Source: Arthrobacter sp. ISL-28 (GTDB lineage Bacteria > Actinomycetota > Actinomycetes > Actinomycetales > Micrococcaceae). From it: a stretch of DNA of 64,000 nt. Location: NCBI RefSeq assembly GCF_018613875.1, contig NZ_JAGGPJ010000001.1:106199-170198 (forward strand), written 5' to 3'. The notes beneath the pieces are model-generated. The model worked only from the letters and a program-made list of their open reading frames with translations. It did no database searches and was not told the origin of the DNA. This document shows, piece after piece, positions 1 to 64,000 of this stretch; the stretch's first letter is position 1, and each line of letters opens with the position of its first letter. Position numbers and translations under genes: made by a program.

Positions 1-804
1 GAACCGTTCTTCGGGAATGAGGTCGGCCATGAGTTCGTAGGCAGCGCGGTCGCCGCCAGGAATGGCCTCAACGTAAAAGGCTTTGACGCCCTCGCCGGCA
101 GCCTTCTCCACGGCCGTCCGGGCCAGCTTGGCGGCAGTTTCGAACCGTTCCGCATCTGCCGTGTCGCTCTGGATGCAGACATAGAGCCCGGGTTCTGCCT
201 CGGTACGGGCGATTTCCGCGTTCACGCCCAGGAACGCATCGTCCAGCCCGCGGTCGATTCCATAGGCCTCGGCCCCGGCTTCATCCCTCGCCGTGACATG
301 GCTGAATCCCTGGAACAGGGGCATTTCGGCAGGAGCGGAAGTCAGCAGGGGCATCAGCCCCTGCCCGGTTGCGATCAGGCGGGCACCCGTCATGTCGCGG
401 ACCGCGCGCATTCCCACGACGAGTCCGGCATGCTGCGACCAGTTCTCGTTGATGTAGCCTCCGCCGATGAGATGGAGCGATTCCGCCTCCCGCAATTTGA
501 GGAGGCCAAGGTCGTAGGTAGGGGAACCGAGCCCGGTAACACGAGCCCGGATCGTATCCGCGGCGGCTTCGAACGGAAAGTCGGCGTTTTCGTGAACCAG
601 CCGCCACAGCGTGTTCGTGACCCGGAGGCGCGGATGCAGCCCGTCGAAGAGGACTTGCGCAAGGCCTGGCTGCGGGCAATCCAACCAGACCTCGGCGTCG
701 GGACGCTCGAGGGCCAGATACTTGAGCCAGGCGGCAGCGATGAACTCGTCGCCGAAATTGGGATTGCCCGAAGGGCCGACCAGATAAATGAGACCCGACT
801 GCAT
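1..804 (-). CDS. Polysaccharide pyruvyl transferase family protein (3' end outside window)
   Basis: Family members (CsaB-like) transfer pyruvate from phosphoenolpyruvate to cell-surface glycans. The minus-strand frame runs from ATG 804 off the left edge, so 268 residues are visible and the C-terminus is missing. The N-terminal strand followed by GNPNFGDE (residues 13-20) and the LIGGGYIN segment near 112-119 are typical of the family. The frame stays open upstream as far as the stop of the kinase at 919, but no better start codon exists in it, and ATG 804 places the motif at the usual distance from the N-terminus. The ribosome binding site is weak, so translation may depend on the upstream kinase gene 114 bases away. 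The acceptor glycan cannot be inferred. Confidence 0.75.
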   Translation of the reverse strand, partial: MQSGLIYLVGPSGNPNFGDEFIAAAWLKYLALERPDAEVWLDCPQPGLAQVLFDGLHPRLRVTNTLWRLVHENADFPFEAAADTIRARVTGLGSPTYDLGLLKLREAESLHLIGGGYINENWSQHAGLVVGMRAVRDMTGARLIATGQGLMPLLTSAPAEMPLFQGFSHVTARDEAGAEAYGIDRGLDDAFLGVNAEIARTEAEPGLYVCIQSDTADAERFETAAKLARTAVEKAAGEGVKAFYVEAIPGGDRAAYELMADLIPEERF

Positions 805-918
805 GGTGAAAACTATATCGCCCTTGGGGATCTGGACCTCTCCACTACCCCCGGGCAGAAAGGATGGCGGCGGCAGAAGTGATGCCTCACCAACGGCGCG
901 GGCATCAGGGTTCTGCGG

Positions 919-1584
919 TCAGAACCAGGGGATGACCCGGTCGGCGCGGTGCCGGGTGGCTTCGATGAGGCGCGCATTGGCCTCGTCGGATCCGGCGGCC
1001 CAGGCCTCGGCCGCCGGCCGGTCCATTCCGAAGAGCATGTGCCGCTCGACGAGACGCGAAAGGCGAAGTCCCGGGGGAGTGTCGATGAACCACACTTCGT
1101 CCAGCTGGGAGCGCACCTGCTGCCATTTCGGGTCGTCGGACAGCAGGTAGTTGCCTTCGGTGATAATCAGCGGCACGGACGCCGGAACGGCGATGGACGC
1201 TGCCACAGGCTCATCGATCGCGCGCCGGAAGTCGGGGGCATAAACAATGTCCTCGTCCCGCCGCGCAAGCCGCTGCAGCAGCGAGAAGTAGCCGCCGACG
1301 TCGAAGGTGTCCGGAGCGCCCTTGCGCTGCTTGAGCGGGGTGCCGTCAATGATGGCGTTCCCGAGGTGGAAGCCGTCCATGGGAACAACGAGCGCCGACC
1401 CGGGACCGAAAGATTCCGCCAGGCAGGCGGCGAAAGTGGACTTTCCAGAGCCGGGCGCGCCGGCCACTCCGAGCAGGACCCGGATTCCGCCGGTCAGCCG
1501 TAGGCGTAGCTCCATAACGGCCTGCCGGATGGCCGGGGAGTCGAAGGCCCGGACTGCCTGCGGCTGCACGTTGGGCATAGTCAT
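919..1584 (-). CDS. P-loop nucleoside/nucleotide kinase family protein (uridine kinase-like)
   Basis: A 221-residue cytoplasmic kinase of the uridine kinase/pantothenate kinase-like group (related to E. coli YggC). A Walker A motif GAPGSGKST lies at residues 42-50, followed by the conserved DGFHL at 70-74 that in this group helps bind the phosphate acceptor. A hydrophobic strand ending in TEGNYLL (near 143) and a C-terminal LID-like segment rich in Arg (ERHMLFG) complete the fold. Length is normal for the family. It is followed by the pyruvyl transferase on the same strand. Substrate is not deducible; members act on nucleosides, sugars or vitamins. A second ATG lies two codons downstream. Confidence 0.8.
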   Translation of the reverse strand: MTMPNVQPQAVRAFDSPAIRQAVMELRLRLTGGIRVLLGVAGAPGSGKSTFAACLAESFGPGSALVVPMDGFHLGNAIIDGTPLKQRKGAPDTFDVGGYFSLLQRLARRDEDIVYAPDFRRAIDEPVAASIAVPASVPLIITEGNYLLSDDPKWQQVRSQLDEVWFIDTPPGLRLSRLVERHMLFGMDRPAAEAWAAGSDEANARLIEATRHRADRVIPWF

Positions 1585-1671
1585 GGAAAGAATCCTAGGC
1601 GAGGTGCGGCGCCTGATGTTTGCCGGTCCAGTCGCGGCTCCACCGAGAGGAGCTGCGTCGGGAGGAGCCGC

Positions 1672-2175
1672 TCAGTCGAGCGGGATCGTAATGGTGACTG
1701 CCGTGCCCGATCCGGGATCGGAATCTATGGCCACCGTCCCGCCGGCTTCCTGGACTGCCGCGGATATTATCCCGAGTCCGGGCCGCCCGCCGTCGGCGTT
1801 TGCCGGCCCCAACGCCTCGCCTTGGCCGGAGGGGTTTCCCGACTGGGAGCCGAATCCAGTGCCGTTGTCCGCTACCGTCAACCGGATTCCGTGGAAGACG
1901 GGTGAAAGCCGCACCGTTACGTCAGTGGCGTGTGCATGCTTGAACGTGTTGCTCAACGCAATCTGCGCTGACTTGTAGAGCAGGGTGGCGCAACTGGCCG
2001 AGATTTCAAGGCCATGATGCGGTGTCTCCCAGTGGACGCACGCGCCCTGCCGGCGCAGCGGTGCCGTCAGCCTGTCAATGCAGCCAGCGAGTCCGAGCCG
2101 GTGGAAGTCCACGGGCTGCGGATCCGTGATTACACCCCCGATCTCAGTGGCTTCTTCGAGAGTCGCTGCGTTCAT
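1672..2175 (-). CDS. Orphan histidine-kinase-type ATPase domain protein
   Basis: 167 residues that consist almost only of a HATPase_c domain of the NarX/DesK type. An N box ALSNTFKHA is at 73-81, the G1 box DNGTGFG at 103-109 and a GLGI G2 box at 133-136. The sensor and the phospho-accepting histidine helix are missing. The start is supported by AGGAGG eleven bases upstream of ATG 2175, so this is not just the tail of a decayed kinase gene read by chance. No response regulator is adjacent. It could be an anti-sigma-type or redox-partner ATPase, or a remnant of a sensor kinase that kept a translation start. Function unknown. Confidence 0.65.
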   Translation of the reverse strand: MNAATLEEATEIGGVITDPQPVDFHRLGLAGCIDRLTAPLRRQGACVHWETPHHGLEISASCATLLYKSAQIALSNTFKHAHATDVTVRLSPVFHGIRLTVADNGTGFGSQSGNPSGQGEALGPANADGGRPGLGIISAAVQEAGGTVAIDSDPGSGTAVTITIPLD

Positions 2176-2395
2176 GGCGCCGTCCGCCTCCTAGCGGTCC
2201 TAATGCATCTGTCCCCCAGAGGATCGCTCCCCAGAGGCCGATGTATTTAGGGTGGCGTCGACGGATCAGGCTTAGCGCGGGATTTCCTCAGGATCCGATC
2301 AGGTTTCCCTGAGCCGCTGGATTTCCTGGGCCTATCGTTTACAGGGGTAGGCAACGCCCCTCTGGAACTGCCGCCTCCGCTGAGTTTCGGCCCTG

Positions 2396-2635
2396 CTACT
2401 GAGCCAACGACGAGGGCTGGAGCGCCTGCTGCGGAAAGGTGACTGCGTCAGCGGCGTCAAGCACTTCCAGTGCTGTCATATGGGCTGCGGCGGCCACTTC
2501 CCTGATGGGCTTGCCATGCGTCACCGCTGCTGCCACGGCTGTCTGCAGGGTTATTGCGGCAGGCTCGTGCTCTGTGGTCGCTGATTCCAGCGTGGCCACG
2601 GCTTCTTCCACTGCCCGGATGTCGTCATCGTCCAT
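2396..2635 (-). CDS. Small hypothetical protein, acidic N-terminus
   Basis: 79 residues starting MDDDDIRAVEEAVATLES. I chose ATG 2635 because AGGAG stands seven bases upstream; the longer reading from 2713 has no such site. The C-terminal half (KPIREVAAAAHMTALEVLDAAD) looks like a short helix-turn-helix but is not one I recognise. It is divergent from the TetR-type gene at 2786 and the two share an operator at 2729-2746, so the regulator probably controls it. Function unknown. Confidence 0.55.
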   Translation of the reverse strand: MDDDDIRAVEEAVATLESATTEHEPAAITLQTAVAAAVTHGKPIREVAAAAHMTALEVLDAADAVTFPQQALQPSSLAQ

Positions 2636-2728
2636 CGGTGTGCTCCTGTCTCTGCTCCATTGCAGTACCGCCGGCAGCACCAGAGGGATGGTTCCTCGGA
2701 AATGCTGCTTCACGCTGATAAAACCATA

Positions 2729-2746
2729 AGACAGACAGGTCTGTCT
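2729..2746. promoter_or_regulatory. TetR-type operator
   Basis: The sequence AGACAGACAGGTCTGTCT is an 8-bp perfect inverted repeat with a 2-bp centre. It lies 40 bp before the TetR-family start and 94 bp before the divergent small gene. Size, symmetry and position match autoregulatory operators of TetR proteins. Binding is inferred. Confidence 0.7.
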
Positions 2747-2785
2747 CTGCCAGTCCCAAAGTTCCCAAGGTAGAGTATCCGTTTG

Positions 2786-3400
2786 ATGAACGCACCTGAT
2801 TCAACAGGGAGCACGCTGCTGCCCCAAGGGATTCGTGCCGGTCAGAACGAACCCCTGCACCGGATACTGTCCGCTGCCTATGAGCTGTTCTCGCGGCGAG
2901 GCATCCGCGACGTCGGCATTAACGAGCTGATCGAGCGTTCCGGCGTGGCCAAATCCACCTTCTATCGGCATTTCCCATCGAAGGACGCCCTGGTTCTTGC
3001 CTTCCTCTCACTCCGCGATCAGGTGTGGACCGTGGATCTCATCATCTCCGAGGCCAGGCGCCGGGGTAACTCGCCCGAGGAACGGCTGCTGGCCATCTTT
3101 GATGTTTTTGGTGACTGGTTCCAGCGTGATGATTTCGAAGCCTGCACCTTCATTAACGTTCTCCTGGAAATGGGCCCCGACCATCCGCTGGGGGAGGCCA
3201 GCATCGGCTACCTCGCCCGGATCCGCGGCCACCTGCAGGCGCTCGCCGAGGAAGCAGGCCTGCGCGACACAGAAGAGTTCGCCCGCTCGTGGCACATTCT
3301 CATGAAGGGTTCCATCATCTCCGCCACCGAGGGTGACTTCCTGGCCTCCAAGCGCGCCCAGCAGATGGCGGGCTGGCTGATCGCCCACCACCAGAGCTGA
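2786..3400 (+). CDS. TetR/AcrR family transcriptional regulator
   Basis: A 204-residue regulator with an N-terminal TetR helix-turn-helix (about residues 25-70, with ELIERSGVAKSTFYRHFPSK as the recognition region) and a helical ligand-binding C-terminal domain. ATG 2786 is used; a TTG lies directly before it. The palindrome at 2729-2746 makes autoregulation likely, together with control of the divergent 79-residue protein. No transporter or enzyme is adjacent to suggest the ligand. Length and domain order are normal for the family. Confidence 0.88.
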   Translation: MNAPDSTGSTLLPQGIRAGQNEPLHRILSAAYELFSRRGIRDVGINELIERSGVAKSTFYRHFPSKDALVLAFLSLRDQVWTVDLIISEARRRGNSPEERLLAIFDVFGDWFQRDDFEACTFINVLLEMGPDHPLGEASIGYLARIRGHLQALAEEAGLRDTEEFARSWHILMKGSIISATEGDFLASKRAQQMAGWLIAHHQS

Positions 3401-3447
3401 CGCGGGCACGGCGCTGGCAGTACTTCCGCCGACGGCTCATGTGCACG

Positions 3448-4002
3448 TTAGCCATCCTTCTTGCCTTTGCCTTTGTCCGACCCCCTGGCCGGAGCTTCCT
3501 TGGCAGACTGGGGTGTCTGGGCGGGTTGGGGTGCCAGGGTAACCGTGGGCTGATTGGTGGCCAGGTTCTGGTCGGACCCTTCTGCAGCAGCTTCCGACTC
3601 TTTGGCCGCCGTGGCCTTTTCCGCAGCCGCCGTTGCTGCCGCAGCCTTCTCTGCCGCAGCCTTGCTGGCGGCGGCCTCTGCGGCAGCGGCTGCCCGAAGG
3701 CTTGCCCGGACTGCCTCGACGGCTTTCATGATGCTTTGGTGGCGCTTGAATGACACGTCACCGTTTGCCGCAGCCCGCGTCAGGTGCTCGACCAGTTCGT
3801 CAAGCGTCCGCAGTCCTGTTGCCGGGTCCCCTGTAGCCGCCGCCGTTGTGACAGCCAGGACACGGGATTGCAGCTCCCTGCCGGTCTTTGCTTCCAGATC
3901 CGGGGGTGGGGCGCAGCCGGCAATCGCAATGATGAGAGCGGCGGCCAACAGCCTGACGGCAACGCGCAGCCGCCTAAGTCTGCGGTCCAGCCAATCCACC
4001 AT
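3448..4002 (-). CDS. Alanine-rich lipoprotein with coiled-coil region
   Basis: 184 residues. Basic N-terminus, hydrophobic segment 15-28 and lipobox IAGC with Cys30 mark it as a membrane-anchored extracellular lipoprotein. After a mixed region with predicted helices, residues about 100-145 are dominated by Ala, Glu and Lys (AAAEKAAAATAAAEKATAAK), likely a long helix or coiled coil. The tail is Pro/Gln-rich and ends in a basic GKGKKDG. Actinobacteria of this group often carry such proteins, annotated as mucin-associated surface protein; that label says nothing about function. It converges with the TetR gene. Confidence 0.65.
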   Translation of the reverse strand: MVDWLDRRLRRLRVAVRLLAAALIIAIAGCAPPPDLEAKTGRELQSRVLAVTTAAATGDPATGLRTLDELVEHLTRAAANGDVSFKRHQSIMKAVEAVRASLRAAAAAEAAASKAAAEKAAAATAAAEKATAAKESEAAAEGSDQNLATNQPTVTLAPQPAQTPQSAKEAPARGSDKGKGKKDG

Positions 4003-4101
4003 GGTTCCTTGCCTTTGCCAGTCGATTCCGCCGCTGAGGGGTTCCTGCCTCGGTGCCGAAGCGGCGCCGTTCTTGTAGCGGCAACCGAATAAATCATAAG
4101 C

Positions 4102-4419
4102 CTACTTAGCTTCTATTGTTGACTCGGCCGAGGCCATCGGCCGCCCTGAGTTCTCGAGCAGGTGGCACAGCAGGGCCTGTTCGGGGCAGCCTGGGTGGGC
4201 GGAGAGATGGCGCAACAATCTCTGCCGTATCTCCGACTGGGGATCCGTGGCCGAGATGATGTCCAGGATGAGGTCGATGACCTGCTGGCGCATCAATGTC
4301 CGGTCCGGATGGCCCGGACAGGCATCACTTTGTACAGGGCGGCCGGATGGTTGGAGTTCACTGACTCCAGAGCCCGCCCGCGGTTCACGCTCCTGCGGGG
4401 CCGGGACGTTAGCGGCCAT
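4102..4419 (-). CDS. Small hypothetical protein, coupled to upstream secreted peptide gene
   Basis: 105 residues beginning MAANVPAPQE. The middle (LMRQQVIDLILDIISATD) and C-terminal part look helical; two Cys pairs are present (PGCPEQALLC and DACPGH). No family recognised. Its ATG overlaps the last codons of the preceding gene (11-bp overlap, different frame), which suggests translational coupling. No signal peptide is seen, so this protein is probably cytoplasmic while its partner is secreted. Confidence 0.45.
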   Translation of the reverse strand: MAANVPAPQEREPRAGSGVSELQPSGRPVQSDACPGHPDRTLMRQQVIDLILDIISATDPQSEIRQRLLRHLSAHPGCPEQALLCHLLENSGRPMASAESTIEAK

Positions 4420-4564
4420 TCGGGCCTCCCTGGTCCCCGGCCAGATAAGGAACCACTATGCCTGGTGCCTGGACGGGCGCCGGCTCGGCTGCCAGCGCCT
4501 GGCTCCATGCCTGAAGCCCGGCAACGGCGGTCAAGGGCAGACATAGGAGTAACAGCTTCTTCAT
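4409..4564 (-). CDS. Short secreted or membrane-anchored peptide
   Basis: 51 residues: MKKLLLLCLPLTAVAGLQAW, then SQALAAEPAPVQAPG and a short tail. It is a textbook signal peptide with an ALAA-E cleavage site near residue 26, leaving only about 25 residues rich in Pro, Val and Gly. AAAGGGGAG lies upstream of ATG 4564. Function unknown. It overlaps the start of the 4102-4419 gene. Confidence 0.5.
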   Translation of the reverse strand: MKKLLLLCLPLTAVAGLQAWSQALAAEPAPVQAPGIVVPYLAGDQGGPNGR

Positions 4565-4958
4565 CAGGGCTCCCCTTTCAATGGCCGCACTGCCGGACAG
4601 ACTCAATATCGCGCGGACCTCCTGTGAAAACCTCGTCGCCCAATCCCCCGCATTTCGGTCGCCGAGCGGGGAAATGGGGGGTCTGGGGTGGGCCATCATC
4701 CCCATATGCGGGAGTATCAGGATTTCCATCAGGAAATCCCGGGGTTTTCACAAGCAACCGGGGAAGCAGGTTGTTTGGCGACCGCGCTGTTCCCTTAACC
4801 GCCGTGCCCTTAACCGCCGTGCCCCAACCGCCGTGCTCCTAACAGTTGCGCCCTTAACATCCGGATGGCCCGGGCGTAGTTTATTGGTGTCGGGACCCAT
4901 TCCGGCCCCTTCCCTCGTCAGCCGAAACCGGGCCGGAAGCAGACAGGAGGTATCAGCG
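4565..4958. other. 394-bp intergenic region with hairpin and 15-bp tandem repeats
   Basis: No convincing gene is present. A perfect 8-bp inverted repeat (GGATTTCC, 4-bp loop, GGAAATCC) lies at 4720-4739 and could be an operator or weak terminator. Five units of about 15 bp with consensus CGCCGTGCCCTTAAC fill 4785-4858. The Hsp20 gene starts at 4959 behind AGGAGG. The region must hold promoters for the leftward peptide gene and the rightward Hsp20 gene, but I see no clear -35/-10 pair. Confidence 0.6.
4785..4858. repeat. 15-bp tandem repeat, five units
   Basis: Units at 4785, 4800, 4815 (14 bp), 4829 and 4844, consensus CGCCGTGCCCTTAAC. The outer copies are the most divergent. The array is non-coding and 100 bp upstream of the Hsp20 start. 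Confidence 0.8.
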
Positions 4959-5396
4959 ATGGCCAACATTCTCCGCCGCGCCGGTGTGGACTTTCCGGAG
5001 CCCTTCCGTCGGTTCCTTGAAGGAGACCTCGACTCCTGGCTTCGCGTGGAGGAATTCCGCGAGGCCGGGACTCTGGTAGTCAAGGCCGAGGTCCCGGGGA
5101 TCGACCCGGACAACGACGTCGATATCACCTTGGTGGGCAACCAGTTGCAGATTTCAGTCAGGCATGAGGAAAAAAGCGAGCACAGGGGCAAAGAGGGGTA
5201 CCGCACGGAATTCCGCTACGGCACGTTTGCTCGAACGGTCACTCTGCCCGCTCCCGTGAATCAGGAGGACGTCCGCGCCTCTTACACGGACGGGATCCTG
5301 GAAGTCCGGATCCCGGTACCCGAAGAACCTGCCGCTGGGGCACGGAAGATCCCTGTCTCCCGAGGTTCCGGGGCGACGCCTGGTTCCGCAGTCTAG
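4959..5396 (+). CDS. Hsp20/alpha-crystallin family small heat-shock protein
   Basis: 145 residues; an ATP-independent holdase that binds unfolding proteins in the cytoplasm. The alpha-crystallin domain covers roughly residues 35-130, with the start TLVVKAEVPGIDPDNDVDIT, the conserved Arg/Phe strand YGTFARTVTLPAPV and the C-terminal DGILEVRIPVPEE. The I-x-V/I type tail motif is not clean (KIPVSRG). ATG 4959 has AGGAGG eight bases upstream; the open frame extends further 5' without a ribosome site. A second Hsp20 in the window (23753) is only distantly similar. Confidence 0.88.
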   Translation: MANILRRAGVDFPEPFRRFLEGDLDSWLRVEEFREAGTLVVKAEVPGIDPDNDVDITLVGNQLQISVRHEEKSEHRGKEGYRTEFRYGTFARTVTLPAPVNQEDVRASYTDGILEVRIPVPEEPAAGARKIPVSRGSGATPGSAV

Positions 5397-5523
5397 GAGC
5401 AAACGGCTGGCGGGCCGGTGAGGCGTCTCCGCACTCTTGAGTCTGCGTTGGATAGAGTCGACCTACACGTGACGCGGCCGCGCACGCTGGAAGCGCGGCT
5501 GCCCGGTCGGCGAAAGGGACGCA

Positions 5524-6027
5524 GTGTGTTGGATCAGACATACGCTCGCCCGGCGTATGGCGGTGATGCTTGCCGTTTTCACCTTGGCCGGAGGGATGGT
5601 TGGTTGCGGCGTCTCAATGCCAGCGGACCCGAATGGCACCTTGGAGCGGGTCTCTGGCGGGACCCTGCGCGTCGGCGCCACAGCCAACGGCAAGTGGGTC
5701 AGCCTCGGGCAGGGACAGGAACCTCGCGGAATCGAGCCCTCGCTGGTACGCTCCTTCGCCGCCACCATCGGTGCCACCCCTGAGTGGGTGACCGGAAGTG
5801 AGCAGGAGCTGACCAAGGCACTCAAGGAGGGCGAGCTGGATCTGGTGGTCGGCGGCTTTGCCGCCGAGACGCCGTGGATTACGCATGCGGGAACTACGCG
5901 GCCGTATACGGAATCGAAGGACGCCTTTGGCAAGACGGTGGAGCATGTACTTCTGGTGCGGCTGGGCGAAAACGCCTTTCTGCTGGCACTGGATCGCTTT
6001 CTTCTGGAACAGGACGTGCAGGGATGA
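5524..6027 (+). CDS. Half-size solute-binding-like lipoprotein
   Basis: 167 residues with a GTG start. The signal segment MLAVFTLAGGMVGC gives a lipobox Cys near residue 28. The mature part matches the first lobe of family 3 periplasmic-type binding proteins (GGTLRVGATANGKWVSL, GIEPSLVRSFAATIGATPEW, LDLVVGGFAAETPW) and then jumps to the usual C-terminal helix (GENAFLLALDRFLLEQ). The second lobe is absent. Its TGA overlaps the ATG of the following cation transporter gene (ATGA), so the pair were translated together. No ABC permease is nearby; it may be a sensor or accessory of the transporter. Confidence 0.65.
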   Translation: MCWIRHTLARRMAVMLAVFTLAGGMVGCGVSMPADPNGTLERVSGGTLRVGATANGKWVSLGQGQEPRGIEPSLVRSFAATIGATPEWVTGSEQELTKALKEGELDLVVGGFAAETPWITHAGTTRPYTESKDAFGKTVEHVLLVRLGENAFLLALDRFLLEQDVQG

Positions 6028-7030
6028 GCCGCACGGATGCAGTCGGCAGGTTCGGGAACACCGAGTTGCCCCAGAAGCAAAAAGACGCCCTGCAGAAGGC
6101 AATCAAATTCGAGTGGATAACATTCGCCCTTCTGACAGTTTCCGCGACGCTCGTCTTCCTGGTCCTGGGCAATTCGCAGGATGGATCGAGGACCTCCTCT
6201 CGGTCCTTCCGCCGATCGCATTCCTGCTGGCCGTCCGGCTGATCCGGCGCCCTCCTACAAAGAAACACCCGTACGGCTATCACCGCTCGGTGGGAATCGC
6301 ACACCTGGTTGCCGCAATGGCCCTGGTGGCCATGGGCGCGTTCCTGATCGTAGACTCCGCCGCCGGTTTGTTCAGTGCGGAGCATCCGACGATCGGGGTA
6401 TTGAGCTGTTCGGGCATACCATCTGGCTTGGCTGGCTCATGGTCGGGGCGATGCTGCTGACGGCGGCCCCTCCGGTCTATCTTGGACGGGTCAAATTCAA
6501 TCTGGCCCAGGCGCTCCACGACAAAGTGCTCTATGCCGACGCCGATATGAACAAGGCAGATTGGATGACAACCGGAGCTGCCGCCATCGGTGTTCTCGGC
6601 ATTGGCGCGGGCCTTTGGTGGGCTGACTATGCCGCGGCGATACTGATTTCCATAAGCATTCTTCGGGACGGGGTGAGAAATTTCCGCGGTGCTGTGGGAG
6701 CCCTGATCGATACCCAGGCGCACACGGTGGATGACTCCGCACCCGATCCACTCAACCGGCGGATCGACATCTACCTGAAGGGTCTTCCCTGGTGAGCGAG
6801 GCGGCCTCACGCAACCGGGATGAGGGGCATGTCTTCCATATCGAATCCTTGTGGTGCCGGCCGGGGGCAGGCTTCCAACCCTGAAAATCATGGAGGAAGC
6901 ACGTAAAGCCTGTGCCGGGCTCGACTGGAAGGTGCAGGACATCGTCATCGTCCCGGTTGCGGAGTTGCCGGAAGAGTTCCTGCCTGGACTCCGGGCGCCG
7001 GGGGCCGAGTACTTAGCCGTCACCCCTCGT
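6024..7030 (+). pseudogene. Cation diffusion facilitator (CDF) transporter, multiply frameshifted
   Basis: Three forward frames together spell one CDF-type cation efflux protein: IKFEWITFALLTVSATLVFL, then WIEDLLSVLPPIAFLLAVRL and HPYGYHRSVGIAHLVAAMAL, then YADADMNKADWMTTGAAAIG and the cytoplasmic C-terminal part (LKIMEEARKACAGLDWKV). Changes of frame are needed near 6175 (with a few residues missing), near 6405, at the TGA near 6795 and near 6850. The HPYGYHR and DADMNKADW metal-site segments survive but in separate frames. No single open frame exceeds about a third of the protein, so it is broken unless the sequence is wrong. The last recognisable residues overlap the 3' end of the opposing GAF-ANTAR gene. 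Confidence 0.8.
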
Positions 7031-7964
7031 AGTGTGTCTTTGCAGAGCCCTGCCCGAGTGAATCGACGATCGCCGTCGCGACGCTGTGGAGTTTGATGTT
7101 CCGGGTGCTTGAGGCTGCCTTCAAAAGCTCGAACGCCTCCTCCTGGCTGCACCGGTTCTGCGCCATGATCACCCCGACGGCAACATCAATCACCGTCCGT
7201 GTTTCCAGTGTGGCCTTGAGGTTCGCTGCCGTATCACTGTAGTGGGCGAACCGCACGGCAAGCCGCAGCGCCATGGAGGTCTGGCTAACAAAGTCTTCCG
7301 CCAGCTCCAGGACTTTGCCCTCGAACCGATCCCGACGGTGGGAGTAGAGGTTCAAGGCAGCGCGCGTCTCGCCTTCGAGCCGGAAGGGGATCGCCAAAAT
7401 GGAGCGCACCCCGTGGCCCAGCACTGTGCGCGCGTACTGCGGCCACCGTTCATGGTCTTCAAGATCGGTGATATGGACGGTCACCTGCTCGCGCGAAGCT
7501 GTCATGCAGGGTCCGTCGCCGAAGTCGTACTGTATTTCGTCCATGGCCTGCGCTTCGGGACTGCTGCTGGCCACAGTGGCGGCTTTGCGATGCCGCAACA
7601 GGGTGATGCCGCACAGGACTTCGTCACCGGGAACGGACAGGCTTCGGGCGGAAACCCGTGCGAGCTCATGGAGGAAATCCTCCACATCCGAGCTGGCGAG
7701 CACCATTTTATTCAGGTGCTCTGTGATTGATGTTTCAGTTTTTGCGGTCGACTCGCGGGCCACGATTCCCAGTACCGTTTCGCTCAGGTCAAGACGAGCC
7801 GGCGGGCAGCGCATTCCACGGAAGAGGAGGGCAGCGGCAGCAAAAGAGCCGGATCGAACAACTATCCAACGGCCTTCTGCTAAACCGTACCGGGAAATTA
7901 TATACACCAGTTCGAAGGTCATCAGGACGGCAAGTCCGGAGGATGAAAACGGCAGGTCCGCCAT
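7020..7964 (-). CDS. GAF and ANTAR domain regulator
   Basis: Up to 314 residues. A GAF domain spans about 95-245 (core GITLLRHRKAATVASSS and FGDGPCMTA) and an RNA-binding ANTAR domain about 250-305 (RTVIDVAVGVIMAQNRCSQE). ANTAR proteins act as transcription antiterminators by binding paired stem-loops in leader RNA; the GAF domain is the likely input. The first 60-80 residues do not resemble the family and the true start may be an internal ATG or GTG (for example before LDLSETVLGIVARES); no strong ribosome site decides this. A paralogue lies at 31205-32017. Confidence 0.8.
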   Translation of the reverse strand: MADLPFSSSGLAVLMTFELVYIISRYGLAEGRWIVVRSGSFAAAALLFRGMRCPPARLDLSETVLGIVARESTAKTETSITEHLNKMVLASSDVEDFLHELARVSARSLSVPGDEVLCGITLLRHRKAATVASSSPEAQAMDEIQYDFGDGPCMTASREQVTVHITDLEDHERWPQYARTVLGHGVRSILAIPFRLEGETRAALNLYSHRRDRFEGKVLELAEDFVSQTSMALRLAVRFAHYSDTAANLKATLETRTVIDVAVGVIMAQNRCSQEEAFELLKAASSTRNIKLHSVATAIVDSLGQGSAKTHYEG

Positions 7965-8133
7965 GCGGCTCTGTTTTTCCTAGAACTAACAGGGCCTGCC
8001 AAAGGGCTGCGCCGGTCCGCCGGCACACCTAGGCTGGGGAGGAAGGTGACCGGCGGAATCCGCTCCGGCAATCTTCAAACAGGCGGCTCATTGGCACCTG
8101 GGCCAGCCAGCGAACCAGGCAGAGGAGACCATC

Positions 8134-9006
8134 ATGAGAATTGCTGTAACCGGCGGAAGCGGAAAGCTTGGGCGCAGCGTAGTCCGCAGGCTCACCGAAG
8201 ACGGCCACGCCATCCTGAACCTGGACCGGGCGGGGGAGAGGAGTGCGGCGCTCGCCGTGGTGGACCTGCGGGACTATGGCCAGGTTGTGGACGTCATCCT
8301 TGGCCTGGATGACCGGCACCGGGGATTTGATGCGATTGTCCACCTTGCCGCCATCCCGGCTCCGGGACTTGTGCCGGACGCCGCCACCTTCGAAAACAAC
8401 ATGCTGTCCACGTACAACGTGTTCCAGGCGGCCCGCAGGGCCGGTATCAAGAAAGTCGTTTACGCTTCCAGTGAGACGCTGCTGGGACTGCCGTTCGACG
8501 TCGACCCTCCCTATATCCCGGTGGATGAGGAATATCCGGCGCGGCCGGAAAGCACCTACTCGCTGGTGAAGCACCTGGAGGAGCGGATGGCAATCGAAAT
8601 GACGAGGTGGGACCCGGAGCTCAGCATCACGGGCCTGCGGTTCTCCAACGTGATGGATCCCGAGGACTATGAGGCCTTCCCGTCCTTCGACGCTGACGCG
8701 ACCCTGCGCAAATGGAACCTCTGGGGCTACATCGACGGCCGCGACGGTGCCCAGGCGGTGGCGCGCGCCTTGGAGAACGCCAAGCCCGGGTTCGAGGCCT
8801 TCATTATCGCCAATGAAGACACGGTGATGAGCCGTTCCAGCGCGAGCCTGGCAGCCGAAGTATTTCCCAACGTCAAAGTGACCAAGGAGTTGGGGGAACA
8901 CGAAACGATGCTTTCCATCGACAAGGCAAAGCGGCTCCTCGGATTCGCGCCCGAGCACAGCTGGCGGACTTACCATTCGAACCGCACCACCCCAACCGAA
9001 GACTGA
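8134..9006 (+). CDS. NAD(P)-dependent sugar epimerase/dehydratase-like SDR
   Basis: 290 residues of the extended short-chain dehydrogenase family. The nucleotide-binding TGGSGKLG motif is at residues 6-13, DLRDY marks the adenine-pocket region, VHLAAIP is the HLAA strand, and the catalytic pair is in the YSLVK motif (Tyr-x-x-x-Lys) near 149-153. It resembles uronate dehydrogenases and nucleoside-sugar epimerases of actinobacteria. AGAGGAGA precedes ATG 8134. It lies just before the sugar-acid gene cluster, so oxidation of a uronate or related sugar is possible but not shown. Confidence 0.78.
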   Translation: MRIAVTGGSGKLGRSVVRRLTEDGHAILNLDRAGERSAALAVVDLRDYGQVVDVILGLDDRHRGFDAIVHLAAIPAPGLVPDAATFENNMLSTYNVFQAARRAGIKKVVYASSETLLGLPFDVDPPYIPVDEEYPARPESTYSLVKHLEERMAIEMTRWDPELSITGLRFSNVMDPEDYEAFPSFDADATLRKWNLWGYIDGRDGAQAVARALENAKPGFEAFIIANEDTVMSRSSASLAAEVFPNVKVTKELGEHETMLSIDKAKRLLGFAPEHSWRTYHSNRTTPTED

Positions 9007-9043
9007 AGATGCACCCTGGTTTGGAGTGCCGGACTGTTAGGAC

Positions 9044-9844
9044 TTAATTGTCCGTTCGCCGCCCGCCCTCAGCTGCAGGCTCTGTAACAGCGGTTTCAGG
9101 AACAGCCCCTTCCCTGGCATCGCCTTCCTGCCGGAACCAGATATCGCCCATCTCCTCGGTGGACTGCTCCACGATCCTGCTCATTGCGGCGTGGGCCCGT
9201 TCTGCTTCACCGCGTTGGATTGCGCTCGCCACCTCAACGTGCAGTTGCAGTGCCTCGTGGTGCGGGAGGTGCGGCATGAGGCCGTGCTCGGTGCGGCCGG
9301 TGAGGACCTCACGGACCAGGTTATGGAGCTGGGAGAACATAGGGTTCCCCGACGCCTTGAGTACAGCGGCGTGGAAGTCGATGTCCAGCAGAAGGAATTG
9401 CTCCTGGTTGTCTCCCTGGCCTGCTGCCCACAGCTTCGCTGCCAGGGAGACGAGGTCGCTTCCGTCCTCCAGCGAAATGCGGCCCGCGGCGAGCCGGGCC
9501 GCCTGCGGCTCAATCGCACCGCGGAGTTCGTTCAGTGCCCGTAGCTGGTCTAGCCGTGCTGATGACGCCAGCCGCCAGCGGATGACCTGGGGATCGTAGA
9601 GGTTCCAGCATGCCTCCTCCTGGACCACTGTCCCGAGGCGACGCCGGGACTCCAGCATGCCCATGGAGCAGAGCACCTTCGTCGCTTCCCGGACAACCGA
9701 CCGGGCGACCTTGTGCTCGGCTTCCAGCTCGTCGATCCGGAGGACGGCGTGCGGCGGAAGCGTGCCGTCTGCAATAGCGAGACCCAGCCGCTCCAGAAAC
9801 GAACTCGGCATGTAGTGGGAGTGCTCCGCCTTTGGAGATTTCAT
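9044..9844 (-). CDS. FadR-type GntR family regulator of the sugar-acid operon
   Basis: 266 residues: winged helix-turn-helix at about 20-80 (VLRIDELEAEHKVARSVVRE), then an all-helical FCD ligand domain (about 95-235) with the expected metal/acid-binding Asp and His residues (DIDFHAAV, HEALQLHVEV). Divergent from the binding protein gene at 9978, so it most likely represses the transport and catabolic operon and responds to a sugar acid or keto-deoxy acid, as FCD regulators such as DgoR and ExuR do. The mRNA may be leaderless: a TATGAT hexamer ends six bases before ATG 9844. Confidence 0.85.
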   Translation of the reverse strand: MKSPKAEHSHYMPSSFLERLGLAIADGTLPPHAVLRIDELEAEHKVARSVVREATKVLCSMGMLESRRRLGTVVQEEACWNLYDPQVIRWRLASSARLDQLRALNELRGAIEPQAARLAAGRISLEDGSDLVSLAAKLWAAGQGDNQEQFLLLDIDFHAAVLKASGNPMFSQLHNLVREVLTGRTEHGLMPHLPHHEALQLHVEVASAIQRGEAERAHAAMSRIVEQSTEEMGDIWFRQEGDAREGAVPETAVTEPAAEGGRRTDN

Positions 9845-9850
9845 AAATAA

Positions 9851-9856
9851 ATCATA
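9851..9856 (-). promoter_or_regulatory. Putative -10 element of a leaderless transcript
   Basis: TATGAT on the minus strand lies six bases upstream of the regulator's ATG and no Shine-Dalgarno sequence is present, which fits leaderless translation, common in actinobacteria. No good -35 is seen. The TAAATAAA at 9844-9851 is repeated in inverted form at 9889-9896 and may belong to the regulator's operator. Confidence 0.45.
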
Positions 9857-9977
9857 CTGGTGTGGCGCAAGGGGTTGTTTAAGTCCGCTTTATTTACCTA
9901 TGCTCGCTTCCAGAGCAGATGCAAGGATGCGTTTGCAGGCGGCCAGCGACAAGCTGGCCCTGATTTAGGGAGTCGTA

Positions 9978-11258
9978 ATGAAGCGACGTTCAGTAATGAA
10001 GTATGCGGCCGTCGCCGCGGCCCTCTCGCTGGGGCTGACCGCCTGCGGAGGCGGAAGCAGCGAGTCCAAAGGCTCGGACACTGTCCGGGTCACCCTCGCT
10101 AATCACGTCTGGAGCGAGGGAATCAAGGCAGCGATACCCGAGTTTGAGAAATCCTCCGGACTCAAGGTCGAACTCACCCAACTCGGTGAAGACCAGCTCT
10201 CCGACCAGTACAACGTCAAGCTCAACGCGGGCAGCGACGAAATCGACGTCATGATGTACCGCCCGCTGCAGGAAGGCAAGGCGTTTGCCCGCAACGGCTA
10301 CCTCGCCGACCTGACCAGCAAGGTTGCCGAAGACGCGGAGTGGGACTGGAAGGACTACCAAGACGGGCCCGTGCAGGCCAGCACTTACGAGGACAAGGTG
10401 ACGGGCGTCCCCATCATCACCGAACGTGAGGTCCTCTACTACCGCAAGGACCTGCTGAAGGCCGCCGGCCTCGACGTTCCCAAGACCATGGAGGAGCTCG
10501 AGGCTGCGGCAAAGAAGATCTCCTCGGCAGACACGGCAGGCTTCGTGGCCCGGACCGGCAAGTCCGCAGCCGTCACCCAGTTCTCCAGCTTCCTGTACAG
10601 CTTCGGCGGTGACTTCATGGATGAAAGCGGCAAGTCCGCCGTCGGAACCGAAGAAGCCAAAAAGGCCTACGCCTTCTACGGCGGCCTCATCAAGAACTAC
10701 GGCCCCAAGAACGTCAGCACGGACATGAGCTGGCCCGAGGCAATGGCCATCTTCACCCAGGGCAAGGCCGCCTTCTACACCGAGGCGGATTCCCTCTACA
10801 AGAACGCCACGGATCCGGCCAAGTCCAAGGTCGCTGACACCGTTGGCTTCGCGCCGCTGCCGGCCGGGCCGGCCGGTTCCAAGCCGTACAACATCCCGTC
10901 CTGGGGCCTCGCCGTCAACGAGGCTTCGGCCAACCAGGACAACGCCTGGAAGTTCATCAAGTGGGCCACGAGCAAGGAGCGCACCTTTGCGGCACAGAAG
11001 GCCGGCGTCCCCGGCCCCCGCGCGTCCGTCTGGGCCGATCCCGCCGGCACCGCCACCTACCCGAAAGACCTCGCAGCTGCCATCGCCGTGAGCGCTGAAA
11101 ACGGCGTTGGCCACGACCGCCCGCAGGTCCTCACCGTGGGCAAGGCCCGTGAAATCGTCGGCGGCCCCATCGTCGCCTCCATCACCGGCGCCGACGCGGC
11201 TGCAGCCGCCGACACGGCCAACACCGCGTTCCAGAAGTTCCTGGACGACGAAAAGTAA
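9978..11258 (+). CDS. ABC transporter sugar-acid/sugar binding lipoprotein (CUT1 type)
   Basis: 426 residues. A signal peptide with lipobox LTAC (Cys22) anchors it outside the membrane. The fold is that of family 1 extracellular binding proteins (VTLANHVWSEGIKAAIPEFE near the N-terminus, DVMMYRPLQEGKAFARNGYL, GVPIITEREVLYYRKDLL, KSAVGTEEAKKAYAFYGGLI). It is the first gene of an operon with two permeases and sugar-acid enzymes, so galactonate, mannonate or an oligosaccharide giving them is the probable ligand. GGGAGTCGTA precedes ATG 9978; a second ATG six codons later is possible but would shorten the signal. Confidence 0.88.
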   Translation: MKRRSVMKYAAVAAALSLGLTACGGGSSESKGSDTVRVTLANHVWSEGIKAAIPEFEKSSGLKVELTQLGEDQLSDQYNVKLNAGSDEIDVMMYRPLQEGKAFARNGYLADLTSKVAEDAEWDWKDYQDGPVQASTYEDKVTGVPIITEREVLYYRKDLLKAAGLDVPKTMEELEAAAKKISSADTAGFVARTGKSAAVTQFSSFLYSFGGDFMDESGKSAVGTEEAKKAYAFYGGLIKNYGPKNVSTDMSWPEAMAIFTQGKAAFYTEADSLYKNATDPAKSKVADTVGFAPLPAGPAGSKPYNIPSWGLAVNEASANQDNAWKFIKWATSKERTFAAQKAGVPGPRASVWADPAGTATYPKDLAAAIAVSAENGVGHDRPQVLTVGKAREIVGGPIVASITGADAAAAADTANTAFQKFLDDEK

Positions 11259-11270
11259 GTAACTAAGCGC

Positions 11271-11307
11271 GACGGCGGGACTACCGCCTGGCTGTTGTCC
11301 CGCCGTC
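11271..11307. other. Intergenic stem-loop between binding protein and permease genes
   Basis: An 11-bp perfect stem (GACGGCGGGAC with GTCCCGCCGTC) lies 13 bp after the stop of the binding protein gene. There is no U-run, so rather than ending transcription it may block 3' decay and keep binding-protein mRNA in excess over permease mRNA, as known for maltose-type operons. Confidence 0.65.
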
Positions 11308-11346
11308 GTCCGCTGAAGATTTCACCCCCAACTCCTTAGGTGAACC

Positions 11347-12285
11347 ATGTCTGTACTGACCCCTGCACGGACCTCCGGACGAACGGTTAGCGCCCAGGAG
11401 AATTTCTCCGCCTGGGCCAACCGCCACCGGAAATGGCTGTTCGCAGCGCCCGCCATGATCTTCGTGGGCGTCCTCATCATCTTTCCGCTCGCCTGGACCC
11501 TGTACCTGAGCCTGACCGATTCCCAGGGGTCGGTGCGCGCGGCATCGGACTTCGTGGGTTTCGAAAACTATGCCACGGTCCTCACCGACACCGAACGGTT
11601 CTGGCCGGCCGTGGGCCGCACGCTGTCCTTCACCCTCGTGGCGCTCGGCTGCGAAATCATTCTCGGCATGGGCATTGCCCTGCTCCTGTGGCGTCCGTTC
11701 CGCGGTGAAAAGTGGGTCCGCGTGGCCATTTTGCTGCCGCTCGTGGCCACTCCCGTGGCGGTCGGCATGATGTGGCGCCTGATCTTCGATCCGAACATCG
11801 GCTTCGCCAACCAGCTGCTGGGCCTCGTGGGCATTCCGCCGCAGCCGTGGCTCTCCGGGCAGGATTCCGCGCTGCCCACCACCATTTTCATGGACGTCTG
11901 GCAGTGGACCCCCATGGTGGTCCTCATTCTCCTGGCCGGACTGACAGCCCTCTCCGACGAGCCGGACGAGGCCGCCCGCATGGACGGCGCCAACGCATTC
12001 CAGCGCTTCTTCTACGTCACCCTGCCGCTCATGATGCCCACGGTCATCGCGGCCATCCTGCTTCGCGGCATCGACGCCCTGAAGACCTTCGACATCCTCT
12101 ACGCCACCAAGGGCAAGGGCGGCGGTTCCTTCCACGAGGTAGAGACCCTGAACGTCTACGCCTACGGACTGAGCTTCGACTACAACCAGTACGGGCTGTC
12201 CTCGGCCGTGCTGATCCTGTTCTTCATGATCATCATTGGCTCCATGTGGCTGCTGACCATGCGCAAGAAAGCGGTAAGCAAATGA
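11347..12285 (+). CDS. Sugar ABC transporter permease, subunit 1
   Basis: 312 residues with six predicted membrane segments; the first is LFAAPAMIFVGVLIIFPLAW (about 35-54). The MalF-type EAA loop is visible as EAARMDGANAFQRFFYVTLP near 215-235, the contact point for the ATPase. Pairs with the next gene, which it overlaps by four bases (ATGA). No ATPase gene is in the operon; as in many actinobacterial CUT1 systems, a shared ATPase (MsiK type) encoded elsewhere is probably used. Confidence 0.9.
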   Translation: MSVLTPARTSGRTVSAQENFSAWANRHRKWLFAAPAMIFVGVLIIFPLAWTLYLSLTDSQGSVRAASDFVGFENYATVLTDTERFWPAVGRTLSFTLVALGCEIILGMGIALLLWRPFRGEKWVRVAILLPLVATPVAVGMMWRLIFDPNIGFANQLLGLVGIPPQPWLSGQDSALPTTIFMDVWQWTPMVVLILLAGLTALSDEPDEAARMDGANAFQRFFYVTLPLMMPTVIAAILLRGIDALKTFDILYATKGKGGGSFHEVETLNVYAYGLSFDYNQYGLSSAVLILFFMIIIGSMWLLTMRKKAVSK

Positions 12286-13163
12286 CCCTCCTGACTGAAC
12301 CCCAGGCACCGGCGCGGCAACGGCCACAGATGGCACGCCGCAGGAAGCCGCTGCGCAGCCGCGCCTACAAGACCTTCCGCGTGGTGGCCCTGATCGCGGT
12401 GGTGCTGTTCCTGATCGCGCCGCTGTTCTGGATGCTGCTGGCCTCCTTCAAGACCAACGTGGACATCTACGACGCCGGCAAGTCCTTCCTATTCACGCCC
12501 ACCGGCGAGAACTACGCCAACGTGCTGCAGCGCAACAACTACTTCGTCTTCATCCTCAACAGCTTCTGGGTGGCCTTCGTTTCCACGGCCCTGTCGCTGG
12601 TCCTGGGCGTCCCGGCCGCCTACGCCATGAGCCGGTTCACCATGCACCGCTCGGCGCTGGTGGTCCTGATGGCCCGCGTCATCCCCGGCGTCTCCCTGCT
12701 GGTGCCCTGGTACTACGTCTTCTCCAACCTGAAGATGGTGGGCGGGTTTGAGGTGCTGATCCTCAGCCACATGTTCGTCGCCCTGCCGCTGATCGTGTAC
12801 ATCATGATGAGCTACTTCGATTCGCTGCCGCTGGAACTCGAGGAGTCGGCGCAGGTGGACGGACTTACGCCGATCGGCGCGTTCCGCCGCATCACCCTGC
12901 CGCTGTCCGTGGCCGGCATGGCCACCGCGGGGATCCTGTCCTTCATCTTCTCGTGGAACAACTTCATGTTCGCGCTGGTCCTGTCCGGCTCGAAGACGAA
13001 GACTCTGCCCGTGGCCATCTTCGACTTCGTCTCCTACGCCAGCATCGACTGGGGCGGACTGATGGCCGCCGCCACCGTGGTGACCATCCCGATCATGATC
13101 ATTGCGCTCTTCACGCAGAAATACATCGTGTCCGGCATGACCGCCGGCGCCACCAAGGGCTAG
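12282..13163 (+). CDS. Sugar ABC transporter permease, subunit 2
   Basis: 293 residues from ATG 12282, which overlaps the stop of the previous permease. MalG-type protein with six membrane segments; the first is VVALIAVVLFLIAPLFWMLL. The EAA loop reads ELEESAQVDGLTPIGAFRRI (about 184-203). The N-terminal 25 residues are basic and cytoplasmic. The longer open frame reaching back to 11712 is an artefact of GC-rich codon use. Confidence 0.9.
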   Translation: MTLLTEPQAPARQRPQMARRRKPLRSRAYKTFRVVALIAVVLFLIAPLFWMLLASFKTNVDIYDAGKSFLFTPTGENYANVLQRNNYFVFILNSFWVAFVSTALSLVLGVPAAYAMSRFTMHRSALVVLMARVIPGVSLLVPWYYVFSNLKMVGGFEVLILSHMFVALPLIVYIMMSYFDSLPLELEESAQVDGLTPIGAFRRITLPLSVAGMATAGILSFIFSWNNFMFALVLSGSKTKTLPVAIFDFVSYASIDWGGLMAAATVVTIPIMIIALFTQKYIVSGMTAGATKG

Positions 13164-13172
13164 GGGTACACC

Positions 13173-14321
13173 GTGACGCGCATCAGCAGAGTAGAAACCT
13201 TCCTCGTCCCGCCGCGCTGGCTGTTCGTCCGCGTCGAGACGGACAGCGGGATCGTGGGCTGGGGAGAGGCAAGCTGCGAGGGCCGCAGCGAAACCGTCCG
13301 CACCGCCGTCGGGCAGCTCTCCGAACTCCTGATCGGCCAGGACGCCCTCCGGATCGAGGACCACTGGCAGGTCATGACCAAGGGCTCCTTCTACCGAGGC
13401 GGACCCATCCTGGCCAGCGCCGTGTCCGGGCTGGACCAGGCGCTGTGGGACATCGCCGGCAAGCACTTCAACGCCCCGGTCCACCAGCTGCTCGGCGGCC
13501 CGGTCCGCGACCGCATCCGGATGTACGGCTGGGTGGGCGGGGACGAACCCAACGAGGTGGCCGACCAGATCAGCGCCCAGCTGGAAGTGGGCCTGACCGC
13601 CGTCAAAATGAACGCTAGCGGCCGGATGAGCCCGGTCGCCTCCGTCGCAGAGCTCGACGGCGTGGTCCGCCGGGTGGCCGCCGCCCGGGAAGTCCTGGGG
13701 GACCACCGGGACGTGGCCGTTGATTTCCATGGCCGCTTCAGCCTTGCCAACGCCCGCCGCGTGGCGCCGCTGCTGGAGCCGTACCGGCCGTTCTTTCTTG
13801 AGGAACCGGTGGTGCCGGAGAACACCCACCTGCTCCGCGAATTCACATCGTCCACCACGACGCCGGTGTCCACCGGTGAGCGGCTGTACAGCCGGCAGGA
13901 GTTCCTGCCCGCGCTGCAGGCCGGCATCGCGGTGGCCCAGCCCGACCTCTCCCATGCGGGCGGCATCACCGAAGTCCGCAAGATCGCCTCCCTCGCCGAG
14001 GTGTATGAGGTGCAACTGGCGCCGCATTGCCCCCTGGGTCCGCTGGCCCTGGCAGCCTGCCTTCAGGTGGGCTTCGCGACGCATAACTTCCTGATCCAGG
14101 AGCAGAGCATCGGCATCCACTACAACCAGGGCGCGGAAGTCCTGGACTATGTGGTGGACAAGACGCCGTTGAAGTTCGTGGACGGGCACATTGAACGGCT
14201 CACGGGACCTGGCCTGGGCATTGAGATTGACGAAGCGATTGTCCGCGCGGCCGACAAACAGGGCCATGCCTGGCGTGGCCCGGTGTGGCGGCACCCGGAC
14301 GGGTCGTTCGCCGAGTGGTGA
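13173..14321 (+). CDS. dgoD: D-galactonate dehydratase (enolase superfamily)
   Basis: 382 residues; removes water from D-galactonate to give 2-keto-3-deoxygalactonate, with Mg2+. Family marks of galactonate dehydratase are all visible: VDFHGRF (metal-binding Asp and catalytic His), LEEPV and GERLYS (two Glu metal ligands), DLSHAGGI and APHCPLGP with the second catalytic His, then QEQSIGIHYN. Start is GTG 13173 after TAGGGGT, ten bases behind the permease stop, so it belongs to the same operon. Specificity for galactonate over related acids is inferred from the motifs. Confidence 0.85.
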   Translation: MTRISRVETFLVPPRWLFVRVETDSGIVGWGEASCEGRSETVRTAVGQLSELLIGQDALRIEDHWQVMTKGSFYRGGPILASAVSGLDQALWDIAGKHFNAPVHQLLGGPVRDRIRMYGWVGGDEPNEVADQISAQLEVGLTAVKMNASGRMSPVASVAELDGVVRRVAAAREVLGDHRDVAVDFHGRFSLANARRVAPLLEPYRPFFLEEPVVPENTHLLREFTSSTTTPVSTGERLYSRQEFLPALQAGIAVAQPDLSHAGGITEVRKIASLAEVYEVQLAPHCPLGPLALAACLQVGFATHNFLIQEQSIGIHYNQGAEVLDYVVDKTPLKFVDGHIERLTGPGLGIEIDEAIVRAADKQGHAWRGPVWRHPDGSFAEW

Positions 14322-14331
14322 GCGGGTGGAG

Positions 14332-14360
14332 CCCCGAGTGATGAACCCCGACTGATGAAC
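14332..14360. repeat. Tandem duplication of 14-15 bp between two genes
   Basis: CCCCGAGTGATGAAC is followed directly by CCCGACTGATGAAC, just after the dehydratase stop and before the aldolase ribosome site. One of several such duplications in the window. Confidence 0.7.
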
Positions 14361-14377
14361 CCGGAAGGAGAGCGCTG

Positions 14378-15076
14378 ATGATCAAGCAAGACGTGGAGAG
14401 GCCCGCAATGGAGAACACCTTGACCCCTAAGTCCCTGCTGGTTGGAATCAGGGAAACGCGGCTCGTCGCGATCGTGCGCGGCACCGACGGCCCCGCCGCC
14501 GGACAAGCTGCCCTCGCCGCGATGGAGGAAGGGTTCCGCTTCGTTGAAATTGCACTGACCACGCCCGGCGCCCTTGGGGCCATCCGGGATGTGCGCGCAG
14601 CGGCACCCGCGGGCTGCTTTGTCGGGGCGGGGACGGTTTTGACGGCGCGGGATGTTGACGACGTCGCCGAGGCTGGAGCCCAGTTCACAGTGACGCCGGC
14701 CCTCACGGAGTCGATTGTGGAATCAGCACGGCGGGGGATCCCCGTGCTGGCCGGTGCACTGACCCCGAGCGAGGCCTTGGAGGCGATGAACTGCGGTGCC
14801 ACGGCGGTCAAACTCTTCCCTGCATCCATCGGCGGGCCGCGCTACCTCAAGGCGCTGCGCGACCCCTTTCCGGACATTCCCTTCATCGCCGTGGGCGGCG
14901 TGGGGCTGGAGGAAGCGGCCAGCTACTGGGAAGCCGGCGCAATCGGCGTTGGACTCGGCGGACCGCTGTTCGGTGACGCCGGCTCCGGCGGGGACCTGGC
15001 TCCGGTGCGTGAGCGCGCCCGCGGCTTCGTCAATCTGGCCGCCGACTTCGGCAGCCGGACGGCAGCGCTGCGGTGA
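14378..15076 (+). CDS. 2-keto-3-deoxy-6-phospho-sugar-acid aldolase (KDPG/KDPGal type)
   Basis: 232 residues, class I aldolase. It would split 2-keto-3-deoxy-6-phosphogalactonate or -gluconate into pyruvate and glyceraldehyde 3-phosphate. Typical sites: VEIALTTP with the catalytic Glu57, GAGTVL near 83-88, and the Schiff-base Lys145 in TAVKLFPAS. GGAAGGAGAG precedes ATG 14378. The C-terminal 30 residues (after GGPLFGD) are a little longer than in E. coli Eda. Its last codon overlaps the GTG of the kinase gene, which indicates coupled translation of the two consecutive pathway steps. Confidence 0.85.
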   Translation: MIKQDVERPAMENTLTPKSLLVGIRETRLVAIVRGTDGPAAGQAALAAMEEGFRFVEIALTTPGALGAIRDVRAAAPAGCFVGAGTVLTARDVDDVAEAGAQFTVTPALTESIVESARRGIPVLAGALTPSEALEAMNCGATAVKLFPASIGGPRYLKALRDPFPDIPFIAVGGVGLEEAASYWEAGAIGVGLGGPLFGDAGSGGDLAPVRERARGFVNLAADFGSRTAALR

Positions 15077-16086
15077 CGGCCGCCGTCGACCTCCTGACTA
15101 TGGGTGAATCCATGGTGTCGCTGCGATCCGACGGTCCGCTGTCGGCGGGAGGCAGCCTGTCGATGCACGTGGCCGGTGCCGAATCGAACGTGGCCGTCGG
15201 GGCGGCACGGCTGGGGCACCGTGTGCGGTGGGCCGGCGTGGTGGGCGCCGATCCGCACGGTGAGTTCATTCTGCGCCAACTGCGCTCCGAGGGTGTCGAG
15301 GTCTACCACCGGAAAGAGGCCGCTCGCAACACGGGGGTGATGTTCCTGGAGCAGCGGACTGCGGACGTCAGCCGTGCCTTCTACTACCGGGCCGGATCGG
15401 CCGGGTCCACGCTCAGCATCCCCGACGTACACGCAGCGCTCCGGGACGGCGCCAGAGCGGTCCACCTGACCGGAATCACGGCCGCCCTCAGCCCTGAGGC
15501 GCGGCGCGCAGTGGAGTACGCCGCCGAACGCGCCACCGGCGAGGGCATCCTGGTTTCGCTGGACGTCAACTACCGGGCCAAGCTCTGGTCACGGGATGAG
15601 GCGCGCGCCGCCCTCGCCCCGATCGCCCGGCACGCAGCGATCGTGATCGCCTCGGAGGATGAACTGGACCTTGTGGCGCCGGGTGCGGATCCGGGTCAGG
15701 ATCCCGATTCCGATCCGGATTCCGGCCCGGCAGCGGGCCTTTCCGACGCCGACGAGTTTCTCCTCGCGAAGCGGCTGCTGGAACAGGGCGTGCGGGAGGT
15801 GGTGGTCAAGCGGGGTGCCGCCGGTGCTGCCGCCTACACCGCCGACGGGCGGTGGGAGGTGCCCGCCGTGCCGGTGACCAGCATCGATACCGTCGGCGCC
15901 GGGGATGCCTTCACCGCCGGCTACCTCTCTGCGCTCCTCGACGGCGAAGACGTGGCCGGGCGGCTGCAGCGCGGCGCCGTCGCGGGAGCCTTCGCCGTCA
16001 GCACGGCCGGTGACTGGGAAGGCCTCCCGAGCACCGGGGAGCTCGCGCTGTTGGGCAACCACATTGCCGGCAGCACCCAACGCTAG
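15073..16086 (+). CDS. PfkB-family 2-keto-3-deoxy-sugar-acid kinase
   Basis: 337 residues. PfkB/ribokinase fold with N-terminal GESMVSLRS and GGSLSMHVAGAESNVAVGAA, and the C-terminal signature DTVGAGDAFTAGY whose Asp is the catalytic base. In this operon it most likely phosphorylates 2-keto-3-deoxygalactonate or -gluconate for the adjacent aldolase. Start is GTG 15073, overlapping the aldolase stop. Residues about 206-217 hold a 12-bp tandem repeat (15688-15723) coding DPGQ DPDS DPDS, a surface-loop insertion that most relatives lack. Confidence 0.82.
   Translation: MTAAVDLLTMGESMVSLRSDGPLSAGGSLSMHVAGAESNVAVGAARLGHRVRWAGVVGADPHGEFILRQLRSEGVEVYHRKEAARNTGVMFLEQRTADVSRAFYYRAGSAGSTLSIPDVHAALRDGARAVHLTGITAALSPEARRAVEYAAERATGEGILVSLDVNYRAKLWSRDEARAALAPIARHAAIVIASEDELDLVAPGADPGQDPDSDPDSGPAAGLSDADEFLLAKRLLEQGVREVVVKRGAAGAAAYTADGRWEVPAVPVTSIDTVGAGDAFTAGYLSALLDGEDVAGRLQRGAVAGAFAVSTAGDWEGLPSTGELALLGNHIAGSTQR
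15688..15723 (+). repeat. In-frame 12-bp tandem repeat inside the kinase gene
   Basis: Three units near GATCCGGATTCC encode DPGQ-DPDS-DPDS. The period is a multiple of three, so the frame is kept. Confidence 0.75.
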
Positions 16087-16148
16087 ACGCCCGGCCGGAA
16101 GGCCGGAAACCGTACATCGACTGACCTGAAAGAAAGCCTGGACCTGTT

Positions 16149-17378
16149 GTGAAAATCATTGCCGCGGAAGTCTTTGTGACGAGCCCCTCCCGTAATTTCG
16201 TGACTCTTCGTGTCACTACCGAGGATGGTGTGACCGGTATCGGTGACGCCACGCTGAACGGGCGCGAGCTCGCCGTCGCGGCGTACTTGAAGGAGCATGT
16301 CGCGCAGTTGCTGGTCGGGAAGGATCCGCACCGGATCGAGGACACCTGGCAGTTCCTGTACCGGTCCTCGTACTGGCGGCGGGGGCCGGTGACAATGGCC
16401 GCGATCGCGGCGGTGGACATGGCGTTGTGGGACATCAAGGGCAAGATGGCGGGCATGCCGGTGTACCAGCTCCTGGGCGGTGCGTCGAGGAACGGGCTGC
16501 GGGCCTACGGCCACGCTTCGGGTTCGGACATCCCGTCGTTGTTTGATTCGGTCCGGGAGCATCTGGAGCTGGGGTACAAGTCGGTGCGGATCCAGACCGC
16601 CGTGCCGGGGATCAAGGCGGTGTACGGGGTGGCCGCGCAGGCGCAGGCGTCGGGGGAGCGCTACGACTACGAGCCGGCGGGGCGGGGCGCGTTCCCGGTG
16701 GAGGAGGACTGGGACACGCGGGCTTACCTGCGCCACCTGCCCGGGGTGTTCGAGGCGGTGCGGAACGAGTTCGGCCCGGAGCTGCCGCTGCTGCATGACG
16801 GGCACCACCGGATGACGCCGATCCAGGCCGCGAAGCTGGGCAAGGCGCTGGAGCCGTATGACCTGTTCTGGCTGGAGGACTGCACCCCGGCCGAAAACCA
16901 GGAGGCGCTGCGCCTGGTCCGTTCGCACACCACCACGCCGCTGGCCATCGGGGAGATCTTCAACACCGTCTACGACTACCAGACGATCATCAAGGAACAG
17001 CTCATCGACTACGTGCGGGCTGCGTCCACGCACTTTGGCGGGATTTCGCCGCTGAAGAAGGTCATGGACTTCGCCGCGCAGTACCAGATCAAGTCCGGCT
17101 TCCACGGGCCCACAGACATTTCCCCGGTCGGGTTCGCCGCACAGCTGCACGTGGGCCTGGCGATCCACAACTACGGCATCCAGGAATACATGCAGCACTC
17201 CGCCGCCACCAACACGGTGTTTGAGCAGTCCATGACCTTCACCGACGGCTACCTCCATCCGGGCGACAAGCCGGGGATCGGCGTCGGGTTCAACGAGGAA
17301 GCCGCCGCCGCGTATCCGTACCAGCAGGCCTACCTGCCCTACAACCGCCTCGTCGACGGAACAGTCCACGACTGGTGA
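16149..17378 (+). CDS. manD: D-mannonate dehydratase (ManD, enolase superfamily)
   Basis: 409 residues. Dehydrates D-mannonate (or gluconate-type acids in low-activity relatives) to 2-keto-3-deoxygluconate. Seen: [20 protein letters not shown] at the N-terminus, [11 protein letters not shown] with a metal-binding Asp and catalytic His, [12 protein letters not shown], the Glu of IGEIFN, and the ManD C-terminal block HNYGIQEYM and [14 protein letters not shown]. Start is GTG 16149, 62 bp after the kinase. With the upstream dehydratase it makes two entry points to one keto-deoxy acid route. RspA-type paralogues with other roles share these motifs, so substrate is inferred. Confidence 0.83.
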
Positions 17379-17485
17379 TGAGCAGGGGCTGAGCAGAGTG
17401 GGGTCTCACCCAGGTTCGGGCCGTCCTGAGCATCAGAACGGCGCGAGCTGCTTCCTGGTGGGGATGTGGTGGGACGCGAGTGGCG

Positions 17486-17695
17486 TCAGCGGTTGAGTTC
17501 CCGCGTCGTTCCGAAAGGCACCTGGTCGGAAAGCGCAGCCGTGTAATGGCCGGGTGCCAGGCGCGTGATCAGTATCCCGTGCGTCCCGGATTGCATGGCC
17601 AATTCCTGAAGGGTCCGCACGGCGTCGTCGAGCTGCTGGTCAAGGGCTGGCCGGCTCGTGACCTGGATATCGATGCGGTCAATGAGATAAGTCAT
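17486..17695 (-). CDS. Small hypothetical protein downstream of the sugar transporter
   Basis: 69 residues starting MTYLIDRIDIQVTSRPALDQ. GGAAGGAAAGG stands before ATG 17695, 23 bp after the permease stop, so it is the last gene of the ChvE-type transporter operon. The sequence alternates strands and one helix (DDAVRTLQELAMQSGTHGIL), ending in LAPGHYTAALSDQVPFGTT. No family recognised. Confidence 0.6.
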   Translation of the reverse strand: MTYLIDRIDIQVTSRPALDQQLDDAVRTLQELAMQSGTHGILITRLAPGHYTAALSDQVPFGTTRELNR

Positions 17696-17718
17696 GGTGC
17701 CTTTCCTTCCCGGTGGGA

Positions 17719-19029
17719 TCAGTGGTTCTCTGCGTTCACCGGGTGCGGAACCGATGCCACGGTAACGGGTGTTTTGGCTGCTGGCTGGGGCTTCTCGACG
17801 TCGGCGGGCGGGGTTGTCTTCCACTTGAAGCGCTTGCCGATGGTGGATCCGCCGCCGTTGCTGCGGTTCTTGTTGAAGATGTCGAAGCCCACCGCGAGCA
17901 GGAGCACCAGGCCCTTGATGAGCTGCTGGTAGTCGGTGCCCAGGCCCAGGATGGACATGCCGTTGTTGAGGACGCCCATGATGAGGCCGCCGACCATTGC
18001 TCCTGCCACGGTGCCGATGCCGCCTTGGACTGCCGCCCCGCCGATGAACGCGGCGGCGATGGAGTCCAGTTCGAAGCCCGTGCCGCCGGCTGGCTGGGCC
18101 GAGTTCAGCCGGGCGGTGAACACGAGGCCGGCCAGGGCTGCCAGCACCCCCATGTTGACGAAGAGCCGGAACGTGACGGCCTTGGTCTTGATGCCTGACA
18201 GCTCGGCCGCGTGGAGGTTGCCGCCGATCGCGTAGGTGTGCCGTCCGAAAATGCTGTTGTTCATCAGTGCGGAGTAGACGATGACGAGAACGGCCAGGAC
18301 GATCAGCACGATCGGGGTGCCGCGGTAGCTTGCGAGCAGGAAGGTGATGGAGAGCATCAGCAGCGCAATGAAGGCTGTCTTGATGGCGAACCAGGCCATG
18401 GGTTCGTTTTCGAGATTGAACTTCCGGCGGATCCGGCGTTCCTTGATGGACTGGAAAAGGATTGCTGCGGTGCCGCCGACGCCGAGGATCACCGTGAGCC
18501 ATTCCAGCACCGATGTGCCGCCCGAGATGTCCGGGAGGAAGCCGCCGCCCAGGGCCCGGAGCTCGTCCGGAAACGGGGTGATCTGCTGGTTCTTCAGGGT
18601 GATCAGGGTCAGGCCGCGGAAGATGAGCATGCCCGCGAGGGTGACGATGAAGGCGGGGATGCCGACGTAGGCGATCCAGTATCCCTGCCAGGCGCCGACG
18701 AGCGCTCCGACGAGCAGGCAGGCGGGGATCGCGATCCACCAAGCCCAGCCCCAGTGGACGATCATCACGCCGGATACGGCACCGATGAAGCCTGCGATGG
18801 AGCCGACGGAGAGGTCGATGTGGCCGGCGATGATGACCATGACCATGCCGATGGCCAGGATCAGGATGTAGCTGTTCTGGACCACGAGGTTGGTAACGTT
18901 CTGTGGCTGCAGCAGAATGCCGTCGGTCAGGACCTGGAACAGCAGGACGATCAGGATCAGGGCGACGAAGATGCCGACCTGGCGGAGGCGGCTTGCCAGG
19001 AAGCCGAGGGAGTCTCGTAGGGCGGACAT
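17719..19029 (-). CDS. mmsB: Monosaccharide ABC transporter permease (MmsB/GguB)
   Basis: 436 residues with about ten to twelve membrane segments, longer than the usual 320-residue CUT2 permease, as is normal for the ChvE-GguAB type. The conserved IIAGHIDLSVGSIAGFIGAV block is at about 62-81 and the GGTGFELDSIAAAFIGGAAV block near 320. The C-terminal tail is cytoplasmic, charged and Pro-rich. It follows the ATPase gene by five bases and acts with it and the binding protein to import aldoses. Confidence 0.9.
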   Translation of the reverse strand: MSALRDSLGFLASRLRQVGIFVALILIVLLFQVLTDGILLQPQNVTNLVVQNSYILILAIGMVMVIIAGHIDLSVGSIAGFIGAVSGVMIVHWGWAWWIAIPACLLVGALVGAWQGYWIAYVGIPAFIVTLAGMLIFRGLTLITLKNQQITPFPDELRALGGGFLPDISGGTSVLEWLTVILGVGGTAAILFQSIKERRIRRKFNLENEPMAWFAIKTAFIALLMLSITFLLASYRGTPIVLIVLAVLVIVYSALMNNSIFGRHTYAIGGNLHAAELSGIKTKAVTFRLFVNMGVLAALAGLVFTARLNSAQPAGGTGFELDSIAAAFIGGAAVQGGIGTVAGAMVGGLIMGVLNNGMSILGLGTDYQQLIKGLVLLLAVGFDIFNKNRSNGGGSTIGKRFKWKTTPPADVEKPQPAAKTPVTVASVPHPVNAENH

Positions 19030-19034
19030 GGTCC

Positions 19035-20564
19035 TTATTCCTTCTCTTGGGTCATGTAGTGCATGAGTGTTTCCTGGGAGGCCTCGGCGATGGGGACTTC
19101 ACCGGTGATGTGGCCTGCGGAAAGGGTGTAGATCCGGTCGCAGATGCCCAGGAGCTCGGGGAGTTCGGAAGAGATCACGATGACGGCTTTCCCCTCGGCG
19201 GCGAGTCCGGCGATGATCGTATAGATCTCGAACTTGGCACCGACGTCGATGCCGCGGGTGGGCTCATCCAGGATCAGCACGTCGGGGTCGGAGAACATCC
19301 ACTTGCTCAGCACCACTTTTTGCTGGTTGCCGCCGGAGAGCTTTCCCGTGATGGCGGCGACAGAAGGCGCCTTGATGTTCATGCTCTTCCGGTAGCGGTT
19401 GGCCACGGTGGTCTCTTCGTTCTTGTCCACCCAGCCGTGCTTGGCCAGCTTGCCCAGGGCAGCCATCGAGATGTTGCGCTTGATGTCCTCAATGAGGTTC
19501 AGGCCGTAGTGCTTGCGGTCTTCGGTAGCGTAGGCAATTCCATGGCGGATGGCCTCCGGCACCGAGGAAGTGTCGATTTCCTCGCCGTACTTGAACACCT
19601 TCCCGGAGACAGCACGTCCGTAAGTGCGTCCGAAGACGCTCATGGCGAGTTCGGTCCGGCCGGCACCCATGAGGCCGGCCAGCCCGACGACTTCCCCCTT
19701 GCGGACATTGAGGCTGGCGTTGTGGACCACGATGCGGCTGTGGTCCTGGGGATGCTGGACCGACCAGTCCTCGATGCGGAGGACTTCCTCGCCGATGCGG
19801 GGAGTACGTTCCGGGTAGAGGCTTTCCAGATCGCGCCCCACCATGCCACGGATGATCCGTTCCTGCGTTATCTGCCCTTGGTCCAGTCGCAGGGTTTCGA
19901 TGCTCTTGCCGTCGCGGATGATCGTGACGGCGTCCGCCACCTTGCGGATTTCGTTGAGCTTGTGGCTGATGATGATGCTCGTGACGCCTTGGCCCTTCAG
20001 GTGCAGGATGAGATCCAGCAAATGGTCAGAGTCCTCGTCGTTCAGCGCCGCCGTCGGTTCGTCCAGGATGAGCAGCTTGACTTCCTTCGAGAGGGCCTTG
20101 GCGATCTCGACCAGCTGCTGCTTTCCGACGCTGATGTGCTGGATCGGTGTCACCGGGTTTTCGCTGAGGCCCACCCGGGCGAGCAGCTTGGCCGCTTCAA
20201 GGTTGGTCTGGCGCCAGTTCACCCAGCCGCGTGAGGCGATCTCGTTGCCGAGGAAGATGTTCTCCGCGATGGACAGGTACGGGCTCAGCGCCAGCTCCTG
20301 GTGGATGATGACGATCCCGCGCTTTTCGCTGTCGTTGATGCTGGAGAAATCGCACGGTTCGTTTTCGAAGAGGATCTCGCCGTCGAAGGTGTTGTGCGGG
20401 TAGACCCCGGACAGCACTTTCATGAGGGTCGATTTACCGGCTCCGTTTTCACCGCAGATGGCGTGGACCTCGCCGCGGTTCACGTCCAGGGTGACGTCCT
20501 GGAGGGCTTTTACGCCGGGGAAGGTCTTGGTGATTCCCCGCATTTGAAGGATGGGTACGTTCAT
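19035..20564 (-). CDS. mmsA: Monosaccharide ABC transporter ATPase (MmsA/GguA), two ATPase domains
   Basis: 509 residues with two fused nucleotide-binding domains. The first has Walker [13 protein letters not shown], signature [14 protein letters not shown] and Walker [12 protein letters not shown]. The second has a degenerate Walker A ([11 protein letters not shown]), signature [15 protein letters not shown] and Walker [13 protein letters not shown]. This asymmetry is normal for CUT2 ATPases. I start at ATG 20564 because a GCGGGA site is correctly spaced for it; another ATG lies two codons upstream. Energises uptake through MmsB. Confidence 0.9.
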
Positions 20565-20663
20565 GGTCATTCCCGCTGACTGGTTGGTGCCGGGCTCCTG
20601 CGGGTGCAGGGCCCCGAGGAGGGTGCGGCCTGGCGGGATGCCGGGCCGCACCCTTCGCGGCGC

Positions 20664-21788
20664 CTACTTGACGTCGGCCTCTGTGTAGTAGCCGGAGTCG
20701 ATGAGTTCCTGCTTGTAGTTGTCCTTGGTGATAATCACGGACTCCAGCAGGTAGGCCGGGACCACCTTGACCTTGTTGTTGTACGTCTTGGTGTCGTTCG
20801 TCTCGGGCTCCTGGCCCTTCAGGACGGCGTCGACCATCTTCACAGCCTGTCCACCGAGCTTGCGGGTGTCCTTGAAGATCGTGGAGTACTGCTCCCCGGC
20901 GATGATGGACTTGACCGATCCCTTTTCAGCATCCTGCCCGGTGACGATCGGAAGGCTGCCCTTGGAGTAGCCGCCGGTGCTGGTCAGCGCGGAGATGATG
21001 CCAATGGACAGGCCATCGTACGGCGACAGCACGCCGTCGAGCTTTTTGCCGGAACTGTAGGCCGACGTGAGGATGTCCTCCATGCGTTTTTGCGCCACGG
21101 GCGCCTGCCAGCGGAGGATGGCGGCCTGCTCGAACTTGGTCTGACCGCTGGGAACCTTGATGGTGCCGGACTCCATGAACGGCTTCAGCGTGTCCATAGC
21201 CCCCGTCCAGAAGAAGTTGGCGTTGTTGTCATCCGGGCTGCCGGCGAACAGTTCCACATTGAACGGGCCCTTGCCGTCCACCTTTTTGCCGCTGGCATCG
21301 AGAAGACCCAGGCCGGTCAGCAGGGACGTAGCCTGCTGGACACCCACCGTGTAGTTGTCAAAGGTCGTGTAGTAGTCCACGTTCGGCGTTCCGTTGATCA
21401 GCCGGTCATAGGCGATGACCTTGACGTTCTGCTCCTTGGCCTTGGCCAGGACGTCTGTCAGCGTGGTGCCGTCGATTGCCGCGATGATCAGGGCCTTCGC
21501 ACCCTTGGTCAGCATGTTCTCAATCTGCGAGACCTGGGTGGGAATGTCGTCATTGGCGAACTGCAGATCCGTCTTGTATCCGAGGTCTTTCAGGGACTTT
21601 TCTACATTGCTTCCGTCGGCAATCCACCGCTCCGACGTCTGCGTCGGCATTGAAATACCTACCAGTGACCCGGCAGCATCGGTGCTGGCTGCGGGGGCGG
21701 CGGTGCCGGGCCGGCTGCCACAACCGGTGGCCCCCACCGTAACGGCCAGGGCGACGGCTACGGCGCCCAGGAGTTTCTTGATACGCAC
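20664..21788 (-). CDS. chvE: Multiple-sugar binding lipoprotein (ChvE type)
   Basis: 374 residues starting at GTG 21788, which has GGAAGGAG seven bases upstream. Signal peptide with lipobox GATGC (Cys22). The mature protein is a family 2 binding protein: [86 protein letters not shown]. ChvE homologues bind galactose, arabinose, glucose and xylose. First gene of a three-gene transporter operon with a LacI-type operator region near 21990. Confidence 0.88.
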
Positions 21789-21978
21789 GTTGTTCTCCTT
21801 CCGCGGCTGATTGGGGCCGCGAATTGGTGCTGAGTCGGAAGGCATCTGCGCCTGCCAACGGGGACCGGCAGCTGGGTTCCGGTCACCTGGTGCGGATTTT
21901 GCGGTCCGCGCCAGAAGGCTTTTGGCGATCCCGGCACAGTCAAGCTGCGGTTCGGAATTCCCCGGTGCTGCAATTTAT

Positions 21979-22001
21979 GCTCACATATGTGAGCGCTAAC
22001 A
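21979..22001. promoter_or_regulatory. Overlapping palindromes, LacI-family-type operator
   Basis: GCTCACATATGTGAGC (21979-21994) is a perfect 16-bp palindrome. It overlaps TGTGAGCGCTAACA (21988-22001), a near-palindrome around AGCGCT that fits the general LacI/GalR operator pattern. Both lie about 190-210 bp upstream of the chvE start. No LacI-family gene is in the window. Binding is inferred. Confidence 0.6.
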
Positions 22002-22055
22002 AATACGAGAATAGCCCACGTGGGTTTTGTGGGTCAAGTCACAGATGCGCCAAAG

Positions 22056-22253
22056 CTACTTGGATGGCTGCGGAACTTCGCAAGCGATCTTGGGATTAGC
22101 GCCCATGTAGTTCAGAGGTCCGGCGAAGATGGTCACGGCCACGGTGCCCGCCTCGGTGCAGGAATCCGGTGAACCGCCGAAATACCCGCGCTGAAAAGCG
22201 GCGAAGACGCCGATGAGGAGCCAGATGACGAACAATGTTCCGACGATCTTCAT
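22056..22253 (-). CDS. Small single-pass membrane protein
   Basis: 65 residues. MKIVGTLFVIWLLIGVFAAF is a membrane segment at the very N-terminus, followed by QRGYFGGSPDSCTEAGTVAV and a second hydrophobic stretch; two Cys residues could form a disulfide outside. GGAGG five bases before ATG 22253 supports the start; the longer reading frame upstream does not. Similar short proteins occur in many Arthrobacter-type genomes without a known function. Confidence 0.55.
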   Translation of the reverse strand: MKIVGTLFVIWLLIGVFAAFQRGYFGGSPDSCTEAGTVAVTIFAGPLNYMGANPKIACEVPQPSK

Positions 22254-22505
22254 GACAGCCTCCGTAGCCCCGTCGCCACTCCAGTGCCTCAATTATCCAC
22301 CGGGTGTGGCTTTCAGGACATAGCTCCCGAATAGCAGCCGGGCCCGTAATCCGGCATGGTTTGCTGCGCCGCTGCGCGTCGTCGGGCACAGACTCGGGGC
22401 AGCAATTCCGAACAGCAATGAGAAGCGAGATCCGGGCGCATGGCCGCTGAACCAAGGTGGCGGGATCTCACTCCTCGAGGGCTTACGCGAAGCAGCGGGG
22501 CAGCA

Positions 22506-22766
22506 TCAGCTGGGCTCGGTGGTGTCCACCGGCGTCTGGTCCACGTCAGGCATGTCCTCGGCCTTGCCTACGGAGGTCCCTCCGGATGCTGCCTCTGATC
22601 CTGCCAAGCCCTGGGTGTCGGTTCCTTCTTCCGGCTCGAAGGTGTTGGCCTCCCCCGCTCCGAGTCCTACGCCGTCTCCCGAGGCAGAGTCCGGGATCGC
22701 GCCGGGTTCCTTCCTTGTACCGCTGGAGCGATCGGTCTGGCCGGTGCCGGTTTCTTCAGTGCTCAT
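22506..22766 (-). CDS. Small acidic, low-complexity hypothetical protein
   Basis: 86 residues starting MSTEETGTGQTDRSSGTRKE, rich in Gly, Glu, Asp, Thr and Ser, with no hydrophobic core, so probably disordered. AGGAGATGAC precedes ATG 22766. No family recognised. Such hydrophilic small proteins are often stress-induced; that is a guess here, from the stress genes nearby. Confidence 0.5.
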   Translation of the reverse strand: MSTEETGTGQTDRSSGTRKEPGAIPDSASGDGVGLGAGEANTFEPEEGTDTQGLAGSEAASGGTSVGKAEDMPDVDQTPVDTTEPS

Positions 22767-22969
22767 GTCATCTCCTGAGACCTTGTCGGACGTGGGTAAT
22801 TCACGGTAACAGCGGCGGCTTTGCTTGGTAAGGGGCGCCCGGTGCCCGTGCGGCAAGCTGGAGCGATGATTTTCGTCGCGGCAATTTGTCTGAGGCCAGC
22901 GCCCCGGGGGCCGAAGTGCGTTGCAACAAAGCAGGTTGCTCGCGAGTCTGGCCGGTGCCACAGTGGGGC

Positions 22970-23275
22970 ATGGCCACTGAAGCTGATGTCCGTCGGATCT
23001 GCCTTGCCATGCCAGGAGTCACCGAACGCTCCAGTTGGAACCAGCCCGCCTGGTTCGCGAAAACCCTGATGGCCCGGATCTGGGAAGAGGGTGTGCTGAC
23101 GGTCAAGACAGCGGAGCGGGAGGCGCTGGCCGGAACGGACCCGGAAACTTACTTCTGGTCGCCGCACCATGAGCGTTCGCCCCTGTTGGTCCTGGTCCGG
23201 CTTTCAAGGCTCGACGGCGATGAACTCGCCGAGCTGCTGGAAGAGTCATTCCTCCTTGCCGGCGGACGGACCTGA
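22970..23275 (+). CDS. MmcQ/YjbR-like DNA-binding-fold protein
   Basis: 101 residues. Resembles the MmcQ/YjbR family (CyaY-like fold): ATEADVRRICLAMPGVTERS, SWNQPAWFAKTLMARIWEEG, VLTVKTAEREALAGTDPETY and FWSPHHERSPLLVLVRLSRL. The family is common and its function uncertain; some members are predicted to bind DNA. ATG 22970 follows AGTGGGG. It stands alone between divergent neighbours. Confidence 0.7.
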   Translation: MATEADVRRICLAMPGVTERSSWNQPAWFAKTLMARIWEEGVLTVKTAEREALAGTDPETYFWSPHHERSPLLVLVRLSRLDGDELAELLEESFLLAGGRT

Positions 23276-23304
23276 CGCGCGCGGAGGCGTGCCGGTGCTG
23301 CACT

Positions 23305-23616
23305 TCATGCGCTGCTGCCTTGCCGTGTGCTGCGGGAACGGGCTCGCTCCAGCTCGCGGCGGAGCCTGGCGTTGTCCAGTTCGAGTTCAAGCACTTTCGC
23401 TACGCCTGCCAGGTTCAGTCCTTCATCTAAAAGTTCCCCGATCCGGCGCAGGATTGCCAGGTCTGATTCGCTGTATTGCCGCGTGCCCCCGGCGGTCCGC
23501 TCCGGCGTCAGCAGTCCCCGGCGTTCGTACAGCCGGATGTTTTGTTGGCCGGTTCCCAGCAGGTCCGCCACGACTGAGATGGCGTACAGTCCCCGGTCGC
23601 CGTCTTGATCTGCCAC
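23305..23616 (-). CDS. MerR-family regulator, HspR-like
   Basis: 103 residues: MerR helix-turn-helix (YAISVVADLLGTGQQNIRLY, then ERRGLLTPERTAGGTRQYSE) followed by a helix (AGVAKVLELELDNARLRREL) that would form the dimer coiled coil. The layout and TAGGTRQYS stretch match HspR, the repressor of heat-shock genes in actinobacteria. It is divergent from an Hsp20 gene, with a promoter and repeated ATCTAT sites between them, so it probably controls that gene and itself. No classical HAIR operator is present. Confidence 0.8.
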   Translation of the reverse strand: MADQDGDRGLYAISVVADLLGTGQQNIRLYERRGLLTPERTAGGTRQYSESDLAILRRIGELLDEGLNLAGVAKVLELELDNARLRRELERARSRSTRQGSSA

Positions 23617-23652
23617 TGTTGTTCCCTAGGTCGACAATTTTTGAACTACCTC

Positions 23653-23681
23653 TTGCACCAGTTTGCCACCAGTGCTATAAA
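23653..23681 (+). promoter_or_regulatory. Sigma-70-like promoter for the Hsp20 operon
   Basis: TTGCAC (23653-23658) and TATAAA (23676-23681) are separated by exactly 17 bp, which predicts a start near 23688, about 65 bases before the Hsp20 ATG. Confidence 0.6.
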
Positions 23682-23683
23682 AA

Positions 23684-23735
23684 ATCTATATCCACCACCA
23701 TAGATCATGGGGTGGGTCACCCTGAGTAATCTATG
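23684..23735. promoter_or_regulatory. Candidate operator: three ATCTAT-type sites
   Basis: ATCTATA (23684), CATAGAT (23699-23705, inverted) and ATCTATG (23729-23735) flank the predicted start of transcription. The last two form a perfect 7-bp inverted repeat. They are candidate sites for the divergent HspR-like regulator. Confidence 0.45.
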
Positions 23736-23752
23736 TGCTGAAGGAGTGGGAA

Positions 23753-24178
23753 ATGATGCTAATCCGTACCGACCCGTTCCGTGAGCTTGACCGGCTCACC
23801 CAGCAGGTCTTCGGAACCGCCGCCCGTCCGGCCGCCATGCCGATGGACGCATGGCAGGAAGACGGCGAGTTTGTTGTTGCCTTTGACCTTCCCGGCGTCA
23901 TGCCTGACAAGGTGGACCTGAACGTGGAGCGAAACGTGCTTACCGTCAGGGCAGAACGCCAGGACCCCACGCAGCCCAACGTTGAGCTCGTCGTGGCCGA
24001 GCGGCCGCGCGGAGTTTTTAGCCGCCAGCTGATCCTCGGCGAAACCCTCGACACAGAGAAGATCAAGGCCAGTTACGATGCCGGTGTTCTGACGCTCCGG
24101 ATCCCCGTGGCCGAGCAGGCCAAGCCGCGCAAGATCGAAATCGAGAGCCAGAGCCAGCTGCACCAGATCGAAAAGTAA
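23753..24178 (+). CDS. Hsp20/alpha-crystallin family small heat-shock protein
   Basis: 141 residues, cytoplasmic holdase. N-terminus [20 protein letters not shown] is typical of Hsp18-type actinobacterial proteins; the alpha-crystallin domain runs from about 38 to 130 ([55 protein letters not shown]). The tail KPRKIEIES contains the I-x-I motif used in oligomerisation. AAGGAG is six bases before ATG 23753; a longer frame from GTG 23735 is less likely. First gene of a stress operon with the J-domain protein. Confidence 0.9.
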
Positions 24179-24217
24179 GTCCGTTCCTTCGGACAGGGCC
24201 GGTTGTCCGGTTCTGCT

Positions 24218-24250
24218 GAGGGCGGCTTCCGGGAAGCCGGGGCCGCCCTC
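24218..24250. terminator. Strong stem-loop after the Hsp20 gene
   Basis: A 9-bp perfect stem (GAGGGCGGC with GCCGCCCTC) encloses GGCTTCC/GGGAAGCC, which can form an inner hairpin. No U-tract follows. It may partly end transcription so that Hsp20 is made in excess over the downstream genes. Confidence 0.55.
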
Positions 24251-24314
24251 AACCGGCCTCACCTGCGAGGCGGCAGCCGTGGGATGACTGCGAAACGTAG
24301 GAGCAGTTAAGAAA

Positions 24315-24788
24315 ATGGCCAGGAATGTCCCGGACCACTACGCGGTACTGCACGTGCCGCGGACAGCTACGCAGCGGGAAATTTCGCGCGCCTACCGGTC
24401 CCTGATGCGAATGCACCACCCGGACCTGGACAATCCCACCGCTGTGCCGGCTGAGCTTCAGCTCATCATGAAGGCTTTCGAGGTCCTGCGCGATCCGAAA
24501 CGGCGCCAGGCCTACGACCGCGAATCCGTCCGGGAAGAACGCCGGGCCGCAGAGCCGCCCGCCAGGGCAGGCCCTCCTGCACAGGCTAGGAGCAACACCG
24601 GGCAACGGACCAATGATGCTGACGCGGGAGGCCGGACAGTGCCGGGCCGCCGTCAAAACAGTTCGCAGGAGGTACCTGTCCGACACATCCGGCACGAGGA
24701 TCCGCCCCTGCGGGCAACGCCTGTCCGATGGGAAAGCGGGCCCTGGGCCACTATCCGTTATGACCCCCGAGGAGAACGAAGACGATGA
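24315..24788 (+). CDS. J-domain protein (DnaJ-like co-chaperone, J domain only)
   Basis: 157 residues. The J domain is at about 6-72: DHYAVLHVPRTATQREISRA, the essential HPD in MRMHHPDLD, and the FEVLRDPKRRQAYDRES helix. The rest is hydrophilic, Arg/Pro/Ala-rich and likely disordered; the Gly/Phe, zinc-finger and substrate-binding regions of true DnaJ are absent. It would stimulate DnaK ATPase activity, perhaps handing on clients from Hsp20. Its stop overlaps the ATG of the next gene (ATGA). Confidence 0.85.
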   Translation: MARNVPDHYAVLHVPRTATQREISRAYRSLMRMHHPDLDNPTAVPAELQLIMKAFEVLRDPKRRQAYDRESVREERRAAEPPARAGPPAQARSNTGQRTNDADAGGRTVPGRRQNSSQEVPVRHIRHEDPPLRATPVRWESGPWATIRYDPRGERRR

Positions 24789-25174
24789 GTGATTGGCGCC
24801 GATACGACTCCCACCTGATTCCTGCCTTTCATGAACGGTTTGAAGAGCGCTGGGGAAAGGGCACCGCACCCTTCCTGGATCCGGAAGCCCACGAGGAGCC
24901 GCTTCCCCGGGCGCAGTGGATCAATCCCGCAACCGGCGCCGCACTGGCAGTCGTGCCCATCTGGACGGATGACGACCAACAGCATCGATCGTTCGGCGTC
25001 TTCTACCTGCCGCCGTCCGGGGACATCTGGATGCTCCGGCCTGGCTTCACCGGCTACCTGGAGCCAGGCGAGGACGCCACCGAGCACCTCGTGGCCCTGA
25101 GGAACGACGCCTTCAAGAAGGCCGTGGCCCACGCCAAGGATTTTCTGTTCGGCCCGCCCGTAGTGACGCACTAG
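24785..25174 (+). CDS. Hypothetical protein coupled to the J-domain gene
   Basis: 129 residues: MSDWRRYDSHLIPAFHERFE, many aromatic and acidic residues, a central strand-rich part (ALAVVPIWTDDDQQHRSFGV, FYLPPSGDIWMLRPGFTGYL) and a helical C-terminus (NDAFKKAVAHAKDFL). No family recognised. The four-base overlap with the J-domain gene means coupled translation, so a role in the same chaperone function is plausible. No signal peptide or membrane segment. Confidence 0.65.
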   Translation: MSDWRRYDSHLIPAFHERFEERWGKGTAPFLDPEAHEEPLPRAQWINPATGAALAVVPIWTDDDQQHRSFGVFYLPPSGDIWMLRPGFTGYLEPGEDATEHLVALRNDAFKKAVAHAKDFLFGPPVVTH

Positions 25175-25277
25175 GTCCACAAGCGTCCCGGACATCTCCC
25201 CGGCCTGGGACCCCGCCGTAAGGGGCACATTGGCGGCCAAAAACCCGGCTGCGGCCGCTACAGACGGCGTGTCCATG

Positions 25278-26756
25278 TCAATCTGGCCCACGACGGAAGG
25301 AATCAGGCCCCGGGACGCCCGGCCCAGGGAAGCCGGGCGGGAAGCCGGGTCCGCCGAAGCCGGGGGCGTCGAACCCGCCGCCCTGGCCGCTGCCCAGGAG
25401 GCTCCGGGTGAGGGCCTCGCCGTCGGCCATCAGTCCTTCCACCGCCGTGGCGAGGTGCCCGTCTGCAACAGGGACGCCTTCCAACGCAGCAGCAACCACA
25501 GCCCGCCGGACCAGTTCGCGGGCAAAGGATGCCGTGGTCCCTTCCGCGCGGGCGGCGGCATCCCGGACGGCGTCTGGGCTGAAGGGAATCCCGCGGGCGT
25601 ACAGTTTCACGAGGTTGACGCGCTCCGCGGGTGCCGGGAGCGGAATCTCCACTGCCAAATCCACCCGGCCTGGACGCTGCGCCAAGGCACGTTCCAGCAT
25701 GTCTACCCGGTTCGTGGTGAGGACGAAGGCAACGTCAGCGTCGCTGTCCAGGCCGTCCATGGCGTCCAGCACCTCGAACAGCAGTGGCTGCGGTCCATGC
25801 CCGAAGCTCCGGTCCTCAGCGATCAGGTCGCAGTCTTCAAGAACCACGATCGAGGGCTGAAGTGCCCGCGCCATGGTGGCGGCCTCGGAGATTCTGGCCA
25901 AGGAGCCGCCGGACAGAAGGATGGCGGTGGTTCCCGAACTTTGGCTGAGCAGGTACCGCACAGTGTGGGTTTTGCCCGTCCCTGGCTTGCCGTAAAGCAG
26001 AATGCCCCGTTTGAGATGCTGCCCGTATTCGCTGAGCGACTCCCGGTGTTCGGCGATGCCGAGCGCATGGTCCGACACCTTTTGCAGCAGTCCCTCGGGC
26101 AGGATGACCTCGGATGCCGCGAGGGCCGGCCTGGCATGGAACGTGACGCCGGCAGCGCTGGGACCGTACTCGCCCATGACCAGTGAAATGACCTGGCCTT
26201 TCAGGACGCTGCGGTGCTGCATCCGCCGGCGGAACTCCGCGAGGAATTCCGCTGCGCTGCCCGTCCCACCGGCCAGGACTTCGAGGGAAGCTGACTGCCG
26301 CCCGTACCGCGGGAGGGCGTCGCGCTGGAGCACGGCCACCGGGCTGCCCCCGTGGCTGAACAGCCACAGGCCCAGGGCTACCGCCTGCCGTTGTTCATCG
26401 GGCCCCACGGCGACGTTGGTGTAATCGGGCTGCGACAACGGGAACTGCTGGAAGAACTGGGACTGTTGCAGCATGTCGCTCAAGGAATGGTGATGGCGCT
26501 GGTCGCCGCCGCCGATGCCGACAAGACGGCAGTCCCTGTTCTCGCTCGCCATCTCGGCCATCAGAATGTCGGCATCCACGAACCGGTGCGGCGGTATCTC
26601 CTCCACCACCACGGACAATGATTCGGCGGGAACCGCCAAATGCTCCGTGAGCGTGGTCAGCAGCTGCGTCCCTGCCTGCACCCGGTGCTGGCCCGACTGC
26701 GCAAGCTGCACGAGGCGGGCAAAATCGTCGATGAACTTCCCCAGGTTTTCATCCAT
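25278..26756 (-). CDS. AAA+ ATPase with extended N-terminal domain
   Basis: 492 residues. The AAA module covers about 225-420: Walker A LLYGKPGTGKTH, Walker B IVVLEDCDLI (Glu-Asp instead of Asp-Glu), sensor 1 LTTNRVD and arginine-finger region QRPGRVD. The first 220 residues form a separate domain with no clear relatives beyond other actinobacterial AAA proteins; the last 40 are Gly/Pro/Phe-rich (GGGFDAPGFGGPGFPPGF). It resembles single-AAA proteins of the FtsH/Cdc48 group but lacks a protease domain or membrane segment. It converges with the chaperone genes, which suggests protein quality control. Confidence 0.8.
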   Translation of the reverse strand: MDENLGKFIDDFARLVQLAQSGQHRVQAGTQLLTTLTEHLAVPAESLSVVVEEIPPHRFVDADILMAEMASENRDCRLVGIGGGDQRHHHSLSDMLQQSQFFQQFPLSQPDYTNVAVGPDEQRQAVALGLWLFSHGGSPVAVLQRDALPRYGRQSASLEVLAGGTGSAAEFLAEFRRRMQHRSVLKGQVISLVMGEYGPSAAGVTFHARPALAASEVILPEGLLQKVSDHALGIAEHRESLSEYGQHLKRGILLYGKPGTGKTHTVRYLLSQSSGTTAILLSGGSLARISEAATMARALQPSIVVLEDCDLIAEDRSFGHGPQPLLFEVLDAMDGLDSDADVAFVLTTNRVDMLERALAQRPGRVDLAVEIPLPAPAERVNLVKLYARGIPFSPDAVRDAAARAEGTTASFARELVRRAVVAAALEGVPVADGHLATAVEGLMADGEALTRSLLGSGQGGGFDAPGFGGPGFPPGFPGPGVPGPDSFRRGPD

Positions 26757-26950
26757 GCGCAGACCCTACCAGTGGCGCTCGCTAACGCTGGCGGACGCGA
26801 CCGGCTGCTGGCCTGTCCAGTCTCATCATGCCCTCGTCAGGCAGGGCGGGGTGTGTCATTCTGGGAGATACCGCAATCCCGTAGCCGGGGGCCGGTCCAT
26901 CGAGGGGGACGGTTCAGCCGAAGGGACCGGCGCCATCAAAGGAGAAGGCC

Positions 26951-27343
26951 ATGTTCACGCCAAAGGGTTCATTTTCCAGCTTCAGCGTCAATGACGTGGC
27001 GCAGGCCAAAGAGTTCTATGGGCGGAAGCTTGGCCTGACGGTATCCGAAGGCGAAATGGGCACGCTGGAGGTGACCATGCCCGAGGGCCACAAGATCGTG
27101 GTCTATCCCAAGGACAACCACGAAGCGGCCACGTTCACTGTGCTGAACCTCGTGGTTGACGACGTCGACGCCGCCGTTGAGGCGCTCAACGCGGCCGGCG
27201 TCCGGACCAAGATCTATGACGACCCGAACCTTCCCACCGATGAAAAGGGGATCGCCCGCGGCATGGGACCGGACATTGCATGGTTCAAGGATCCGGCAGG
27301 AAACGTTATCTCGGTCATCAAGTCGGACGGGCTGCTGTCCTGA
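26951..27343 (+). CDS. VOC superfamily (glyoxalase/bleomycin-resistance fold) protein
   Basis: 130 residues: SSFSVNDVAQAKEFYGRKLG at the N-terminus, LNLVVDDVDAAVEALNAAGV in the second half and the closing FKDPAGNVISVIKS. One complete VOC unit. AAAGGAGAAGGCC precedes ATG 26951. Members range from glyoxalases to dioxygenases and antibiotic-binding proteins; metal ligands cannot be assigned with confidence here, so substrate is unknown. Confidence 0.78.
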   Translation: MFTPKGSFSSFSVNDVAQAKEFYGRKLGLTVSEGEMGTLEVTMPEGHKIVVYPKDNHEAATFTVLNLVVDDVDAAVEALNAAGVRTKIYDDPNLPTDEKGIARGMGPDIAWFKDPAGNVISVIKSDGLLS

Positions 27344-27418
27344 ACATGCAGATTGGGGCAAACTGTCCTTCTGCCCCTTTCGGGACAACATTTTCGAGCC
27401 AGCTTAGAGGTCCAGCCG

Positions 27419-29080
27419 ATGCATACTTCAGCCAAAGAATTGGCCGCCAGGATCCCGCCGGGTTTCATCCTCGGGGTGGCCACGGCCGCGTTCCAGATCG
27501 AAGGCGCACTCGACGAGGACGGCCGGGGTAAAGCCGGGTGGGATGTTTTCGCCGCCAAGCCGGGCAACATTGTGGATGGCCATAGCCCCGCGGTGGCCTG
27601 CGACCACTACCACCGCATGCCCCAGGACGTGGCTCTCATGAAGGAGCTGGGCATCGATTCCTACCGGTTCTCGCTCTCCTGGCCCCGGATCCAGCCCGGC
27701 GGCCGCGGGCCCGTGAACCGGCCCGGGCTGGATTTCTATGACCGGCTGCTGGACGAACTCCTGGCCCACGGTATCTCGCCGATGGTGACCCTCTACCACT
27801 GGGACACGCCGCTGCCATTGGATGAGGCAGGCGGGTGGCTCAACAGGGATACCGCATACCGTTTGGGGGAGTTCGCCTCCATTGCCGCGGCCGCCTATGG
27901 GGACCGCGTGGCCCGCTGGGTGACCATTAATGAACCGGCAACGGTGACCACTAATGGCTATGCCCTGGGCCTGCATTCACCGGGATTGGCGGACTTCGCC
28001 AACGGGTTGCCGAGCGTCCACCACCAGCTGCTGGGCCATGGGCTTGCACTCCAGGCGCTGCGGGCCGCCAAGGTGCCGGGTGAAATCGGCATGACCAACG
28101 TGTACTCGCCCATGGTGCCGAATTCCGGAAACCCGTTGGATTGGATGAGCGCCGGGGCAATGGATGTGGCCCAAAACCGCCTGTACGCGGACCCGGTCCT
28201 CACAGGAAAGTACCCGGACCTCGTCCGCGTCGGAAAGTTCTTTTCGTCCTTTGAGCATCCGGATGAGGACATGGCCATCATTTCCCAGCCGCTGGATTTT
28301 TACGGGCTCAACTATTACATGCCGACTCGCGTGGCCACCGGGGGCGGGGAAAGCCCCGTTCCGGCAGCCATGGCGGAGGCGATGGGGGATGACCTGACCG
28401 GAGCCACGAATGGCGCTCCGCTGCACATAGCGCCATGGCCGGACACCGAAACCACCGCCTACGGCTGGCCCGTCAAGCCCGAATACATAGCCGTTGCGCT
28501 TAAGGAAATGGTCGAGCGCTATCCGAACCTCCCGCCGGTCATCATTACCGAGGGCGGGGCGAGCTTCGAGGACATCATCGTGAGGGACAAATCCACGAAC
28601 CGTTCATTCATTCCCGACGAGCGGCGCCTGCGGTACCTTTCCGACCACCTCGGTACCGCGCTCCGCGCCACGGCTCCCGGCGGTGAGGCCGAGGCCGTCG
28701 ACCTTCGTGGCTACTACGTGTGGTCCCTGATGGACAATTTCGAGTGGTCCGGCGGCTACAAACAGCCGTTCGGGCTGGTGCATGTGAACTTCGAGACGAT
28801 GGAGCGGACCCCTAAGGCGTCCTTCTTCTGGTTCCAGGAGCTTCTCGAAGAACGGAACCTGGCAGCCGCGGCAGGCGCCGCCGTCGCGGCGGCAACTGTT
28901 CCCGAAGCTGCTGTTCTCGACGATGCTGTTCTCGAAGGCGCCGTCCTCGAAGGTGCCGTTCCCGCTGGTGCCGTTGCAGACGCCGTCCCGTCGGCTGCCG
29001 GCGCGGCTGCTGAACCGGAGCTTCCGACGGTCGGGGAACGAGGAATGTCCGACGGCGGTGCGCAGCCGCCAGGGCTCTGA
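27419..29080 (+). CDS. Beta-glucosidase, glycoside hydrolase family 1, with repetitive tail
   Basis: 553 residues. Retaining glycosidase acting on beta-glucosides or galactosides. N-terminal signature PPGFILGVATAAFQIEGALD, acid/base Glu in TINEPATV, nucleophile Glu in IITEGGAS (usually ITENG), and the C-terminal GYYVWSLMDNFEWSGGY with substrate-binding Trp residues. No signal peptide, so cytoplasmic. AGAGGT precedes ATG 27419. The normal protein ends near FWFQELLEERNL; about 75 further residues are Ala/Val-rich and come largely from a 15-bp tandem repeat at 28895-28984. Confidence 0.9.
   Translation: MHTSAKELAARIPPGFILGVATAAFQIEGALDEDGRGKAGWDVFAAKPGNIVDGHSPAVACDHYHRMPQDVALMKELGIDSYRFSLSWPRIQPGGRGPVNRPGLDFYDRLLDELLAHGISPMVTLYHWDTPLPLDEAGGWLNRDTAYRLGEFASIAAAAYGDRVARWVTINEPATVTTNGYALGLHSPGLADFANGLPSVHHQLLGHGLALQALRAAKVPGEIGMTNVYSPMVPNSGNPLDWMSAGAMDVAQNRLYADPVLTGKYPDLVRVGKFFSSFEHPDEDMAIISQPLDFYGLNYYMPTRVATGGGESPVPAAMAEAMGDDLTGATNGAPLHIAPWPDTETTAYGWPVKPEYIAVALKEMVERYPNLPPVIITEGGASFEDIIVRDKSTNRSFIPDERRLRYLSDHLGTALRATAPGGEAEAVDLRGYYVWSLMDNFEWSGGYKQPFGLVHVNFETMERTPKASFFWFQELLEERNLAAAAGAAVAAATVPEAAVLDDAVLEGAVLEGAVPAGAVADAVPSAAGAAAEPELPTVGERGMSDGGAQPPGL
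28895..28984 (+). repeat. In-frame 15-bp tandem repeat in the glucosidase tail
   Basis: Six units with consensus GCTGTTCTCGAAGGT encode a pentapeptide pattern A-V-L-E-G. It extends the enzyme beyond the conserved family 1 end. Confidence 0.8.
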
Positions 29081-29095
29081 CGTCGCCGCTGCCTG

Positions 29096-29239
29096 GATCA
29101 CTGCAAACAGTCCAGATCAGTTCAAACTGCTCAGATCAGTTCAAGCTGCTCAGATCAGTCTCAGATCACTGCAAACTGCTTAGATCAGTTCAAACTGCCC
29201 AGATCAGTTCAAACTGCTCAGATCAGTTCCAGCTGCTTG
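29096..29239. repeat. 19-bp tandem array grown from the 3' end of a gene
   Basis: Seven full units and one 11-bp partial, consensus GATCAGTTCAAACTGCTCA. The last unit (29221-29239) is the coding end of the App1-like gene and the unit at 29202-29220 supplies its stop codon. Each unit holds CAGTTTGAACTG, a short near-palindrome. The array fills the gap between the convergent glucosidase and App1-like genes. Confidence 0.9.
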
Positions 29240-30279
29240 AGCCGCTTGGCAATGCCTGCGCCGTCGGGCGAGTAGATCCATGTCACCGAAGAGGCGCTGT
29301 GGTCTCCGGTTTCCGAATGTCCACCGGCGAAGACCGACTCGCTGACCGACAACTGCCGGATGGCGATGGCGGCCACCTTGTCGGCATGCTTCTGCGAGAA
29401 GGCTGAATAGATCTGCTCGTCGTGCTGGCCGTTGTCGCCGATCAGCAGCCAGCGCATGTTGGGGAATTCGGCGGCCAGGCGCTCCAGGTTCTGGCGTTTG
29501 TGCTCCTGCCCGCTGCGGAACCAGCGGTCCTGGGTGAGTCCCCAGTCCGTGAGCACCAGCGCGCCGGAGGGGTACATGTTGCGCGTGAGGAACCGGGCGA
29601 GGGTGGGCGCCGCATTCCAGGGTCCGGTGGACAGGTAGATCACCGGGGCGTCGGGGTGCTCCATGGTCAGCCGGTCCAGCAATACCGCCATGCCCGGGGT
29701 TGCCATTCGGGCGCGCTCGTTCAGGACGAAGGTGTTCCAGAGGGCAAGGAACGGCCGGGGCAGCGCCGTCACCATGACAGTGTCGTCGATGTCAGAGACG
29801 ATGCCGAATTTTGTCTCCGGACCAATGACGAAGATGCTGGCTTCCGCGGGCTCCGTGCCCTCCGCCCGCAGTACGGCCGTATGCCAGCCGGGGGAGAGGG
29901 ACACCTGGATATCAATGTCAACGAGTCCGCCCCTGTCGGTCCGGACCTTCGTCACGGTGCCGCCGACTTGAATCTCCACCGTGGATCCCGGGATGGGAAC
30001 GCTGGTGAAGGCGCGCCAGCCGCGGACGTTCTGGGTTCCGTTTTTCGCGGCATGATCGGCCCGGCTTCCCGGAACAGGCTTGCTGGCGAGCACCACCCTG
30101 CCAAGTATCCGAACCCAGTCGGTGGAACCGTAGCCCTGGTAGGCAATGGTCTTGGGCTGGAACTTCCATCGCCGGGCAAGCTTCAGCCGTGCGTTGTTGA
30201 TCGTGTCCGAGAGCCGGTGGGCCAGGCGGAAGACGTGTGTACCTGACACGGAAGTTTTCTCCTCTGACGCGGTGTCCAT
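29218..30279 (-). CDS. App1-like phosphatidate phosphatase (DUF2183)
   Basis: 353 residues. The App1 family is Mg2+-dependent phosphatidate phosphatase in yeast; bacterial roles are less clear. The catalytic haloacid-type motif DIDDTV is in GIVSDIDDTVMVTALP (near 178-193), with YLSTGPWNAAPTLARFL and LLIGDNGQHDEQIY giving the later HAD-like motifs. The N-terminal half has a beta-rich domain (EIQVGGTVTKVRTDRGGLVD). No signal peptide. The coding end is part of a 19-bp tandem array. Confidence 0.82.
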   Translation of the reverse strand: MDTASEEKTSVSGTHVFRLAHRLSDTINNARLKLARRWKFQPKTIAYQGYGSTDWVRILGRVVLASKPVPGSRADHAAKNGTQNVRGWRAFTSVPIPGSTVEIQVGGTVTKVRTDRGGLVDIDIQVSLSPGWHTAVLRAEGTEPAEASIFVIGPETKFGIVSDIDDTVMVTALPRPFLALWNTFVLNERARMATPGMAVLLDRLTMEHPDAPVIYLSTGPWNAAPTLARFLTRNMYPSGALVLTDWGLTQDRWFRSGQEHKRQNLERLAAEFPNMRWLLIGDNGQHDEQIYSAFSQKHADKVAAIAIRQLSVSESVFAGGHSETGDHSASSVTWIYSPDGAGIAKRLKQLELI

Positions 30280-30368
30280 TCCCTCACTCTGCCACAGGCC
30301 GGGGCCAGCGGGCCGGATAGTCCCCTCTTGTTACCTGCGGGCGGCCGACGGGGAGCCCGCCGGGGCCG

Positions 30369-31100
30369 TCAGCCGTCCCCCAGCAGCCCCCGCAAAGTGT
30401 CAGCGTTCCGCACCGCGTTGCCGCCGCCGTCGTTATTGAAATAGGCGTACACGTCCTTGCCGGCGCCCCGCCACTCTCGAATCCTGTCGGCCCACCAGCG
30501 CAGGTCGTCGTCGGAGTACGAGCCGCCGTACAGGTGCTGGTGGTCCGGACCATGCAGCCTGATGTAGACGAAGGGTGCGGTGGCTCTCAGGATGCACGGC
30601 AGGTTGGCGCCGCTCATGACGCAGTAAGCTGCATTATGCCGCTCCAGCAGTCCGTAGACGTCAGCGTGGTCCCAGCTGGGATGGCGGAACTCCACAGACA
30701 CGCGGATCCAGTCCGGCAACGCGGTCAGGAAGTGATCCAGCCGGGCGTCGTCGCGTGCCAGGTCCGGCGGGAGCTGGACCAGCAGCACGGCGCGCTTGTC
30801 GCCAAGTTCGTGCCAGCACCGGGAAATCCGCTCGATCCAGACCTCCGGGCCGAAGAGCTTCTTGCCGTGGGTCAGGCCGCGGGGAGCCTTGACAGACAGG
30901 GCGAAGCCGTCGGGAAGGCGCCGCCGCCAGCTGGCGAAGGAGGTATCCCGCGGCCAGCGGTAGAAGCTGGCGTTCAGCTCCACGGTGCTGAACCGTGCCA
31001 CGTAATGCTGCAGCCTGTCCCGCGCAGGAAGCCCAGGCGGATAGAGCACGTTTTCCCAGTGGTCGTAGCTCCAGCCGGAGGTTCCGATATGCACCGCCAT
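30369..31100 (-). CDS. DUF72 (YecE-like) TIM-barrel protein
   Basis: 243 residues. HIGTSGWSYDHWENVLYPPG at the start, VARFSTVELNASFYRWP, LSVKAPRGLTHGKKL, VSVEFRHPSWDHADVYGLL and the end DVYAYFNNDGGGNAVRNAD are all typical DUF72 blocks. The family has a TIM-barrel fold resembling AP endonuclease/xylose isomerase; its activity is not established. Length is normal. Confidence 0.85.
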   Translation of the reverse strand: MAVHIGTSGWSYDHWENVLYPPGLPARDRLQHYVARFSTVELNASFYRWPRDTSFASWRRRLPDGFALSVKAPRGLTHGKKLFGPEVWIERISRCWHELGDKRAVLLVQLPPDLARDDARLDHFLTALPDWIRVSVEFRHPSWDHADVYGLLERHNAAYCVMSGANLPCILRATAPFVYIRLHGPDHQHLYGGSYSDDDLRWWADRIREWRGAGKDVYAYFNNDGGGNAVRNADTLRGLLGDG

Positions 31101-31204
31101 CGCCTAGGCCTCGCCGGCCCGCTCCGAGGTGTGCGGGGCGACGGCCTGTTCGCATCTCCGGCGTTCGAGCCAGCCGCCTATCCGCTGACGCCGGACGGAG
31201 GTCA

Positions 31205-32017
31205 TCACTCGAAGTGCGTTGTCAGTTTTCCGCCGCCCGCAGACTCGACGATCGCGGCGGCCACATCGCGGAGCTTCATGTTGCGGTTGCTCGACGCGGA
31301 TTTGATAAGCCTGACTGCCTCGTCCTGGCTGCAGCGGTTCTGCGCGATGATGATGCCGACTGCGGTGTCGATGATGGTCCGCGACTCCATTGCCGCCTTC
31401 AGGTTCGAGGCGTTGTCGCTGTGCTGGGCCAGCAGGACGGCGAGTTGGAGACCCTTCGAGGCCTGGCGGACGTAGCTCACGGCGTTCTCCACGGCGGCGG
31501 CATCAAACACATTCGGCTTATCAGAGTAGAGGTTGAGGCCGGCACGGGCAGTGTCGCCCGGGAGGTCGAACGGGACTGCCAGGACTGAACGGATGCCGTT
31601 CTTGAGCACGGTCTCGTTGTATTCAGGGAACTCCGTATCCAGTTCAAAGTCCGGAACGTGAACCAGGACTCCTTCCCGGCACGAGCGAAGGCAGGGACCG
31701 TCGCCAAACTGGTACTGGATCTCGTCGACCGCCTGGGCCCGCTCGCTGCTGCTGGCCACGGTACCCGCCGTCCGATGCCTCAGGAGCGTAATCCCGCAAT
31801 GTACCTGGTGCGGCCCGGACAATTTCTCGGCCGAGTAACGGGCCAGTTCATTCAGGAAATTTTCAACGTCCTGGGTGTCCAGCAAGAGATCCTGGACGTA
31901 CCCCACCACGTCGGTCTCGTTCAGGCGACTTTCCAAAGGAGGCTCCAGTTCTGCCCTGTCGTTCGGCGACGCCGGAATGACAGGTTCAAAGGTCAGGTTC
32001 CAGGGGCAACTGCTCAC
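31205..32017 (-). CDS. GAF and ANTAR domain regulator (paralogue)
   Basis: 270 residues from a GTG. GAF domain about 45-200 (HCGITLLRHRTAGTVASSSE, FGDGPCLRSCREG) and ANTAR about 205-262 (SRTIIDTAVGIIIAQNRCSQ). It shares long identical stretches with the protein at 7020-7964, including RHR-x-A-x-TVASSS and QNRCSQ. As an ANTAR protein it probably binds leader-RNA stem-loops to prevent termination. No obvious target leader was seen nearby. The ribosome site is poor, so a downstream start or leaderless translation is possible. Confidence 0.82.
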   Translation of the reverse strand: MSSCPWNLTFEPVIPASPNDRAELEPPLESRLNETDVVGYVQDLLLDTQDVENFLNELARYSAEKLSGPHQVHCGITLLRHRTAGTVASSSERAQAVDEIQYQFGDGPCLRSCREGVLVHVPDFELDTEFPEYNETVLKNGIRSVLAVPFDLPGDTARAGLNLYSDKPNVFDAAAVENAVSYVRQASKGLQLAVLLAQHSDNASNLKAAMESRTIIDTAVGIIIAQNRCSQDEAVRLIKSASSNRNMKLRDVAAAIVESAGGGKLTTHFE

Positions 32018-32080
32018 CTAAGATCAGGCTACACCCCGCCCGCTCTCGTGCGGACGTGTCAGCTGTGGCACTGTAAGGGC

Positions 32081-33889
32081 ATGGTACGCATCGAGGATTA
32101 TGCCGTAGTGGGTGATCTGCACACCGCGGCCCTGATCAGCACCGAAGGCTCCATCGACTGGCTCTGCCTTCCGCGCTTTGACTCGCCGGCCTGCTTCAAC
32201 GCGCTGCTGGACACGCCCGAGTCCGGGCGCTGGCGGCTGGCGCCGGCCGGGGCATCAGAATGTACGCGCCGTCGCTATCGCCGCCACACTCTGATCCTGG
32301 AAACAGAATGGGAAACAGAGAAAGGCGCCGTACGGGTCATCGACTTCATGCCTCCGCGCGACGAGGTGGCGGACATCGTCCGGATCGTGGTGGGCCTTCG
32401 CGGTCAGGTCAGGATGAAGGGCGAGCTTGCCCTGCGCTTCGATTACGGCCACATCATGCCGTGGGTACGGCGCGACAGCCACGGACTCCACGCCATTGCG
32501 GGCCCGGATTCCGCCTATCTGGTGACCTCGGCTCCGCTTCGGGGCGAGCGAATGCACACCGTGAGCGACTTCACCGTCAAAGCCGGGGAGCGTGTGCCCT
32601 TCGTGCTGACCTGGGCTCCGAGCCACGTCCACAGGCCGCGCTCCGTGGATGCGGAGCAGGTCCTGGATTCCACCGAAATGTTCTGGCGGGAATGGGCCGG
32701 CCATTGCAAGGTGACCGGTCCGTACAAGGAGGCGGTCGAACGCTCGCTTATTACCCTTAAGGCGCTGACCTATGCCCCTACCGGCGGCATCGTTGCCGCC
32801 GTGACCACGTCACTTCCCGAACAGATTGGAGGGCCGCGGAACTGGGACTACCGCTTCTGCTGGCTCCGCGACGCCACGCTGACACTGCAGGCACTGCTGG
32901 CCGCTGGTTACACCGCAGAGGCCGCGGCCTGGCGTGATTGGCTGCTTCGCGCGGTTGCGGGGGACCCCGCGGACCTGCAGATCATGTACGGCATCCATGG
33001 AGAACGCAGGCTGCCCGAAATGGAGCTTCCCTGGCTTGCCGGCTACGAGAACTCATCGCCTGTGAGGATTGGCAACGGCGCTGCGGGGCAGCTGCAGCTG
33101 GACGTCTGGGGCGAAGTGCTGGACTGCCTGTCACTGACCCGCCATTCCCTCCTCAAGCACACAGACGAGGCCTGGGACGTCCAGGTGGCCCTGATGGAGT
33201 ATCTCGAAGGTGCGTGGGACCAGCCAGACAACGGGCTGTGGGAAATGCGCGGGCCGCGCCGTCACTTCACCCATTCGAAGGTGATGGCCTGGGTTGCCGC
33301 GGATCGGATGGTCAAGGGCGTCCGGGAATCCGGGCTCCCTGGACCTGCCGACCGCTGGGAGGCGCTGCGGGACACCATTCGTGCCGATGTCATGGCCAAC
33401 GGCTATGACGCGGACCGGAACACCTTCACCCAGTCCTATGACCGTCCTGAGCTGGATGCCAGCCTGCTCCTCATCCCGCGCGTGGGGTTCCTGCCCCCGG
33501 ATGACCGCCGGGTGATCGGGACCATCGATGCCATCCAACGGGAGCTGACTGAGGACGGTTTTGTGCTCCGCTATCATCCACAGGACAGCGATGACGGCCT
33601 GCCAGGGGGAGAAGGCGTCTTCCTCGCCTGCTCCTTCTGGCTGGTCGAGGCGCTGCTCGGCGCCGGACGGAAGCGGCAGGCCACCGAACTGTTCGAGCGC
33701 GTCCTGGCGCTCCGCAACGACGTGGGCCTCCTGAGCGAGGAGTGGGGAGTCCAGAGCGCCCGACACCTGGGAAACACGCCCCAGGCGTTCAGCCACTTCG
33801 CCCTCGTGACCAGCGCCTTGGAACTGCATCAGCAAGACACCCGGCAGAGCGACAAGCCCCTGCCCTCCAAGGCTGGAACTGGTTCATAG
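32081..33889 (+). CDS. Glycoside hydrolase family 15 (trehalase/glucoamylase type)
   Basis: 602 residues. N-terminal super-sandwich domain (IEDYAVVGDLHTAALISTEG, IDWLCLPRFDSPACFNALLD) and a C-terminal alpha/alpha barrel (GGPRNWDYRFCWLRDATLTL). Likely catalytic Glu residues are in GLWEMRG and GLLSEEWG. Actinobacterial proteins with this exact N-terminus include trehalases, so hydrolysis of trehalose to glucose is the best guess; glucodextranase is possible. No signal peptide. GTAAGGG precedes ATG 32081; the longer frame running through the opposite ANTAR gene is not real. Confidence 0.87.
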   Translation: MVRIEDYAVVGDLHTAALISTEGSIDWLCLPRFDSPACFNALLDTPESGRWRLAPAGASECTRRRYRRHTLILETEWETEKGAVRVIDFMPPRDEVADIVRIVVGLRGQVRMKGELALRFDYGHIMPWVRRDSHGLHAIAGPDSAYLVTSAPLRGERMHTVSDFTVKAGERVPFVLTWAPSHVHRPRSVDAEQVLDSTEMFWREWAGHCKVTGPYKEAVERSLITLKALTYAPTGGIVAAVTTSLPEQIGGPRNWDYRFCWLRDATLTLQALLAAGYTAEAAAWRDWLLRAVAGDPADLQIMYGIHGERRLPEMELPWLAGYENSSPVRIGNGAAGQLQLDVWGEVLDCLSLTRHSLLKHTDEAWDVQVALMEYLEGAWDQPDNGLWEMRGPRRHFTHSKVMAWVAADRMVKGVRESGLPGPADRWEALRDTIRADVMANGYDADRNTFTQSYDRPELDASLLLIPRVGFLPPDDRRVIGTIDAIQRELTEDGFVLRYHPQDSDDGLPGGEGVFLACSFWLVEALLGAGRKRQATELFERVLALRNDVGLLSEEWGVQSARHLGNTPQAFSHFALVTSALELHQQDTRQSDKPLPSKAGTGS

Positions 33890-33932
33890 CTACCGGTTTT
33901 TTTACTGATTTCCTCGTAACTCGGCAACTTCC

Positions 33933-33946
33933 GTAAGTATACTTAC
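33933..33946. promoter_or_regulatory. Perfect 14-bp palindrome upstream of the YegP-like gene
   Basis: GTAAGTATACTTAC, 40 bp before the start of the DUF1508 gene. It contains TATACT, so it may be a -10 element, an operator, or both. Confidence 0.4.
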
Positions 33947-33985
33947 TAATACCTCGCCGACGGCGAAAGAAGGAGGAGCGGTGCA

Positions 33986-34282
33986 ATGTCTGGATATTTC
34001 GAGCTTGTCGACGCCCCTGACGGCGGCTACCGGATCCGACTGCTGGACGGCACGGGCGCGCTGATGGCAGTGTCTGTCACCTTCCCCACGAAGCGCGCTG
34101 CCGTCGCCGGAGTAGCCCGGGCGCGCGAAATCGCCGGAACCGGCCTCATCCGTGACAATTGCAGCGACGCGGTGATGCGGCCTGCCGACCGGCGCACCAA
34201 GTCCGCCCGTAAATCATCGGCGTCCGGATCCATCGGCACCCCTGCCCGACGTGCGCCCGCCCGCTCACAGGCAGAGCGCTGA
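33986..34282 (+). CDS. DUF1508 (YegP-like) small protein
   Basis: 98 residues. One YegP unit (GYFELVDAPDGGYRIRLLDG, then ALMAVSVTFPTKRAAVAGVA) followed by a basic Ser/Ala/Arg-rich tail. The YegP fold is a small beta-beta-beta-alpha domain of unknown function found in stress-related contexts. AGGAGGAGCGGTGCA precedes ATG 33986. A shorter relative lies at 62163-62360. Confidence 0.75.
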   Translation: MSGYFELVDAPDGGYRIRLLDGTGALMAVSVTFPTKRAAVAGVARAREIAGTGLIRDNCSDAVMRPADRRTKSARKSSASGSIGTPARRAPARSQAER

Positions 34283-34294
34283 GGCGCTGCGGGG

Positions 34295-34993
34295 ATGCCG
34301 AACCATCACGCCGCGGGCCTGCGCCGCAAGGGGGTCCTGTTCGACGTTGACGGAACGTTGATCGACTCCAACTACATCCATACGCTCGCCTGGTGGCAGG
34401 CCTTCCGCCAGTCTGACTTCGATGTTCCGATGGCACGCATCCACCGCTGCGTGGGAATGGGCGGTGCGCGCCTTGTGGACCACCTACTGCCGGAGGAGCG
34501 GGACAAGGACGGCGACGAAAATATCCTGTCCGCCCATGCCGGTATATTCGGAACGTACTGGCCCTCCCTGCGGCCCTTTGAGGGGGCGCGGGACTTGGTG
34601 GCCCAGTGCTGCGAGAGTGGTCTGGCGGTCGCGCTTGCGTCGTCCGCCCGGGACCAGGACCTCAAGGCCCTGCGCTCCAGTCTGTCCGCCGATTCCTTCA
34701 TTCACGCGGCCACAAGCGCCAATGACGCCAAGGAAAGCAAGCCGGAGCCGGACATCCTGATCGCGGCCCTGCATGCCGTGGGTCTCGACGCCTCCGATGC
34801 TGTTTTTGTGGGGGACGCCGTCTGGGACGTTTACGCGGCGGCCAGGCTCGACATCCCCACCATTGGGGTGACGTGCGGCGGCACCAGCGAGGCCGAATTG
34901 CGGGAGGCTGGCGCGATCGAAGTGTACCCAGGTCCCCTGGAGTTGCTGAATGGCCTCAGGGACAGTGCGATTGGCCGGCTCCTTGCCGGCTAG
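34295..34993 (+). CDS. HAD-superfamily phosphatase (beta-phosphoglucomutase-like)
   Basis: 232 residues. Nucleophile motif VLFDVDGTLIDSNYIH (near 14-29), motif II ALASSAR, Lys in KESKPEPD, and motif IV AVFVGDAVWDVYAA. An alpha-helical cap follows motif I, as in beta-phosphoglucomutase and phosphoglycolate phosphatase. Substrate is open. It sits 12 bases behind the YegP-like gene. The stop codon opens a 17-bp tandem duplication (34989-35019). Confidence 0.85.
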   Translation: MPNHHAAGLRRKGVLFDVDGTLIDSNYIHTLAWWQAFRQSDFDVPMARIHRCVGMGGARLVDHLLPEERDKDGDENILSAHAGIFGTYWPSLRPFEGARDLVAQCCESGLAVALASSARDQDLKALRSSLSADSFIHAATSANDAKESKPEPDILIAALHAVGLDASDAVFVGDAVWDVYAAARLDIPTIGVTCGGTSEAELREAGAIEVYPGPLELLNGLRDSAIGRLLAG

Positions 34994-35019
34994 GACGACC
35001 TGGTAGCTAGGACGACCTG
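34989..35019. repeat. 17-bp tandem duplication starting at a stop codon
   Basis: GCTAGGACGACCTG occurs at 34989-35002 and 35006-35019; the first copy contains the TAG of the HAD gene. Confidence 0.75.
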
Positions 35020-35027
35020 CTGATTGC

Positions 35028-35315
35028 CTAGACGGCGCCTGAGCCGGTTTTGGCCTGGCCGGGAGTGGTTTCGCCGGATGCCGGGGCGCCGGCCTCGGCC
35101 TCATCGGCGTAGGCGCCTTTGTTCCATGCCACCGAAACCGCAACCGATCCGTCGTCGTTCCTTACGACCTCGGTGACGACCTCCGAAACCGCTGCCCCCA
35201 TCGCCAGGATCCTCGCACGATACGTCGTGACCAGCTCCTCGAGGCTCGACTCCGTCCACTCTCCGGGGCGCATCCGGGTAGAAATCTCCACGGGTTCGGG
35301 CTGGTACAGCGTCAT
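35028..35315 (-). CDS. Small hypothetical protein
   Basis: 95 residues starting MTLYQPEPVEISTRMRPGEW. Central part has a helix (LEELVTTYRARILAMGAAVS) and a strand pair (VVTEVVRNDDGSVAVSVAWN); the C-terminus is Ala/Gly/Thr-rich and disordered. The GAAAGGCATC before ATG 35315 is a fair ribosome site. No family recognised. Confidence 0.5.
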   Translation of the reverse strand: MTLYQPEPVEISTRMRPGEWTESSLEELVTTYRARILAMGAAVSEVVTEVVRNDDGSVAVSVAWNKGAYADEAEAGAPASGETTPGQAKTGSGAV

Positions 35316-35506
35316 GATGATGCCTTTCCTTCGGGGCCGGGACAGTTCCTACGCTAGGAGCCTTCCCTGGCCGAAACAAGAGAGAAACCAAGCCGCGCTG
35401 CCTTTCGCGACTGGGTATCCAGGGACCGGTGTGACTATCCGGGAAATTGCTAAGCATGCTGATCTTCACATCGGTTCTGATCGGCGCTACGGTCGAAACG
35501 ACCCGC

Positions 35507-35536
35507 TGTGCAGCTAGAGAAGTTGTGCAGCTAGAG
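35507..35536 (+). repeat. 17-bp tandem duplication carrying the ribosome binding site
   Basis: TGTGCAGCTAGAG occurs at 35507-35519 and 35524-35536. The second copy runs into GAGGAGGGG, the ribosome site of the dehydrogenase at 35547. Confidence 0.75.
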
Positions 35537-35546
35537 GAGGGGCGTC

Positions 35547-36722
35547 GTGAAGGCACTGACCTGGCAAGGCAAGCGCTCGGTGAGGGTGGAAGAAGTTCCG
35601 GACCCTGTGATCCAAGAGCCTTCGGACGCGATTATCAGGATCACGTCCACTGCCATCTGCGGTTCGGATCTCCATCTCTATGAGGTGCTGGGCCCGTACA
35701 TGCACAAGGGCGACGTGATCGGCCATGAGCCGATGGGCATCGTGGAAGAGGTGGGCGCCGGCGTCACCAACCTGGCCAAGGGCGACAGGGTGGTGGTGCC
35801 ATTCAATATCGCCTGCGGACAGTGCTTCATGTGCCAGCGTGGCCTGCAGTCCCAATGCGAGACGACCCAGGTAAGGGAAAAGGGTTCAGGGGCCGCGTTG
35901 TTCGGCTATTCGGAAATGTATGGCTCCGTTGCGGGCGGCCAAGCAGAGTACCTCCGCGTTCCGCATGCCGACTATGGTCCCATCAAGGTGGATAAGGAAC
36001 TGCCGGACGAACGCTACCTATTCCTGTCCGACATTCTGCCCACAGCCTGGCAGGCCGTGAAATATGCGGATGCGCCGGACGGCGGGACCCTCGCCGTGTT
36101 CGGGTTGGGGCCAGTCGGACAGTTCTCGGCGAGGATCGGGAAGCACTTCGGCCTGCGCGTCATCGGGGTGGAACCTGTGCCCGAGCGCCGGGCCATGGCG
36201 GCCCGCCATGGCATTGACGTTCTGGACTACTCCAAGGGCGTCGCCGATGAGCTGCGGGAACGGACCGGCGGCCGCGGGCCCGATGCAGTGGTGGATGCCG
36301 TCGGCATGGAAGCCCACGGTTCCCCCGTGACAGGGTTCGCGCACCAGGCATTGGCTCTACTGCCGGACAAGCTGGCACAGAAGGCCATGGAAACCGCCGG
36401 TGTGGACCGGCTCGCGGCCCTGCACGCAGCCATCGACTCCGTCCGCCGCGGCGGAACCCTCTCCCTGAGCGGCGTCTATGGCGGAATGGCCAGCCCCATG
36501 CCGCTGCTGACGATGTTTGACAAGCAGATCCAGCTCCGGATGGGCCAGTGCAATGTCCGCCGCTGGACGGATGAGCTGCTTCCGCTGGTGGAGGACGACG
36601 CCGATCCGCTGGGTGTCACGGACCTGGTCACCCATCGCGCGGGGCTGGCTGAGGCGCCTGCCCTGTACGAAAAGTTCCAGAAGAAAGAGGACGGCTGCAT
36701 CAAGGTTGTCCTTCAGCCCTAG
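35547..36722 (+). CDS. Zinc-dependent alcohol dehydrogenase, formaldehyde dehydrogenase-like
   Basis: 391 residues, MDR family. Catalytic-zinc ligands in TAICGSDLHLYEV and GHEPMG; structural zinc in CGQCFMCQRGLQSQC; NAD-binding FGLGPVGQFS. The long insertion near 200-260 and length of about 390 match the glutathione-independent formaldehyde dehydrogenase branch rather than simple alcohol dehydrogenases. Starts at GTG 35547 after GAGGAGGGG. Substrate probably formaldehyde or a related aldehyde/alcohol; not shown by context. Confidence 0.85.
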   Translation: MKALTWQGKRSVRVEEVPDPVIQEPSDAIIRITSTAICGSDLHLYEVLGPYMHKGDVIGHEPMGIVEEVGAGVTNLAKGDRVVVPFNIACGQCFMCQRGLQSQCETTQVREKGSGAALFGYSEMYGSVAGGQAEYLRVPHADYGPIKVDKELPDERYLFLSDILPTAWQAVKYADAPDGGTLAVFGLGPVGQFSARIGKHFGLRVIGVEPVPERRAMAARHGIDVLDYSKGVADELRERTGGRGPDAVVDAVGMEAHGSPVTGFAHQALALLPDKLAQKAMETAGVDRLAALHAAIDSVRRGGTLSLSGVYGGMASPMPLLTMFDKQIQLRMGQCNVRRWTDELLPLVEDDADPLGVTDLVTHRAGLAEAPALYEKFQKKEDGCIKVVLQP

Positions 36723-36775
36723 GGCGGAAGTTTTCCGGGCTTCAGCAGGGGGCCCGGAAGCGCGGCCGGCGGGGG

Positions 36776-37573
36776 CTAGTTCTCCCGCCAGTCGTCTGTT
36801 GCGATGTGGGATCCTGCCTGCGGGCCCATCTGGAGCATGCCGCCGTCGACAGCCCAGGAAGCTCCCGTGACGTAGCTCGAAGCGGCGGAGGCCAGGAACG
36901 CGATCACGGCGGCCACCTCCCTGGCATCACCCGGCCGGCCCAGCGGGACTCCGGGCCTGTCCTTGGTAGTTGGATCCTCGTCCGTCTGGCCCGTCATGGG
37001 CGTGGCGATTTCGCCTGGCGCGACTGAGTTTGCGGTGATGCCGTGAGGTGCCAGTTCCAGCGCGATGGTCTTGATCAGGCCGCCAAGGCCGTGCTTGGAG
37101 GCATCGTAGGCTGAGGCGCCCACCCGGGGTTGGGTTTCGTGGACGCTGGTCACGGCAATGATGCGGCCGCCGCGTCCGGCGGCGACCATCCGTCGGGCGG
37201 CCGCCTGGATGCAGAGGAAGGCCCCGTTGAGGTTGGTGTCCATGGTGTTGGCCCACGTGTCGTAACTCAGGTCTAGGAATTTTTTGCCGTCGCCGGTCCC
37301 CGAATTGTTGACGAAAACGTCCACCCCGCCCAGTTCCTCGGCCAGTCTGTCGATGACTCCCGCGCAGCCCAGGAGATCGGTGGTGTCGAGCTGCCGGACC
37401 ACGGCGTTGCGGCCCGTGGCGCGGACCTCCTCGGCGGTCTTTTCGGCCCCGTCCTTGTCCGAGTGCCAGGTGATGCCGACGTCCAGGCCGGCCTCCGCCA
37501 GTGCCACCGCGGTGGCCCTGCCGATTCCCGAGTCGCTTCCGGTGACGATGGCGGTGCGGGGGGAGAATTCCAT
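36776..37573 (-). CDS. Classical SDR oxidoreductase
   Basis: 265 residues. Cofactor motif TGSDSGIG (11-18), NNSG strand, catalytic Ser in VTSVHE and Tyr-x-x-x-Lys in YDASK (near 155-159), and the ITANSVAPGEIATPM motif. Resembles glucose 1-dehydrogenase/3-oxoacyl reductase-type proteins. It ends in a hydrophilic tail ATDDWREN. The VOC gene at 37604 lies 30 bp upstream on the same strand, so the two are probably cotranscribed. Confidence 0.85.
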   Translation of the reverse strand: MEFSPRTAIVTGSDSGIGRATAVALAEAGLDVGITWHSDKDGAEKTAEEVRATGRNAVVRQLDTTDLLGCAGVIDRLAEELGGVDVFVNNSGTGDGKKFLDLSYDTWANTMDTNLNGAFLCIQAAARRMVAAGRGGRIIAVTSVHETQPRVGASAYDASKHGLGGLIKTIALELAPHGITANSVAPGEIATPMTGQTDEDPTTKDRPGVPLGRPGDAREVAAVIAFLASAASSYVTGASWAVDGGMLQMGPQAGSHIATDDWREN

Positions 37574-37603
37574 GGGGAGGGTCCTTTCGCTGGTCCTGCC
37601 TGT

Positions 37604-37960
37604 TTATGCCCCCACGTCCACGACGCAGAAGCGGTTTCCGTCCGGGTCTTCCAAAACGATGAAATCGGCGTTCTCGGGGTAAAGATCCCAGTCCACCTTC
37701 GAAGCGCCCAGTTCCAATAGCCGCGCCACTTCACCCGGCTGGTCGTCCGCGTAGAGGTCCAGGTGGATGCGCGGGTGCTCTTGGACTGGCGTCTCGCTGA
37801 GCATGAGGGCAAGATGGGCGCCCTCGCCTTTGTGCGGGACCAGCACCACCCAGGTTTCGTCGCCGTCTTCCCGGGTCACATAGCCCAGCGCATCACACCA
37901 GAAGGCCGTGGCGCGAGTGACGTCGTTGACCCCCAGGACAGTCGTTCCGATCCTCAGCAT
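37604..37960 (-). CDS. VOC superfamily protein
   Basis: 118 residues: GTTVLGVNDVTRATAFWCDA, LALMLSETPVQEHPRIHLDL, YADDQPGEVARLLELGASKV and ENADFIVLEDPDGNRFCVVD. One complete VOC unit with His and Glu residues at usual ligand positions. Substrate unknown. Probably cotranscribed with the SDR gene. Confidence 0.78.
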   Translation of the reverse strand: MLRIGTTVLGVNDVTRATAFWCDALGYVTREDGDETWVVLVPHKGEGAHLALMLSETPVQEHPRIHLDLYADDQPGEVARLLELGASKVDWDLYPENADFIVLEDPDGNRFCVVDVGA

Positions 37961-38003
37961 GCTTACATGCTTCCCCGGGGCCAGCCCTGATGCAAGGGCT
38001 CGT

Positions 38004-39230
38004 TCAGCACCACCTGTTCAACGTCTGTTCGGCAGCTTCCGCCATTTCCAACACCAAGGGATGGATGTCGGCGACGAACGGGGCCGGCGGATATGTCGGG
38101 GCCATGGCGATCTGGCGGGTGCCGTCGGCGCTCGTGAGGGCCACGGTGCCGTAGCCTTGCACATCCCCGATGCCCCCGTAATAGAAGTCATTGGTGCACG
38201 TGTCGTTCCAGCTCCACACGCCGAGCCTGAAGCCGGTGAACACGGGACCCTTCAACTGGTCGAAGGTTTCAGCTTTCAGGAGTTTCCCCTGCACCAGCGC
38301 GGTGTAGAAGGTGTTGACGTCGGCCACGGTCGAGATCATGCCGACGGAGGAACCGGCATAGACGGGCGGGTACGCCGCATCGAACCGCTCATCCTCGATG
38401 GTGATGTAGCCGTGAAGCAGCTCTTCGGGAGGGTTCCCCGGCCTGCTCATGAAGGTGCCCGTCAAACCCAGCGGCCGGATAATGTCGTCCCGGAGCACTT
38501 CGGCGAGAGGACGGCCCCGGACTTCCTCAAGCAGCAGCACCAGGGCCGCGTTGTTGCTGTTGGACCACTCGAAGCCCTGCGCGAGCTTCCGTTTCCAGGG
38601 TGTTTTCGCGGCCAGGGCAAGGCGGTCTTCGGGGGCCAGCCTCGAGGCGAACACGTCTTTGAGGGGTTTGGAACTCCACAGCGTCCTGGAGTAATCCGGC
38701 ATTCCCGATTCGTGGTCCAGGAGTTGGCGCACAGTCACGGGCTCCGGCGGATGCATGATGCCGTTGAACCTGGCCAGGTACTTGCTGACCGGCTCATCGA
38801 TCTGAATGCGACCCTCCTCGGCGAGCTTCAGCACTGAAACTGCCAGCATGGACGTCGTCAGTTGGGCCACGTGGGTGGCATCCGAGAGCTGCGCCGGCTG
38901 CCTGCTGTCCAGGTTCCGAACGCCCAGGGAGCGTGTCCATTCTGTGCGGCGGTTCCGGGCCTGGATCAGCAGGGCCGGGGCGCCCTCATCCATCATGTCC
39001 TGGCTGAACTCCTGGAGCCGGGCAAAGACGGCGGCGGACGAGGCGTCATCCGGCAGCTTTGGTGCCGGGGTGCAGCCTGCGGTGGCGGCCGCGAGCGCTG
39101 CAGCCGCCACGAACGCCAGAAGGCGCCGCACTGCGGAAGAGTGCCGGATTGGGGAAGAGTGCCGGATTAGGGAGCAGTGCCGGATTGCGGAATAGTTCCA
39201 GACAGCGGTGCGGTGCCAGGTCGCGGACAT
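38004..39230 (-). CDS. Serine-hydrolase/beta-lactamase-fold lipoprotein without catalytic motifs
   Basis: 408 residues. Basic N-terminus, hydrophobic stretch and lipobox AGC (near 52) place it outside, lipid-anchored. The body matches the class C beta-lactamase/PF00144 fold (QIDEPVSKYLARF, VTVRQLLDHESGMPDYSRTL, WSNSNNAALVLLLEEVRGRP, LGLTGTFM). At the position of the catalytic S-x-x-K, however, it reads QLTT; an SVLK occurs nine residues later, out of register. The Y-x-N motif is WSN. Probably a non-catalytic relative that binds cell-wall or other ligands. The first 35 residues contain four hexapeptide repeats. Confidence 0.72.
   Translation of the reverse strand: MSATWHRTAVWNYSAIRHCSLIRHSSPIRHSSAVRRLLAFVAAAALAAATAGCTPAPKLPDDASSAAVFARLQEFSQDMMDEGAPALLIQARNRRTEWTRSLGVRNLDSRQPAQLSDATHVAQLTTSMLAVSVLKLAEEGRIQIDEPVSKYLARFNGIMHPPEPVTVRQLLDHESGMPDYSRTLWSSKPLKDVFASRLAPEDRLALAAKTPWKRKLAQGFEWSNSNNAALVLLLEEVRGRPLAEVLRDDIIRPLGLTGTFMSRPGNPPEELLHGYITIEDERFDAAYPPVYAGSSVGMISTVADVNTFYTALVQGKLLKAETFDQLKGPVFTGFRLGVWSWNDTCTNDFYYGGIGDVQGYGTVALTSADGTRQIAMAPTYPPAPFVADIHPLVLEMAEAAEQTLNRWC
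39129..39200 (-). repeat. 18-bp in-frame repeat in the signal-peptide region
   Basis: About four units of 18 bp encode SAIRHC-SLIRHS-SPIRHS-SAVRRL just before the hydrophobic signal segment of the lipoprotein. They lengthen the basic n-region. Confidence 0.75.
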
Positions 39231-39434
39231 GCCATTAAGTCCTTAGTGCCGACCGGCAGGTGCACCAGGGTGGTCGCCGCCGGCACCACACATGTTCCTC
39301 GCACGCTCCCGGCCGGTCAACAGCAGCGGCGGCCCCGGAAACGCGCGGACGGCGCCGGAAATGCGGGATCGCCGGAAGCCTGCGGCCAACCCGCGGGCCT
39401 CCGGCGACCCCGTCGTCGGCGTCGAAAAGGCGAA

Positions 39435-40247
39435 CTACGTCAGCCGGATCTGCCGGTTGACGTCCTTGTAAAGGAGGTAGCGGAAGTTGCCCGGCCCGCC
39501 GGCGTAGCAGGCCTGCGGGCAGAAGGCGCGGAGCCACATGAAGTCCCCGGCCTCCACCTCCACCCAATCGTCGTTGAGCCGGTAAACGGCCTTGCCCTCG
39601 AGGACGAACAGGCCGTGCTCCATCACGTGGGTTTCGGCGAACGGGATGGAGGCCCCCGGCTGGAACGTCACGATGTTCACGTGCATGTCGTGCGCGAGGT
39701 CGTCCGGATCCACGAAGCGCGTGGTGGCCCAGGCGCCGTTGGTCCCCGGCATGGGGCGCGGCTCAACGTCCTGGTCACGGGTGACGAAGGACTTGGCGGT
39801 GTAACCCTCGAGCGGCTCGTAGGCCTTGCGGACCCAGTGGAAGGACGCTGCGTCGGTGCCGTCGTTGCGTACCTTCCAGTCCGAACCGGCCGCGAGGTAG
39901 GCGTAGCCGCCGGCTTCAAGGTGGTGGATCTCGCCGTCGAGCGTCAGCGTGAGCGAGCCGGTGGTGAGGAAGATGACGCCCTCGACGCCGGCCTCCACCT
40001 CGGGCTTCTCGCTGCCGCCGCCGGGGGCCACTTCGACGATGAGCTGACTGAATGTGGTGGCGAAGCCTGCGATGGGACGGGCGATGATCCAGGACCGGGT
40101 CTTCTCCCAGCCGGGCAGGTTGCTGGTGACGATGTCGCGCAGCACGCCCTTGGGAATGACCGTGTAGGCCTCCTTGACCACGGCCCGGTCCGTGAGGAGC
40201 TGGGTCTGCGGCGGCAGGCCGCCTTCGGGGGAGAAGTAGTTGCTCAT
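39435..40247 (-). CDS. allE: (S)-ureidoglycine aminohydrolase
   Basis: 270 residues, bicupin. It converts (S)-ureidoglycine to (S)-ureidoglycolate and ammonia in allantoin breakdown, using Mn2+. Seen: RSWIIARPIAGFATTFSQLI in the first cupin, and in the second cupin HDMHVNIVTFQPGASIPFAE, then THVMEHGLFVLEGKAVYRLN with the metal-binding His, Glu and His. AAGGAG lies eight bases before ATG 40247. Four-base overlap with the DUF6986 gene upstream. Last gene of a leftward operon with malate synthase and malic enzyme. Confidence 0.87.
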   Translation of the reverse strand: MSNYFSPEGGLPPQTQLLTDRAVVKEAYTVIPKGVLRDIVTSNLPGWEKTRSWIIARPIAGFATTFSQLIVEVAPGGGSEKPEVEAGVEGVIFLTTGSLTLTLDGEIHHLEAGGYAYLAAGSDWKVRNDGTDAASFHWVRKAYEPLEGYTAKSFVTRDQDVEPRPMPGTNGAWATTRFVDPDDLAHDMHVNIVTFQPGASIPFAETHVMEHGLFVLEGKAVYRLNDDWVEVEAGDFMWLRAFCPQACYAGGPGNFRYLLYKDVNRQIRLT

Positions 40248-41548
40248 GAGTTCGCTCCTTGCGGGGTTGCAGAAAGATGGGACGTGTTTGCGGCCAGCCG
40301 CGGGTGGGCCAGGCCCCTGAGTCGGGGGAGCCCGACGCCGGCAAGCGCCAGTACTTCTTCGGCACCTACGGCTCCGCACTGGACGCCCCGCAGCACGAAG
40401 GCGGCCAGGGCGCGGGCTGTGGCCGGTTCGTCCATCACGCCGCCCTCCGTCTGCTCGACGTAGTTGCGGAGACGGGCCGCGGCGGCCGGGAGGCCCTGCC
40501 GGTAGAACGCGTACGTTGCAGCGAACCTGCTGGGCAGCTGGGCCGGATGCAGGTCCCAGCCCTGGTAGTAGCCGCGTTCGAGCGAACGCCGGACGAGGCG
40601 GCCGTGGAGCTGCCAGGCGTTTTCCACATTGTCACCCACGGGGATGATGTTGGTGGAACCGTCCGAGAGGCGGATGCCCGTGCCTGCCACGGCCAGCTGC
40701 ATGACCTCCTTGGCGAAGTCCGCGACGGGGTGCTCCATGGACTGGTACTCGGCCGAGATCTGCAGCGACGCCGAGTAGTCATACGTGCCGTAGTGGAGTG
40801 CGCTGATCCTGCCGGGAACTGCGTGCGGGAGCTGTGCCACCGGGGAGGTGCCCTCCGGGCCGAGGATGAGCTGCGGTGTTTCCACCTGCACCTCAAAGCG
40901 GAGCCGTCCGGCGGGGAGCGAATGCACTTCCTCCAGCCGTGAGACGGCGTAATCCATCGCCTGCACCTGGGCAACGGTGGTGACCTTGGGCAGCGTCAGG
41001 ATCAGTCCGTCCGGCAGCTCGCCGGCGGCCGCCAAACCGGAAACAAACAGGTCCAGGGTGCGCAGGCCGCGGGCGCGGGTGGGCGCTTCGAAGCACTTGA
41101 AGCGGATCCCGATGAACGGCGGAGCCGTGCCTGCCGAAACCGCGGCGGCCACGGCGGAAGCCGCAGCGACAGCGGCGGCGTCCTCGGCGTCGTCGCCCCT
41201 GTCCCCGTAGCCGTCCTCAAAGTCCAGCCGGAGATCCTCTATGGGCTCGGTGGTGAGTTTGGCTTCAACGCGGGCTGCGACGGCGGCTGCCAGGGCACGC
41301 TCCTGGCCCAGGAGATGCCCAAGGCGGACGAGTCCGCCATGGGCCTCAGCCAGCGCGAGCGCCTGGGCTCCCCAGTCCGCCGCGAACGACGGCGTGAACC
41401 GGTCCGCGGGGACGTAGACCGTGTGGACGGGCTGGCGGGAGCCGTCGTCGCCCGGGTAGTTCCGTTCCAGCAAATGGTCGGTAGCCGCGAGCTGCGAGTC
41501 GATCCGGGAGAGATCGGCCGCGCTGAGTGATGGTTCGGGTACCGCCAT
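40244..41548 (-). CDS. DUF6986 protein, HpcH/HpaI/citrate-lyase-like
   Basis: 434 residues. The TIM-barrel of the HpcH/HpaI aldolase and citrate-lyase beta families is visible: DLRLDFEDGYGDRGDD corresponds to the LDLEDS substrate loop, LRFEVQVETPQLILG holds the metal-binding Glu, and ALHYGTYDYSASL the metal-binding Asp. A helical C-terminal part follows. The start overlaps nothing and lies three bases after the malate synthase stop; the end overlaps allE. Context suggests a glyoxylate- or malate-related lyase or condensing enzyme in allantoin use. The activity is not known to me. Confidence 0.75.
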   Translation of the reverse strand: MAVPEPSLSAADLSRIDSQLAATDHLLERNYPGDDGSRQPVHTVYVPADRFTPSFAADWGAQALALAEAHGGLVRLGHLLGQERALAAAVAARVEAKLTTEPIEDLRLDFEDGYGDRGDDAEDAAAVAAASAVAAAVSAGTAPPFIGIRFKCFEAPTRARGLRTLDLFVSGLAAAGELPDGLILTLPKVTTVAQVQAMDYAVSRLEEVHSLPAGRLRFEVQVETPQLILGPEGTSPVAQLPHAVPGRISALHYGTYDYSASLQISAEYQSMEHPVADFAKEVMQLAVAGTGIRLSDGSTNIIPVGDNVENAWQLHGRLVRRSLERGYYQGWDLHPAQLPSRFAATYAFYRQGLPAAAARLRNYVEQTEGGVMDEPATARALAAFVLRGVQCGAVGAEEVLALAGVGLPRLRGLAHPRLAANTSHLSATPQGANS

Positions 41549-41551
41549 GAC

Positions 41552-43150
41552 TCAGCCCACCAGTTCGTAGGCCGGGGTGGTGAGGAAATCGGTGTAGTCC
41601 TCGGAAAGGCAGATGTCAGCGATCAGGGCACTGGCCGGCTGGTAGTAGCGCTGGAATGCTTCCTCACCCACCTCGCCGCGCAGTTTCTCGGTCTCCTCGG
41701 CCAGGATCCTGGTCACCAGTTCACGCGTCACGGTGTTGCCGGTGTCCGCGAGGACCACCTCGTTGCGGATCTGCTGCCACACCTGCGAGCGGGAGATTTC
41801 CGCGGTGGCGGCATCCTCCATGAGGTTGTGGATGGCCACAGCACCGTTGCCCGAGATCCACACGGCCGTGTAGGCCACGGCGACGTACAGGTTCAGGCGC
41901 AGGCCGGCCTCCGTGACCTGCCCGTCGGCGGAGGCGATGTCCAGCAGCTGCCGGGCGGTCACGGAGACTTCCGGCCGCTGCTTGTCCAGCTGGTTCGGCT
42001 TGTCGCCGAGGACGGAATCGAACACTTCCCGGCAGACCGGGACGAGATCCGGGTGGGCCACCCAGGAGCCGTCGAAGCCATCGTTGGCCTCGCGGGTCTT
42101 GTCGGCGCGGACCTTCTCGAAGGCCTGGGCCGTGACTTCGGGTTCCCGCCGGTTCGGGATGACCGCGGCCATCCCGCCCATCGCGAAGGCGCCGCGGTGG
42201 TGGCAGGTCTTGACCAGCAGTTCCGTGTAGGCGCGCATGAAGGGTGCCGTCATGGCCACCGTGGCGCGATCCGGCAGCACAAAGCTGGCGCCGGCATCGC
42301 GGAAGTACTTGATGATGCTGAACAGGTAGTCCCACCGGCCGGCATTCAGTCCGGAGGCGTGGTCGCGGAGCTCGTAAAGGATCTCGTCCATCTCGAAGGC
42401 TGCCGGAATGGTCTCGATCAGCACGGTGGCGCGGATGGTGCCCTGGCCGATGCCCAGGAAGTCCTGGGCGAACACGAAGACGTCGTTCCACAGGCGTGCC
42501 TCGAGGTGGCTCTCCATCTTGGGCAGGTAGTAGTACGGACCGTGGCCGTTGAGCACCAGCTGCTTGGCGATGTGGAAGAAGTGCAGGCCGAAGTCCACGA
42601 GGGCACCCACGGCGGGTTCGCCGTCGATCAGCAGGTGCCGTTCCTCCATGTGCCAGCCGCGGGGGCGGGCCACCACCACGGCCAGCGGGGCGTCGGTGCG
42701 GAGCCGGTATTCCTTGCCCTCCGGCGACGTGTAGCTCAGTGTCCCCGTGGCGGCATCGCGGAGGTTCAGGATGGCGTCGATGACGTTGGCCCACGTGGGG
42801 GTGCTGGCGTCCTCGAGGTCCGCAAGCCACACCTTGGCACCCGAGTTCAGGGCGTTGATGGCCATCTTGGCGGGGGACGCTGGGCCCGTCATTTCAACCC
42901 GGCGGTCCTGCAGGGCCGCCGGTGCCGGCGCAACCTTCCAGTCGCCGTCGCGCACGTCCTGGGTGTCCGGCAGGAAGTCGAGGCTGCCGGTCCTGGCCAC
43001 GTGCTCGCGCTTGGCGGCCCGGGCCTTGAGGAGGTCGGCGCGGGTGCCGGCAAAGCGCTTGTGGAGTTCCTCCACGAAAGCCAGCGCCTTGGGGGTGAGA
43101 ATCTCCTCCGCACGCTCGATCGGCCGGGGGTCTGTGACTGTGATAGCCAT
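41552..43150 (-). CDS. aceB: Malate synthase A
   Basis: 532 residues, normal for the A form. Condenses glyoxylate with acetyl-CoA to malate in the cytoplasm. N-terminal FLPDTQDVRDGDWKVAPAPA, then LADLEDASTPTWANVI, RPRGWHMEERHL, the signature YLPKMESHLEARLWNDVF, and ATVLIETIPAAFEMDEILYE with a metal-binding Glu. No isocitrate lyase gene is adjacent, so in this operon it most likely serves glyoxylate released from ureidoglycolate, as described for aceB in Streptomyces allantoin clusters. AGGACC-type site before ATG 43150. Confidence 0.93.
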   Translation of the reverse strand: MAITVTDPRPIERAEEILTPKALAFVEELHKRFAGTRADLLKARAAKREHVARTGSLDFLPDTQDVRDGDWKVAPAPAALQDRRVEMTGPASPAKMAINALNSGAKVWLADLEDASTPTWANVIDAILNLRDAATGTLSYTSPEGKEYRLRTDAPLAVVVARPRGWHMEERHLLIDGEPAVGALVDFGLHFFHIAKQLVLNGHGPYYYLPKMESHLEARLWNDVFVFAQDFLGIGQGTIRATVLIETIPAAFEMDEILYELRDHASGLNAGRWDYLFSIIKYFRDAGASFVLPDRATVAMTAPFMRAYTELLVKTCHHRGAFAMGGMAAVIPNRREPEVTAQAFEKVRADKTREANDGFDGSWVAHPDLVPVCREVFDSVLGDKPNQLDKQRPEVSVTARQLLDIASADGQVTEAGLRLNLYVAVAYTAVWISGNGAVAIHNLMEDAATAEISRSQVWQQIRNEVVLADTGNTVTRELVTRILAEETEKLRGEVGEEAFQRYYQPASALIADICLSEDYTDFLTTPAYELVG

Positions 43151-43175
43151 TGTTGGTCCTTTCCAGGGCTGCGAA

Positions 43176-44645
43176 TCAGGCGGTGGCTAAGGCTGCTGTG
43201 GTGCCGGCAGCGGGTGCTGCTGCTTCCATTGTGTCCCTCGCCGGCGCCGGCATGCGGCCACCGGCAGCGTGGGCCGCGGCGGCGACAGCTGCCGCAACGT
43301 CTGCGGCCACATGGGGGTCGAAGACGCTGGGGATAATGTAGCTGGCATTGAGCTCATCGTCAGCCACGCGGTTGGCGATCGCCTCGGCGGCGGCCACCAG
43401 CATCTCGGGCGTGATGTCCGATGCCCCGGCATCCAGGAGCCCGCGGAAGAAGCCGGGGAACGCCAGGACATTGTTGATCTGGTTCGGGAAGTCACTGCGT
43501 CCCGTGGCCACGACGGCGGCATGCCTGGACGCGATGACGGGATCGATCTCCGGCGTGGGGTTGGCCATGGCGAAGACAATCGCGTCCTCGGCCATCGAAG
43601 CAACCTGCTCCTCGCCGATCACGTGCGGGGCGCTCACGCCAATGAACACGTCTGCGCCCTGGAGTGCTTCGTGCAGGGTTCCGGAGAAGGCTTCTTCGTT
43701 GGTGTTGGCGGCAATCCAGCTGCGGTGCTCATCGTTGTACTGCTCGCCCGAGTGGATGGCGCCGGAGCGGCCGGCGGCCACGATGTGCCGGGCGCCCTGG
43801 GCCTTGAGCAGCTGGATGATGGCCGAGCCCGCGGCGCCGACGCCCGAGACGACGATCCGGACCTCTTCCAGCTTCTTGCCCACCACGCGCAGGGCATTGA
43901 CCAGGGCCGCCAGGGTGACGATGGCGGTGCCGTGCTGGTCATCGTGGAAGACCGGGATGTCGAGTTCCTCGCGCAGGCGGTTCTCGATCTCGAAGCAGCG
44001 GGGGGCAGCGATATCCTCGAGGTTCACGCCGCCGTACACCGGGGCGATGGCCTTGACGATCTTGATAATTTCTTCGGTGTCCTGAGTGTCCAGGCAGACC
44101 GGCCAGGCGTCCACATTGGCGAACTGCTTGAACAGTGCGGCCTTGCCTTCCATGACCGGAAGCGCGGCGGCCGGGCCAATGTTGCCCAGCCCCAGGACGG
44201 CGGACCCGTCGGTGACCACGGCGATGGTGTTCCGCTTGACCGTGAGGTTCCGGGCGGCGTCGGGGTTTTCGGCGATGGCGAGGCAGACGCGCGCGACGCC
44301 GGGGGTGTAGGCGCGGGAGAGATCGTCGCGGTTGCGCAAGGCTACTTTGGGGACGACCTCGAGCTTGCCGCCCAGATGCATCAGGAAGGTGCGGTCCGAG
44401 ACATTCCGGACCGTGAAGCCGTCGAGCGCGTTCAGGGCATCCTTCACGCGGTTGGCGTGGTCGTCGTCCGTGGTGTTGCAGGTGACGTCCACAACCAGCG
44501 TCTCGTGGTGGGACTCGGTGACGTCCAGCGCCGTGATGGCTGCACCCGCGGCGCCGACTGCGGCGGCGAGTTCGCTGGTGGCCGTGAAGCTGGACGGCGC
44601 TTCCACGCGCAGGGTGATCGAATTTCCGGGGCTCGGGTTCGCCAT
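43176..44645 (-). CDS. NAD(P)-dependent malic enzyme with N-terminal ACT-like domain
   Basis: 489 residues from ATG 44645, which has AGGAGG seven bases upstream. Decarboxylates malate to pyruvate. N-terminal 80 residues resemble an ACT regulatory domain (RVEAPSSFTATSELAAAVGA). Catalytic region: SRAYTPGVARVCLAI, YGGVNLEDIAAPRCFEIE, VFHDDQHGTAIVTLAAL; nucleotide fold VVSGVGAAGSAI. First gene of the operon mez-aceB-DUF6986-allE, so glyoxylate carbon would end as pyruvate. The Ala-rich tail after DVAAAVAAAAHAAGG is not conserved. Confidence 0.9.
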   Translation of the reverse strand: MANPSPGNSITLRVEAPSSFTATSELAAAVGAAGAAITALDVTESHHETLVVDVTCNTTDDDHANRVKDALNALDGFTVRNVSDRTFLMHLGGKLEVVPKVALRNRDDLSRAYTPGVARVCLAIAENPDAARNLTVKRNTIAVVTDGSAVLGLGNIGPAAALPVMEGKAALFKQFANVDAWPVCLDTQDTEEIIKIVKAIAPVYGGVNLEDIAAPRCFEIENRLREELDIPVFHDDQHGTAIVTLAALVNALRVVGKKLEEVRIVVSGVGAAGSAIIQLLKAQGARHIVAAGRSGAIHSGEQYNDEHRSWIAANTNEEAFSGTLHEALQGADVFIGVSAPHVIGEEQVASMAEDAIVFAMANPTPEIDPVIASRHAAVVATGRSDFPNQINNVLAFPGFFRGLLDAGASDITPEMLVAAAEAIANRVADDELNASYIIPSVFDPHVAADVAAAVAAAAHAAGGRMPAPARDTMEAAAPAAGTTAALATA

Positions 44646-44874
44646 TGAATGTCCTCCTGGTTGCGCCCATCGCTGGGCATGGCTTGCGCCGCTGATTGTT
44701 TTCGTATTATGGATATTATTATCTACTACATGGAAACACACAAGCCCCTGCGGGGATGTGGCGTGGGCGCATCGACGCGGACCCCCGCAGTGCTGTAACT
44801 TAGGCTTTCTAAGCAGTTTTTTTCACAATGCGGATAAGAGTTGTCGGAATCTACCCCCTGCAGGAGACGACGGA
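44646..44874. promoter_or_regulatory. Divergent promoter region of the malic enzyme operon and the IclR-family gene
   Basis: An AT-rich island (44697-44740) in otherwise GC-rich DNA holds GATA-TTAT-TATC (within 44718-44732), a symmetric element that may be an operator. Further right, CTTAG-gcttt-CTAAG (44799-44813) is followed by a run of seven or more T, a possible attenuator in front of the regulator gene. Confidence 0.5.
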
Positions 44875-45630
44875 ATGGCCGAAAAAGCCGCGGGAGGCGT
44901 GCAGTCCGTTGAGCGCGTCTTCGAACTTTTGGAACTCATCACGGATGCCGGGGGAGACGTCACGCTCAGCGAGCTCTCGTCCTCCACCGACTTGCCCCTG
45001 CCCACGATCCATCGCCTCCTCCGCACCCTGGTCACGCTCGGCTACATCCGCCAGCTGCCGAACCGCCGTTACGCTCTGGGGCCACGCCTGATCCGGCTGG
45101 GCGAGGGCGCCAACAAGCAGCTTGGCGCCCTGGCGCGGCCACAGCTGAAGTCCCTCGTGGACCGGCTCGGGGAAACGTCCAACATGGCCGTGCTCGATTC
45201 GGACATGGTGATCTATGTGGCCCAGGTCCCGTCCCTTCACTCCATGCGCATGTTCACCGAAGTGGGCCGCCGCGCGCACACCCACGACACCGGCGTGGGC
45301 AAGGCGATCCTGGCTCAGCTGGACGACGAGGTGGTCCGCGGGATCGTGAACCGGACCGGCATGCCGACCCCCACACCCAAGAGCATCGGCGACATCGATT
45401 CCCTGCTCGCCGACCTCAACCGGATCCGTGAGCGCGGCTACTCCATCGACGAGGAGGAGCAGGAGCTCGGCGTCCGCTGCTTCGCAATGGCCGTGCCGAA
45501 TGCCCCTACGCCCACGGCCATTTCCGTCTCCGGGCCGGTCTCGCGCGTGGACCAGTCCTTCGCCGACCGCGCCGTGCCGCTGTTGCGCGAAGCAGCCCAG
45601 GCGATCTCGGACGAGTTCAACCAAAACTAG
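44875..45630 (+). CDS. IclR-family regulator (AllR-like) of the allantoin/glyoxylate genes
   Basis: 251 residues. Winged helix-turn-helix at about 10-75 (SVERVFELLELITDAGGDVT, STDLPLPTIHRLLRTLVTLG) and the IclR effector domain at about 85-250 (SNMAVLDSDMVIYVAQVPSL, DTGVGKAILAQL, AISVSGPVSRVDQSF). In Streptomyces an IclR-type AllR next to aceB and allantoin genes represses them and is released by allantoin-pathway metabolites; the same job is likely here. ATG 44875 has GCAGGAGACGACGGA before it; the longer frame upstream has no ribosome site. Confidence 0.88.
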   Translation: MAEKAAGGVQSVERVFELLELITDAGGDVTLSELSSSTDLPLPTIHRLLRTLVTLGYIRQLPNRRYALGPRLIRLGEGANKQLGALARPQLKSLVDRLGETSNMAVLDSDMVIYVAQVPSLHSMRMFTEVGRRAHTHDTGVGKAILAQLDDEVVRGIVNRTGMPTPTPKSIGDIDSLLADLNRIRERGYSIDEEEQELGVRCFAMAVPNAPTPTAISVSGPVSRVDQSFADRAVPLLREAAQAISDEFNQN

Positions 45631-45671
45631 CGGCCGGCGTCGTTCTTCACTCCAGCGCTTCCACGACGGCG

Positions 45672-45745
45672 CTTCACTCCAGCGCGAACAAGCAGGTAAT
45701 GCCCCCAAATCTCGGATTTGAGGGCAATTACCTGCTTGTTCGCGC
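45672..45745. terminator. Long inverted repeat between convergent genes
   Basis: Arms of about 30 bp at 45682-45711 and 45715-45745 pair with one mismatch and one indel around a tiny loop; the outer part is GCGCGAACAAGCAGG and its complement. It lies between the convergent IclR and permease genes and would act as a two-way terminator. The 14-mer CTTCACTCCAGCGC occurs at 45645 and again at 45672, leading into the left arm. Confidence 0.75.
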
Positions 45746-45756
45746 CGGGCGGGGGG

Positions 45757-47238
45757 TCAGTGCTCGGAGGTTGTTGACGCCCGGACCGGGACTTCCTTGC
45801 CGTCGCAGTCGATCAGCTTCCCGCCTTCGAAGCGGTCGCCGTCGGCCAGGCACTGCAGGTCCTCCTCCCGGACCACCCGCTCGGTGCCGGCAACAAAGAC
45901 GGACTGGTTCTCCGAGTTGCCTGCCTTAAGGTGGTTGAAGAGCAGGTTCAGCAGGATGGCCATGACCGCGGCCGAGCTGATGCCCGAGTGGAAGATGGTG
46001 CCGAACCAGGACGGGAACTCGTCGTAGAACGCCGGGGCAGCAATCGGGATCATGCCGAAGCCGATGGACGCCGCCACGATGATCAGGTTCATGTTGTTCC
46101 GGTATTCCACCTTGGACAGCGTGCGGATGCCGCTGGCGGCAACAGTTCCAAAGAGGACGACGCCGGCCCCGCCCAGGACGGGAGTCGGCACCGCTGCGAC
46201 CACGCGGCCAAGAACCGGCAGCAGGCCGAGGATCACCAGCATCAGGCCTCCGGCGCTGACCACGAAGCGGCTCTTGACGCCCGTGATTGCAACGAGTCCC
46301 ACGTTCTGGGCAAAGGCGCTCTGCGTAAAGGAGTTGAACAGCGGGGAGATGGCGCTGGAGAGCATGTCGGCGCGCAGGCCGTCGCCGATCCGCTTGGAGT
46401 CCACCTTGGTGCCCACGATCTCACCGACCGCGATGATGTCCGCCGAGGTCTCGGTCAGGGTCACGAGGATGACGATCAGCATGGAGATGATCGCAGCGAT
46501 TTCGAACGTGGGCGGCCCGAAGGCAAACGGGGTGGGGAACGCGACGACGTCGCCCTGGCCCACCTTGGAGAAGTCAGCCATGCCAAAGATGAAGGCGATG
46601 ACCGTGCCCAGGACCATTGCCAGCAGGATAGAAAGCCGGGAGATGGCGGCGTTGCCCACCTTGCTCAGCAGCAGGACGATCGCCATGGTGGCCGCAGCCA
46701 GGCCGATGTTGGCCACGCTGCCGTAGTTCGGCGCCTTGCTGTTGCCGCCCATCGCCCAGTTGGCCGCCACAGGCATCAGCGTGAGTCCGATGGTCGTGAT
46801 GACCGTTCCCGTCACAACGGGCGGAAAGAAGCGGATGATCTTGGAAAACAGAGGGGTGATGAGTAGGCCAATCAGCGAGGCGACGATTACCGAGCCGAAG
46901 ACGGCCTGGATGCCACCGCCGCCGTGGACAATCGCCACCATGGTGGAGACGCCTGCAAAGGACACTCCCTGGACCAGCGGCAGCTGGGATCCGAAGAAGC
47001 GGATGCCGACAGTCTGAAGAATCGTGGCAAGGCCGCCGACGAAGAGGCAGGCCGCTATCAGCAGGCCGATGTCCTGCGAAGACATGCCCGCGGCGGCGCC
47101 AATAATCAGCGGCGGGGCGATAATGCCGCCGTACATCGTGAGGACGTGCTGGAACCCGTAAGCGAAGGTACTGCCGATGGGCAGCCTCTGGTCTTCGGGG
47201 CGGACTCCCGCAGGGCGGGATTTTTTCTTGATGTTCAT
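45757..47238 (-). CDS. NCS2 purine permease (urate/xanthine type)
   Basis: 493 residues with about 12-14 membrane segments. Nucleobase-ascorbate transporter signature FAQNVGLVAITGVKSR (near 291-306), plus the TM1/TM3 blocks QHVLTMYGGIIAPPLIIGAA and LPLVQGVSFAGVSTMVAIV. The N-terminus is basic and cytoplasmic. The position directly downstream of urate oxidase and the family suggest uptake of urate or xanthine by proton symport. The upstream gap of 168 bp holds a perfect 36-bp palindrome, so it may have its own promoter. Confidence 0.88.
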   Translation of the reverse strand: MNIKKKSRPAGVRPEDQRLPIGSTFAYGFQHVLTMYGGIIAPPLIIGAAAGMSSQDIGLLIAACLFVGGLATILQTVGIRFFGSQLPLVQGVSFAGVSTMVAIVHGGGGIQAVFGSVIVASLIGLLITPLFSKIIRFFPPVVTGTVITTIGLTLMPVAANWAMGGNSKAPNYGSVANIGLAAATMAIVLLLSKVGNAAISRLSILLAMVLGTVIAFIFGMADFSKVGQGDVVAFPTPFAFGPPTFEIAAIISMLIVILVTLTETSADIIAVGEIVGTKVDSKRIGDGLRADMLSSAISPLFNSFTQSAFAQNVGLVAITGVKSRFVVSAGGLMLVILGLLPVLGRVVAAVPTPVLGGAGVVLFGTVAASGIRTLSKVEYRNNMNLIIVAASIGFGMIPIAAPAFYDEFPSWFGTIFHSGISSAAVMAILLNLLFNHLKAGNSENQSVFVAGTERVVREEDLQCLADGDRFEGGKLIDCDGKEVPVRASTTSEH

Positions 47239-47271
47239 TGCAGACTTTCTTGGTTCATGGCAGACGCCTTC

Positions 47272-47297
47272 GTCTGGCTAACAATGTCTGGCTAACA
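47272..47297. repeat. 14-bp tandem duplication upstream of the permease
   Basis: GTCTGGCTAACA at 47272-47283 and again at 47286-47297, 35-60 bp before the permease start. Confidence 0.65.
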
Positions 47298-47324
47298 GGT
47301 GTGGCAAACGTTTTGGGTGTGATT

Positions 47325-47360
47325 TCGACAGGCTCAATCACCGGTGATTGAGCCTGTCGA
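47325..47360. terminator. 36-bp perfect palindrome (dispersed hairpin element)
   Basis: Both arms are 18 bp, starting TCGACAGGCTCAATCACC. The core TCGACAGGCTCAA recurs in variant form at 47373-47387 and in a second inverted repeat at 62453-62491. Located between urate oxidase and the permease, it could end or attenuate transcription, and it looks like a member of a dispersed family. Confidence 0.8.
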
Positions 47361-47406
47361 GACCTCTGAGATATCGGCAGGCTCAACCGCTGTGGGTGGT
47401 TATGGC

Positions 47407-48315
47407 TTAGCAGAAGCCGGCGATGCCTGCCCAAGCGATTTCGGCTGAGGCGGCGTCGTCGCGCTGGACAGTGGCCTCGATCAGGCCGTAGGGCCGGTCG
47501 GCGGCGTAGAAGACCTCGTTGGGGTTGTCGAGGCCGAACGGCGAGAGGTCCACGAGGAAGTGGTGCTTGTTGGGCATGGAGAACTTGATCTCCTCGATCT
47601 CGCCGTGCGCCTCAAGGACCTTGGCGCCCATGTCGAAGAGCGTCTGCTGCAGGGCGTGCGAGTACTTCTCGGTGAAGCCTTCGAGCAGGAGTGCCTTGAC
47701 GTCCTCGTAATTCTTGTTGAAGTCGAGGGAGTTGAAGTCGGTTCCTGCCTTGAACCGCCAGCGGGCGGAAACGTCGGTGGCGAGGATCCGGTCAGTGGTC
47801 TCCGGCAGCGTGGTGTATTTGTCTTTGGGATAGCCCACGAAACCGGACTGCGTGGACTTGAGGACGGTCAGGTCCTTGAGGCCAGAGATGAGGTGGGTGG
47901 CGGCACCGTCGCGGACCAGGACCGCGGTGCGGACCTCCTGGCCATTGCGCACGAAGGAGTGGTCATGCGCGCTGCCGTGGGCCTGGATGCGGTCCCAGCT
48001 GTAGGACTCGGCTTCCCAGCGGCCGCCAGTGACCCACTCGAAGCTGGACGTGAAGTGTTCAGCGAGGCGCAGCAGGAAAGCCTCCGGCGAGCCGACTCCT
48101 TCACGGGCAAAGGCGTAGATGGTGTTCTTCTGGGTGTCCGTGGCCACCACGTGGCTGTTGTCGCCTTCGAGGTGGGCAGCGGCAAAGTCTCCGCGCAGCT
48201 GCGAGGTGACGTTCAGGTCCTCGATCTCGTGGCGGGCAGTGTCCCTGGTGATCTTGACGACGCGGACTTCGGCTTTGCCGTACTGGTTGTGGCCGAGGAC
48301 GATCTTGTTGTTCAT
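47407..48315 (-). CDS. pucL: Urate oxidase (uricase)
   Basis: 302 residues; oxidises urate to 5-hydroxyisourate with O2, without cofactor. Two T-fold halves are seen. Start KIVLGHNQYGKAEVRVVKI carries the active-site Lys; VVATDTQKNTIYAFA holds the catalytic Thr; the second half has KSTQSGFVGYPKDKYTTLPE, ATDVSARWRF and FSMPNKHHFLVDLSPFG. Start taken at ATG 48315 (GGGAACAGACC upstream). The hydroxyisourate hydrolase and OHCU decarboxylase that usually follow are not nearby. A palindromic operator candidate stands 25 bp upstream. Confidence 0.93.
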   Translation of the reverse strand: MNNKIVLGHNQYGKAEVRVVKITRDTARHEIEDLNVTSQLRGDFAAAHLEGDNSHVVATDTQKNTIYAFAREGVGSPEAFLLRLAEHFTSSFEWVTGGRWEAESYSWDRIQAHGSAHDHSFVRNGQEVRTAVLVRDGAATHLISGLKDLTVLKSTQSGFVGYPKDKYTTLPETTDRILATDVSARWRFKAGTDFNSLDFNKNYEDVKALLLEGFTEKYSHALQQTLFDMGAKVLEAHGEIEEIKFSMPNKHHFLVDLSPFGLDNPNEVFYAADRPYGLIEATVQRDDAASAEIAWAGIAGFC

Positions 48316-48339
48316 GGTCTGTTCCCAACTTCCGGTGTC

Positions 48340-48355
48340 TGGAACCGAGGTTCCA
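48340..48355. promoter_or_regulatory. Operator-like palindrome upstream of uricase
   Basis: TGGAACCGAGGTTCCA: two perfect 7-bp arms around GA, ending 25 bp before the uricase ATG. The TGGAA...TTCCA outline resembles IclR-family operators, so the IclR-type regulator at 44875 is a candidate; unproven. Confidence 0.5.
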
Positions 48356-48408
48356 TCATTGAAATTAAGCGCGTATTTCGTGCGCATTTCCGGTGGAGCC
48401 GACCCAAC

Positions 48409-48440
48409 AAAAAAGAGCCGGCATCCATTGATGCCAGCTC
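48409..48440 (-). terminator. Intrinsic terminator reading leftward, upstream of uricase
   Basis: On the minus strand GAGCTGGCATC and GATGCCGGCTC pair (one mismatch, 4-base loop) and are followed by six T. It lies 94 bp before the uricase start, in the same direction, so it ends or attenuates a transcript that begins further right. Confidence 0.75.
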
Positions 48441-48605
48441 ATTACGACCCTGCCTGCTGCTCCCAGGTTACGTGACTTGCGCCACGAATTAGTTAAAAGC
48501 GTAGCCCAGGACCGCCGGTGGTGTACATCACTTTCTGAAAATCCCGATTGTGACCGGGGTGCCCTCAGGCCATTGACGGCCCTGGTGTCAATGCCCTACG
48601 CTTTT
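48409..48605 (-). ncRNA. Candidate structured small RNA or attenuated leader
   Basis: Reading leftward, AAAAGCGTAG (48605-48596) pairs perfectly with CTACGCTTTT (48504-48495) over about 90 bases. Inside is a second helix, CATTGAC with GTCAATG (48593-48587, 48577-48571). About 55 bases after the outer helix comes the intrinsic terminator at 48409-48440. No open frame explains the stretch. It matches no RNA class I know. Confidence 0.35.
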
Positions 48606-48689
48606 CACGTAGCAATAATTCAATTCCGCTATACGAAAAGTAGACCAGCGGAAGCCCGCACACGTTGACGTTCCGAAAAGGAGGATCAG

Positions 48690-48878
48690 ATGTACCCGAA
48701 GGACCAGTTCCCTGTTGCACCGGCCCAGACAGCCGCCCCCTCAGTCCCGGAGTTCTACCTCCCCAGCGGGGGCGGAGCGGATCCGGATTTCTACCTTCCC
48801 GCGGACCGGATCCATGCACCGGGGCCCATCTCGCGCTGGATTCACCGCCTTCCGGTGTTCGGTCGCCGGCGCCCTTAG
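48690..48878 (+). CDS. Small protein with FYLP repeats
   Basis: 62 residues: MYPKDQFPVAPAQTAAPSVP, then EFYLPSGGGADPDFYLPADR and a basic C-terminus ending HRLPVFGRRRP. The FYLP motif occurs twice, 13 residues apart, in a Pro-rich, probably disordered chain. The ribosome site AAAGGAGGATCAG is near perfect, which makes this a real gene despite its size. No signal peptide. No family recognised. Confidence 0.6.
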   Translation: MYPKDQFPVAPAQTAAPSVPEFYLPSGGGADPDFYLPADRIHAPGPISRWIHRLPVFGRRRP

Positions 48879-48926
48879 GCGGCGCCCGCGACTAGGCGGC
48901 GCCCGCGACTAGGCGGCGACCGCGAC
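48876..48926. repeat. 17-bp tandem repeat starting at a stop codon
   Basis: Three units TAGGCGGCGCCCGCGAC (third with one change) at 48876, 48893 and 48910. The first three bases are the stop codon of the FYLP gene. Confidence 0.85.
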
Positions 48927-48950
48927 GCGCAACTTTCGTCATGACACGCC

Positions 48951-48990
48951 ACGGCGTGGGGACGCGGAAATTCCCGTGTCCCCACGCCGT
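48951..48990. terminator. Strong two-way terminator hairpin
   Basis: A 13-bp perfect stem (ACGGCGTGGGGAC with GTCCCCACGCCGT) around a 14-base loop, then TTTACG. It lies between the convergent FYLP and ligD genes. Confidence 0.75.
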
Positions 48991-49021
48991 TTACGTGTCC
49001 TGCACATGGGTGGCACCGGTG

Positions 49022-50266
49022 TCAGGACCCCGGGCGCCCCGGCCACTCCTTGCCGGCCCATGGGTCGTAATCAGCGATGAGCTCTTCCTGCGGCGGACGC
49101 TCCGCCTCGGGGACGTGCTGCAAGTTCACGCGCACCCTGTACCAGAGCGAGCTCGATCCGCGCATTCCGTCGACGAGCACATCGGCTGGGTGCAGGACGG
49201 GGACGAGGTCCGAATGCCGGGTCTTCCACTCGTCGAGGGCCGCGAGCGACTCGGGCTTGGTCCTTGTGCGGGCCACCTCGATGAGCGGCATCACCGACTG
49301 CCGGCGGCCCGAACCGTCTCCCCGGCGCGGCGGTTTCTCGGCCGGGCCGAGCTCGGCAGCCAAGGCGAGGAGTCCGTCGAGTGTGCCGACCGCGTCGTCG
49401 ATCCCGGAGTGAGGATCTCCCAGATCGGCGAACCGCTCGGGCACCGTGCGCACCGTGAACTGTTCTGGCCGGGTGGAGCGGACCTCGTCCCATGCGAGCG
49501 GCGTAGAGACCCGGGCATCGGGCAGGGGCCGGACTGAATATGCTGATGCCACCGTGCGGTCCTTTGCGTTCTGGTTGAAGTCGACGAACACACTCTCGCC
49601 GCGCTCCTCCTTCCACCACCGTGCCGTGGCGAGGCCCGGAGCGCGGTTCTCGACCTCGCGGGCGAGGGTCTCCGCGGCTAGCCGCACGTCGCGGTACGTC
49701 CACTGCGGGGTGATGCGCACCAGGATGTGGAGTCCCCGCGATCCGCTCGTTTTCGGCCATCCCACCAGCCCGACGTCGTCGAGCACTTCACTCGCGACAT
49801 ACGCGACGTCGACGATCTGGGACCAGTCCACTCCCGGCATCGGATCGAGGTCGACCCGCAGCTCGTCTGGGTGCTCGAGGTCCTCGGCCCGAACGGGATG
49901 CGGGTTGAGGTCGAGGCAGCCAAGATTCACCACCCATGCCAGCCCTGCGGCATCCCGGATGACGGCCTCCTCCGCCGACGTCCCCGACGCGTAGTGCAGC
50001 GTCGTCGTGTCGATGAAGTCGGGGTGGTTTTCGGGCACGCGCTTCTGAAAGAACGGCTCAGAGTCGATTCCCTTCGGGAAGCGCTTGAGCACCATGGGTC
50101 TACCGCCGGCGCCGCGCAGCGCACCCTCCGCGACCGCGAGGTAGTAGCGGACAAGGTCGAGCTTCGTCAGCCCGGGCTCTGGGAACACCACCTTGTCCGG
50201 ACTCGAGATGCGGACCTCAGTGCCCGCAATGGTGAGGATCTCGGCCGGGGTCTTCGACGGGTTCAT
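49022..50266 (-). CDS. ligD: Stand-alone LigD polymerase domain (non-homologous end joining type)
   Basis: 414 residues. The LigD polymerase/primase (AEP) domain fills the first 300: ISSPDKVVFPEPGLTKLDLV, RVDLDPMPGVDW with the two catalytic Asp, SGSRGLHILVR, RWWKEERGESVFVDFNQNAK. Ligase and phosphoesterase domains are absent; in Arthrobacter-type actinobacteria NHEJ functions can be split over separate genes. It would add nucleotides at broken ends together with Ku and a ligase, neither of which is here. It sits alone between purine genes, flanked by long hairpins at 48951 and 50343. Confidence 0.85.
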   Translation of the reverse strand: MNPSKTPAEILTIAGTEVRISSPDKVVFPEPGLTKLDLVRYYLAVAEGALRGAGGRPMVLKRFPKGIDSEPFFQKRVPENHPDFIDTTTLHYASGTSAEEAVIRDAAGLAWVVNLGCLDLNPHPVRAEDLEHPDELRVDLDPMPGVDWSQIVDVAYVASEVLDDVGLVGWPKTSGSRGLHILVRITPQWTYRDVRLAAETLAREVENRAPGLATARWWKEERGESVFVDFNQNAKDRTVASAYSVRPLPDARVSTPLAWDEVRSTRPEQFTVRTVPERFADLGDPHSGIDDAVGTLDGLLALAAELGPAEKPPRRGDGSGRRQSVMPLIEVARTRTKPESLAALDEWKTRHSDLVPVLHPADVLVDGMRGSSSLWYRVRVNLQHVPEAERPPQEELIADYDPWAGKEWPGRPGS

Positions 50267-50342
50267 GCCGCCACGCTAGCAACGATCGCATGTCCCAGCC
50301 AGAGCGGCTGCGCTGAATCCGAAGGCGGCAAGCGGTGCGCCG

Positions 50343-50404
50343 TTTCGACGGTTCCCTGCAGGTTCGCCGTCGCCGAACGTCGAGTGCGCAGGGAACCGTC
50401 GAAA
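50343..50404. repeat. Long inverted repeat with nested hairpin
   Basis: Perfect 17-bp arms (TTTCGACGGTTCCCTGC and complement) at 50343-50359 and 50388-50404 enclose 28 bp that can itself pair (GTTCG with CGAAC). It lies between the stop of the amidohydrolase and the start of ligD on the same strand, and may be a terminator or a dispersed element. Confidence 0.8.
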
Positions 50405-50436
50405 TGGGGCATGCTGACTGGCTGTGGGAAGAACGC

Positions 50437-51810
50437 CTACCCCGCGACGAGCCTCCGCGCGGCAGCTGAGTGCGCCGCGATCAGCCCGGCGATGTCCAGC
50501 CCGGGAATCTGTCCGTCCACCACCCGCCACTGCCCGGCCACCATCACGCGGTCGGCGCGGTCCGCGGCGCACAGCAGAAGTGCGGCCACGGGATCGTGGC
50601 TGCCGGAAAACCGCAGGTCGTCGAGCCTGAACAGGGCCAGGTCCGCCTGCATGCCGGGGGCCAGCTGGCCGAGGTCGGGCCGTCCCAGCACCGCCGCCGA
50701 CCCCCGCGTGGCCCAGCCGAGTGCGCGCTCCACGGGAACTTGCGCCCCGTACCGGAGCCGCTGCAGGTACAGCGCCTGCCTCGCTTCGAGGATCATGTTG
50801 GACGCATCGTTCGACGCCGATCCGTCAACGCCCAGCCCCACGGGTACTCCCGCGTCCTCAAGTTCCAGGACGCGCGCGGTGCCGGACGCGAGCCGCATGT
50901 TGGAGGTGGGGCAATGCGCGACGGCGGTGCCCGCGGCGCCCAGCCGGGCGATCTCCTCGCTGGTGAAGTGGATGCCGTGTCCGAGCCAGGTGCGGTTACC
51001 AAGCCAGCCCACGCTCTCGAGGTAGTCGACGGTGCGCAAGCCAAATGTTTCACGGCAGAAGTCTTCCTCGTCGATGGTCTCGGCGAGGTGCGTGTGTAGC
51101 CGAACGTCCAGTCGCTCCGCCATCAGCGCACTCTCGGCCATGATCTCCTTGGTTACCGAAAAGGGCGAACACGGTGCCAGGGCAATCTGGATCATGGCGC
51201 CGTCACCTCGCTCGTGATACCGCTCGATCAGCCGTTCGCTGTCCGCAAGGATGGTCTCGGGCGCCTGAACCGTCGCCTGCGGTGGCAGCCCGCCGTCCTT
51301 CTCGCCCAATGTCATGGAGCCCCGCGTCAGGACGGCCCGCATGCCCATCCGGCGGACGCCCTGGACTTCGATGTCGACGGCATCCTCCAGGCCCGCCGGA
51401 AAGAGGTAGTGGTGGTCGGCTGCGGTCGTGCAGCCCGAGAGAAGGAGCTCGGCGAGGGCTACCGTGGCAGCCAGCTCGAGGTCCCGCGGCGTCAGGCCGG
51501 CCCACACGGGGTAGAGGTTCTGCAGCCACGGGAACAGCGGCGCGTTCGCCGTCGGCCCCCAGGCGCGGGTGAGCGTTTGATAGAAGTGGTGGTGGGTGTT
51601 GATCAGGCCCGGCAGGAGTACGTGGTTGCCGGCATCGAAGATCTCCCGGCAAGGTACGGAGGGCTGCTGGCCGGCGGCGAGTACCTCCACGATCCTGCCG
51701 GCGCTGACAACCACGCCGCCGGAGGCGTCAAGGCTGTTGGCGGAGAAAGCAGCGAGCGGGTTCCGGATCCAGAGTCGGGATTCGGAGGAGTGCGGGGCTG
51801 TCTGGGTCAT
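50437..51810 (-). CDS. 8-oxoguanine deaminase-like amidohydrolase
   Basis: 457 residues of the AtzB/TrzN-type amidohydrolase group. Metal ligands: HHH in LINTHHHFYQTLTRAWGP, His in LHTHLAETIDEE, His in WLGHGIHF, and Asp in GLGVDGSASNDASNM. The NTHHHFYQTLTRA and LFPWLQNLYPVW stretches match 8-oxoguanine deaminase, which makes urate from 8-oxoguanine. Related SsnA-type or guanine deaminases cannot be excluded. Divergent from the guanine deaminase-like gene at 52186; both would feed urate oxidase. Confidence 0.82.
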   Translation of the reverse strand: MTQTAPHSSESRLWIRNPLAAFSANSLDASGGVVVSAGRIVEVLAAGQQPSVPCREIFDAGNHVLLPGLINTHHHFYQTLTRAWGPTANAPLFPWLQNLYPVWAGLTPRDLELAATVALAELLLSGCTTAADHHYLFPAGLEDAVDIEVQGVRRMGMRAVLTRGSMTLGEKDGGLPPQATVQAPETILADSERLIERYHERGDGAMIQIALAPCSPFSVTKEIMAESALMAERLDVRLHTHLAETIDEEDFCRETFGLRTVDYLESVGWLGNRTWLGHGIHFTSEEIARLGAAGTAVAHCPTSNMRLASGTARVLELEDAGVPVGLGVDGSASNDASNMILEARQALYLQRLRYGAQVPVERALGWATRGSAAVLGRPDLGQLAPGMQADLALFRLDDLRFSGSHDPVAALLLCAADRADRVMVAGQWRVVDGQIPGLDIAGLIAAHSAAARRLVAG

Positions 51811-51944
51811 TTGCGGGATCCTTTGTCTGAGCGTTCCATTGCATTCCAGCTCAGTGCGTCCTGTCTGCTGATCCAGGTGCCCGTTGCCTGTGGCGCCGGG
51901 TGGGCACCAGCGTAGGAGCCGGCCGGGGCCGCCGTCAACGCCGC

Positions 51945-51959
51945 GGAATGTGACATTCC
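51945..51959. promoter_or_regulatory. 15-bp operator-like palindrome
   Basis: GGAATGTGACATTCC, perfect 7-bp arms around one base, in the middle of the divergent purine-gene promoter region. The GGAA...TTCC outline is shared with the palindrome upstream of uricase. Confidence 0.45.
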
Positions 51960-52020
51960 CGAAACCTGAATTTCACATCACGAAATTAACTTTCCAGAAA
52001 CTATGGCGCGCGCCACATCC

Positions 52021-52166
52021 GGGTGCTAATCTCGAACTTGCCAAAGGCGGGCACCCGGTCTCCGGGAAGCTATCTACCAGGCGCAACTAAACCTTCAAAG
52101 CACATGCTGAAGCCTGGTATCCGTCGCAACTGGTGTTCGATCCCGTCCCCGGGGGTACCGGCTTCC
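52021..52166 (+). promoter_or_regulatory. Possible structured 5' leader of the deaminase gene
   Basis: Pairings seen: GGGTGC/GCACCC (52021-52026, 52051-52056); GGAAGC/GCTTCC (52065-52070, 52161-52166) enclosing TACCAGGC/GCCTGGTA (52075-52082, 52112-52119), itself enclosing CTTCA/TGAAG. The deaminase ribosome site follows directly. It may be a cis-regulatory RNA; it does not match the purine riboswitch consensus. Confidence 0.3.
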
Positions 52167-52185
52167 ACTTCAAAGGGAGCGCATC

Positions 52186-52680
52186 ATGAGTACCACCGTC
52201 ACGGCCGAACAATTCCTGGCCAGATCCATTGAGCTAGCAACGGCAAACGTCCTTAACAGCGGCGGCCCGTTCGGCGCGGTCATCGTGACCGCAGAGGGCC
52301 AGGCGTTCGACGGCGTCAACCGCGTCACGGCGACCAATGACCCCACGGCCCACGCCGAGGTTACGGCGATCCGCCGGGCGTGCAGCGAACTGGGCACGTT
52401 CGACCTTCGGGGAGCCGTCCTCTACAGCAGCTGCGAGCCGTGCCCCATGTGCCTTGCCTCGGCGCTCTGGGCCCGCATCGACCGCGTGGTGTTCGCCGCC
52501 GACCGGCACGATGCCGCGTCTGTCGGCTTCGACGACGCCGTCTTCTACGAGTACTTCGACAATGCCGACCGGGATGCCCTCATGCCGGTTTCCAAGCTGG
52601 GACTCGAAGACGCGCAGGCGCCGGCGATCCTTGACCCGTTCACCACCTGGAACACGCTCGATTCCAGGATTGACTACTAG
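52186..52680 (+). CDS. guaD: Guanine deaminase-type nucleobase deaminase
   Basis: 164 residues of the cytidine/deoxycytidylate deaminase fold. Zinc site: HAEVTAIRRAC (His and catalytic Glu) and SCEPCPMCLASALW (two Cys). The NSGGPFGAVIV start and SVGFDDAVFYEYF C-terminal region fit the GuaD-type purine deaminases, which convert guanine to xanthine. Context with xanthine dehydrogenase and a guanine/hypoxanthine-type permease supports this. AGGGAG precedes ATG 52186. Confidence 0.82.
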   Translation: MSTTVTAEQFLARSIELATANVLNSGGPFGAVIVTAEGQAFDGVNRVTATNDPTAHAEVTAIRRACSELGTFDLRGAVLYSSCEPCPMCLASALWARIDRVVFAADRHDAASVGFDDAVFYEYFDNADRDALMPVSKLGLEDAQAPAILDPFTTWNTLDSRIDY

Positions 52681-52694
52681 GGCCTGTGGTTCCA

Positions 52695-54254
52695 ATGACA
52701 ATCCTGAACCAGACACCTGACGGGCCCGAGACCATGGCCCCTGAAACTCAACCTGCCTCTCAGGCCAGGAAAGCCAGGCAGCCCCAGCAGTCCGGACCGG
52801 ACACGAACGGCCGGCCACCGGCGTCGAACGCTTTCCTGGACCGCTTCTTCCAGATCACCGAGCGCGGCTCGACCCTGGCGCGTGAACTCCGCGGCGGGTT
52901 GGTCACGTTCTTCACCATGGCGTACATCGTGATCCTGAACCCGCTGATCCTCGGCGGCTTCAGCGCGGACAACGCCCCCACCGACGTTGCCGGGGGCTGG
53001 CTGTCGGCAGCACAGGTAGGCGCGGTCACCGGATTGACGGCCGGCGTGATGACCATCCTGTTCGGACTCGTCGCCAACCTACCCTTCGGACTGGCGGCGG
53101 GGCTCGGCATCAACTCCTTCCTCGCCGTGGCCGTCATCCAGGAGGTGACCTGGGCCGAGGCCATGGGCCTGGTGGTCATCAACGGCATCCTGATCGTCCT
53201 CTTCGGCGTCACCGGGGCGCGGACGGCGATCTTCCGGGCCGTGCCCAAGGAACTCAAGGCCGCCATCACGGTGGGAATCGGCCTGTTCATCGCATTCATC
53301 GGCTTCGTGGACTCTGGCTTCGTACGTCCCACGGCCGGCGGCCCTCCAGTCCAGCTGGGTGACAACGGCTCCATCACGTCTGTTCCTACCCTGGTGTTCA
53401 TCGTGGGCCTGCTGGTCATGGGCATCCTCGTGGCCCGCAAGGTGCAGGGCGGCCTGCTGATCGGCATCGTGGCCACCACCGTGCTGGCGGCCGTGGTCGA
53501 AGCGGTCTTCCACATCGGCCCCGGCGGCAAGGACAATCCCGGCGGCTGGCACCTGAACACGCCGGTGCTGTCCGGGCACCTGGTCTCCGGACCGGACCTG
53601 GGGCTCGTGGGACAGTTCGACCTGTTCGGCGCCTTCGGCCGGATCGGAGCCCTGGCCGCGACCATGCTCGTCTTCACGCTGGTCTTCACCAACTTCTTCG
53701 ACGCGATGGGCACCATGACCGGGCTCGCAAAGAGTGCCGGCGTGGCCCACAAGGACGGCACGTTCCCGCGCCTCAAGTCAGCCTTCATCATTGAAGGCGT
53801 CGGGGCTGTGGCGGGCGGCGCGACTTCCGGGTCCTCCAACACCGTCTACATCGACTCCGCGGCGGGCATCGGGGAAGGTGCCCGCACCGGACTGGCCTCG
53901 GTGGTTACCGGTGCCCTGTTCCTGGGCTCCATGTTCCTTACACCGCTGACCAGCGTGGTGCCGCTCGAGGTGGCCGCCGCCGCCCTTGTGGTGGTGGGCG
54001 CGATGATGATGGCGCAGATCCGAGAGATCAAGTTCACCAAGTTCGCCGTGGCGCTGCCTGCCTTCCTCACCATCGTCACCATGCCGCTGAGCTACTCGAT
54101 CGCCAACGGCATCGGCGTGGGCTTCGTGTCCTGGGCCGTGATCGGAGCAGCGTCGGGCAAGGCGAAGAAGATCCATCCGCTCATGTGGGTCGTGACGGCC
54201 GGCTTCATGGTCTACTTCGCCCGCGGACCGGTCAGCGCCCTGCTCGGCGGGTAG
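52695..54254 (+). CDS. NCS2 family purine permease (AzgA/GhxP type)
   Basis: 519 residues. Membrane segments follow a long hydrophilic N-terminus of about 55 residues. Typical blocks: TFFTMAYIVILNPLILGGF, NLPFGLAAGLGINSFLAVAV, NFFDAMGTMTGLAKSAG, SGSSNTVYIDSAAGIGEGAR. AzgA-type members carry guanine, hypoxanthine and adenine with protons. Start is uncertain: ATG 52695 or GTG 52686, both with weak ribosome sites, so translation may be coupled to the deaminase gene that ends 14 bases before. A terminator follows at 54312. Confidence 0.87.
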   Translation: MTILNQTPDGPETMAPETQPASQARKARQPQQSGPDTNGRPPASNAFLDRFFQITERGSTLARELRGGLVTFFTMAYIVILNPLILGGFSADNAPTDVAGGWLSAAQVGAVTGLTAGVMTILFGLVANLPFGLAAGLGINSFLAVAVIQEVTWAEAMGLVVINGILIVLFGVTGARTAIFRAVPKELKAAITVGIGLFIAFIGFVDSGFVRPTAGGPPVQLGDNGSITSVPTLVFIVGLLVMGILVARKVQGGLLIGIVATTVLAAVVEAVFHIGPGGKDNPGGWHLNTPVLSGHLVSGPDLGLVGQFDLFGAFGRIGALAATMLVFTLVFTNFFDAMGTMTGLAKSAGVAHKDGTFPRLKSAFIIEGVGAVAGGATSGSSNTVYIDSAAGIGEGARTGLASVVTGALFLGSMFLTPLTSVVPLEVAAAALVVVGAMMMAQIREIKFTKFAVALPAFLTIVTMPLSYSIANGIGVGFVSWAVIGAASGKAKKIHPLMWVVTAGFMVYFARGPVSALLGG

Positions 54255-54311
54255 CGCACCGTCAATGCCGGCAGTCACTGGCGGCAGCCGCGGCTGTGGC
54301 CGCAACAGACC

Positions 54312-54345
54312 GGACCGGGACAGGCAGAGGGGCCTGTCCCGGTCC
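54312..54345 (+). terminator. Terminator after the purine permease
   Basis: A 14-bp perfect stem (GGACCGGGACAGGC with its complement) and 6-base loop, 57 bp after the stop. TTGACA at 54353 right after it may be the -35 box of the xdh operon promoter. Confidence 0.7.
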
Positions 54346-54427
54346 ACCAACTTTGACAACTGCAATCAAATCGACGCAGACGCTACCGCCGCCGGTGCTT
54401 TCGCCGGCCAAGGATAGGAACGAGAAT

Positions 54428-54478
54428 ATGGACACTATCGGCGCACAGGAAAAGGAAGTGCAGCCATGCTGGATCTAA
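54428..54478 (+). CDS. Possible 16-residue leader peptide of the xdh operon
   Basis: ATG 54428 behind AGGAACGAGAAT opens a frame of 16 codons (MDTIGAQEKEVQPCWI) whose TAA lies inside the xdhC gene, 10-12 bases past its ATG. Such an overlap could couple xdhC translation to the leader. No proof of expression. Confidence 0.3.
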   Translation: MDTIGAQEKEVQPCWI

Positions 54479-55698
54479 TGCCATCCCTCGCCGGCTGGCA
54501 GCCCGCGGCCTCCGGTCAGCGGTGCGCCATTGCCACCGTGGTGGGTACCAGGGGCTCGGCGCCCCGGCCCATGGGGACATCCATGATGGTGTCCGAGTCC
54601 GGTGAGGTCCTGGGCAGCCTCTCAGGCGGATGCGTGGAGGGGGCGGTCGTCGAGGCAGCGCTTGGGGCGCTGCACGACGGCGGCACACGGCTCGAGCTGT
54701 TCGGCTACGGTGCCGAGGACGCCTTCGCCGTCGGACTCACCTGCGGCGGCGAGCTTGAAGTCCACATCGAACCCCTCGACGCGCTCGCCGGGCCCGGCCT
54801 GGCCGATCTGCTGCGCCGGCAGGCAGGGGACACCGCGGTGGCACTCATCCGCAGGGTGGACCGGAACGGGAACGGCGCCGTCGTCATCCCGGATCCGGCC
54901 ACGTTCAAGGCGGCGCAGTCCGCCGGGCTCGCGGCCCTTCTGGGACTCGCAGGTCCGGCCGGCGAGGCAATGGCCGCGGCCGCTGCGCAGCTGGAACCCC
55001 TGCTGCGCGGCGGACGCACCGGCCTGGTCCGGCTCGCGCCGGCGGGCGGCTGTTTCCCGCGGGTCCAGGGTTCGGAACACATAGAAGTGCTGCAGCCGGA
55101 GCCCGTCACCCTCCTGGTCGAAAGCCGGCTGCCGCCGCCGCGCATGCTGGTGGTCGGTGCCAATGATTTCGGTGCCGCACTGGTTCCGGCGGCGAAGCTG
55201 CTCGGTTACCGCGTAACGCTGGTGGATGCGCGCCCTGCGTTTGCCGGCCAGGCCCGTTTTGAGAGCGCCGACGAGGTGGTGACGGACTGGCCCCACCGGT
55301 ATCTGACGGGCGAGGCCGCCGCCGGGCGCATCGATGCCCGCACGGCCATCTGCGTTCTTACGCACGATCCGAAGTTCGACATCCCGCTGCTCGAAAAGGC
55401 GCTGGAGCTGGACGTGGCATTCGTCGGGGCCATGGGCTCACGGCGCAGCCACCGCCAGCGCGTGGACGAACTCCTCGCCGCAGGTGTTGCTCCGCAAGGC
55501 CTGGCCCGGCTGCGTTCGCCGATCGGCCTCGACCTTGGAGCGGTCACGCCGGCCGAGGTGGCCGTGTCCATTACCGCCGAGCTGATCGCCGCCAGGAGCG
55601 GAGCATCTTCCTGCCGCCCGCTCCGGGACGGTGCCGGCCCCATTCACCACCTCACCGCAGACGCCTTCGCAGAAAACCAGGGGACCCCATGGACATGA
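54466..55698 (+). CDS. xdhC: XdhC family molybdenum-cofactor chaperone
   Basis: 410 residues. XdhC binds and sulfurates Moco and inserts it into xanthine dehydrogenase. N-terminal XdhC/CoxI domain: ATVVGTRGSAPRPMGTSMMV and GSLSGGCVEGAVVEAALGAL with the conserved Cys. C-terminal Rossmann-like domain from about 220: RMLVVGANDFGAALVPAAKL, VLTHDPKFDIPLLEKAL, FVGAMGSRRSHRQRVDELLA. GGAAGTGCAGCC precedes ATG 54466. First full gene of the xdhC-FAD-FeS/Mo operon; it overlaps the next by ten bases. Confidence 0.9.
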   Translation: MLDLMPSLAGWQPAASGQRCAIATVVGTRGSAPRPMGTSMMVSESGEVLGSLSGGCVEGAVVEAALGALHDGGTRLELFGYGAEDAFAVGLTCGGELEVHIEPLDALAGPGLADLLRRQAGDTAVALIRRVDRNGNGAVVIPDPATFKAAQSAGLAALLGLAGPAGEAMAAAAAQLEPLLRGGRTGLVRLAPAGGCFPRVQGSEHIEVLQPEPVTLLVESRLPPPRMLVVGANDFGAALVPAAKLLGYRVTLVDARPAFAGQARFESADEVVTDWPHRYLTGEAAAGRIDARTAICVLTHDPKFDIPLLEKALELDVAFVGAMGSRRSHRQRVDELLAAGVAPQGLARLRSPIGLDLGAVTPAEVAVSITAELIAARSGASSCRPLRDGAGPIHHLTADAFAENQGTPWT

Positions 55699-56636
55699 AC
55701 ACTATTGAGGCCGTCCTCCGTACCACGGACCCGGCCGACTGGCGCGAAGGCGACGCCTGGCTCGCAGGCGGGACGGTCCTGTTCTCCTACGGGAGCTACG
55801 CCTTCGGCCCTGAACCCCTCCGGCGGTTGCTGGACCTCGGTTCGGCAGGCTGGCCGGCGATTACCGTGACCGCGGACGAAATCGAGCTGGCAGCTACCTG
55901 CACTGTGGCCGAGCTCTACGCGCTGCCAGATTCGCCGGCACTTGAGAGCGGCGGCCCTGCCGGGCGCTGGCCGGCCCTCGACCTCATCCGCCCCTGCTGT
56001 GACTCCTTCGTGGCGTCCTTCAAGGTGTGGAACATGTCCACCGTGGGCGGCAACCTCTGCACCTCCCTGCCCGCCGGCCCGCTGATCTCGCTGTGCGCCG
56101 GACTCGACGGCACAGCCACCGTCCTCGGCCCCGGCGGATCCAGCCGGGAGCTTCCCGTCGCCGACTTCGTCACCGGAGACGGACAGAACGCCCTCACGCC
56201 CGGCGAACTGCTGCGCAGTGTCCACCTCCCGGCGTCGGCGCTGTCCGCGCGGGTTGCGTTCCGCCGGTTGTCGCTCAGCAACCTCGGCAGGTCGGGGGTG
56301 CTGCTGATTGGAAGGCTCGACGGCGGCGGTCAGCTGACCCTCACCGTCACCGCTGCAACGAAACGGCCGGTGCAAGTGCGCTTCCGCCCCGCACCCGAGG
56401 CGGCCGGACTCAGGGAGGCCCTGGACGCGGCCATCCCGGACCATCTTTACCATGACGACATCCACGGCCTGCCGGAGTGGCGGCGCGACATGACCTACCG
56501 GCTGGCCGAGGAGATCCGCGACGAGCTCAGCGCCCCGGAGGGCTCGCTGCCCCGGGCGGTTTCCGGCGACTTCTGGCCGCCGGAAAAGCGCGCCGATGGC
56601 ACTGCGCGGAACTCCAACGGGCAGAAAGGCGCCTGA
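55689..56636 (+). CDS. Xanthine dehydrogenase FAD-binding subunit
   Basis: 315 residues, CoxM/XdhB type. FAD-binding region: [16 protein letters not shown] near the N-terminus (a degenerate AGGT motif) and [19 protein letters not shown] (the TIGGN motif with S-T-V-G-G-N). The CO-dehydrogenase flavoprotein C-terminal domain follows ([16 protein letters not shown]). Passes electrons from the FeS clusters to NAD or another acceptor. Starts inside the end of xdhC and stops two bases before the large subunit gene. Confidence 0.85.
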
Positions 56637-56638
56637 GC

Positions 56639-59533
56639 ATGACCATCGAAATCAACGGAGTGGCCACAGATTCCCAGCCCCGCCCGGGGCAGTGCCTGCG
56701 CACCTTCCTCCGCGAGCAGGGCAACCTGGGCGTGAAGAAGGGCTGCGACGGCGGCGACTGCGGAGCCTGCACAGTCCACGTGGACGGCACGCCCGTACAC
56801 AGCTGCATCTACCCCGCGGTGCGCGCCGAAGGCCACACGGTCACCACCATCGAAGGGCTGGCTGCAGCCAACGGGAGTGCGTCCAACGGGAGTGCGTCCA
56901 ACAGCACTGCGGCCAACAGCACAGCCGCCGGTGCCCTCCACCCGATGCAGCAGCAGTTCCTGGACCGCCAGGGTTTCCAGTGCGGGTTCTGCACCGCCGG
57001 GATGATCATGACCGCGGCGACCTTCGACGGTCCCCAGAAGGACAACCTGCCGCGGAACCTCAAGGGGAATCTCTGCCGCTGCACGGGCTACCGGGCCATC
57101 GGGGATGCCGTGTGCGGCCATGCGGGACATCCGGCCCCGGAAGGCCCGGGGTCGGGCATCGCCGGCGAGGGCCAGCCGGAGCCCCAGCCCGGCCAGCTGG
57201 GCGATGACGTTCCGGCCCCGGCCAGCCGCGCCGTGGTCACCGGCCAGGCACGCTACACCCTGGACGTACCGGCCGGGGAACTGCCCGGGCTGCTGCACCT
57301 CAAGCTGCTGCGCTCGCCGCACGCCCATGCCCGGGTGCTCTCGATCGACAAGAGCGCGGCCCTGGACGTCCCCGGCGTCGTGGCCGTCTTCACCCATGAG
57401 GACGCGCCCGCCCAGCTGTTCTCCAGCGCCCAGCACGAGCTCTACACCGATGATCCCGACGACACGCGGCTCCTGGACGACGTGGTCCGGTTCCGCGGGC
57501 AGCGGGTTGCCGCCGTCGTGGCCGAATCGGTGGCGGCGGCGGAGGCGGGCGTCCGAGCGCTGACCGTTCAGTACCAGGAGCTGCCCGCCGTGTTCACGCC
57601 CCAGGAAGCCGTTCTGCCGGGGGCGCCGGCGATCCACGGCGACAAGGACGGCGCCGCGGCGAGGATCGCACGGCCGGAGCAGAACGTGGTGGCCGAACTG
57701 CACTCCGAACTCGGCAACGTGCGTGATGGTTTCGCGGAGGCCGATTTCATCCACGAGCAGACGTACCGGACGCAGCGGGTACAGCACGTGGCACTGGAGA
57801 CTCACGCAGCCATCGCTTCCGTGGATGGGGACGGCCGGCTGCACATCCGCACATCCAGCCAGGTCCCGTTCCTGGTCCGGCGAACCCTGTGCCGGCTGTT
57901 CGGCCTGCCGGAGGAGCAGGTCCACGTGGTGGCCGGCCGGGTGGGCGGCGGGTTCGGCGGCAAGCAGGAGGTGCTCACCGAGGACATCGCTGCGCTTGCG
58001 GCCCTGAAACTGAAGCGGCCGGTGCAGCTGGAGTTCACCCGTACCGAGCAGTTCATCGCCAGCACCACCCGGCATCCGTTCATCATCAAACTCAAGGCCG
58101 GCGCCGCGCGGGACGGCCGGCTCACGGCCCTGCAGCTCGAGGTGCTCACCGACACCGGGGCGTACGGGAATCACGCGCCGGGTGTCATGTTCCATGGCTG
58201 CGGCGAATCCCTCAGCGTGTACAAGTGCGCCAACAAGAAAGTTGATGCGCGCGCCGCGTACACCAACACTGTTCCCTCCGGCGCCTTCCGGGGATACGGC
58301 CTGAGCCAGATGATCTTCGCCATTGAATCCGGGATTGACGAGCTGGCCACCGGCATCGGCATGGACCCGCTCGAGTTCCGCCGCCGCAACATGGTCCGTG
58401 AGGGTGACGACATGCTCTCCACCCACGCCGAGCCGGAGGAGGACGTCCTCTACGGCAGCTACGGGCTGGACCAGTGCACACGGCTGGTGCAGGACGCCCT
58501 GGAGCGCGGCCGCGAGCGGTACCGTGCCGCCGGGCTGGATGACCTGAGGCCGGACTGGGTCACCGGCGAGGGCACGGCGCTGTCCATGATCGACACCGTC
58601 CCGCCGCGGGGGCACTTTGCCCATTCGAAGCTCCGGCTCCTTTCGGACGGAACGTACGCGGCCGACGTCGGGACCGCCGAATTCGGGAACGGCACCACCA
58701 CGGTGCACGCCCAGCTCGCGGCCACCGCGCTGTCCACCACGGCGGCGCGGGTCGCGGTGCGGCAGTCCGACACAGACCTGATCGAGCATGATACCGGCGC
58801 CTTCGGTTCGGCCGGCACCGTGGTGGGCGGCAAGGCGACGCTCGCCGCGGCAGAGGAATTGGCCGTCCGGATCAGGGCCTTTGCCGCCGGGATCCGCCAA
58901 GTCCAGGCGTCCGGCTGCGTCCTCGACGGCGATGCCGTGGTCTGTGAGGGGACGCGCGTGCCGCTGACGGAACTTGCCCAAGCGGCCGCAGATGCCGGCG
59001 TCGAAATTGTTGCGGAGGGCCGCTGGGGCGGCACGCCCCGGTCCGTCGCGTTCAACGTCCACGGCTTCCGGGTGGCGGTGAACACCGGGACGGGGGAGCT
59101 GCGGATTCTGCAGAGCGTGCAGGCGGCAGACGCCGGTGTGGTGGTCAATCCGCGCCAGTGCCGCGGCCAGATCGAGGGCGGGATCGCGCAGGCGCTGGGC
59201 GCAGCGTTGTACGAGGAGGTCAGGGTGGACGACGGCGGCCGGGTCACCACGGACATTCTGCGGCAGTACCACATCCCGTCCTTCGCGGACGTGCCGCGCA
59301 GTGAGGTGTACTTCGCCGAGACCAACGACCAACTCGGGCCGCTCGGGGCGAAGTCGATGAGCGAAAGTCCGTTCAACCCGGTGGCCCCGGCCCTGGCCAA
59401 TGCCATCAGGAACGCCACGGGTCTCCGCTTTGCCGAACTTCCTATTGCGCGGGACAAGATCTACCTGGGTCTGAAGGAAGCAGGGCTCGTCCCGCCCCTC
59501 CCGAGCCCCACTCTCTCAAGCAGCGCGGGATAA
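56639..59533 (+). CDS. Xanthine dehydrogenase, fused 2Fe-2S and molybdopterin subunit
   Basis: 964 residues. N-terminal 2Fe-2S domain with [18 protein letters not shown] and later Cys (first cluster), then [10 protein letters not shown] and [12 protein letters not shown] (second cluster). From about 195 the molybdopterin part: [42 protein letters not shown], and near the end [20 protein letters not shown] with the catalytic Glu region shifted relative to xanthine oxidase (GAKSMSE). The same fused layout is found in E. coli XdhD. A 15-bp tandem repeat inserts about 20 Asn/Ser/Ala residues between the two FeS clusters. Converts xanthine to urate. Confidence 0.87.
56868..56927 (+). repeat. In-frame 15-bp tandem repeat between the two FeS clusters
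   Basis: Four units; consensus CCAACGGGAGTGCGT in the first two and CCAACAGCACTGCGG in the last two. Encodes [20 protein letters not shown]. Confidence 0.85.
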
Positions 59534-59649
59534 CGGGGCCCGCTGGGTCCGGCCGGCGGGTGCCTAACGATCCTGCGTTGGCTGTCACGGCACACCCGTG
59601 GGGCGGGTTGGAGCGCGGGGTTCGGTGGGCGGCGTCATATAGTCGGAGG

Positions 59650-60630
59650 ATGGAACAGCGCATTTTAGGCAGAACCGGACGGAATGTCTCCGTCGTCGGA
59701 CTCGGCACGTGGCAGCTTGGCGCAGACTGGGGCACCGTGGACCCGGCGCAGGCGCAGGCCGTCCTGGCCGCCTCGGCCGAGGCGGGAGTGAACTTCTTCG
59801 ATACCGCCGACGTGTACGGTGACGGCCGCAGTGAGCAGGCCATCGGTGCCTTCCTGGCGGACAACCCTGGACTGGACATCACCGTGGCCACCAAAATGGG
59901 CCGCCGGGCGGAGCAGCGTCCGGAGAACTACAGCCTCGCTAACTTCCGGGAGTGGGTGGACCGTTCACGCCGCAACCTGCGCACCGATTCCCTGGACCTG
60001 GTGCAACTGCACTGCCCGCCGACCGAGGTCTACAGCAACGCCGAGGTTTACGACGCCCTGGACACGCTCGTCGCCGAAGGCGCCATCCGCAACTACGGCG
60101 TCAGCGTGGAGCGGACGGATGAAGCCCTCGAAGCGATGCGGCACGAAGGGACGGCGTCCGTCCAGATCATCCTGAACGCTTTCCGGCTCAAGCCGCTCGA
60201 CGCGGTGCTCCCCGCGGCGAAGGCTGCCGGCGTCGGGATCATCGCCCGCGTGCCGCTGGCTTCAGGGCTGCTGTCCGGCAAGTACACCAAGGACACCTCG
60301 TTCGCCGAGGACGACCACCGGAACTTCAACCGCAGCGGCGACTCGTTCGATGTCGGAGAAACGTTCTCCGGCGTCGACTTCGAGCTGGGACTCAAGGCGG
60401 TGGCAGAGTTTGAAAACCTGGTGCCGGAGGGCGCCGGCACCGCACAGGCCGCCATCGCCTGGATCGCAGCGCAGGAGGGCGTCACCTCGGTGATCCCGGG
60501 TGCCCGCACTGTGGAGCAGGCGCGGTCCAACGCTGCCGCCGCCGGCGTTTCCATCAATGAGGACTTCAACGAGGGCGTGCGCTGGATCTACGACCACTAC
60601 TTCCGCGGGGCCATCCACCCCCGCTGGTGA
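59650..60630 (+). CDS. Aldo/keto reductase
   Basis: 326 residues, NADP-dependent (beta/alpha)8 barrel. Catalytic tetrad positions: Asp and Tyr in FFDTADVYGDGRSE, Lys in VATKMGR, His in LVQLHCPP. The C-terminal cofactor site is SVIPGARTVEQARSNAAA. Start ATG 59650 has GGAGG directly adjacent, which is too close, so a downstream or leaderless start is possible. It follows the xdh operon by 116 bp; no link to purines is evident. Confidence 0.87.
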   Translation: MEQRILGRTGRNVSVVGLGTWQLGADWGTVDPAQAQAVLAASAEAGVNFFDTADVYGDGRSEQAIGAFLADNPGLDITVATKMGRRAEQRPENYSLANFREWVDRSRRNLRTDSLDLVQLHCPPTEVYSNAEVYDALDTLVAEGAIRNYGVSVERTDEALEAMRHEGTASVQIILNAFRLKPLDAVLPAAKAAGVGIIARVPLASGLLSGKYTKDTSFAEDDHRNFNRSGDSFDVGETFSGVDFELGLKAVAEFENLVPEGAGTAQAAIAWIAAQEGVTSVIPGARTVEQARSNAAAAGVSINEDFNEGVRWIYDHYFRGAIHPRW

Positions 60631-60719
60631 CCTCTGCTGTATGAGCTTGTCGTGAGTGAACCTGTCTGTGTGGGCCTGTCTTGTGTGAAGGGTAAGACTA
60701 AGGGGAAAGTGGGCGTTGC

Positions 60720-61379
60720 ATGACGTCGTCGTCCTTGGATGCCTTTATTGACCGGCTCGCCGCCGTGGAAACTCCACCCGGCTGCAATAACTTCTTTGAC
60801 CACTCAGCTCCCGCGAATGCCCTGCGCCGGCAGAACCTGGCGGTGTATTTCAGGGAAATGCTTCACCGGGCACCCAAGGTGCTGCTGGTGGGGGAAGCTC
60901 CAGGTTTCCGCGGCATGAGGATTACCGGCGTTCCCTTTACCAACCGCACCATGTTCCAGGGCCCCGCCAATCCCTTCGGGCTGTTCGGGCCAGGGAAAGG
61001 GTATGCGCTGCCTCCGGAAGCAGCCGGCGTCGCTGCGGAGCCGACGGCGACGGTGATGTGGGAGGTCCTGGCCGACCTCGACGTCCTCCCCGTGCTGTGG
61101 AGCGCCTGCCCGTGGCATACGCATGTGCCGGGCCAGCCGCTCTCCAACCGCACGCCGACATCCGCTGAGGCGGCGTTGGGCACCCCCTTCTGGCAGGACC
61201 TGACCGGGCTTTTTCCTATCGAAACCGTCGTAGCAGTGGGCAACGTCGCGCACCAGAGCCTCCGCCGCAGCGGCCTCGACGTGCCGAAAATCAGGCACCC
61301 CGCCCATGGCGGAAGGGCGCGCTTCAAAGAGGGGCTGCAGGAACTTCTCGCAGCGGGCATGCTGCCGCAGCTGCACTAG
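60720..61379 (+). CDS. Uracil-DNA glycosylase superfamily protein
   Basis: 219 residues. The motif LLVGEAPGFRGMRITGVPFT corresponds to the GEAPG active-site loop of family 4/5-type glycosylases, and the C-terminal IRHPAHGGRARF to the H-P-S/A leucine-loop region. An insertion around PANPFGLFGPGKGY is a variant feature. Removal of damaged or mispaired bases is likely but substrate is unknown. Its TAG stop shares the CTAG at 61376-61379 with the stop of the opposing gene. Confidence 0.75.
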   Translation: MTSSSLDAFIDRLAAVETPPGCNNFFDHSAPANALRRQNLAVYFREMLHRAPKVLLVGEAPGFRGMRITGVPFTNRTMFQGPANPFGLFGPGKGYALPPEAAGVAAEPTATVMWEVLADLDVLPVLWSACPWHTHVPGQPLSNRTPTSAEAALGTPFWQDLTGLFPIETVVAVGNVAHQSLRRSGLDVPKIRHPAHGGRARFKEGLQELLAAGMLPQLH

Positions 61380-62014
61380 TCAAGCCAGTGCAACTGGTCC
61401 GGGGTATCGAGGTCTTCCCCGCCGGACTGGCCTGAGCCCGGAGGCAGGGTGCAGTCCACCAGGTCGATCAGCTCCGGGCGCGCCTGCAGGAAAAGCCGGG
61501 CACCGGCGTCGCCGATTGCGGAGGCCGCGGCTTCGGCACGCAGCGTTGCATCCAGCAGCAGCGGATGCCCGCGCCGCAGTTCCCGGGGGCCTTCACAATC
61601 GGAGTAGTGCCGATAGGCGGCAGCCGTGACGCGGCCGGGACGGTGTGCCTTCAGCAGCCGGCCAACCGTTTCCGCCGTCAGCCCGGGCTGGTCCACGAGG
61701 GCCACAAGCACGTGGTCCTGGGGCCGTGCGGTGTTGAGACCCAGTTTGAACGAGCTGCCCATGCCAGTTTGCCACTCGTGGTTCTCCACCACGGTGTGCC
61801 GTTGCAGCCCGGGGGCCTTCCGCGCCCATTCCGCCGCGGCGCCGAGCACGACCACCACTTCCCGGCAGCCGCCGTCGAGCAGTATGTCGGCCAGCACCTC
61901 AACGAGGGTCCGGCCCCGGAACGGCAAAAGCGCCTTCGGGCCGCGCCCCAGGCGGGTACCCGCGCCTGCCGCGAGAAGGACCGCGGTGGTGGCCGGGACC
62001 GGAAATTCTTCCAT
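61376..62014 (-). CDS. MobA/MocA-like nucleotidyltransferase
   Basis: 212 residues. NTP-transferase start AVLLAAGAGTRLGRGPKALL (the LAAGxGxRxG-K motif), VEVLADILLDGGCREVVVVL, and VALVDQPGLTAETVGRLL with the metal-binding Asp. MocA-type enzymes attach CMP to molybdopterin for xanthine dehydrogenase family enzymes; the nearby xdh operon makes that role plausible. AAGGTGGAG precedes ATG 62014. Cofactor specificity (CTP against GTP) cannot be settled here. Confidence 0.82.
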   Translation of the reverse strand: MEEFPVPATTAVLLAAGAGTRLGRGPKALLPFRGRTLVEVLADILLDGGCREVVVVLGAAAEWARKAPGLQRHTVVENHEWQTGMGSSFKLGLNTARPQDHVLVALVDQPGLTAETVGRLLKAHRPGRVTAAAYRHYSDCEGPRELRRGHPLLLDATLRAEAAASAIGDAGARLFLQARPELIDLVDCTLPPGSGQSGGEDLDTPDQLHWLD

Positions 62015-62162
62015 GGGCTCCACCTTAGGCCGTCCCGCCGCAGAGAAAGATTACCGGCTGGTAGGGGTAGTTACTCCAGTGAATGGCGGCTAACCTCGTA
62101 AATGTCGTGTTGGCAATTGGGGGTCACAGGCGGCTGCAAGGGCGCAGCCAGGAGGAGCGTAA

Positions 62163-62360
62163 ATGGCAGGAACATTCGAAATTGTAAGCGCGGGCCAGGG
62201 GACATTCCGGTTCCGGCTTACGGCGGACGATGGCACTGTGGTAGCGGTTTCACCCAGCTTTCCGAACATCAAGGCAGTGACTGCTGGCATCACCGCGGTG
62301 CGGGAGAACGCAGCCACCGGCTTCATCGTGGACCGGCGGACATCCCTCACCTCGACATAG
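62163..62360 (+). CDS. Short DUF1508 (YegP-like) protein
   Basis: 65 residues: AGTFEIVSAGQGTFRFRLTA, DDGTVVAVSPSFPNIKAVTA, GITAVRENAATGFIVDRRTS. A single YegP unit without tail. CAGGAGGAGCGTAA precedes ATG 62163. Shares the fold with the protein at 33986 but only moderate identity. Function unknown. A strong hairpin follows. Confidence 0.75.
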   Translation: MAGTFEIVSAGQGTFRFRLTADDGTVVAVSPSFPNIKAVTAGITAVRENAATGFIVDRRTSLTST

Positions 62361-62384
62361 ACCCAGGAAGACCCTTTCAGGAAA

Positions 62385-62428
62385 CGACGACGGCGGCCCT
62401 CACCAGAAGGTGGGGGCCGCCGTGGTCG
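62385..62428 (+). terminator. Terminator after the YegP-like gene
   Basis: A stem of about 20 bp with a few mismatches, core GACGGCGGCCC, closed by an AGAA loop. No U-run. Confidence 0.65.
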
Positions 62429-62452
62429 TGCGGGCGGAGGGGGAACTCCGCC

Positions 62453-62491
62453 GGTTGAGGCTGCCGAAAACCAATTTCGACAGGCTCAACC
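62453..62491. repeat. Second copy of the TCGACAGGCTCAA hairpin family
   Basis: GGTTGAGGCTGCCGAAA (62453) and TTTCGACAGGCTCAACC (62475) pair with two mismatches around a 5-base loop. It lies between the convergent YegP-like and aceE genes and shares its core with 47325-47360. Confidence 0.75.
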
Positions 62492-62498
62492 AGCACCG

Positions 62499-64000
62499 TC
62501 AGGCGTCTCCGCCGGCTCCTCCGGTGGTGCCTGCATTGACATCGAGCAGCTTGTACCGGTCCATCGCATACGCCGGAACTCCGGCGTCGACTTCGCCGCG
62601 GGATGCGAGCAGCTGGAGCGTCTTCACCACGATCGAGTGGGTGTCGTTTTTGAAGAAGCGGCGGGCGGCGGCGCGGGTGTCGGAGAAGCCGAAGCCGTCG
62701 GCGCCGAGCGAGGCGAACTCGTTCGGCAGGAACTGGCGGATCTGGTCCGGAACTGCCTTCATGTAGTCCGAGACCGCCACGACGGGCCCCTGGGCATCCG
62801 CGAGCTGCCGGGCGACAAACGGAACGCGTGCCGGTTCGCCCGGGTTCAGGAAGGCTTCTTCCTCCGCGGCGAGCCCGTCGCGGCGCAGCTCGTTCCAGGA
62901 CGTCACGGACCAGACGTCCGCGGAGACGCCCCAGTCCTCGGCCAGGATCCGCTGGGCCTCGATGGCCCAGGGAACGGACACGCCGGAGGCAAGGATCTGG
63001 CTCTTGGGACCGTCAATTCCCGACGTCGATACACGGTGAATGCCTTTCAGTACACCTTCGATGTCGAGGTTCTCGGGTTCGGCGGGCTGGGTGATGGGCT
63101 CGTTGTAGACCGTGATGTAGTACATGAGGTTCCGGTCGGTATCTGTTCCCGTGGCATCTGTTCCCGTGGTGGAGTCGGGGCCGTACATGCGCTCGATGCC
63201 GTCGCGGACGATGTGGCCCATCTCGTACCCGTAGGCGGGGTCGTAGGTGACTACGGCGGGGTTGGTGGAGGCGAGCAGCGGGGAGTGGCCGTCGGCGTGC
63301 TGCAGGCCTTCGCCGGTGAGGGTGGTCCGGCCGGCGGTGGCGCCGATGATGAAGCCGCGGGTCATCTGGTCCGCGGCGGCCCAGAAGGCGTCGCCGGTGC
63401 GCTGGAAGCCGAACATGGAGTAGAACACGTAGACCGGGACCAGCGGCACGCCGTGGGTGGCGTAGGCGGTGCCGGCGGCGGTGAAGGCTGCCACGGCGCC
63501 GGCTTCGTTGATGCCGGGGTGGATCAGCTGGCCCTGCGCGGATTCCTTGTAGGCCAGCACGAGGTCGCGGTCCACGGACAGGTAGTTCTGGCCCCCGGGG
63601 TTGTAGATCTTCGCTGTGGGGAAGAACGCGTCCATGCCAAAGGTGCGCGATTCGTCCGGCACGATGGGGACAATCCGGTGCCCGAAGTTCTTGTCGCGGA
63701 GCAGGTCCTTGAGCAGCCGGACGAACGCCATGGTGGTGGCGGCCTGCTGCTTGCCCGAGCCGCGCTTGGCGACCTCAAAGGTCTTGGACTCGGGCTGCTC
63801 TACGGGAGCGTGGTTCGGGCGCCGCTCGGGCAGGAAGCCACCCAGCGCCCTTCTTCTCTCGAGGAGGTACGCGATCTCGGGAGCGTCCGGCCCTGGATGG
63901 AAGTAGGGCGGGCTGTAGGGGTTCTCTTCCAATTGGGCATCAGAGATCGGAATCCTCAGATAGTCCCTGAACTCCTTGAGGTCGTCCAGGGTGAGTTTCT
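62499..64000 (-). CDS. aceE: Pyruvate dehydrogenase E1 component (5' end outside window)
   Basis: About 500 C-terminal residues of homodimeric AceE, which decarboxylates pyruvate with thiamine diphosphate. The visible frame begins with [20 protein letters not shown] at the right edge, then [58 protein letters not shown] and [14 protein letters not shown] (cofactor-binding and active-site regions of the second half). A 15-bp duplication (63141-63170) adds TGTDATGTD in the loop before [11 protein letters not shown]. The ThDP diphosphate-binding part lies beyond the edge. Confidence 0.92.
63141..63170 (-). repeat. In-frame 15-bp duplication in aceE
   Basis: ATCTGTTCCCGTGGC followed by ATCTGTTCCCGTGGT on the plus strand; adds one pentapeptide copy to a surface loop. 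Confidence 0.75.

Follow-up and report, generated by a model that had tools for sequence, protein, structure and literature searches.

Short tandem arrays in a 64-kb stretch of an Arthrobacter genome are of ordinary density and probably reflect replication slippage filtered by selection

Tandem repeats in the spacers of an actinobacterium are familiar from the mycobacterial interspersed repetitive units (MIRUs), which may overlap stop codons. MIRUs are longer than the units considered here and form one dispersed family. Bacterial minisatellites, or variable-number tandem repeats (VNTRs), are described in a review as formed by slipped-strand mispairing (PMC3899988).

Here we analysed twelve short tandem arrays reported in an earlier note on a stretch of 64,000 nucleotides from Arthrobacter sp. 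ISL-28, referred to as the window. All twelve are present at the claimed places and periods. Tandem Repeats Finder (TRF, score of at least 30 for recovering the window's arrays) called nine of them (4792, 14332, 15679/15700, 28896, 29096, 39135, 48876, 56862 and 63129), and at the remaining three sites a direct repeat is exact over 14 bp (34989, period 17), 13 bp (35507, period 17) and 12 bp (47272, period 14). Gene calls come from our own caller script rather than from the annotation. The arrays are:

4792..4858, no strand: 15 bp x4.5 array in the spacer that precedes an HSP20-like gene (4959-5396, +) (TRF, gene call, Pfam PF00011)
14332..14362, no strand: 14 bp x2.2 array starting 11 bp past the stop of an MR/MLE-family gene (13173-14321, +) (TRF)
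15679..15730, + strand: 12 bp array in a PfkB-family kinase gene (15073-16086), period divisible by three (TRF, gene call)
28896..28974, + strand: 15 bp array of 4-5 copies that keeps the frame of a GH1 glycosidase gene (27419-29080) and lies in its C-terminal tail (TRF)
29096..29237, - strand: degenerate 19 bp x7 array in the spacer of two converging genes (TRF)
34989..35022, + strand: 17 bp x1.8 duplication in a convergent spacer, spanning the stop (TAG) of a HAD-family hydrolase gene (34295-34993)
35507..35540, + strand: 17 bp x2 duplication holding the ribosome-binding region of an alcohol-dehydrogenase-family gene (35547-36722)
39135..39217, - strand: 18 bp x3.4 array in the N-terminal part of the gene for a beta-lactamase-fold protein (38004-39230), period divisible by three (TRF)
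47272..47303, no strand: two-copy direct repeat with a period of 14 bp, lying 34-65 bp upstream of a xanthine/uracil permease gene (45757-47238, -)
48876..48926, + strand: nearly perfect 17 bp x3 array starting at the TAG stop of a 62-aa ORF with weak support (48690-48878) (TRF)
56862..56922, + strand: 15 bp x4 array in a molybdenum hydroxylase (xanthine-dehydrogenase-like) gene (56639-59533), period divisible by three (TRF)
63129..63169, - strand: 15 bp x2.7 array in a pyruvate-dehydrogenase-E1-like gene (62499-63932) (TRF, Pfam)

The 62-aa ORF at 48690-48878 has no Pfam match, and the 64-kb window holds no tRNAs and no Rfam families at gathering score.

These head-to-tail copies of about 10-25 bp far exceed the chance level. 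At a score of at least 50 and periods of 10-25 bp the window holds 9 arrays, compared with a mean of 0.47 and a maximum of 3 in 60 dinucleotide shuffles, about 19-fold; one additional single shuffle gave 3 arrays. Furthermore, 13 exact runs of at least 12 bp with periods of 10-25 are found, against a shuffle mean of 0.17 and a maximum of 2 (60 shuffles). The excess extends to the sampled genome, with 136 arrays in 1,250 kb versus 12, 11 and 7 in three shuffles, and to its genes, with 80 in-gene arrays versus 10, 21, 17, 11 and 14 after codon shuffling within genes. The own-genome sample is 850 kb (position profile, spacer-type, tail-copy, stop-decay and frame-filter counts) or 1,250 kb (density and expected-count, codon-shuffle and in-gene-decile analyses) out of 5,038 kb, and classification rules vary slightly among the position-profile, frame-filter and expected-count analyses.

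The earlier note took the density of the arrays to be unusual and read it as the mark of hyperactive slippage, or of a repair defect, specific to this lineage. The excess over shuffles fits this reading, as do a mild local excess of strong arrays (6 with a score of at least 70 versus 2.3 expected, P = 0.028), the absence of a MutS match in the genome and in three relatives, with NucS and Ku present, and the 3 arrays found in 200 kb of E. coli K-12. The density itself does not bear it out. With 127 arrays in the remaining 1,186 kb sampled, the rest of the genome predicts 6.9 arrays per 64 kb, and the 9 in the window are compatible with this (Poisson P = 0.25); blocks of about 60 kb (n = 20) carry 3-9 arrays each. 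The window's density is also within the range of ten genomes of the genus (3.7-12.5 arrays per 100 kb), of eight further genomes of the order Micrococcales (3.3-42.5) and of eight genomes of the phylum (5-30). Moreover, E. coli shuffles are lower too (0, 1 and 0 arrays in 200 kb), so that the ratio to chance is of a similar order, at very small numbers, and with 8 arrays in 80 kb the two MutS-bearing phylum genomes are not separable, at this small sample size, from the six genomes without MutS (54 in 320 kb). We therefore reject lineage-specific hyperactivity, which we consider very improbable, on the density comparison; about ten short tandem arrays per 100 kb are the normal background for Arthrobacter. 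Of the outcomes that the earlier note named as refuting, we observe a count no higher than in other Micrococcales, but neither a count at the level of shuffled sequence nor a lack of positional bias.

For the position analyses we also used a set of named loci, which represent one orthologous neighbourhood and are therefore not independent. Locus L128 was excluded from this set in the density count and all later counts, and L137 from the density count only; the Arthrobacter loci L143 and L147 were kept inside the Sinomonas/Agreia set for the density count and excluded from later counts.

Inside genes, the filtering by reading frame proposed in the earlier note is real: as in minisatellites, in-gene periods are largely divisible by three (244 of 272 arrays, versus 47 of 109 spacer arrays). 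Arrays at stops resemble the latter, with a period divisible by three in 27 of 74. In-gene arrays cluster towards both gene ends: of 203, 30 lie in the first tenth of the gene and 36 in the last.

The arrays were further said to start at stop codons in many cases, which is overstated. Only three of the twelve overlap a called stop (29096, 34989 and 48876); 14332 begins 11 bp past one, five arrays lie in genes and four spacer arrays touch no stop. Likewise, of the several said to begin at a stop or carry a ribosome site, one array alone (35507) has such a site. A bias to gene ends does exist, as array cover over 2,731 genes reaches its maximum of 3.0% at 20-39 bp past stops and its minimum of 0.25% at starts. 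This bias is not aimed at the stop codon itself, since other spacer arrays are more enriched than stop-spanning ones in five of six actinobacterial samples.

Such a pattern raises the question of whether gene ends, above all convergent spacers, are true hot spots of formation, for example through collisions of transcription with replication or of opposing transcription. The cover peak directly behind stops would agree with this, and so would the named loci, in which arrays cover 7.0% of convergent spacers versus 1.8% of tandem and 1.6% of divergent ones (spacers below 10 or above 600 bp excluded from all comparisons of spacer types). However, the own genome and genus sample shows little difference (an array in 9 of 209 convergent versus 25 of 605 tandem spacers), and in the order and Sinomonas/Agreia sample tandem cover exceeds convergent cover (6.1% versus 4.0%). 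In the window's own genome, moreover, stop-spanning arrays are less enriched (13 versus 7.4 expected) than other spacer arrays (40 versus 13.4), and relaxed constraint predicts nearly the same pattern. Divergent spacers are poor in arrays in the own genome and genus sample (0.35% cover versus 1.25% in tandem spacers) and in the order and Sinomonas/Agreia sample (1.77% versus 6.14%); the named loci show no such paucity (1.60% versus 1.78%). Start-spanning arrays fall below the expected number in the own genome (3 versus 5.2), the genus sample (0 versus 2.4) and the named loci (3 versus 6.8), whereas Sinomonas/Agreia shows no depletion (3 versus 3.3). Stop-spanning arrays are without enrichment in the phylum sample (4 versus 4.4 expected) and number 31 versus 8.0 expected in the named loci, which are orthologous and not independent. 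That last excess is greater than simple neutrality needs.

Several window arrays show turnover among relatives, compared here between species, mostly at about 70-90% DNA identity. In the GH1 tail of A. pascens (L072) the units are similar and the period is again 15 bp, but the array is shorter than in the window's genome; A. globiformis (L077) has a different 15-bp array there and L073-L075 have none. By eye, the 35507 duplication is a single copy in L077. TRF at score 30 found no array at the 39135 site in L072-L075, nor in the spacers corresponding to the 14332 array in five genomes (G002, G010, G018, G022 and G024). The units of the 14332 array look by eye like the end of the MR/MLE-family gene.

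At 29096 the unit is the last 19 nt of an APP1-type phosphatase gene (29218-30279, -), stop codon included. We found that about 1-1.5% of Arthrobacter genes are followed by a further copy of the gene's 3' end. The three samples gave 15 of 1,438, 18 of 1,216 and 12 of 670 genes, versus 0.03%, 0.08% and 0.12% with permuted partners. Start-side copies occur at 5 genes in the order and Sinomonas/Agreia sample (0.77% versus 0.12% by chance). At one mostly convergent spacer, the six tail-copy states found in 52 species require six changes on the tree, at least four of them forced, and this repeated change is a further point for faster formation at gene ends. The 29096 spacer is not supported as a special hot spot: TRF finds an array in 9 of 51 orthologous spacers (53 named loci entered, of which two gave no gene; 5 of the 51 are not convergent), versus 13.3% of convergent spacers (22 of 166 in the named loci, with the 29096 site dropped except in three loci that have the site elsewhere). 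Weighing both sides, we regard true hot spots as unlikely.

Tail copies could also be retained as a reserve of stop codons downstream of the gene, in several frames, given that stop-spanning units bring the stop along and that 47 of 74 periods at stops are not divisible by three, which places it in other frames. A similar share of spacer arrays without stops has such periods, however (62 of 109), and the stops in the copies decay: of 44 candidate copies from 3,311 genes, 15 keep the stop as it is, 2 have another stop in its place and 27 have lost it. Some of these 27 are chance matches. Ho and Hurst 2019 (PMC6764699) report no compelling evidence of selection for additional stops in eubacteria. 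We rejected the fail-safe role on the decay of these stops and give it almost no credence.

The reading that we consider likely is generic replication slippage combined with selective filtering, rather than a mechanism specific to the lineage. Under this reading, duplications of 10-25 bp would arise genome-wide by slippage between short direct repeats and would persist where their cost is low, that is in frame within variable protein regions and in the spacers that follow stops, where they are presumably neutral. A duplication spanning a stop would leave the protein unchanged because the first copy retains the stop; gene tails could therefore be duplicated into the downstream spacer at no cost, with later decay of the copies. 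Further rounds on an existing duplication may yield the arrays of 4-7 copies. Both the frame filter and the gene-end bias would then follow from selective tolerance. The shortfall of start-spanning arrays in three samples also fits this reading. Against it speak the divergent spacers of the named loci, the undepleted starts and the start-side copies in the samples with Sinomonas/Agreia, the strong excess of stop-spanning arrays in the named loci and their lack of enrichment in the phylum sample.

Consistent with slippage, 8 of 24 filtered exact two-copy duplications have at least 3 bp of extra homology at the junction, versus 7.5% in simulations with random breakpoints, although the counts are low, and two of the 8 proved to be arrays of the window that have more than two copies, which leaves 6 of 22. 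Before filtering for a third copy, the proportion is 33 of 65 versus 8.0% simulated. Junction homology is lacking in nine of the 24 and amounts to 1 bp in seven, so a share of the duplications may arise otherwise, for example by end joining, Ku being present.

The one point worth pursuing is the recurrent copying of gene ends downstream in different species, which supplies spacer sequence and possible C-terminal extensions. We found no description of gene-tail copies among the top-ranked matches to fixed terms in an open-access library. A bolder and rather unlikely proposal is that the gene tails of Micrococcales serve as nurseries of tandem repeats, with faster formation at gene ends, above all at convergent ones, so that copies of the last codons and stop follow about one gene in a hundred and recur at a given spacer in different species. 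Loss of the first stop would then turn these copies into material from which new protein tails could form. A promoter, operator or terminator function in such repeats needs other evidence.

Compared with the described systems, the arrays share with MIRUs a tandem arrangement in actinobacterial spacers that may overlap stops. Unlike MIRUs, they consist of short units that by eye look unrelated from site to site, and a genome-wide search with the largest array gave one match only, so that no dispersed family is seen and the earlier description of a process rather than a mobile repeat is supported. With additional, fail-safe stop codons (treated in Ho and Hurst 2019, PMC6764699) they share extra stops behind the primary stop, but here these accompany the tail duplication and are not preserved. 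With minisatellites and VNTRs they share a period of 10-25 bp, degenerate copies, the frame filter, turnover among relatives and a proposed origin in slippage; unlike these, no role in phase variation was seen for the window arrays, and the comparison made here is between species. Taken together, the arrays are a further instance of the known short tandem repeat, or minisatellite, kind.

All twelve tandem arrays listed in the earlier note were found in the window, nine with Tandem Repeats Finder (TRF) at a score of at least 30 and the other three as perfect 12-14 bp direct repeats with the spacing reported. For density counts we required a TRF score of at least 50 and a period of 10-25 (stricter set, score of at least 70). 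Nine arrays of the window pass this criterion, well above chance: 60 dinucleotide shuffles yield 0.47 on average and never more than 3. The source genome is a draft of 5.04 Mb, in which the window spans positions 106199-170198 of contig C11; at the phosphatase gene (29218-30279, minus strand), its nearest named relatives, Arthrobacter pascens DSM 20545 and Arthrobacter sp. Bi83, share 91% protein identity. The remaining 1,186 kb sampled of this genome contain 127 arrays, which predicts 6.9 per 64 kb (9 observed, Poisson P = 0.25). The stricter set comprises 6 arrays versus 2.3 expected (P = 0.028); any local enrichment for strong arrays is therefore mild at most. Densities elsewhere, individually rough because only 20-90 kb was sampled per genome, are 3.7-12.5 arrays per 100 kb in ten genomes of the genus, 3.3-42.5 in eight other genomes of the order (Micrococcales), 5-30 in eight further genomes of the phylum, 13.1 in the named Arthrobacter/Pseudarthrobacter loci (one orthologous neighbourhood) and 24.6 in named Sinomonas, Agreia and similar loci. 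E. coli K-12 has 1.5 (3 in 200 kb; shuffles 0, 1, 0), too few for a positional statement (two lie in spacers, one in a gene and none at a stop). The twelve-array observation is thus sound in detail and unsound in its claim of unusual density.

The proposed reading-frame filter is well supported. Of 272 in-gene arrays, 244 have a period divisible by three, compared with 47/109 in spacers and 27/74 at stops. Furthermore, 80 in-gene arrays are present versus 10-21 after codon shuffling of the genes (five shuffles). The first tenth of the gene holds 30 of 203 in-gene arrays and the last tenth 36; we assume that proteins vary more in these parts. The in-gene arrays of the window, followed by other features noted in it, are:

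28896, in-gene array in a C-terminal tail
39135, in-gene array in an N-terminal region
15679, 56862 and 63129, arrays inside three other genes
27419-29080, plus strand, GH1 glycosidase gene with a repeat-built tail (28896-29080) whose length and units differ between relatives (L072, L077 versus L073-L075)
13173-16086, plus strand, three neighbouring genes (MR/MLE-family enzyme, KDPG/KHG-type aldolase, PfkB kinase) that may form a cluster for sugar-acid degradation
39326-39380, CGCCGGAA repeat, common by eye to relatives L072-L075

In the GH1 tail, a shorter 15-bp array built of similar units is found in A. pascens (L072) and a 15-bp array that differs in A. globiformis (L077); arrays are missing there from L073, L074 and L075. 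Across species, arrays in this tail were gained, lost or altered in length, and the tail offers a small model of tail growth through in-frame duplication. The 39135 array has no TRF counterpart in L072-L075, nor has the 14332 array in the spacers of genomes G002, G010, G018, G022 and G024. In L077 one finds, by eye, one copy in place of the 35507 ribosome-site duplication. The CGCCGGAA repeat is, by eye, an inverted-repeat arm in L072, L074 and L075, where the inverted repeat resembles a terminator following the gene at 39435-40247 (minus strand).

The suggested bias to gene ends is supported. Across 2,731 genes, array cover peaks at 3.0% at 20-39 bp past the stop and is about 0.25% around the start, but the stop codon did not emerge as the target: in every one of the six samples except the named loci, enrichment is stronger for spacer-only arrays than for stop-spanning ones.

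Table. Arrays observed versus expected, with arrays relocated at random 200 times per sample
Own genome: stop-spanning 13 vs 7.4 (reached in 6/200 relocations); spacer-only 40 vs 13.4
Genus: stop-spanning 6 vs 3.2 (19/200); spacer-only 15 vs 6.4
Named loci: stop-spanning 31 vs 8.0 (0/200); spacer-only 37 vs 11.6
Order: stop-spanning 6 vs 2.9 (19/200); spacer-only 16 vs 5.2
Sinomonas/Agreia: stop-spanning 13 vs 4.6 (0/200); spacer-only 22 vs 5.5
Phylum: stop-spanning 4 vs 4.4 (no enrichment); spacer-only 14 vs 5.0

Cover of convergent, tandem and divergent spacers is 1.51, 1.25 and 0.35% in the own genome plus genus sample, 6.97, 1.78 and 1.60% in the named loci, and 3.95, 6.14 and 1.77% in the order plus Sinomonas/Agreia sample. 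Accordingly, two of the three samples show array-poor divergent spacers, and just one shows prominent convergent spacers. On the simplest reading, duplications are tolerated in spacers that lack a promoter, and the stop codon as such is not the target.

We compared the final 15 nt of every gene to its downstream sequence (at least 12 matching positions, period 8-30 bp), using tails paired with the downstream sequence of other genes as control. Tail copies were found in 15 of 1,438 genes of this genome and the genus (control 0.03%), 18/1,216 in the named loci (0.08%) and 12/670 in the order plus Sinomonas/Agreia (0.12%). The start-side equivalents number 1 (0.07% vs 0.03%), 0 (control 0.09%) and 5 genes (0.77% vs 0.12%), the last indicating that start-side copies exist outside Arthrobacter. 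The 29096 array is itself such a case: the final 19 nt of the phosphatase gene recur in it in some seven degenerate copies. The same spacer carries 16-bp phosphatase-tail copies in Arthrobacter oryzae DSM 25586 and, instead, 18-bp copies derived from the tail of the facing gene in A. globiformis. On a protein tree of 52 rows (tail copy scored at 11 or more of 15 positions), the six tail-copy rows need six state changes, gains and losses counted alike; well-supported branches force four or more of these. Cross-pairing lets 51 of 2,652 tails pass, about one row expected by chance; the L118 row resembles such a case by eye. Stops are not kept in the copies: among 44 candidates 15 have the same stop, 2 another and 27 none, the last class being inflated by chance matches that the loose threshold lets in. 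The most interesting point left over from the analysis is that gene tails are copied again and again, which neutrality probably explains.

Junction homology of at least 3 bp was found in 33 of 65 exact two-copy duplications versus 8.0% of simulated random-breakpoint duplications. With a filter against a decayed third copy it was found in 8/24 versus 7.5%; the filter is imperfect, as two of the eight are window arrays with more copies (4792 and 48876), and dropping both leaves 6/22. Homology is absent in 9 of the 24. These junctions point to, short of proving, slippage between short direct repeats, by which the two-copy duplications would have formed. The arrays form a normal background of duplications, likely born of slippage and filtered by selection. 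One repeat could instead be a regulator site:

47272-47303, direct repeat, 12 bp exact at spacing 14, 34-65 bp upstream of a xanthine/uracil permease gene

This permease gene adjoins a uricase gene. Roughly 95 bp separate the nearly perfect 17 bp x3 array at 48876-48926 from a further gene:

49022-50266, minus strand, gene with a LigD primase-polymerase domain (PF21686, E 1.8e-89; DNA_primase_S the sole other domain at E <= 0.001)

A MutS match is absent from 53 of 60 phylum genomes. Arrays number 8 in 80 kb of two MutS-bearing genomes versus 54 in 320 kb of six MutS-less ones, too little to separate them. All four genomes drawn from one phylum family, f27 (G048, G063, G078, G090), give a strong MutS match, and the MutS bearers of this family and the MutS-less phylum genomes form a natural contrast for repair effects on repeats. 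The Arthrobacter genome itself has NucS and Ku and no MutS match. NucS repair is described in PMC8228993 as unable to correct indels, and, according to PMC11109965, NucS loss in Streptomyces did not considerably change the indel rate (9 vs 19 indels).
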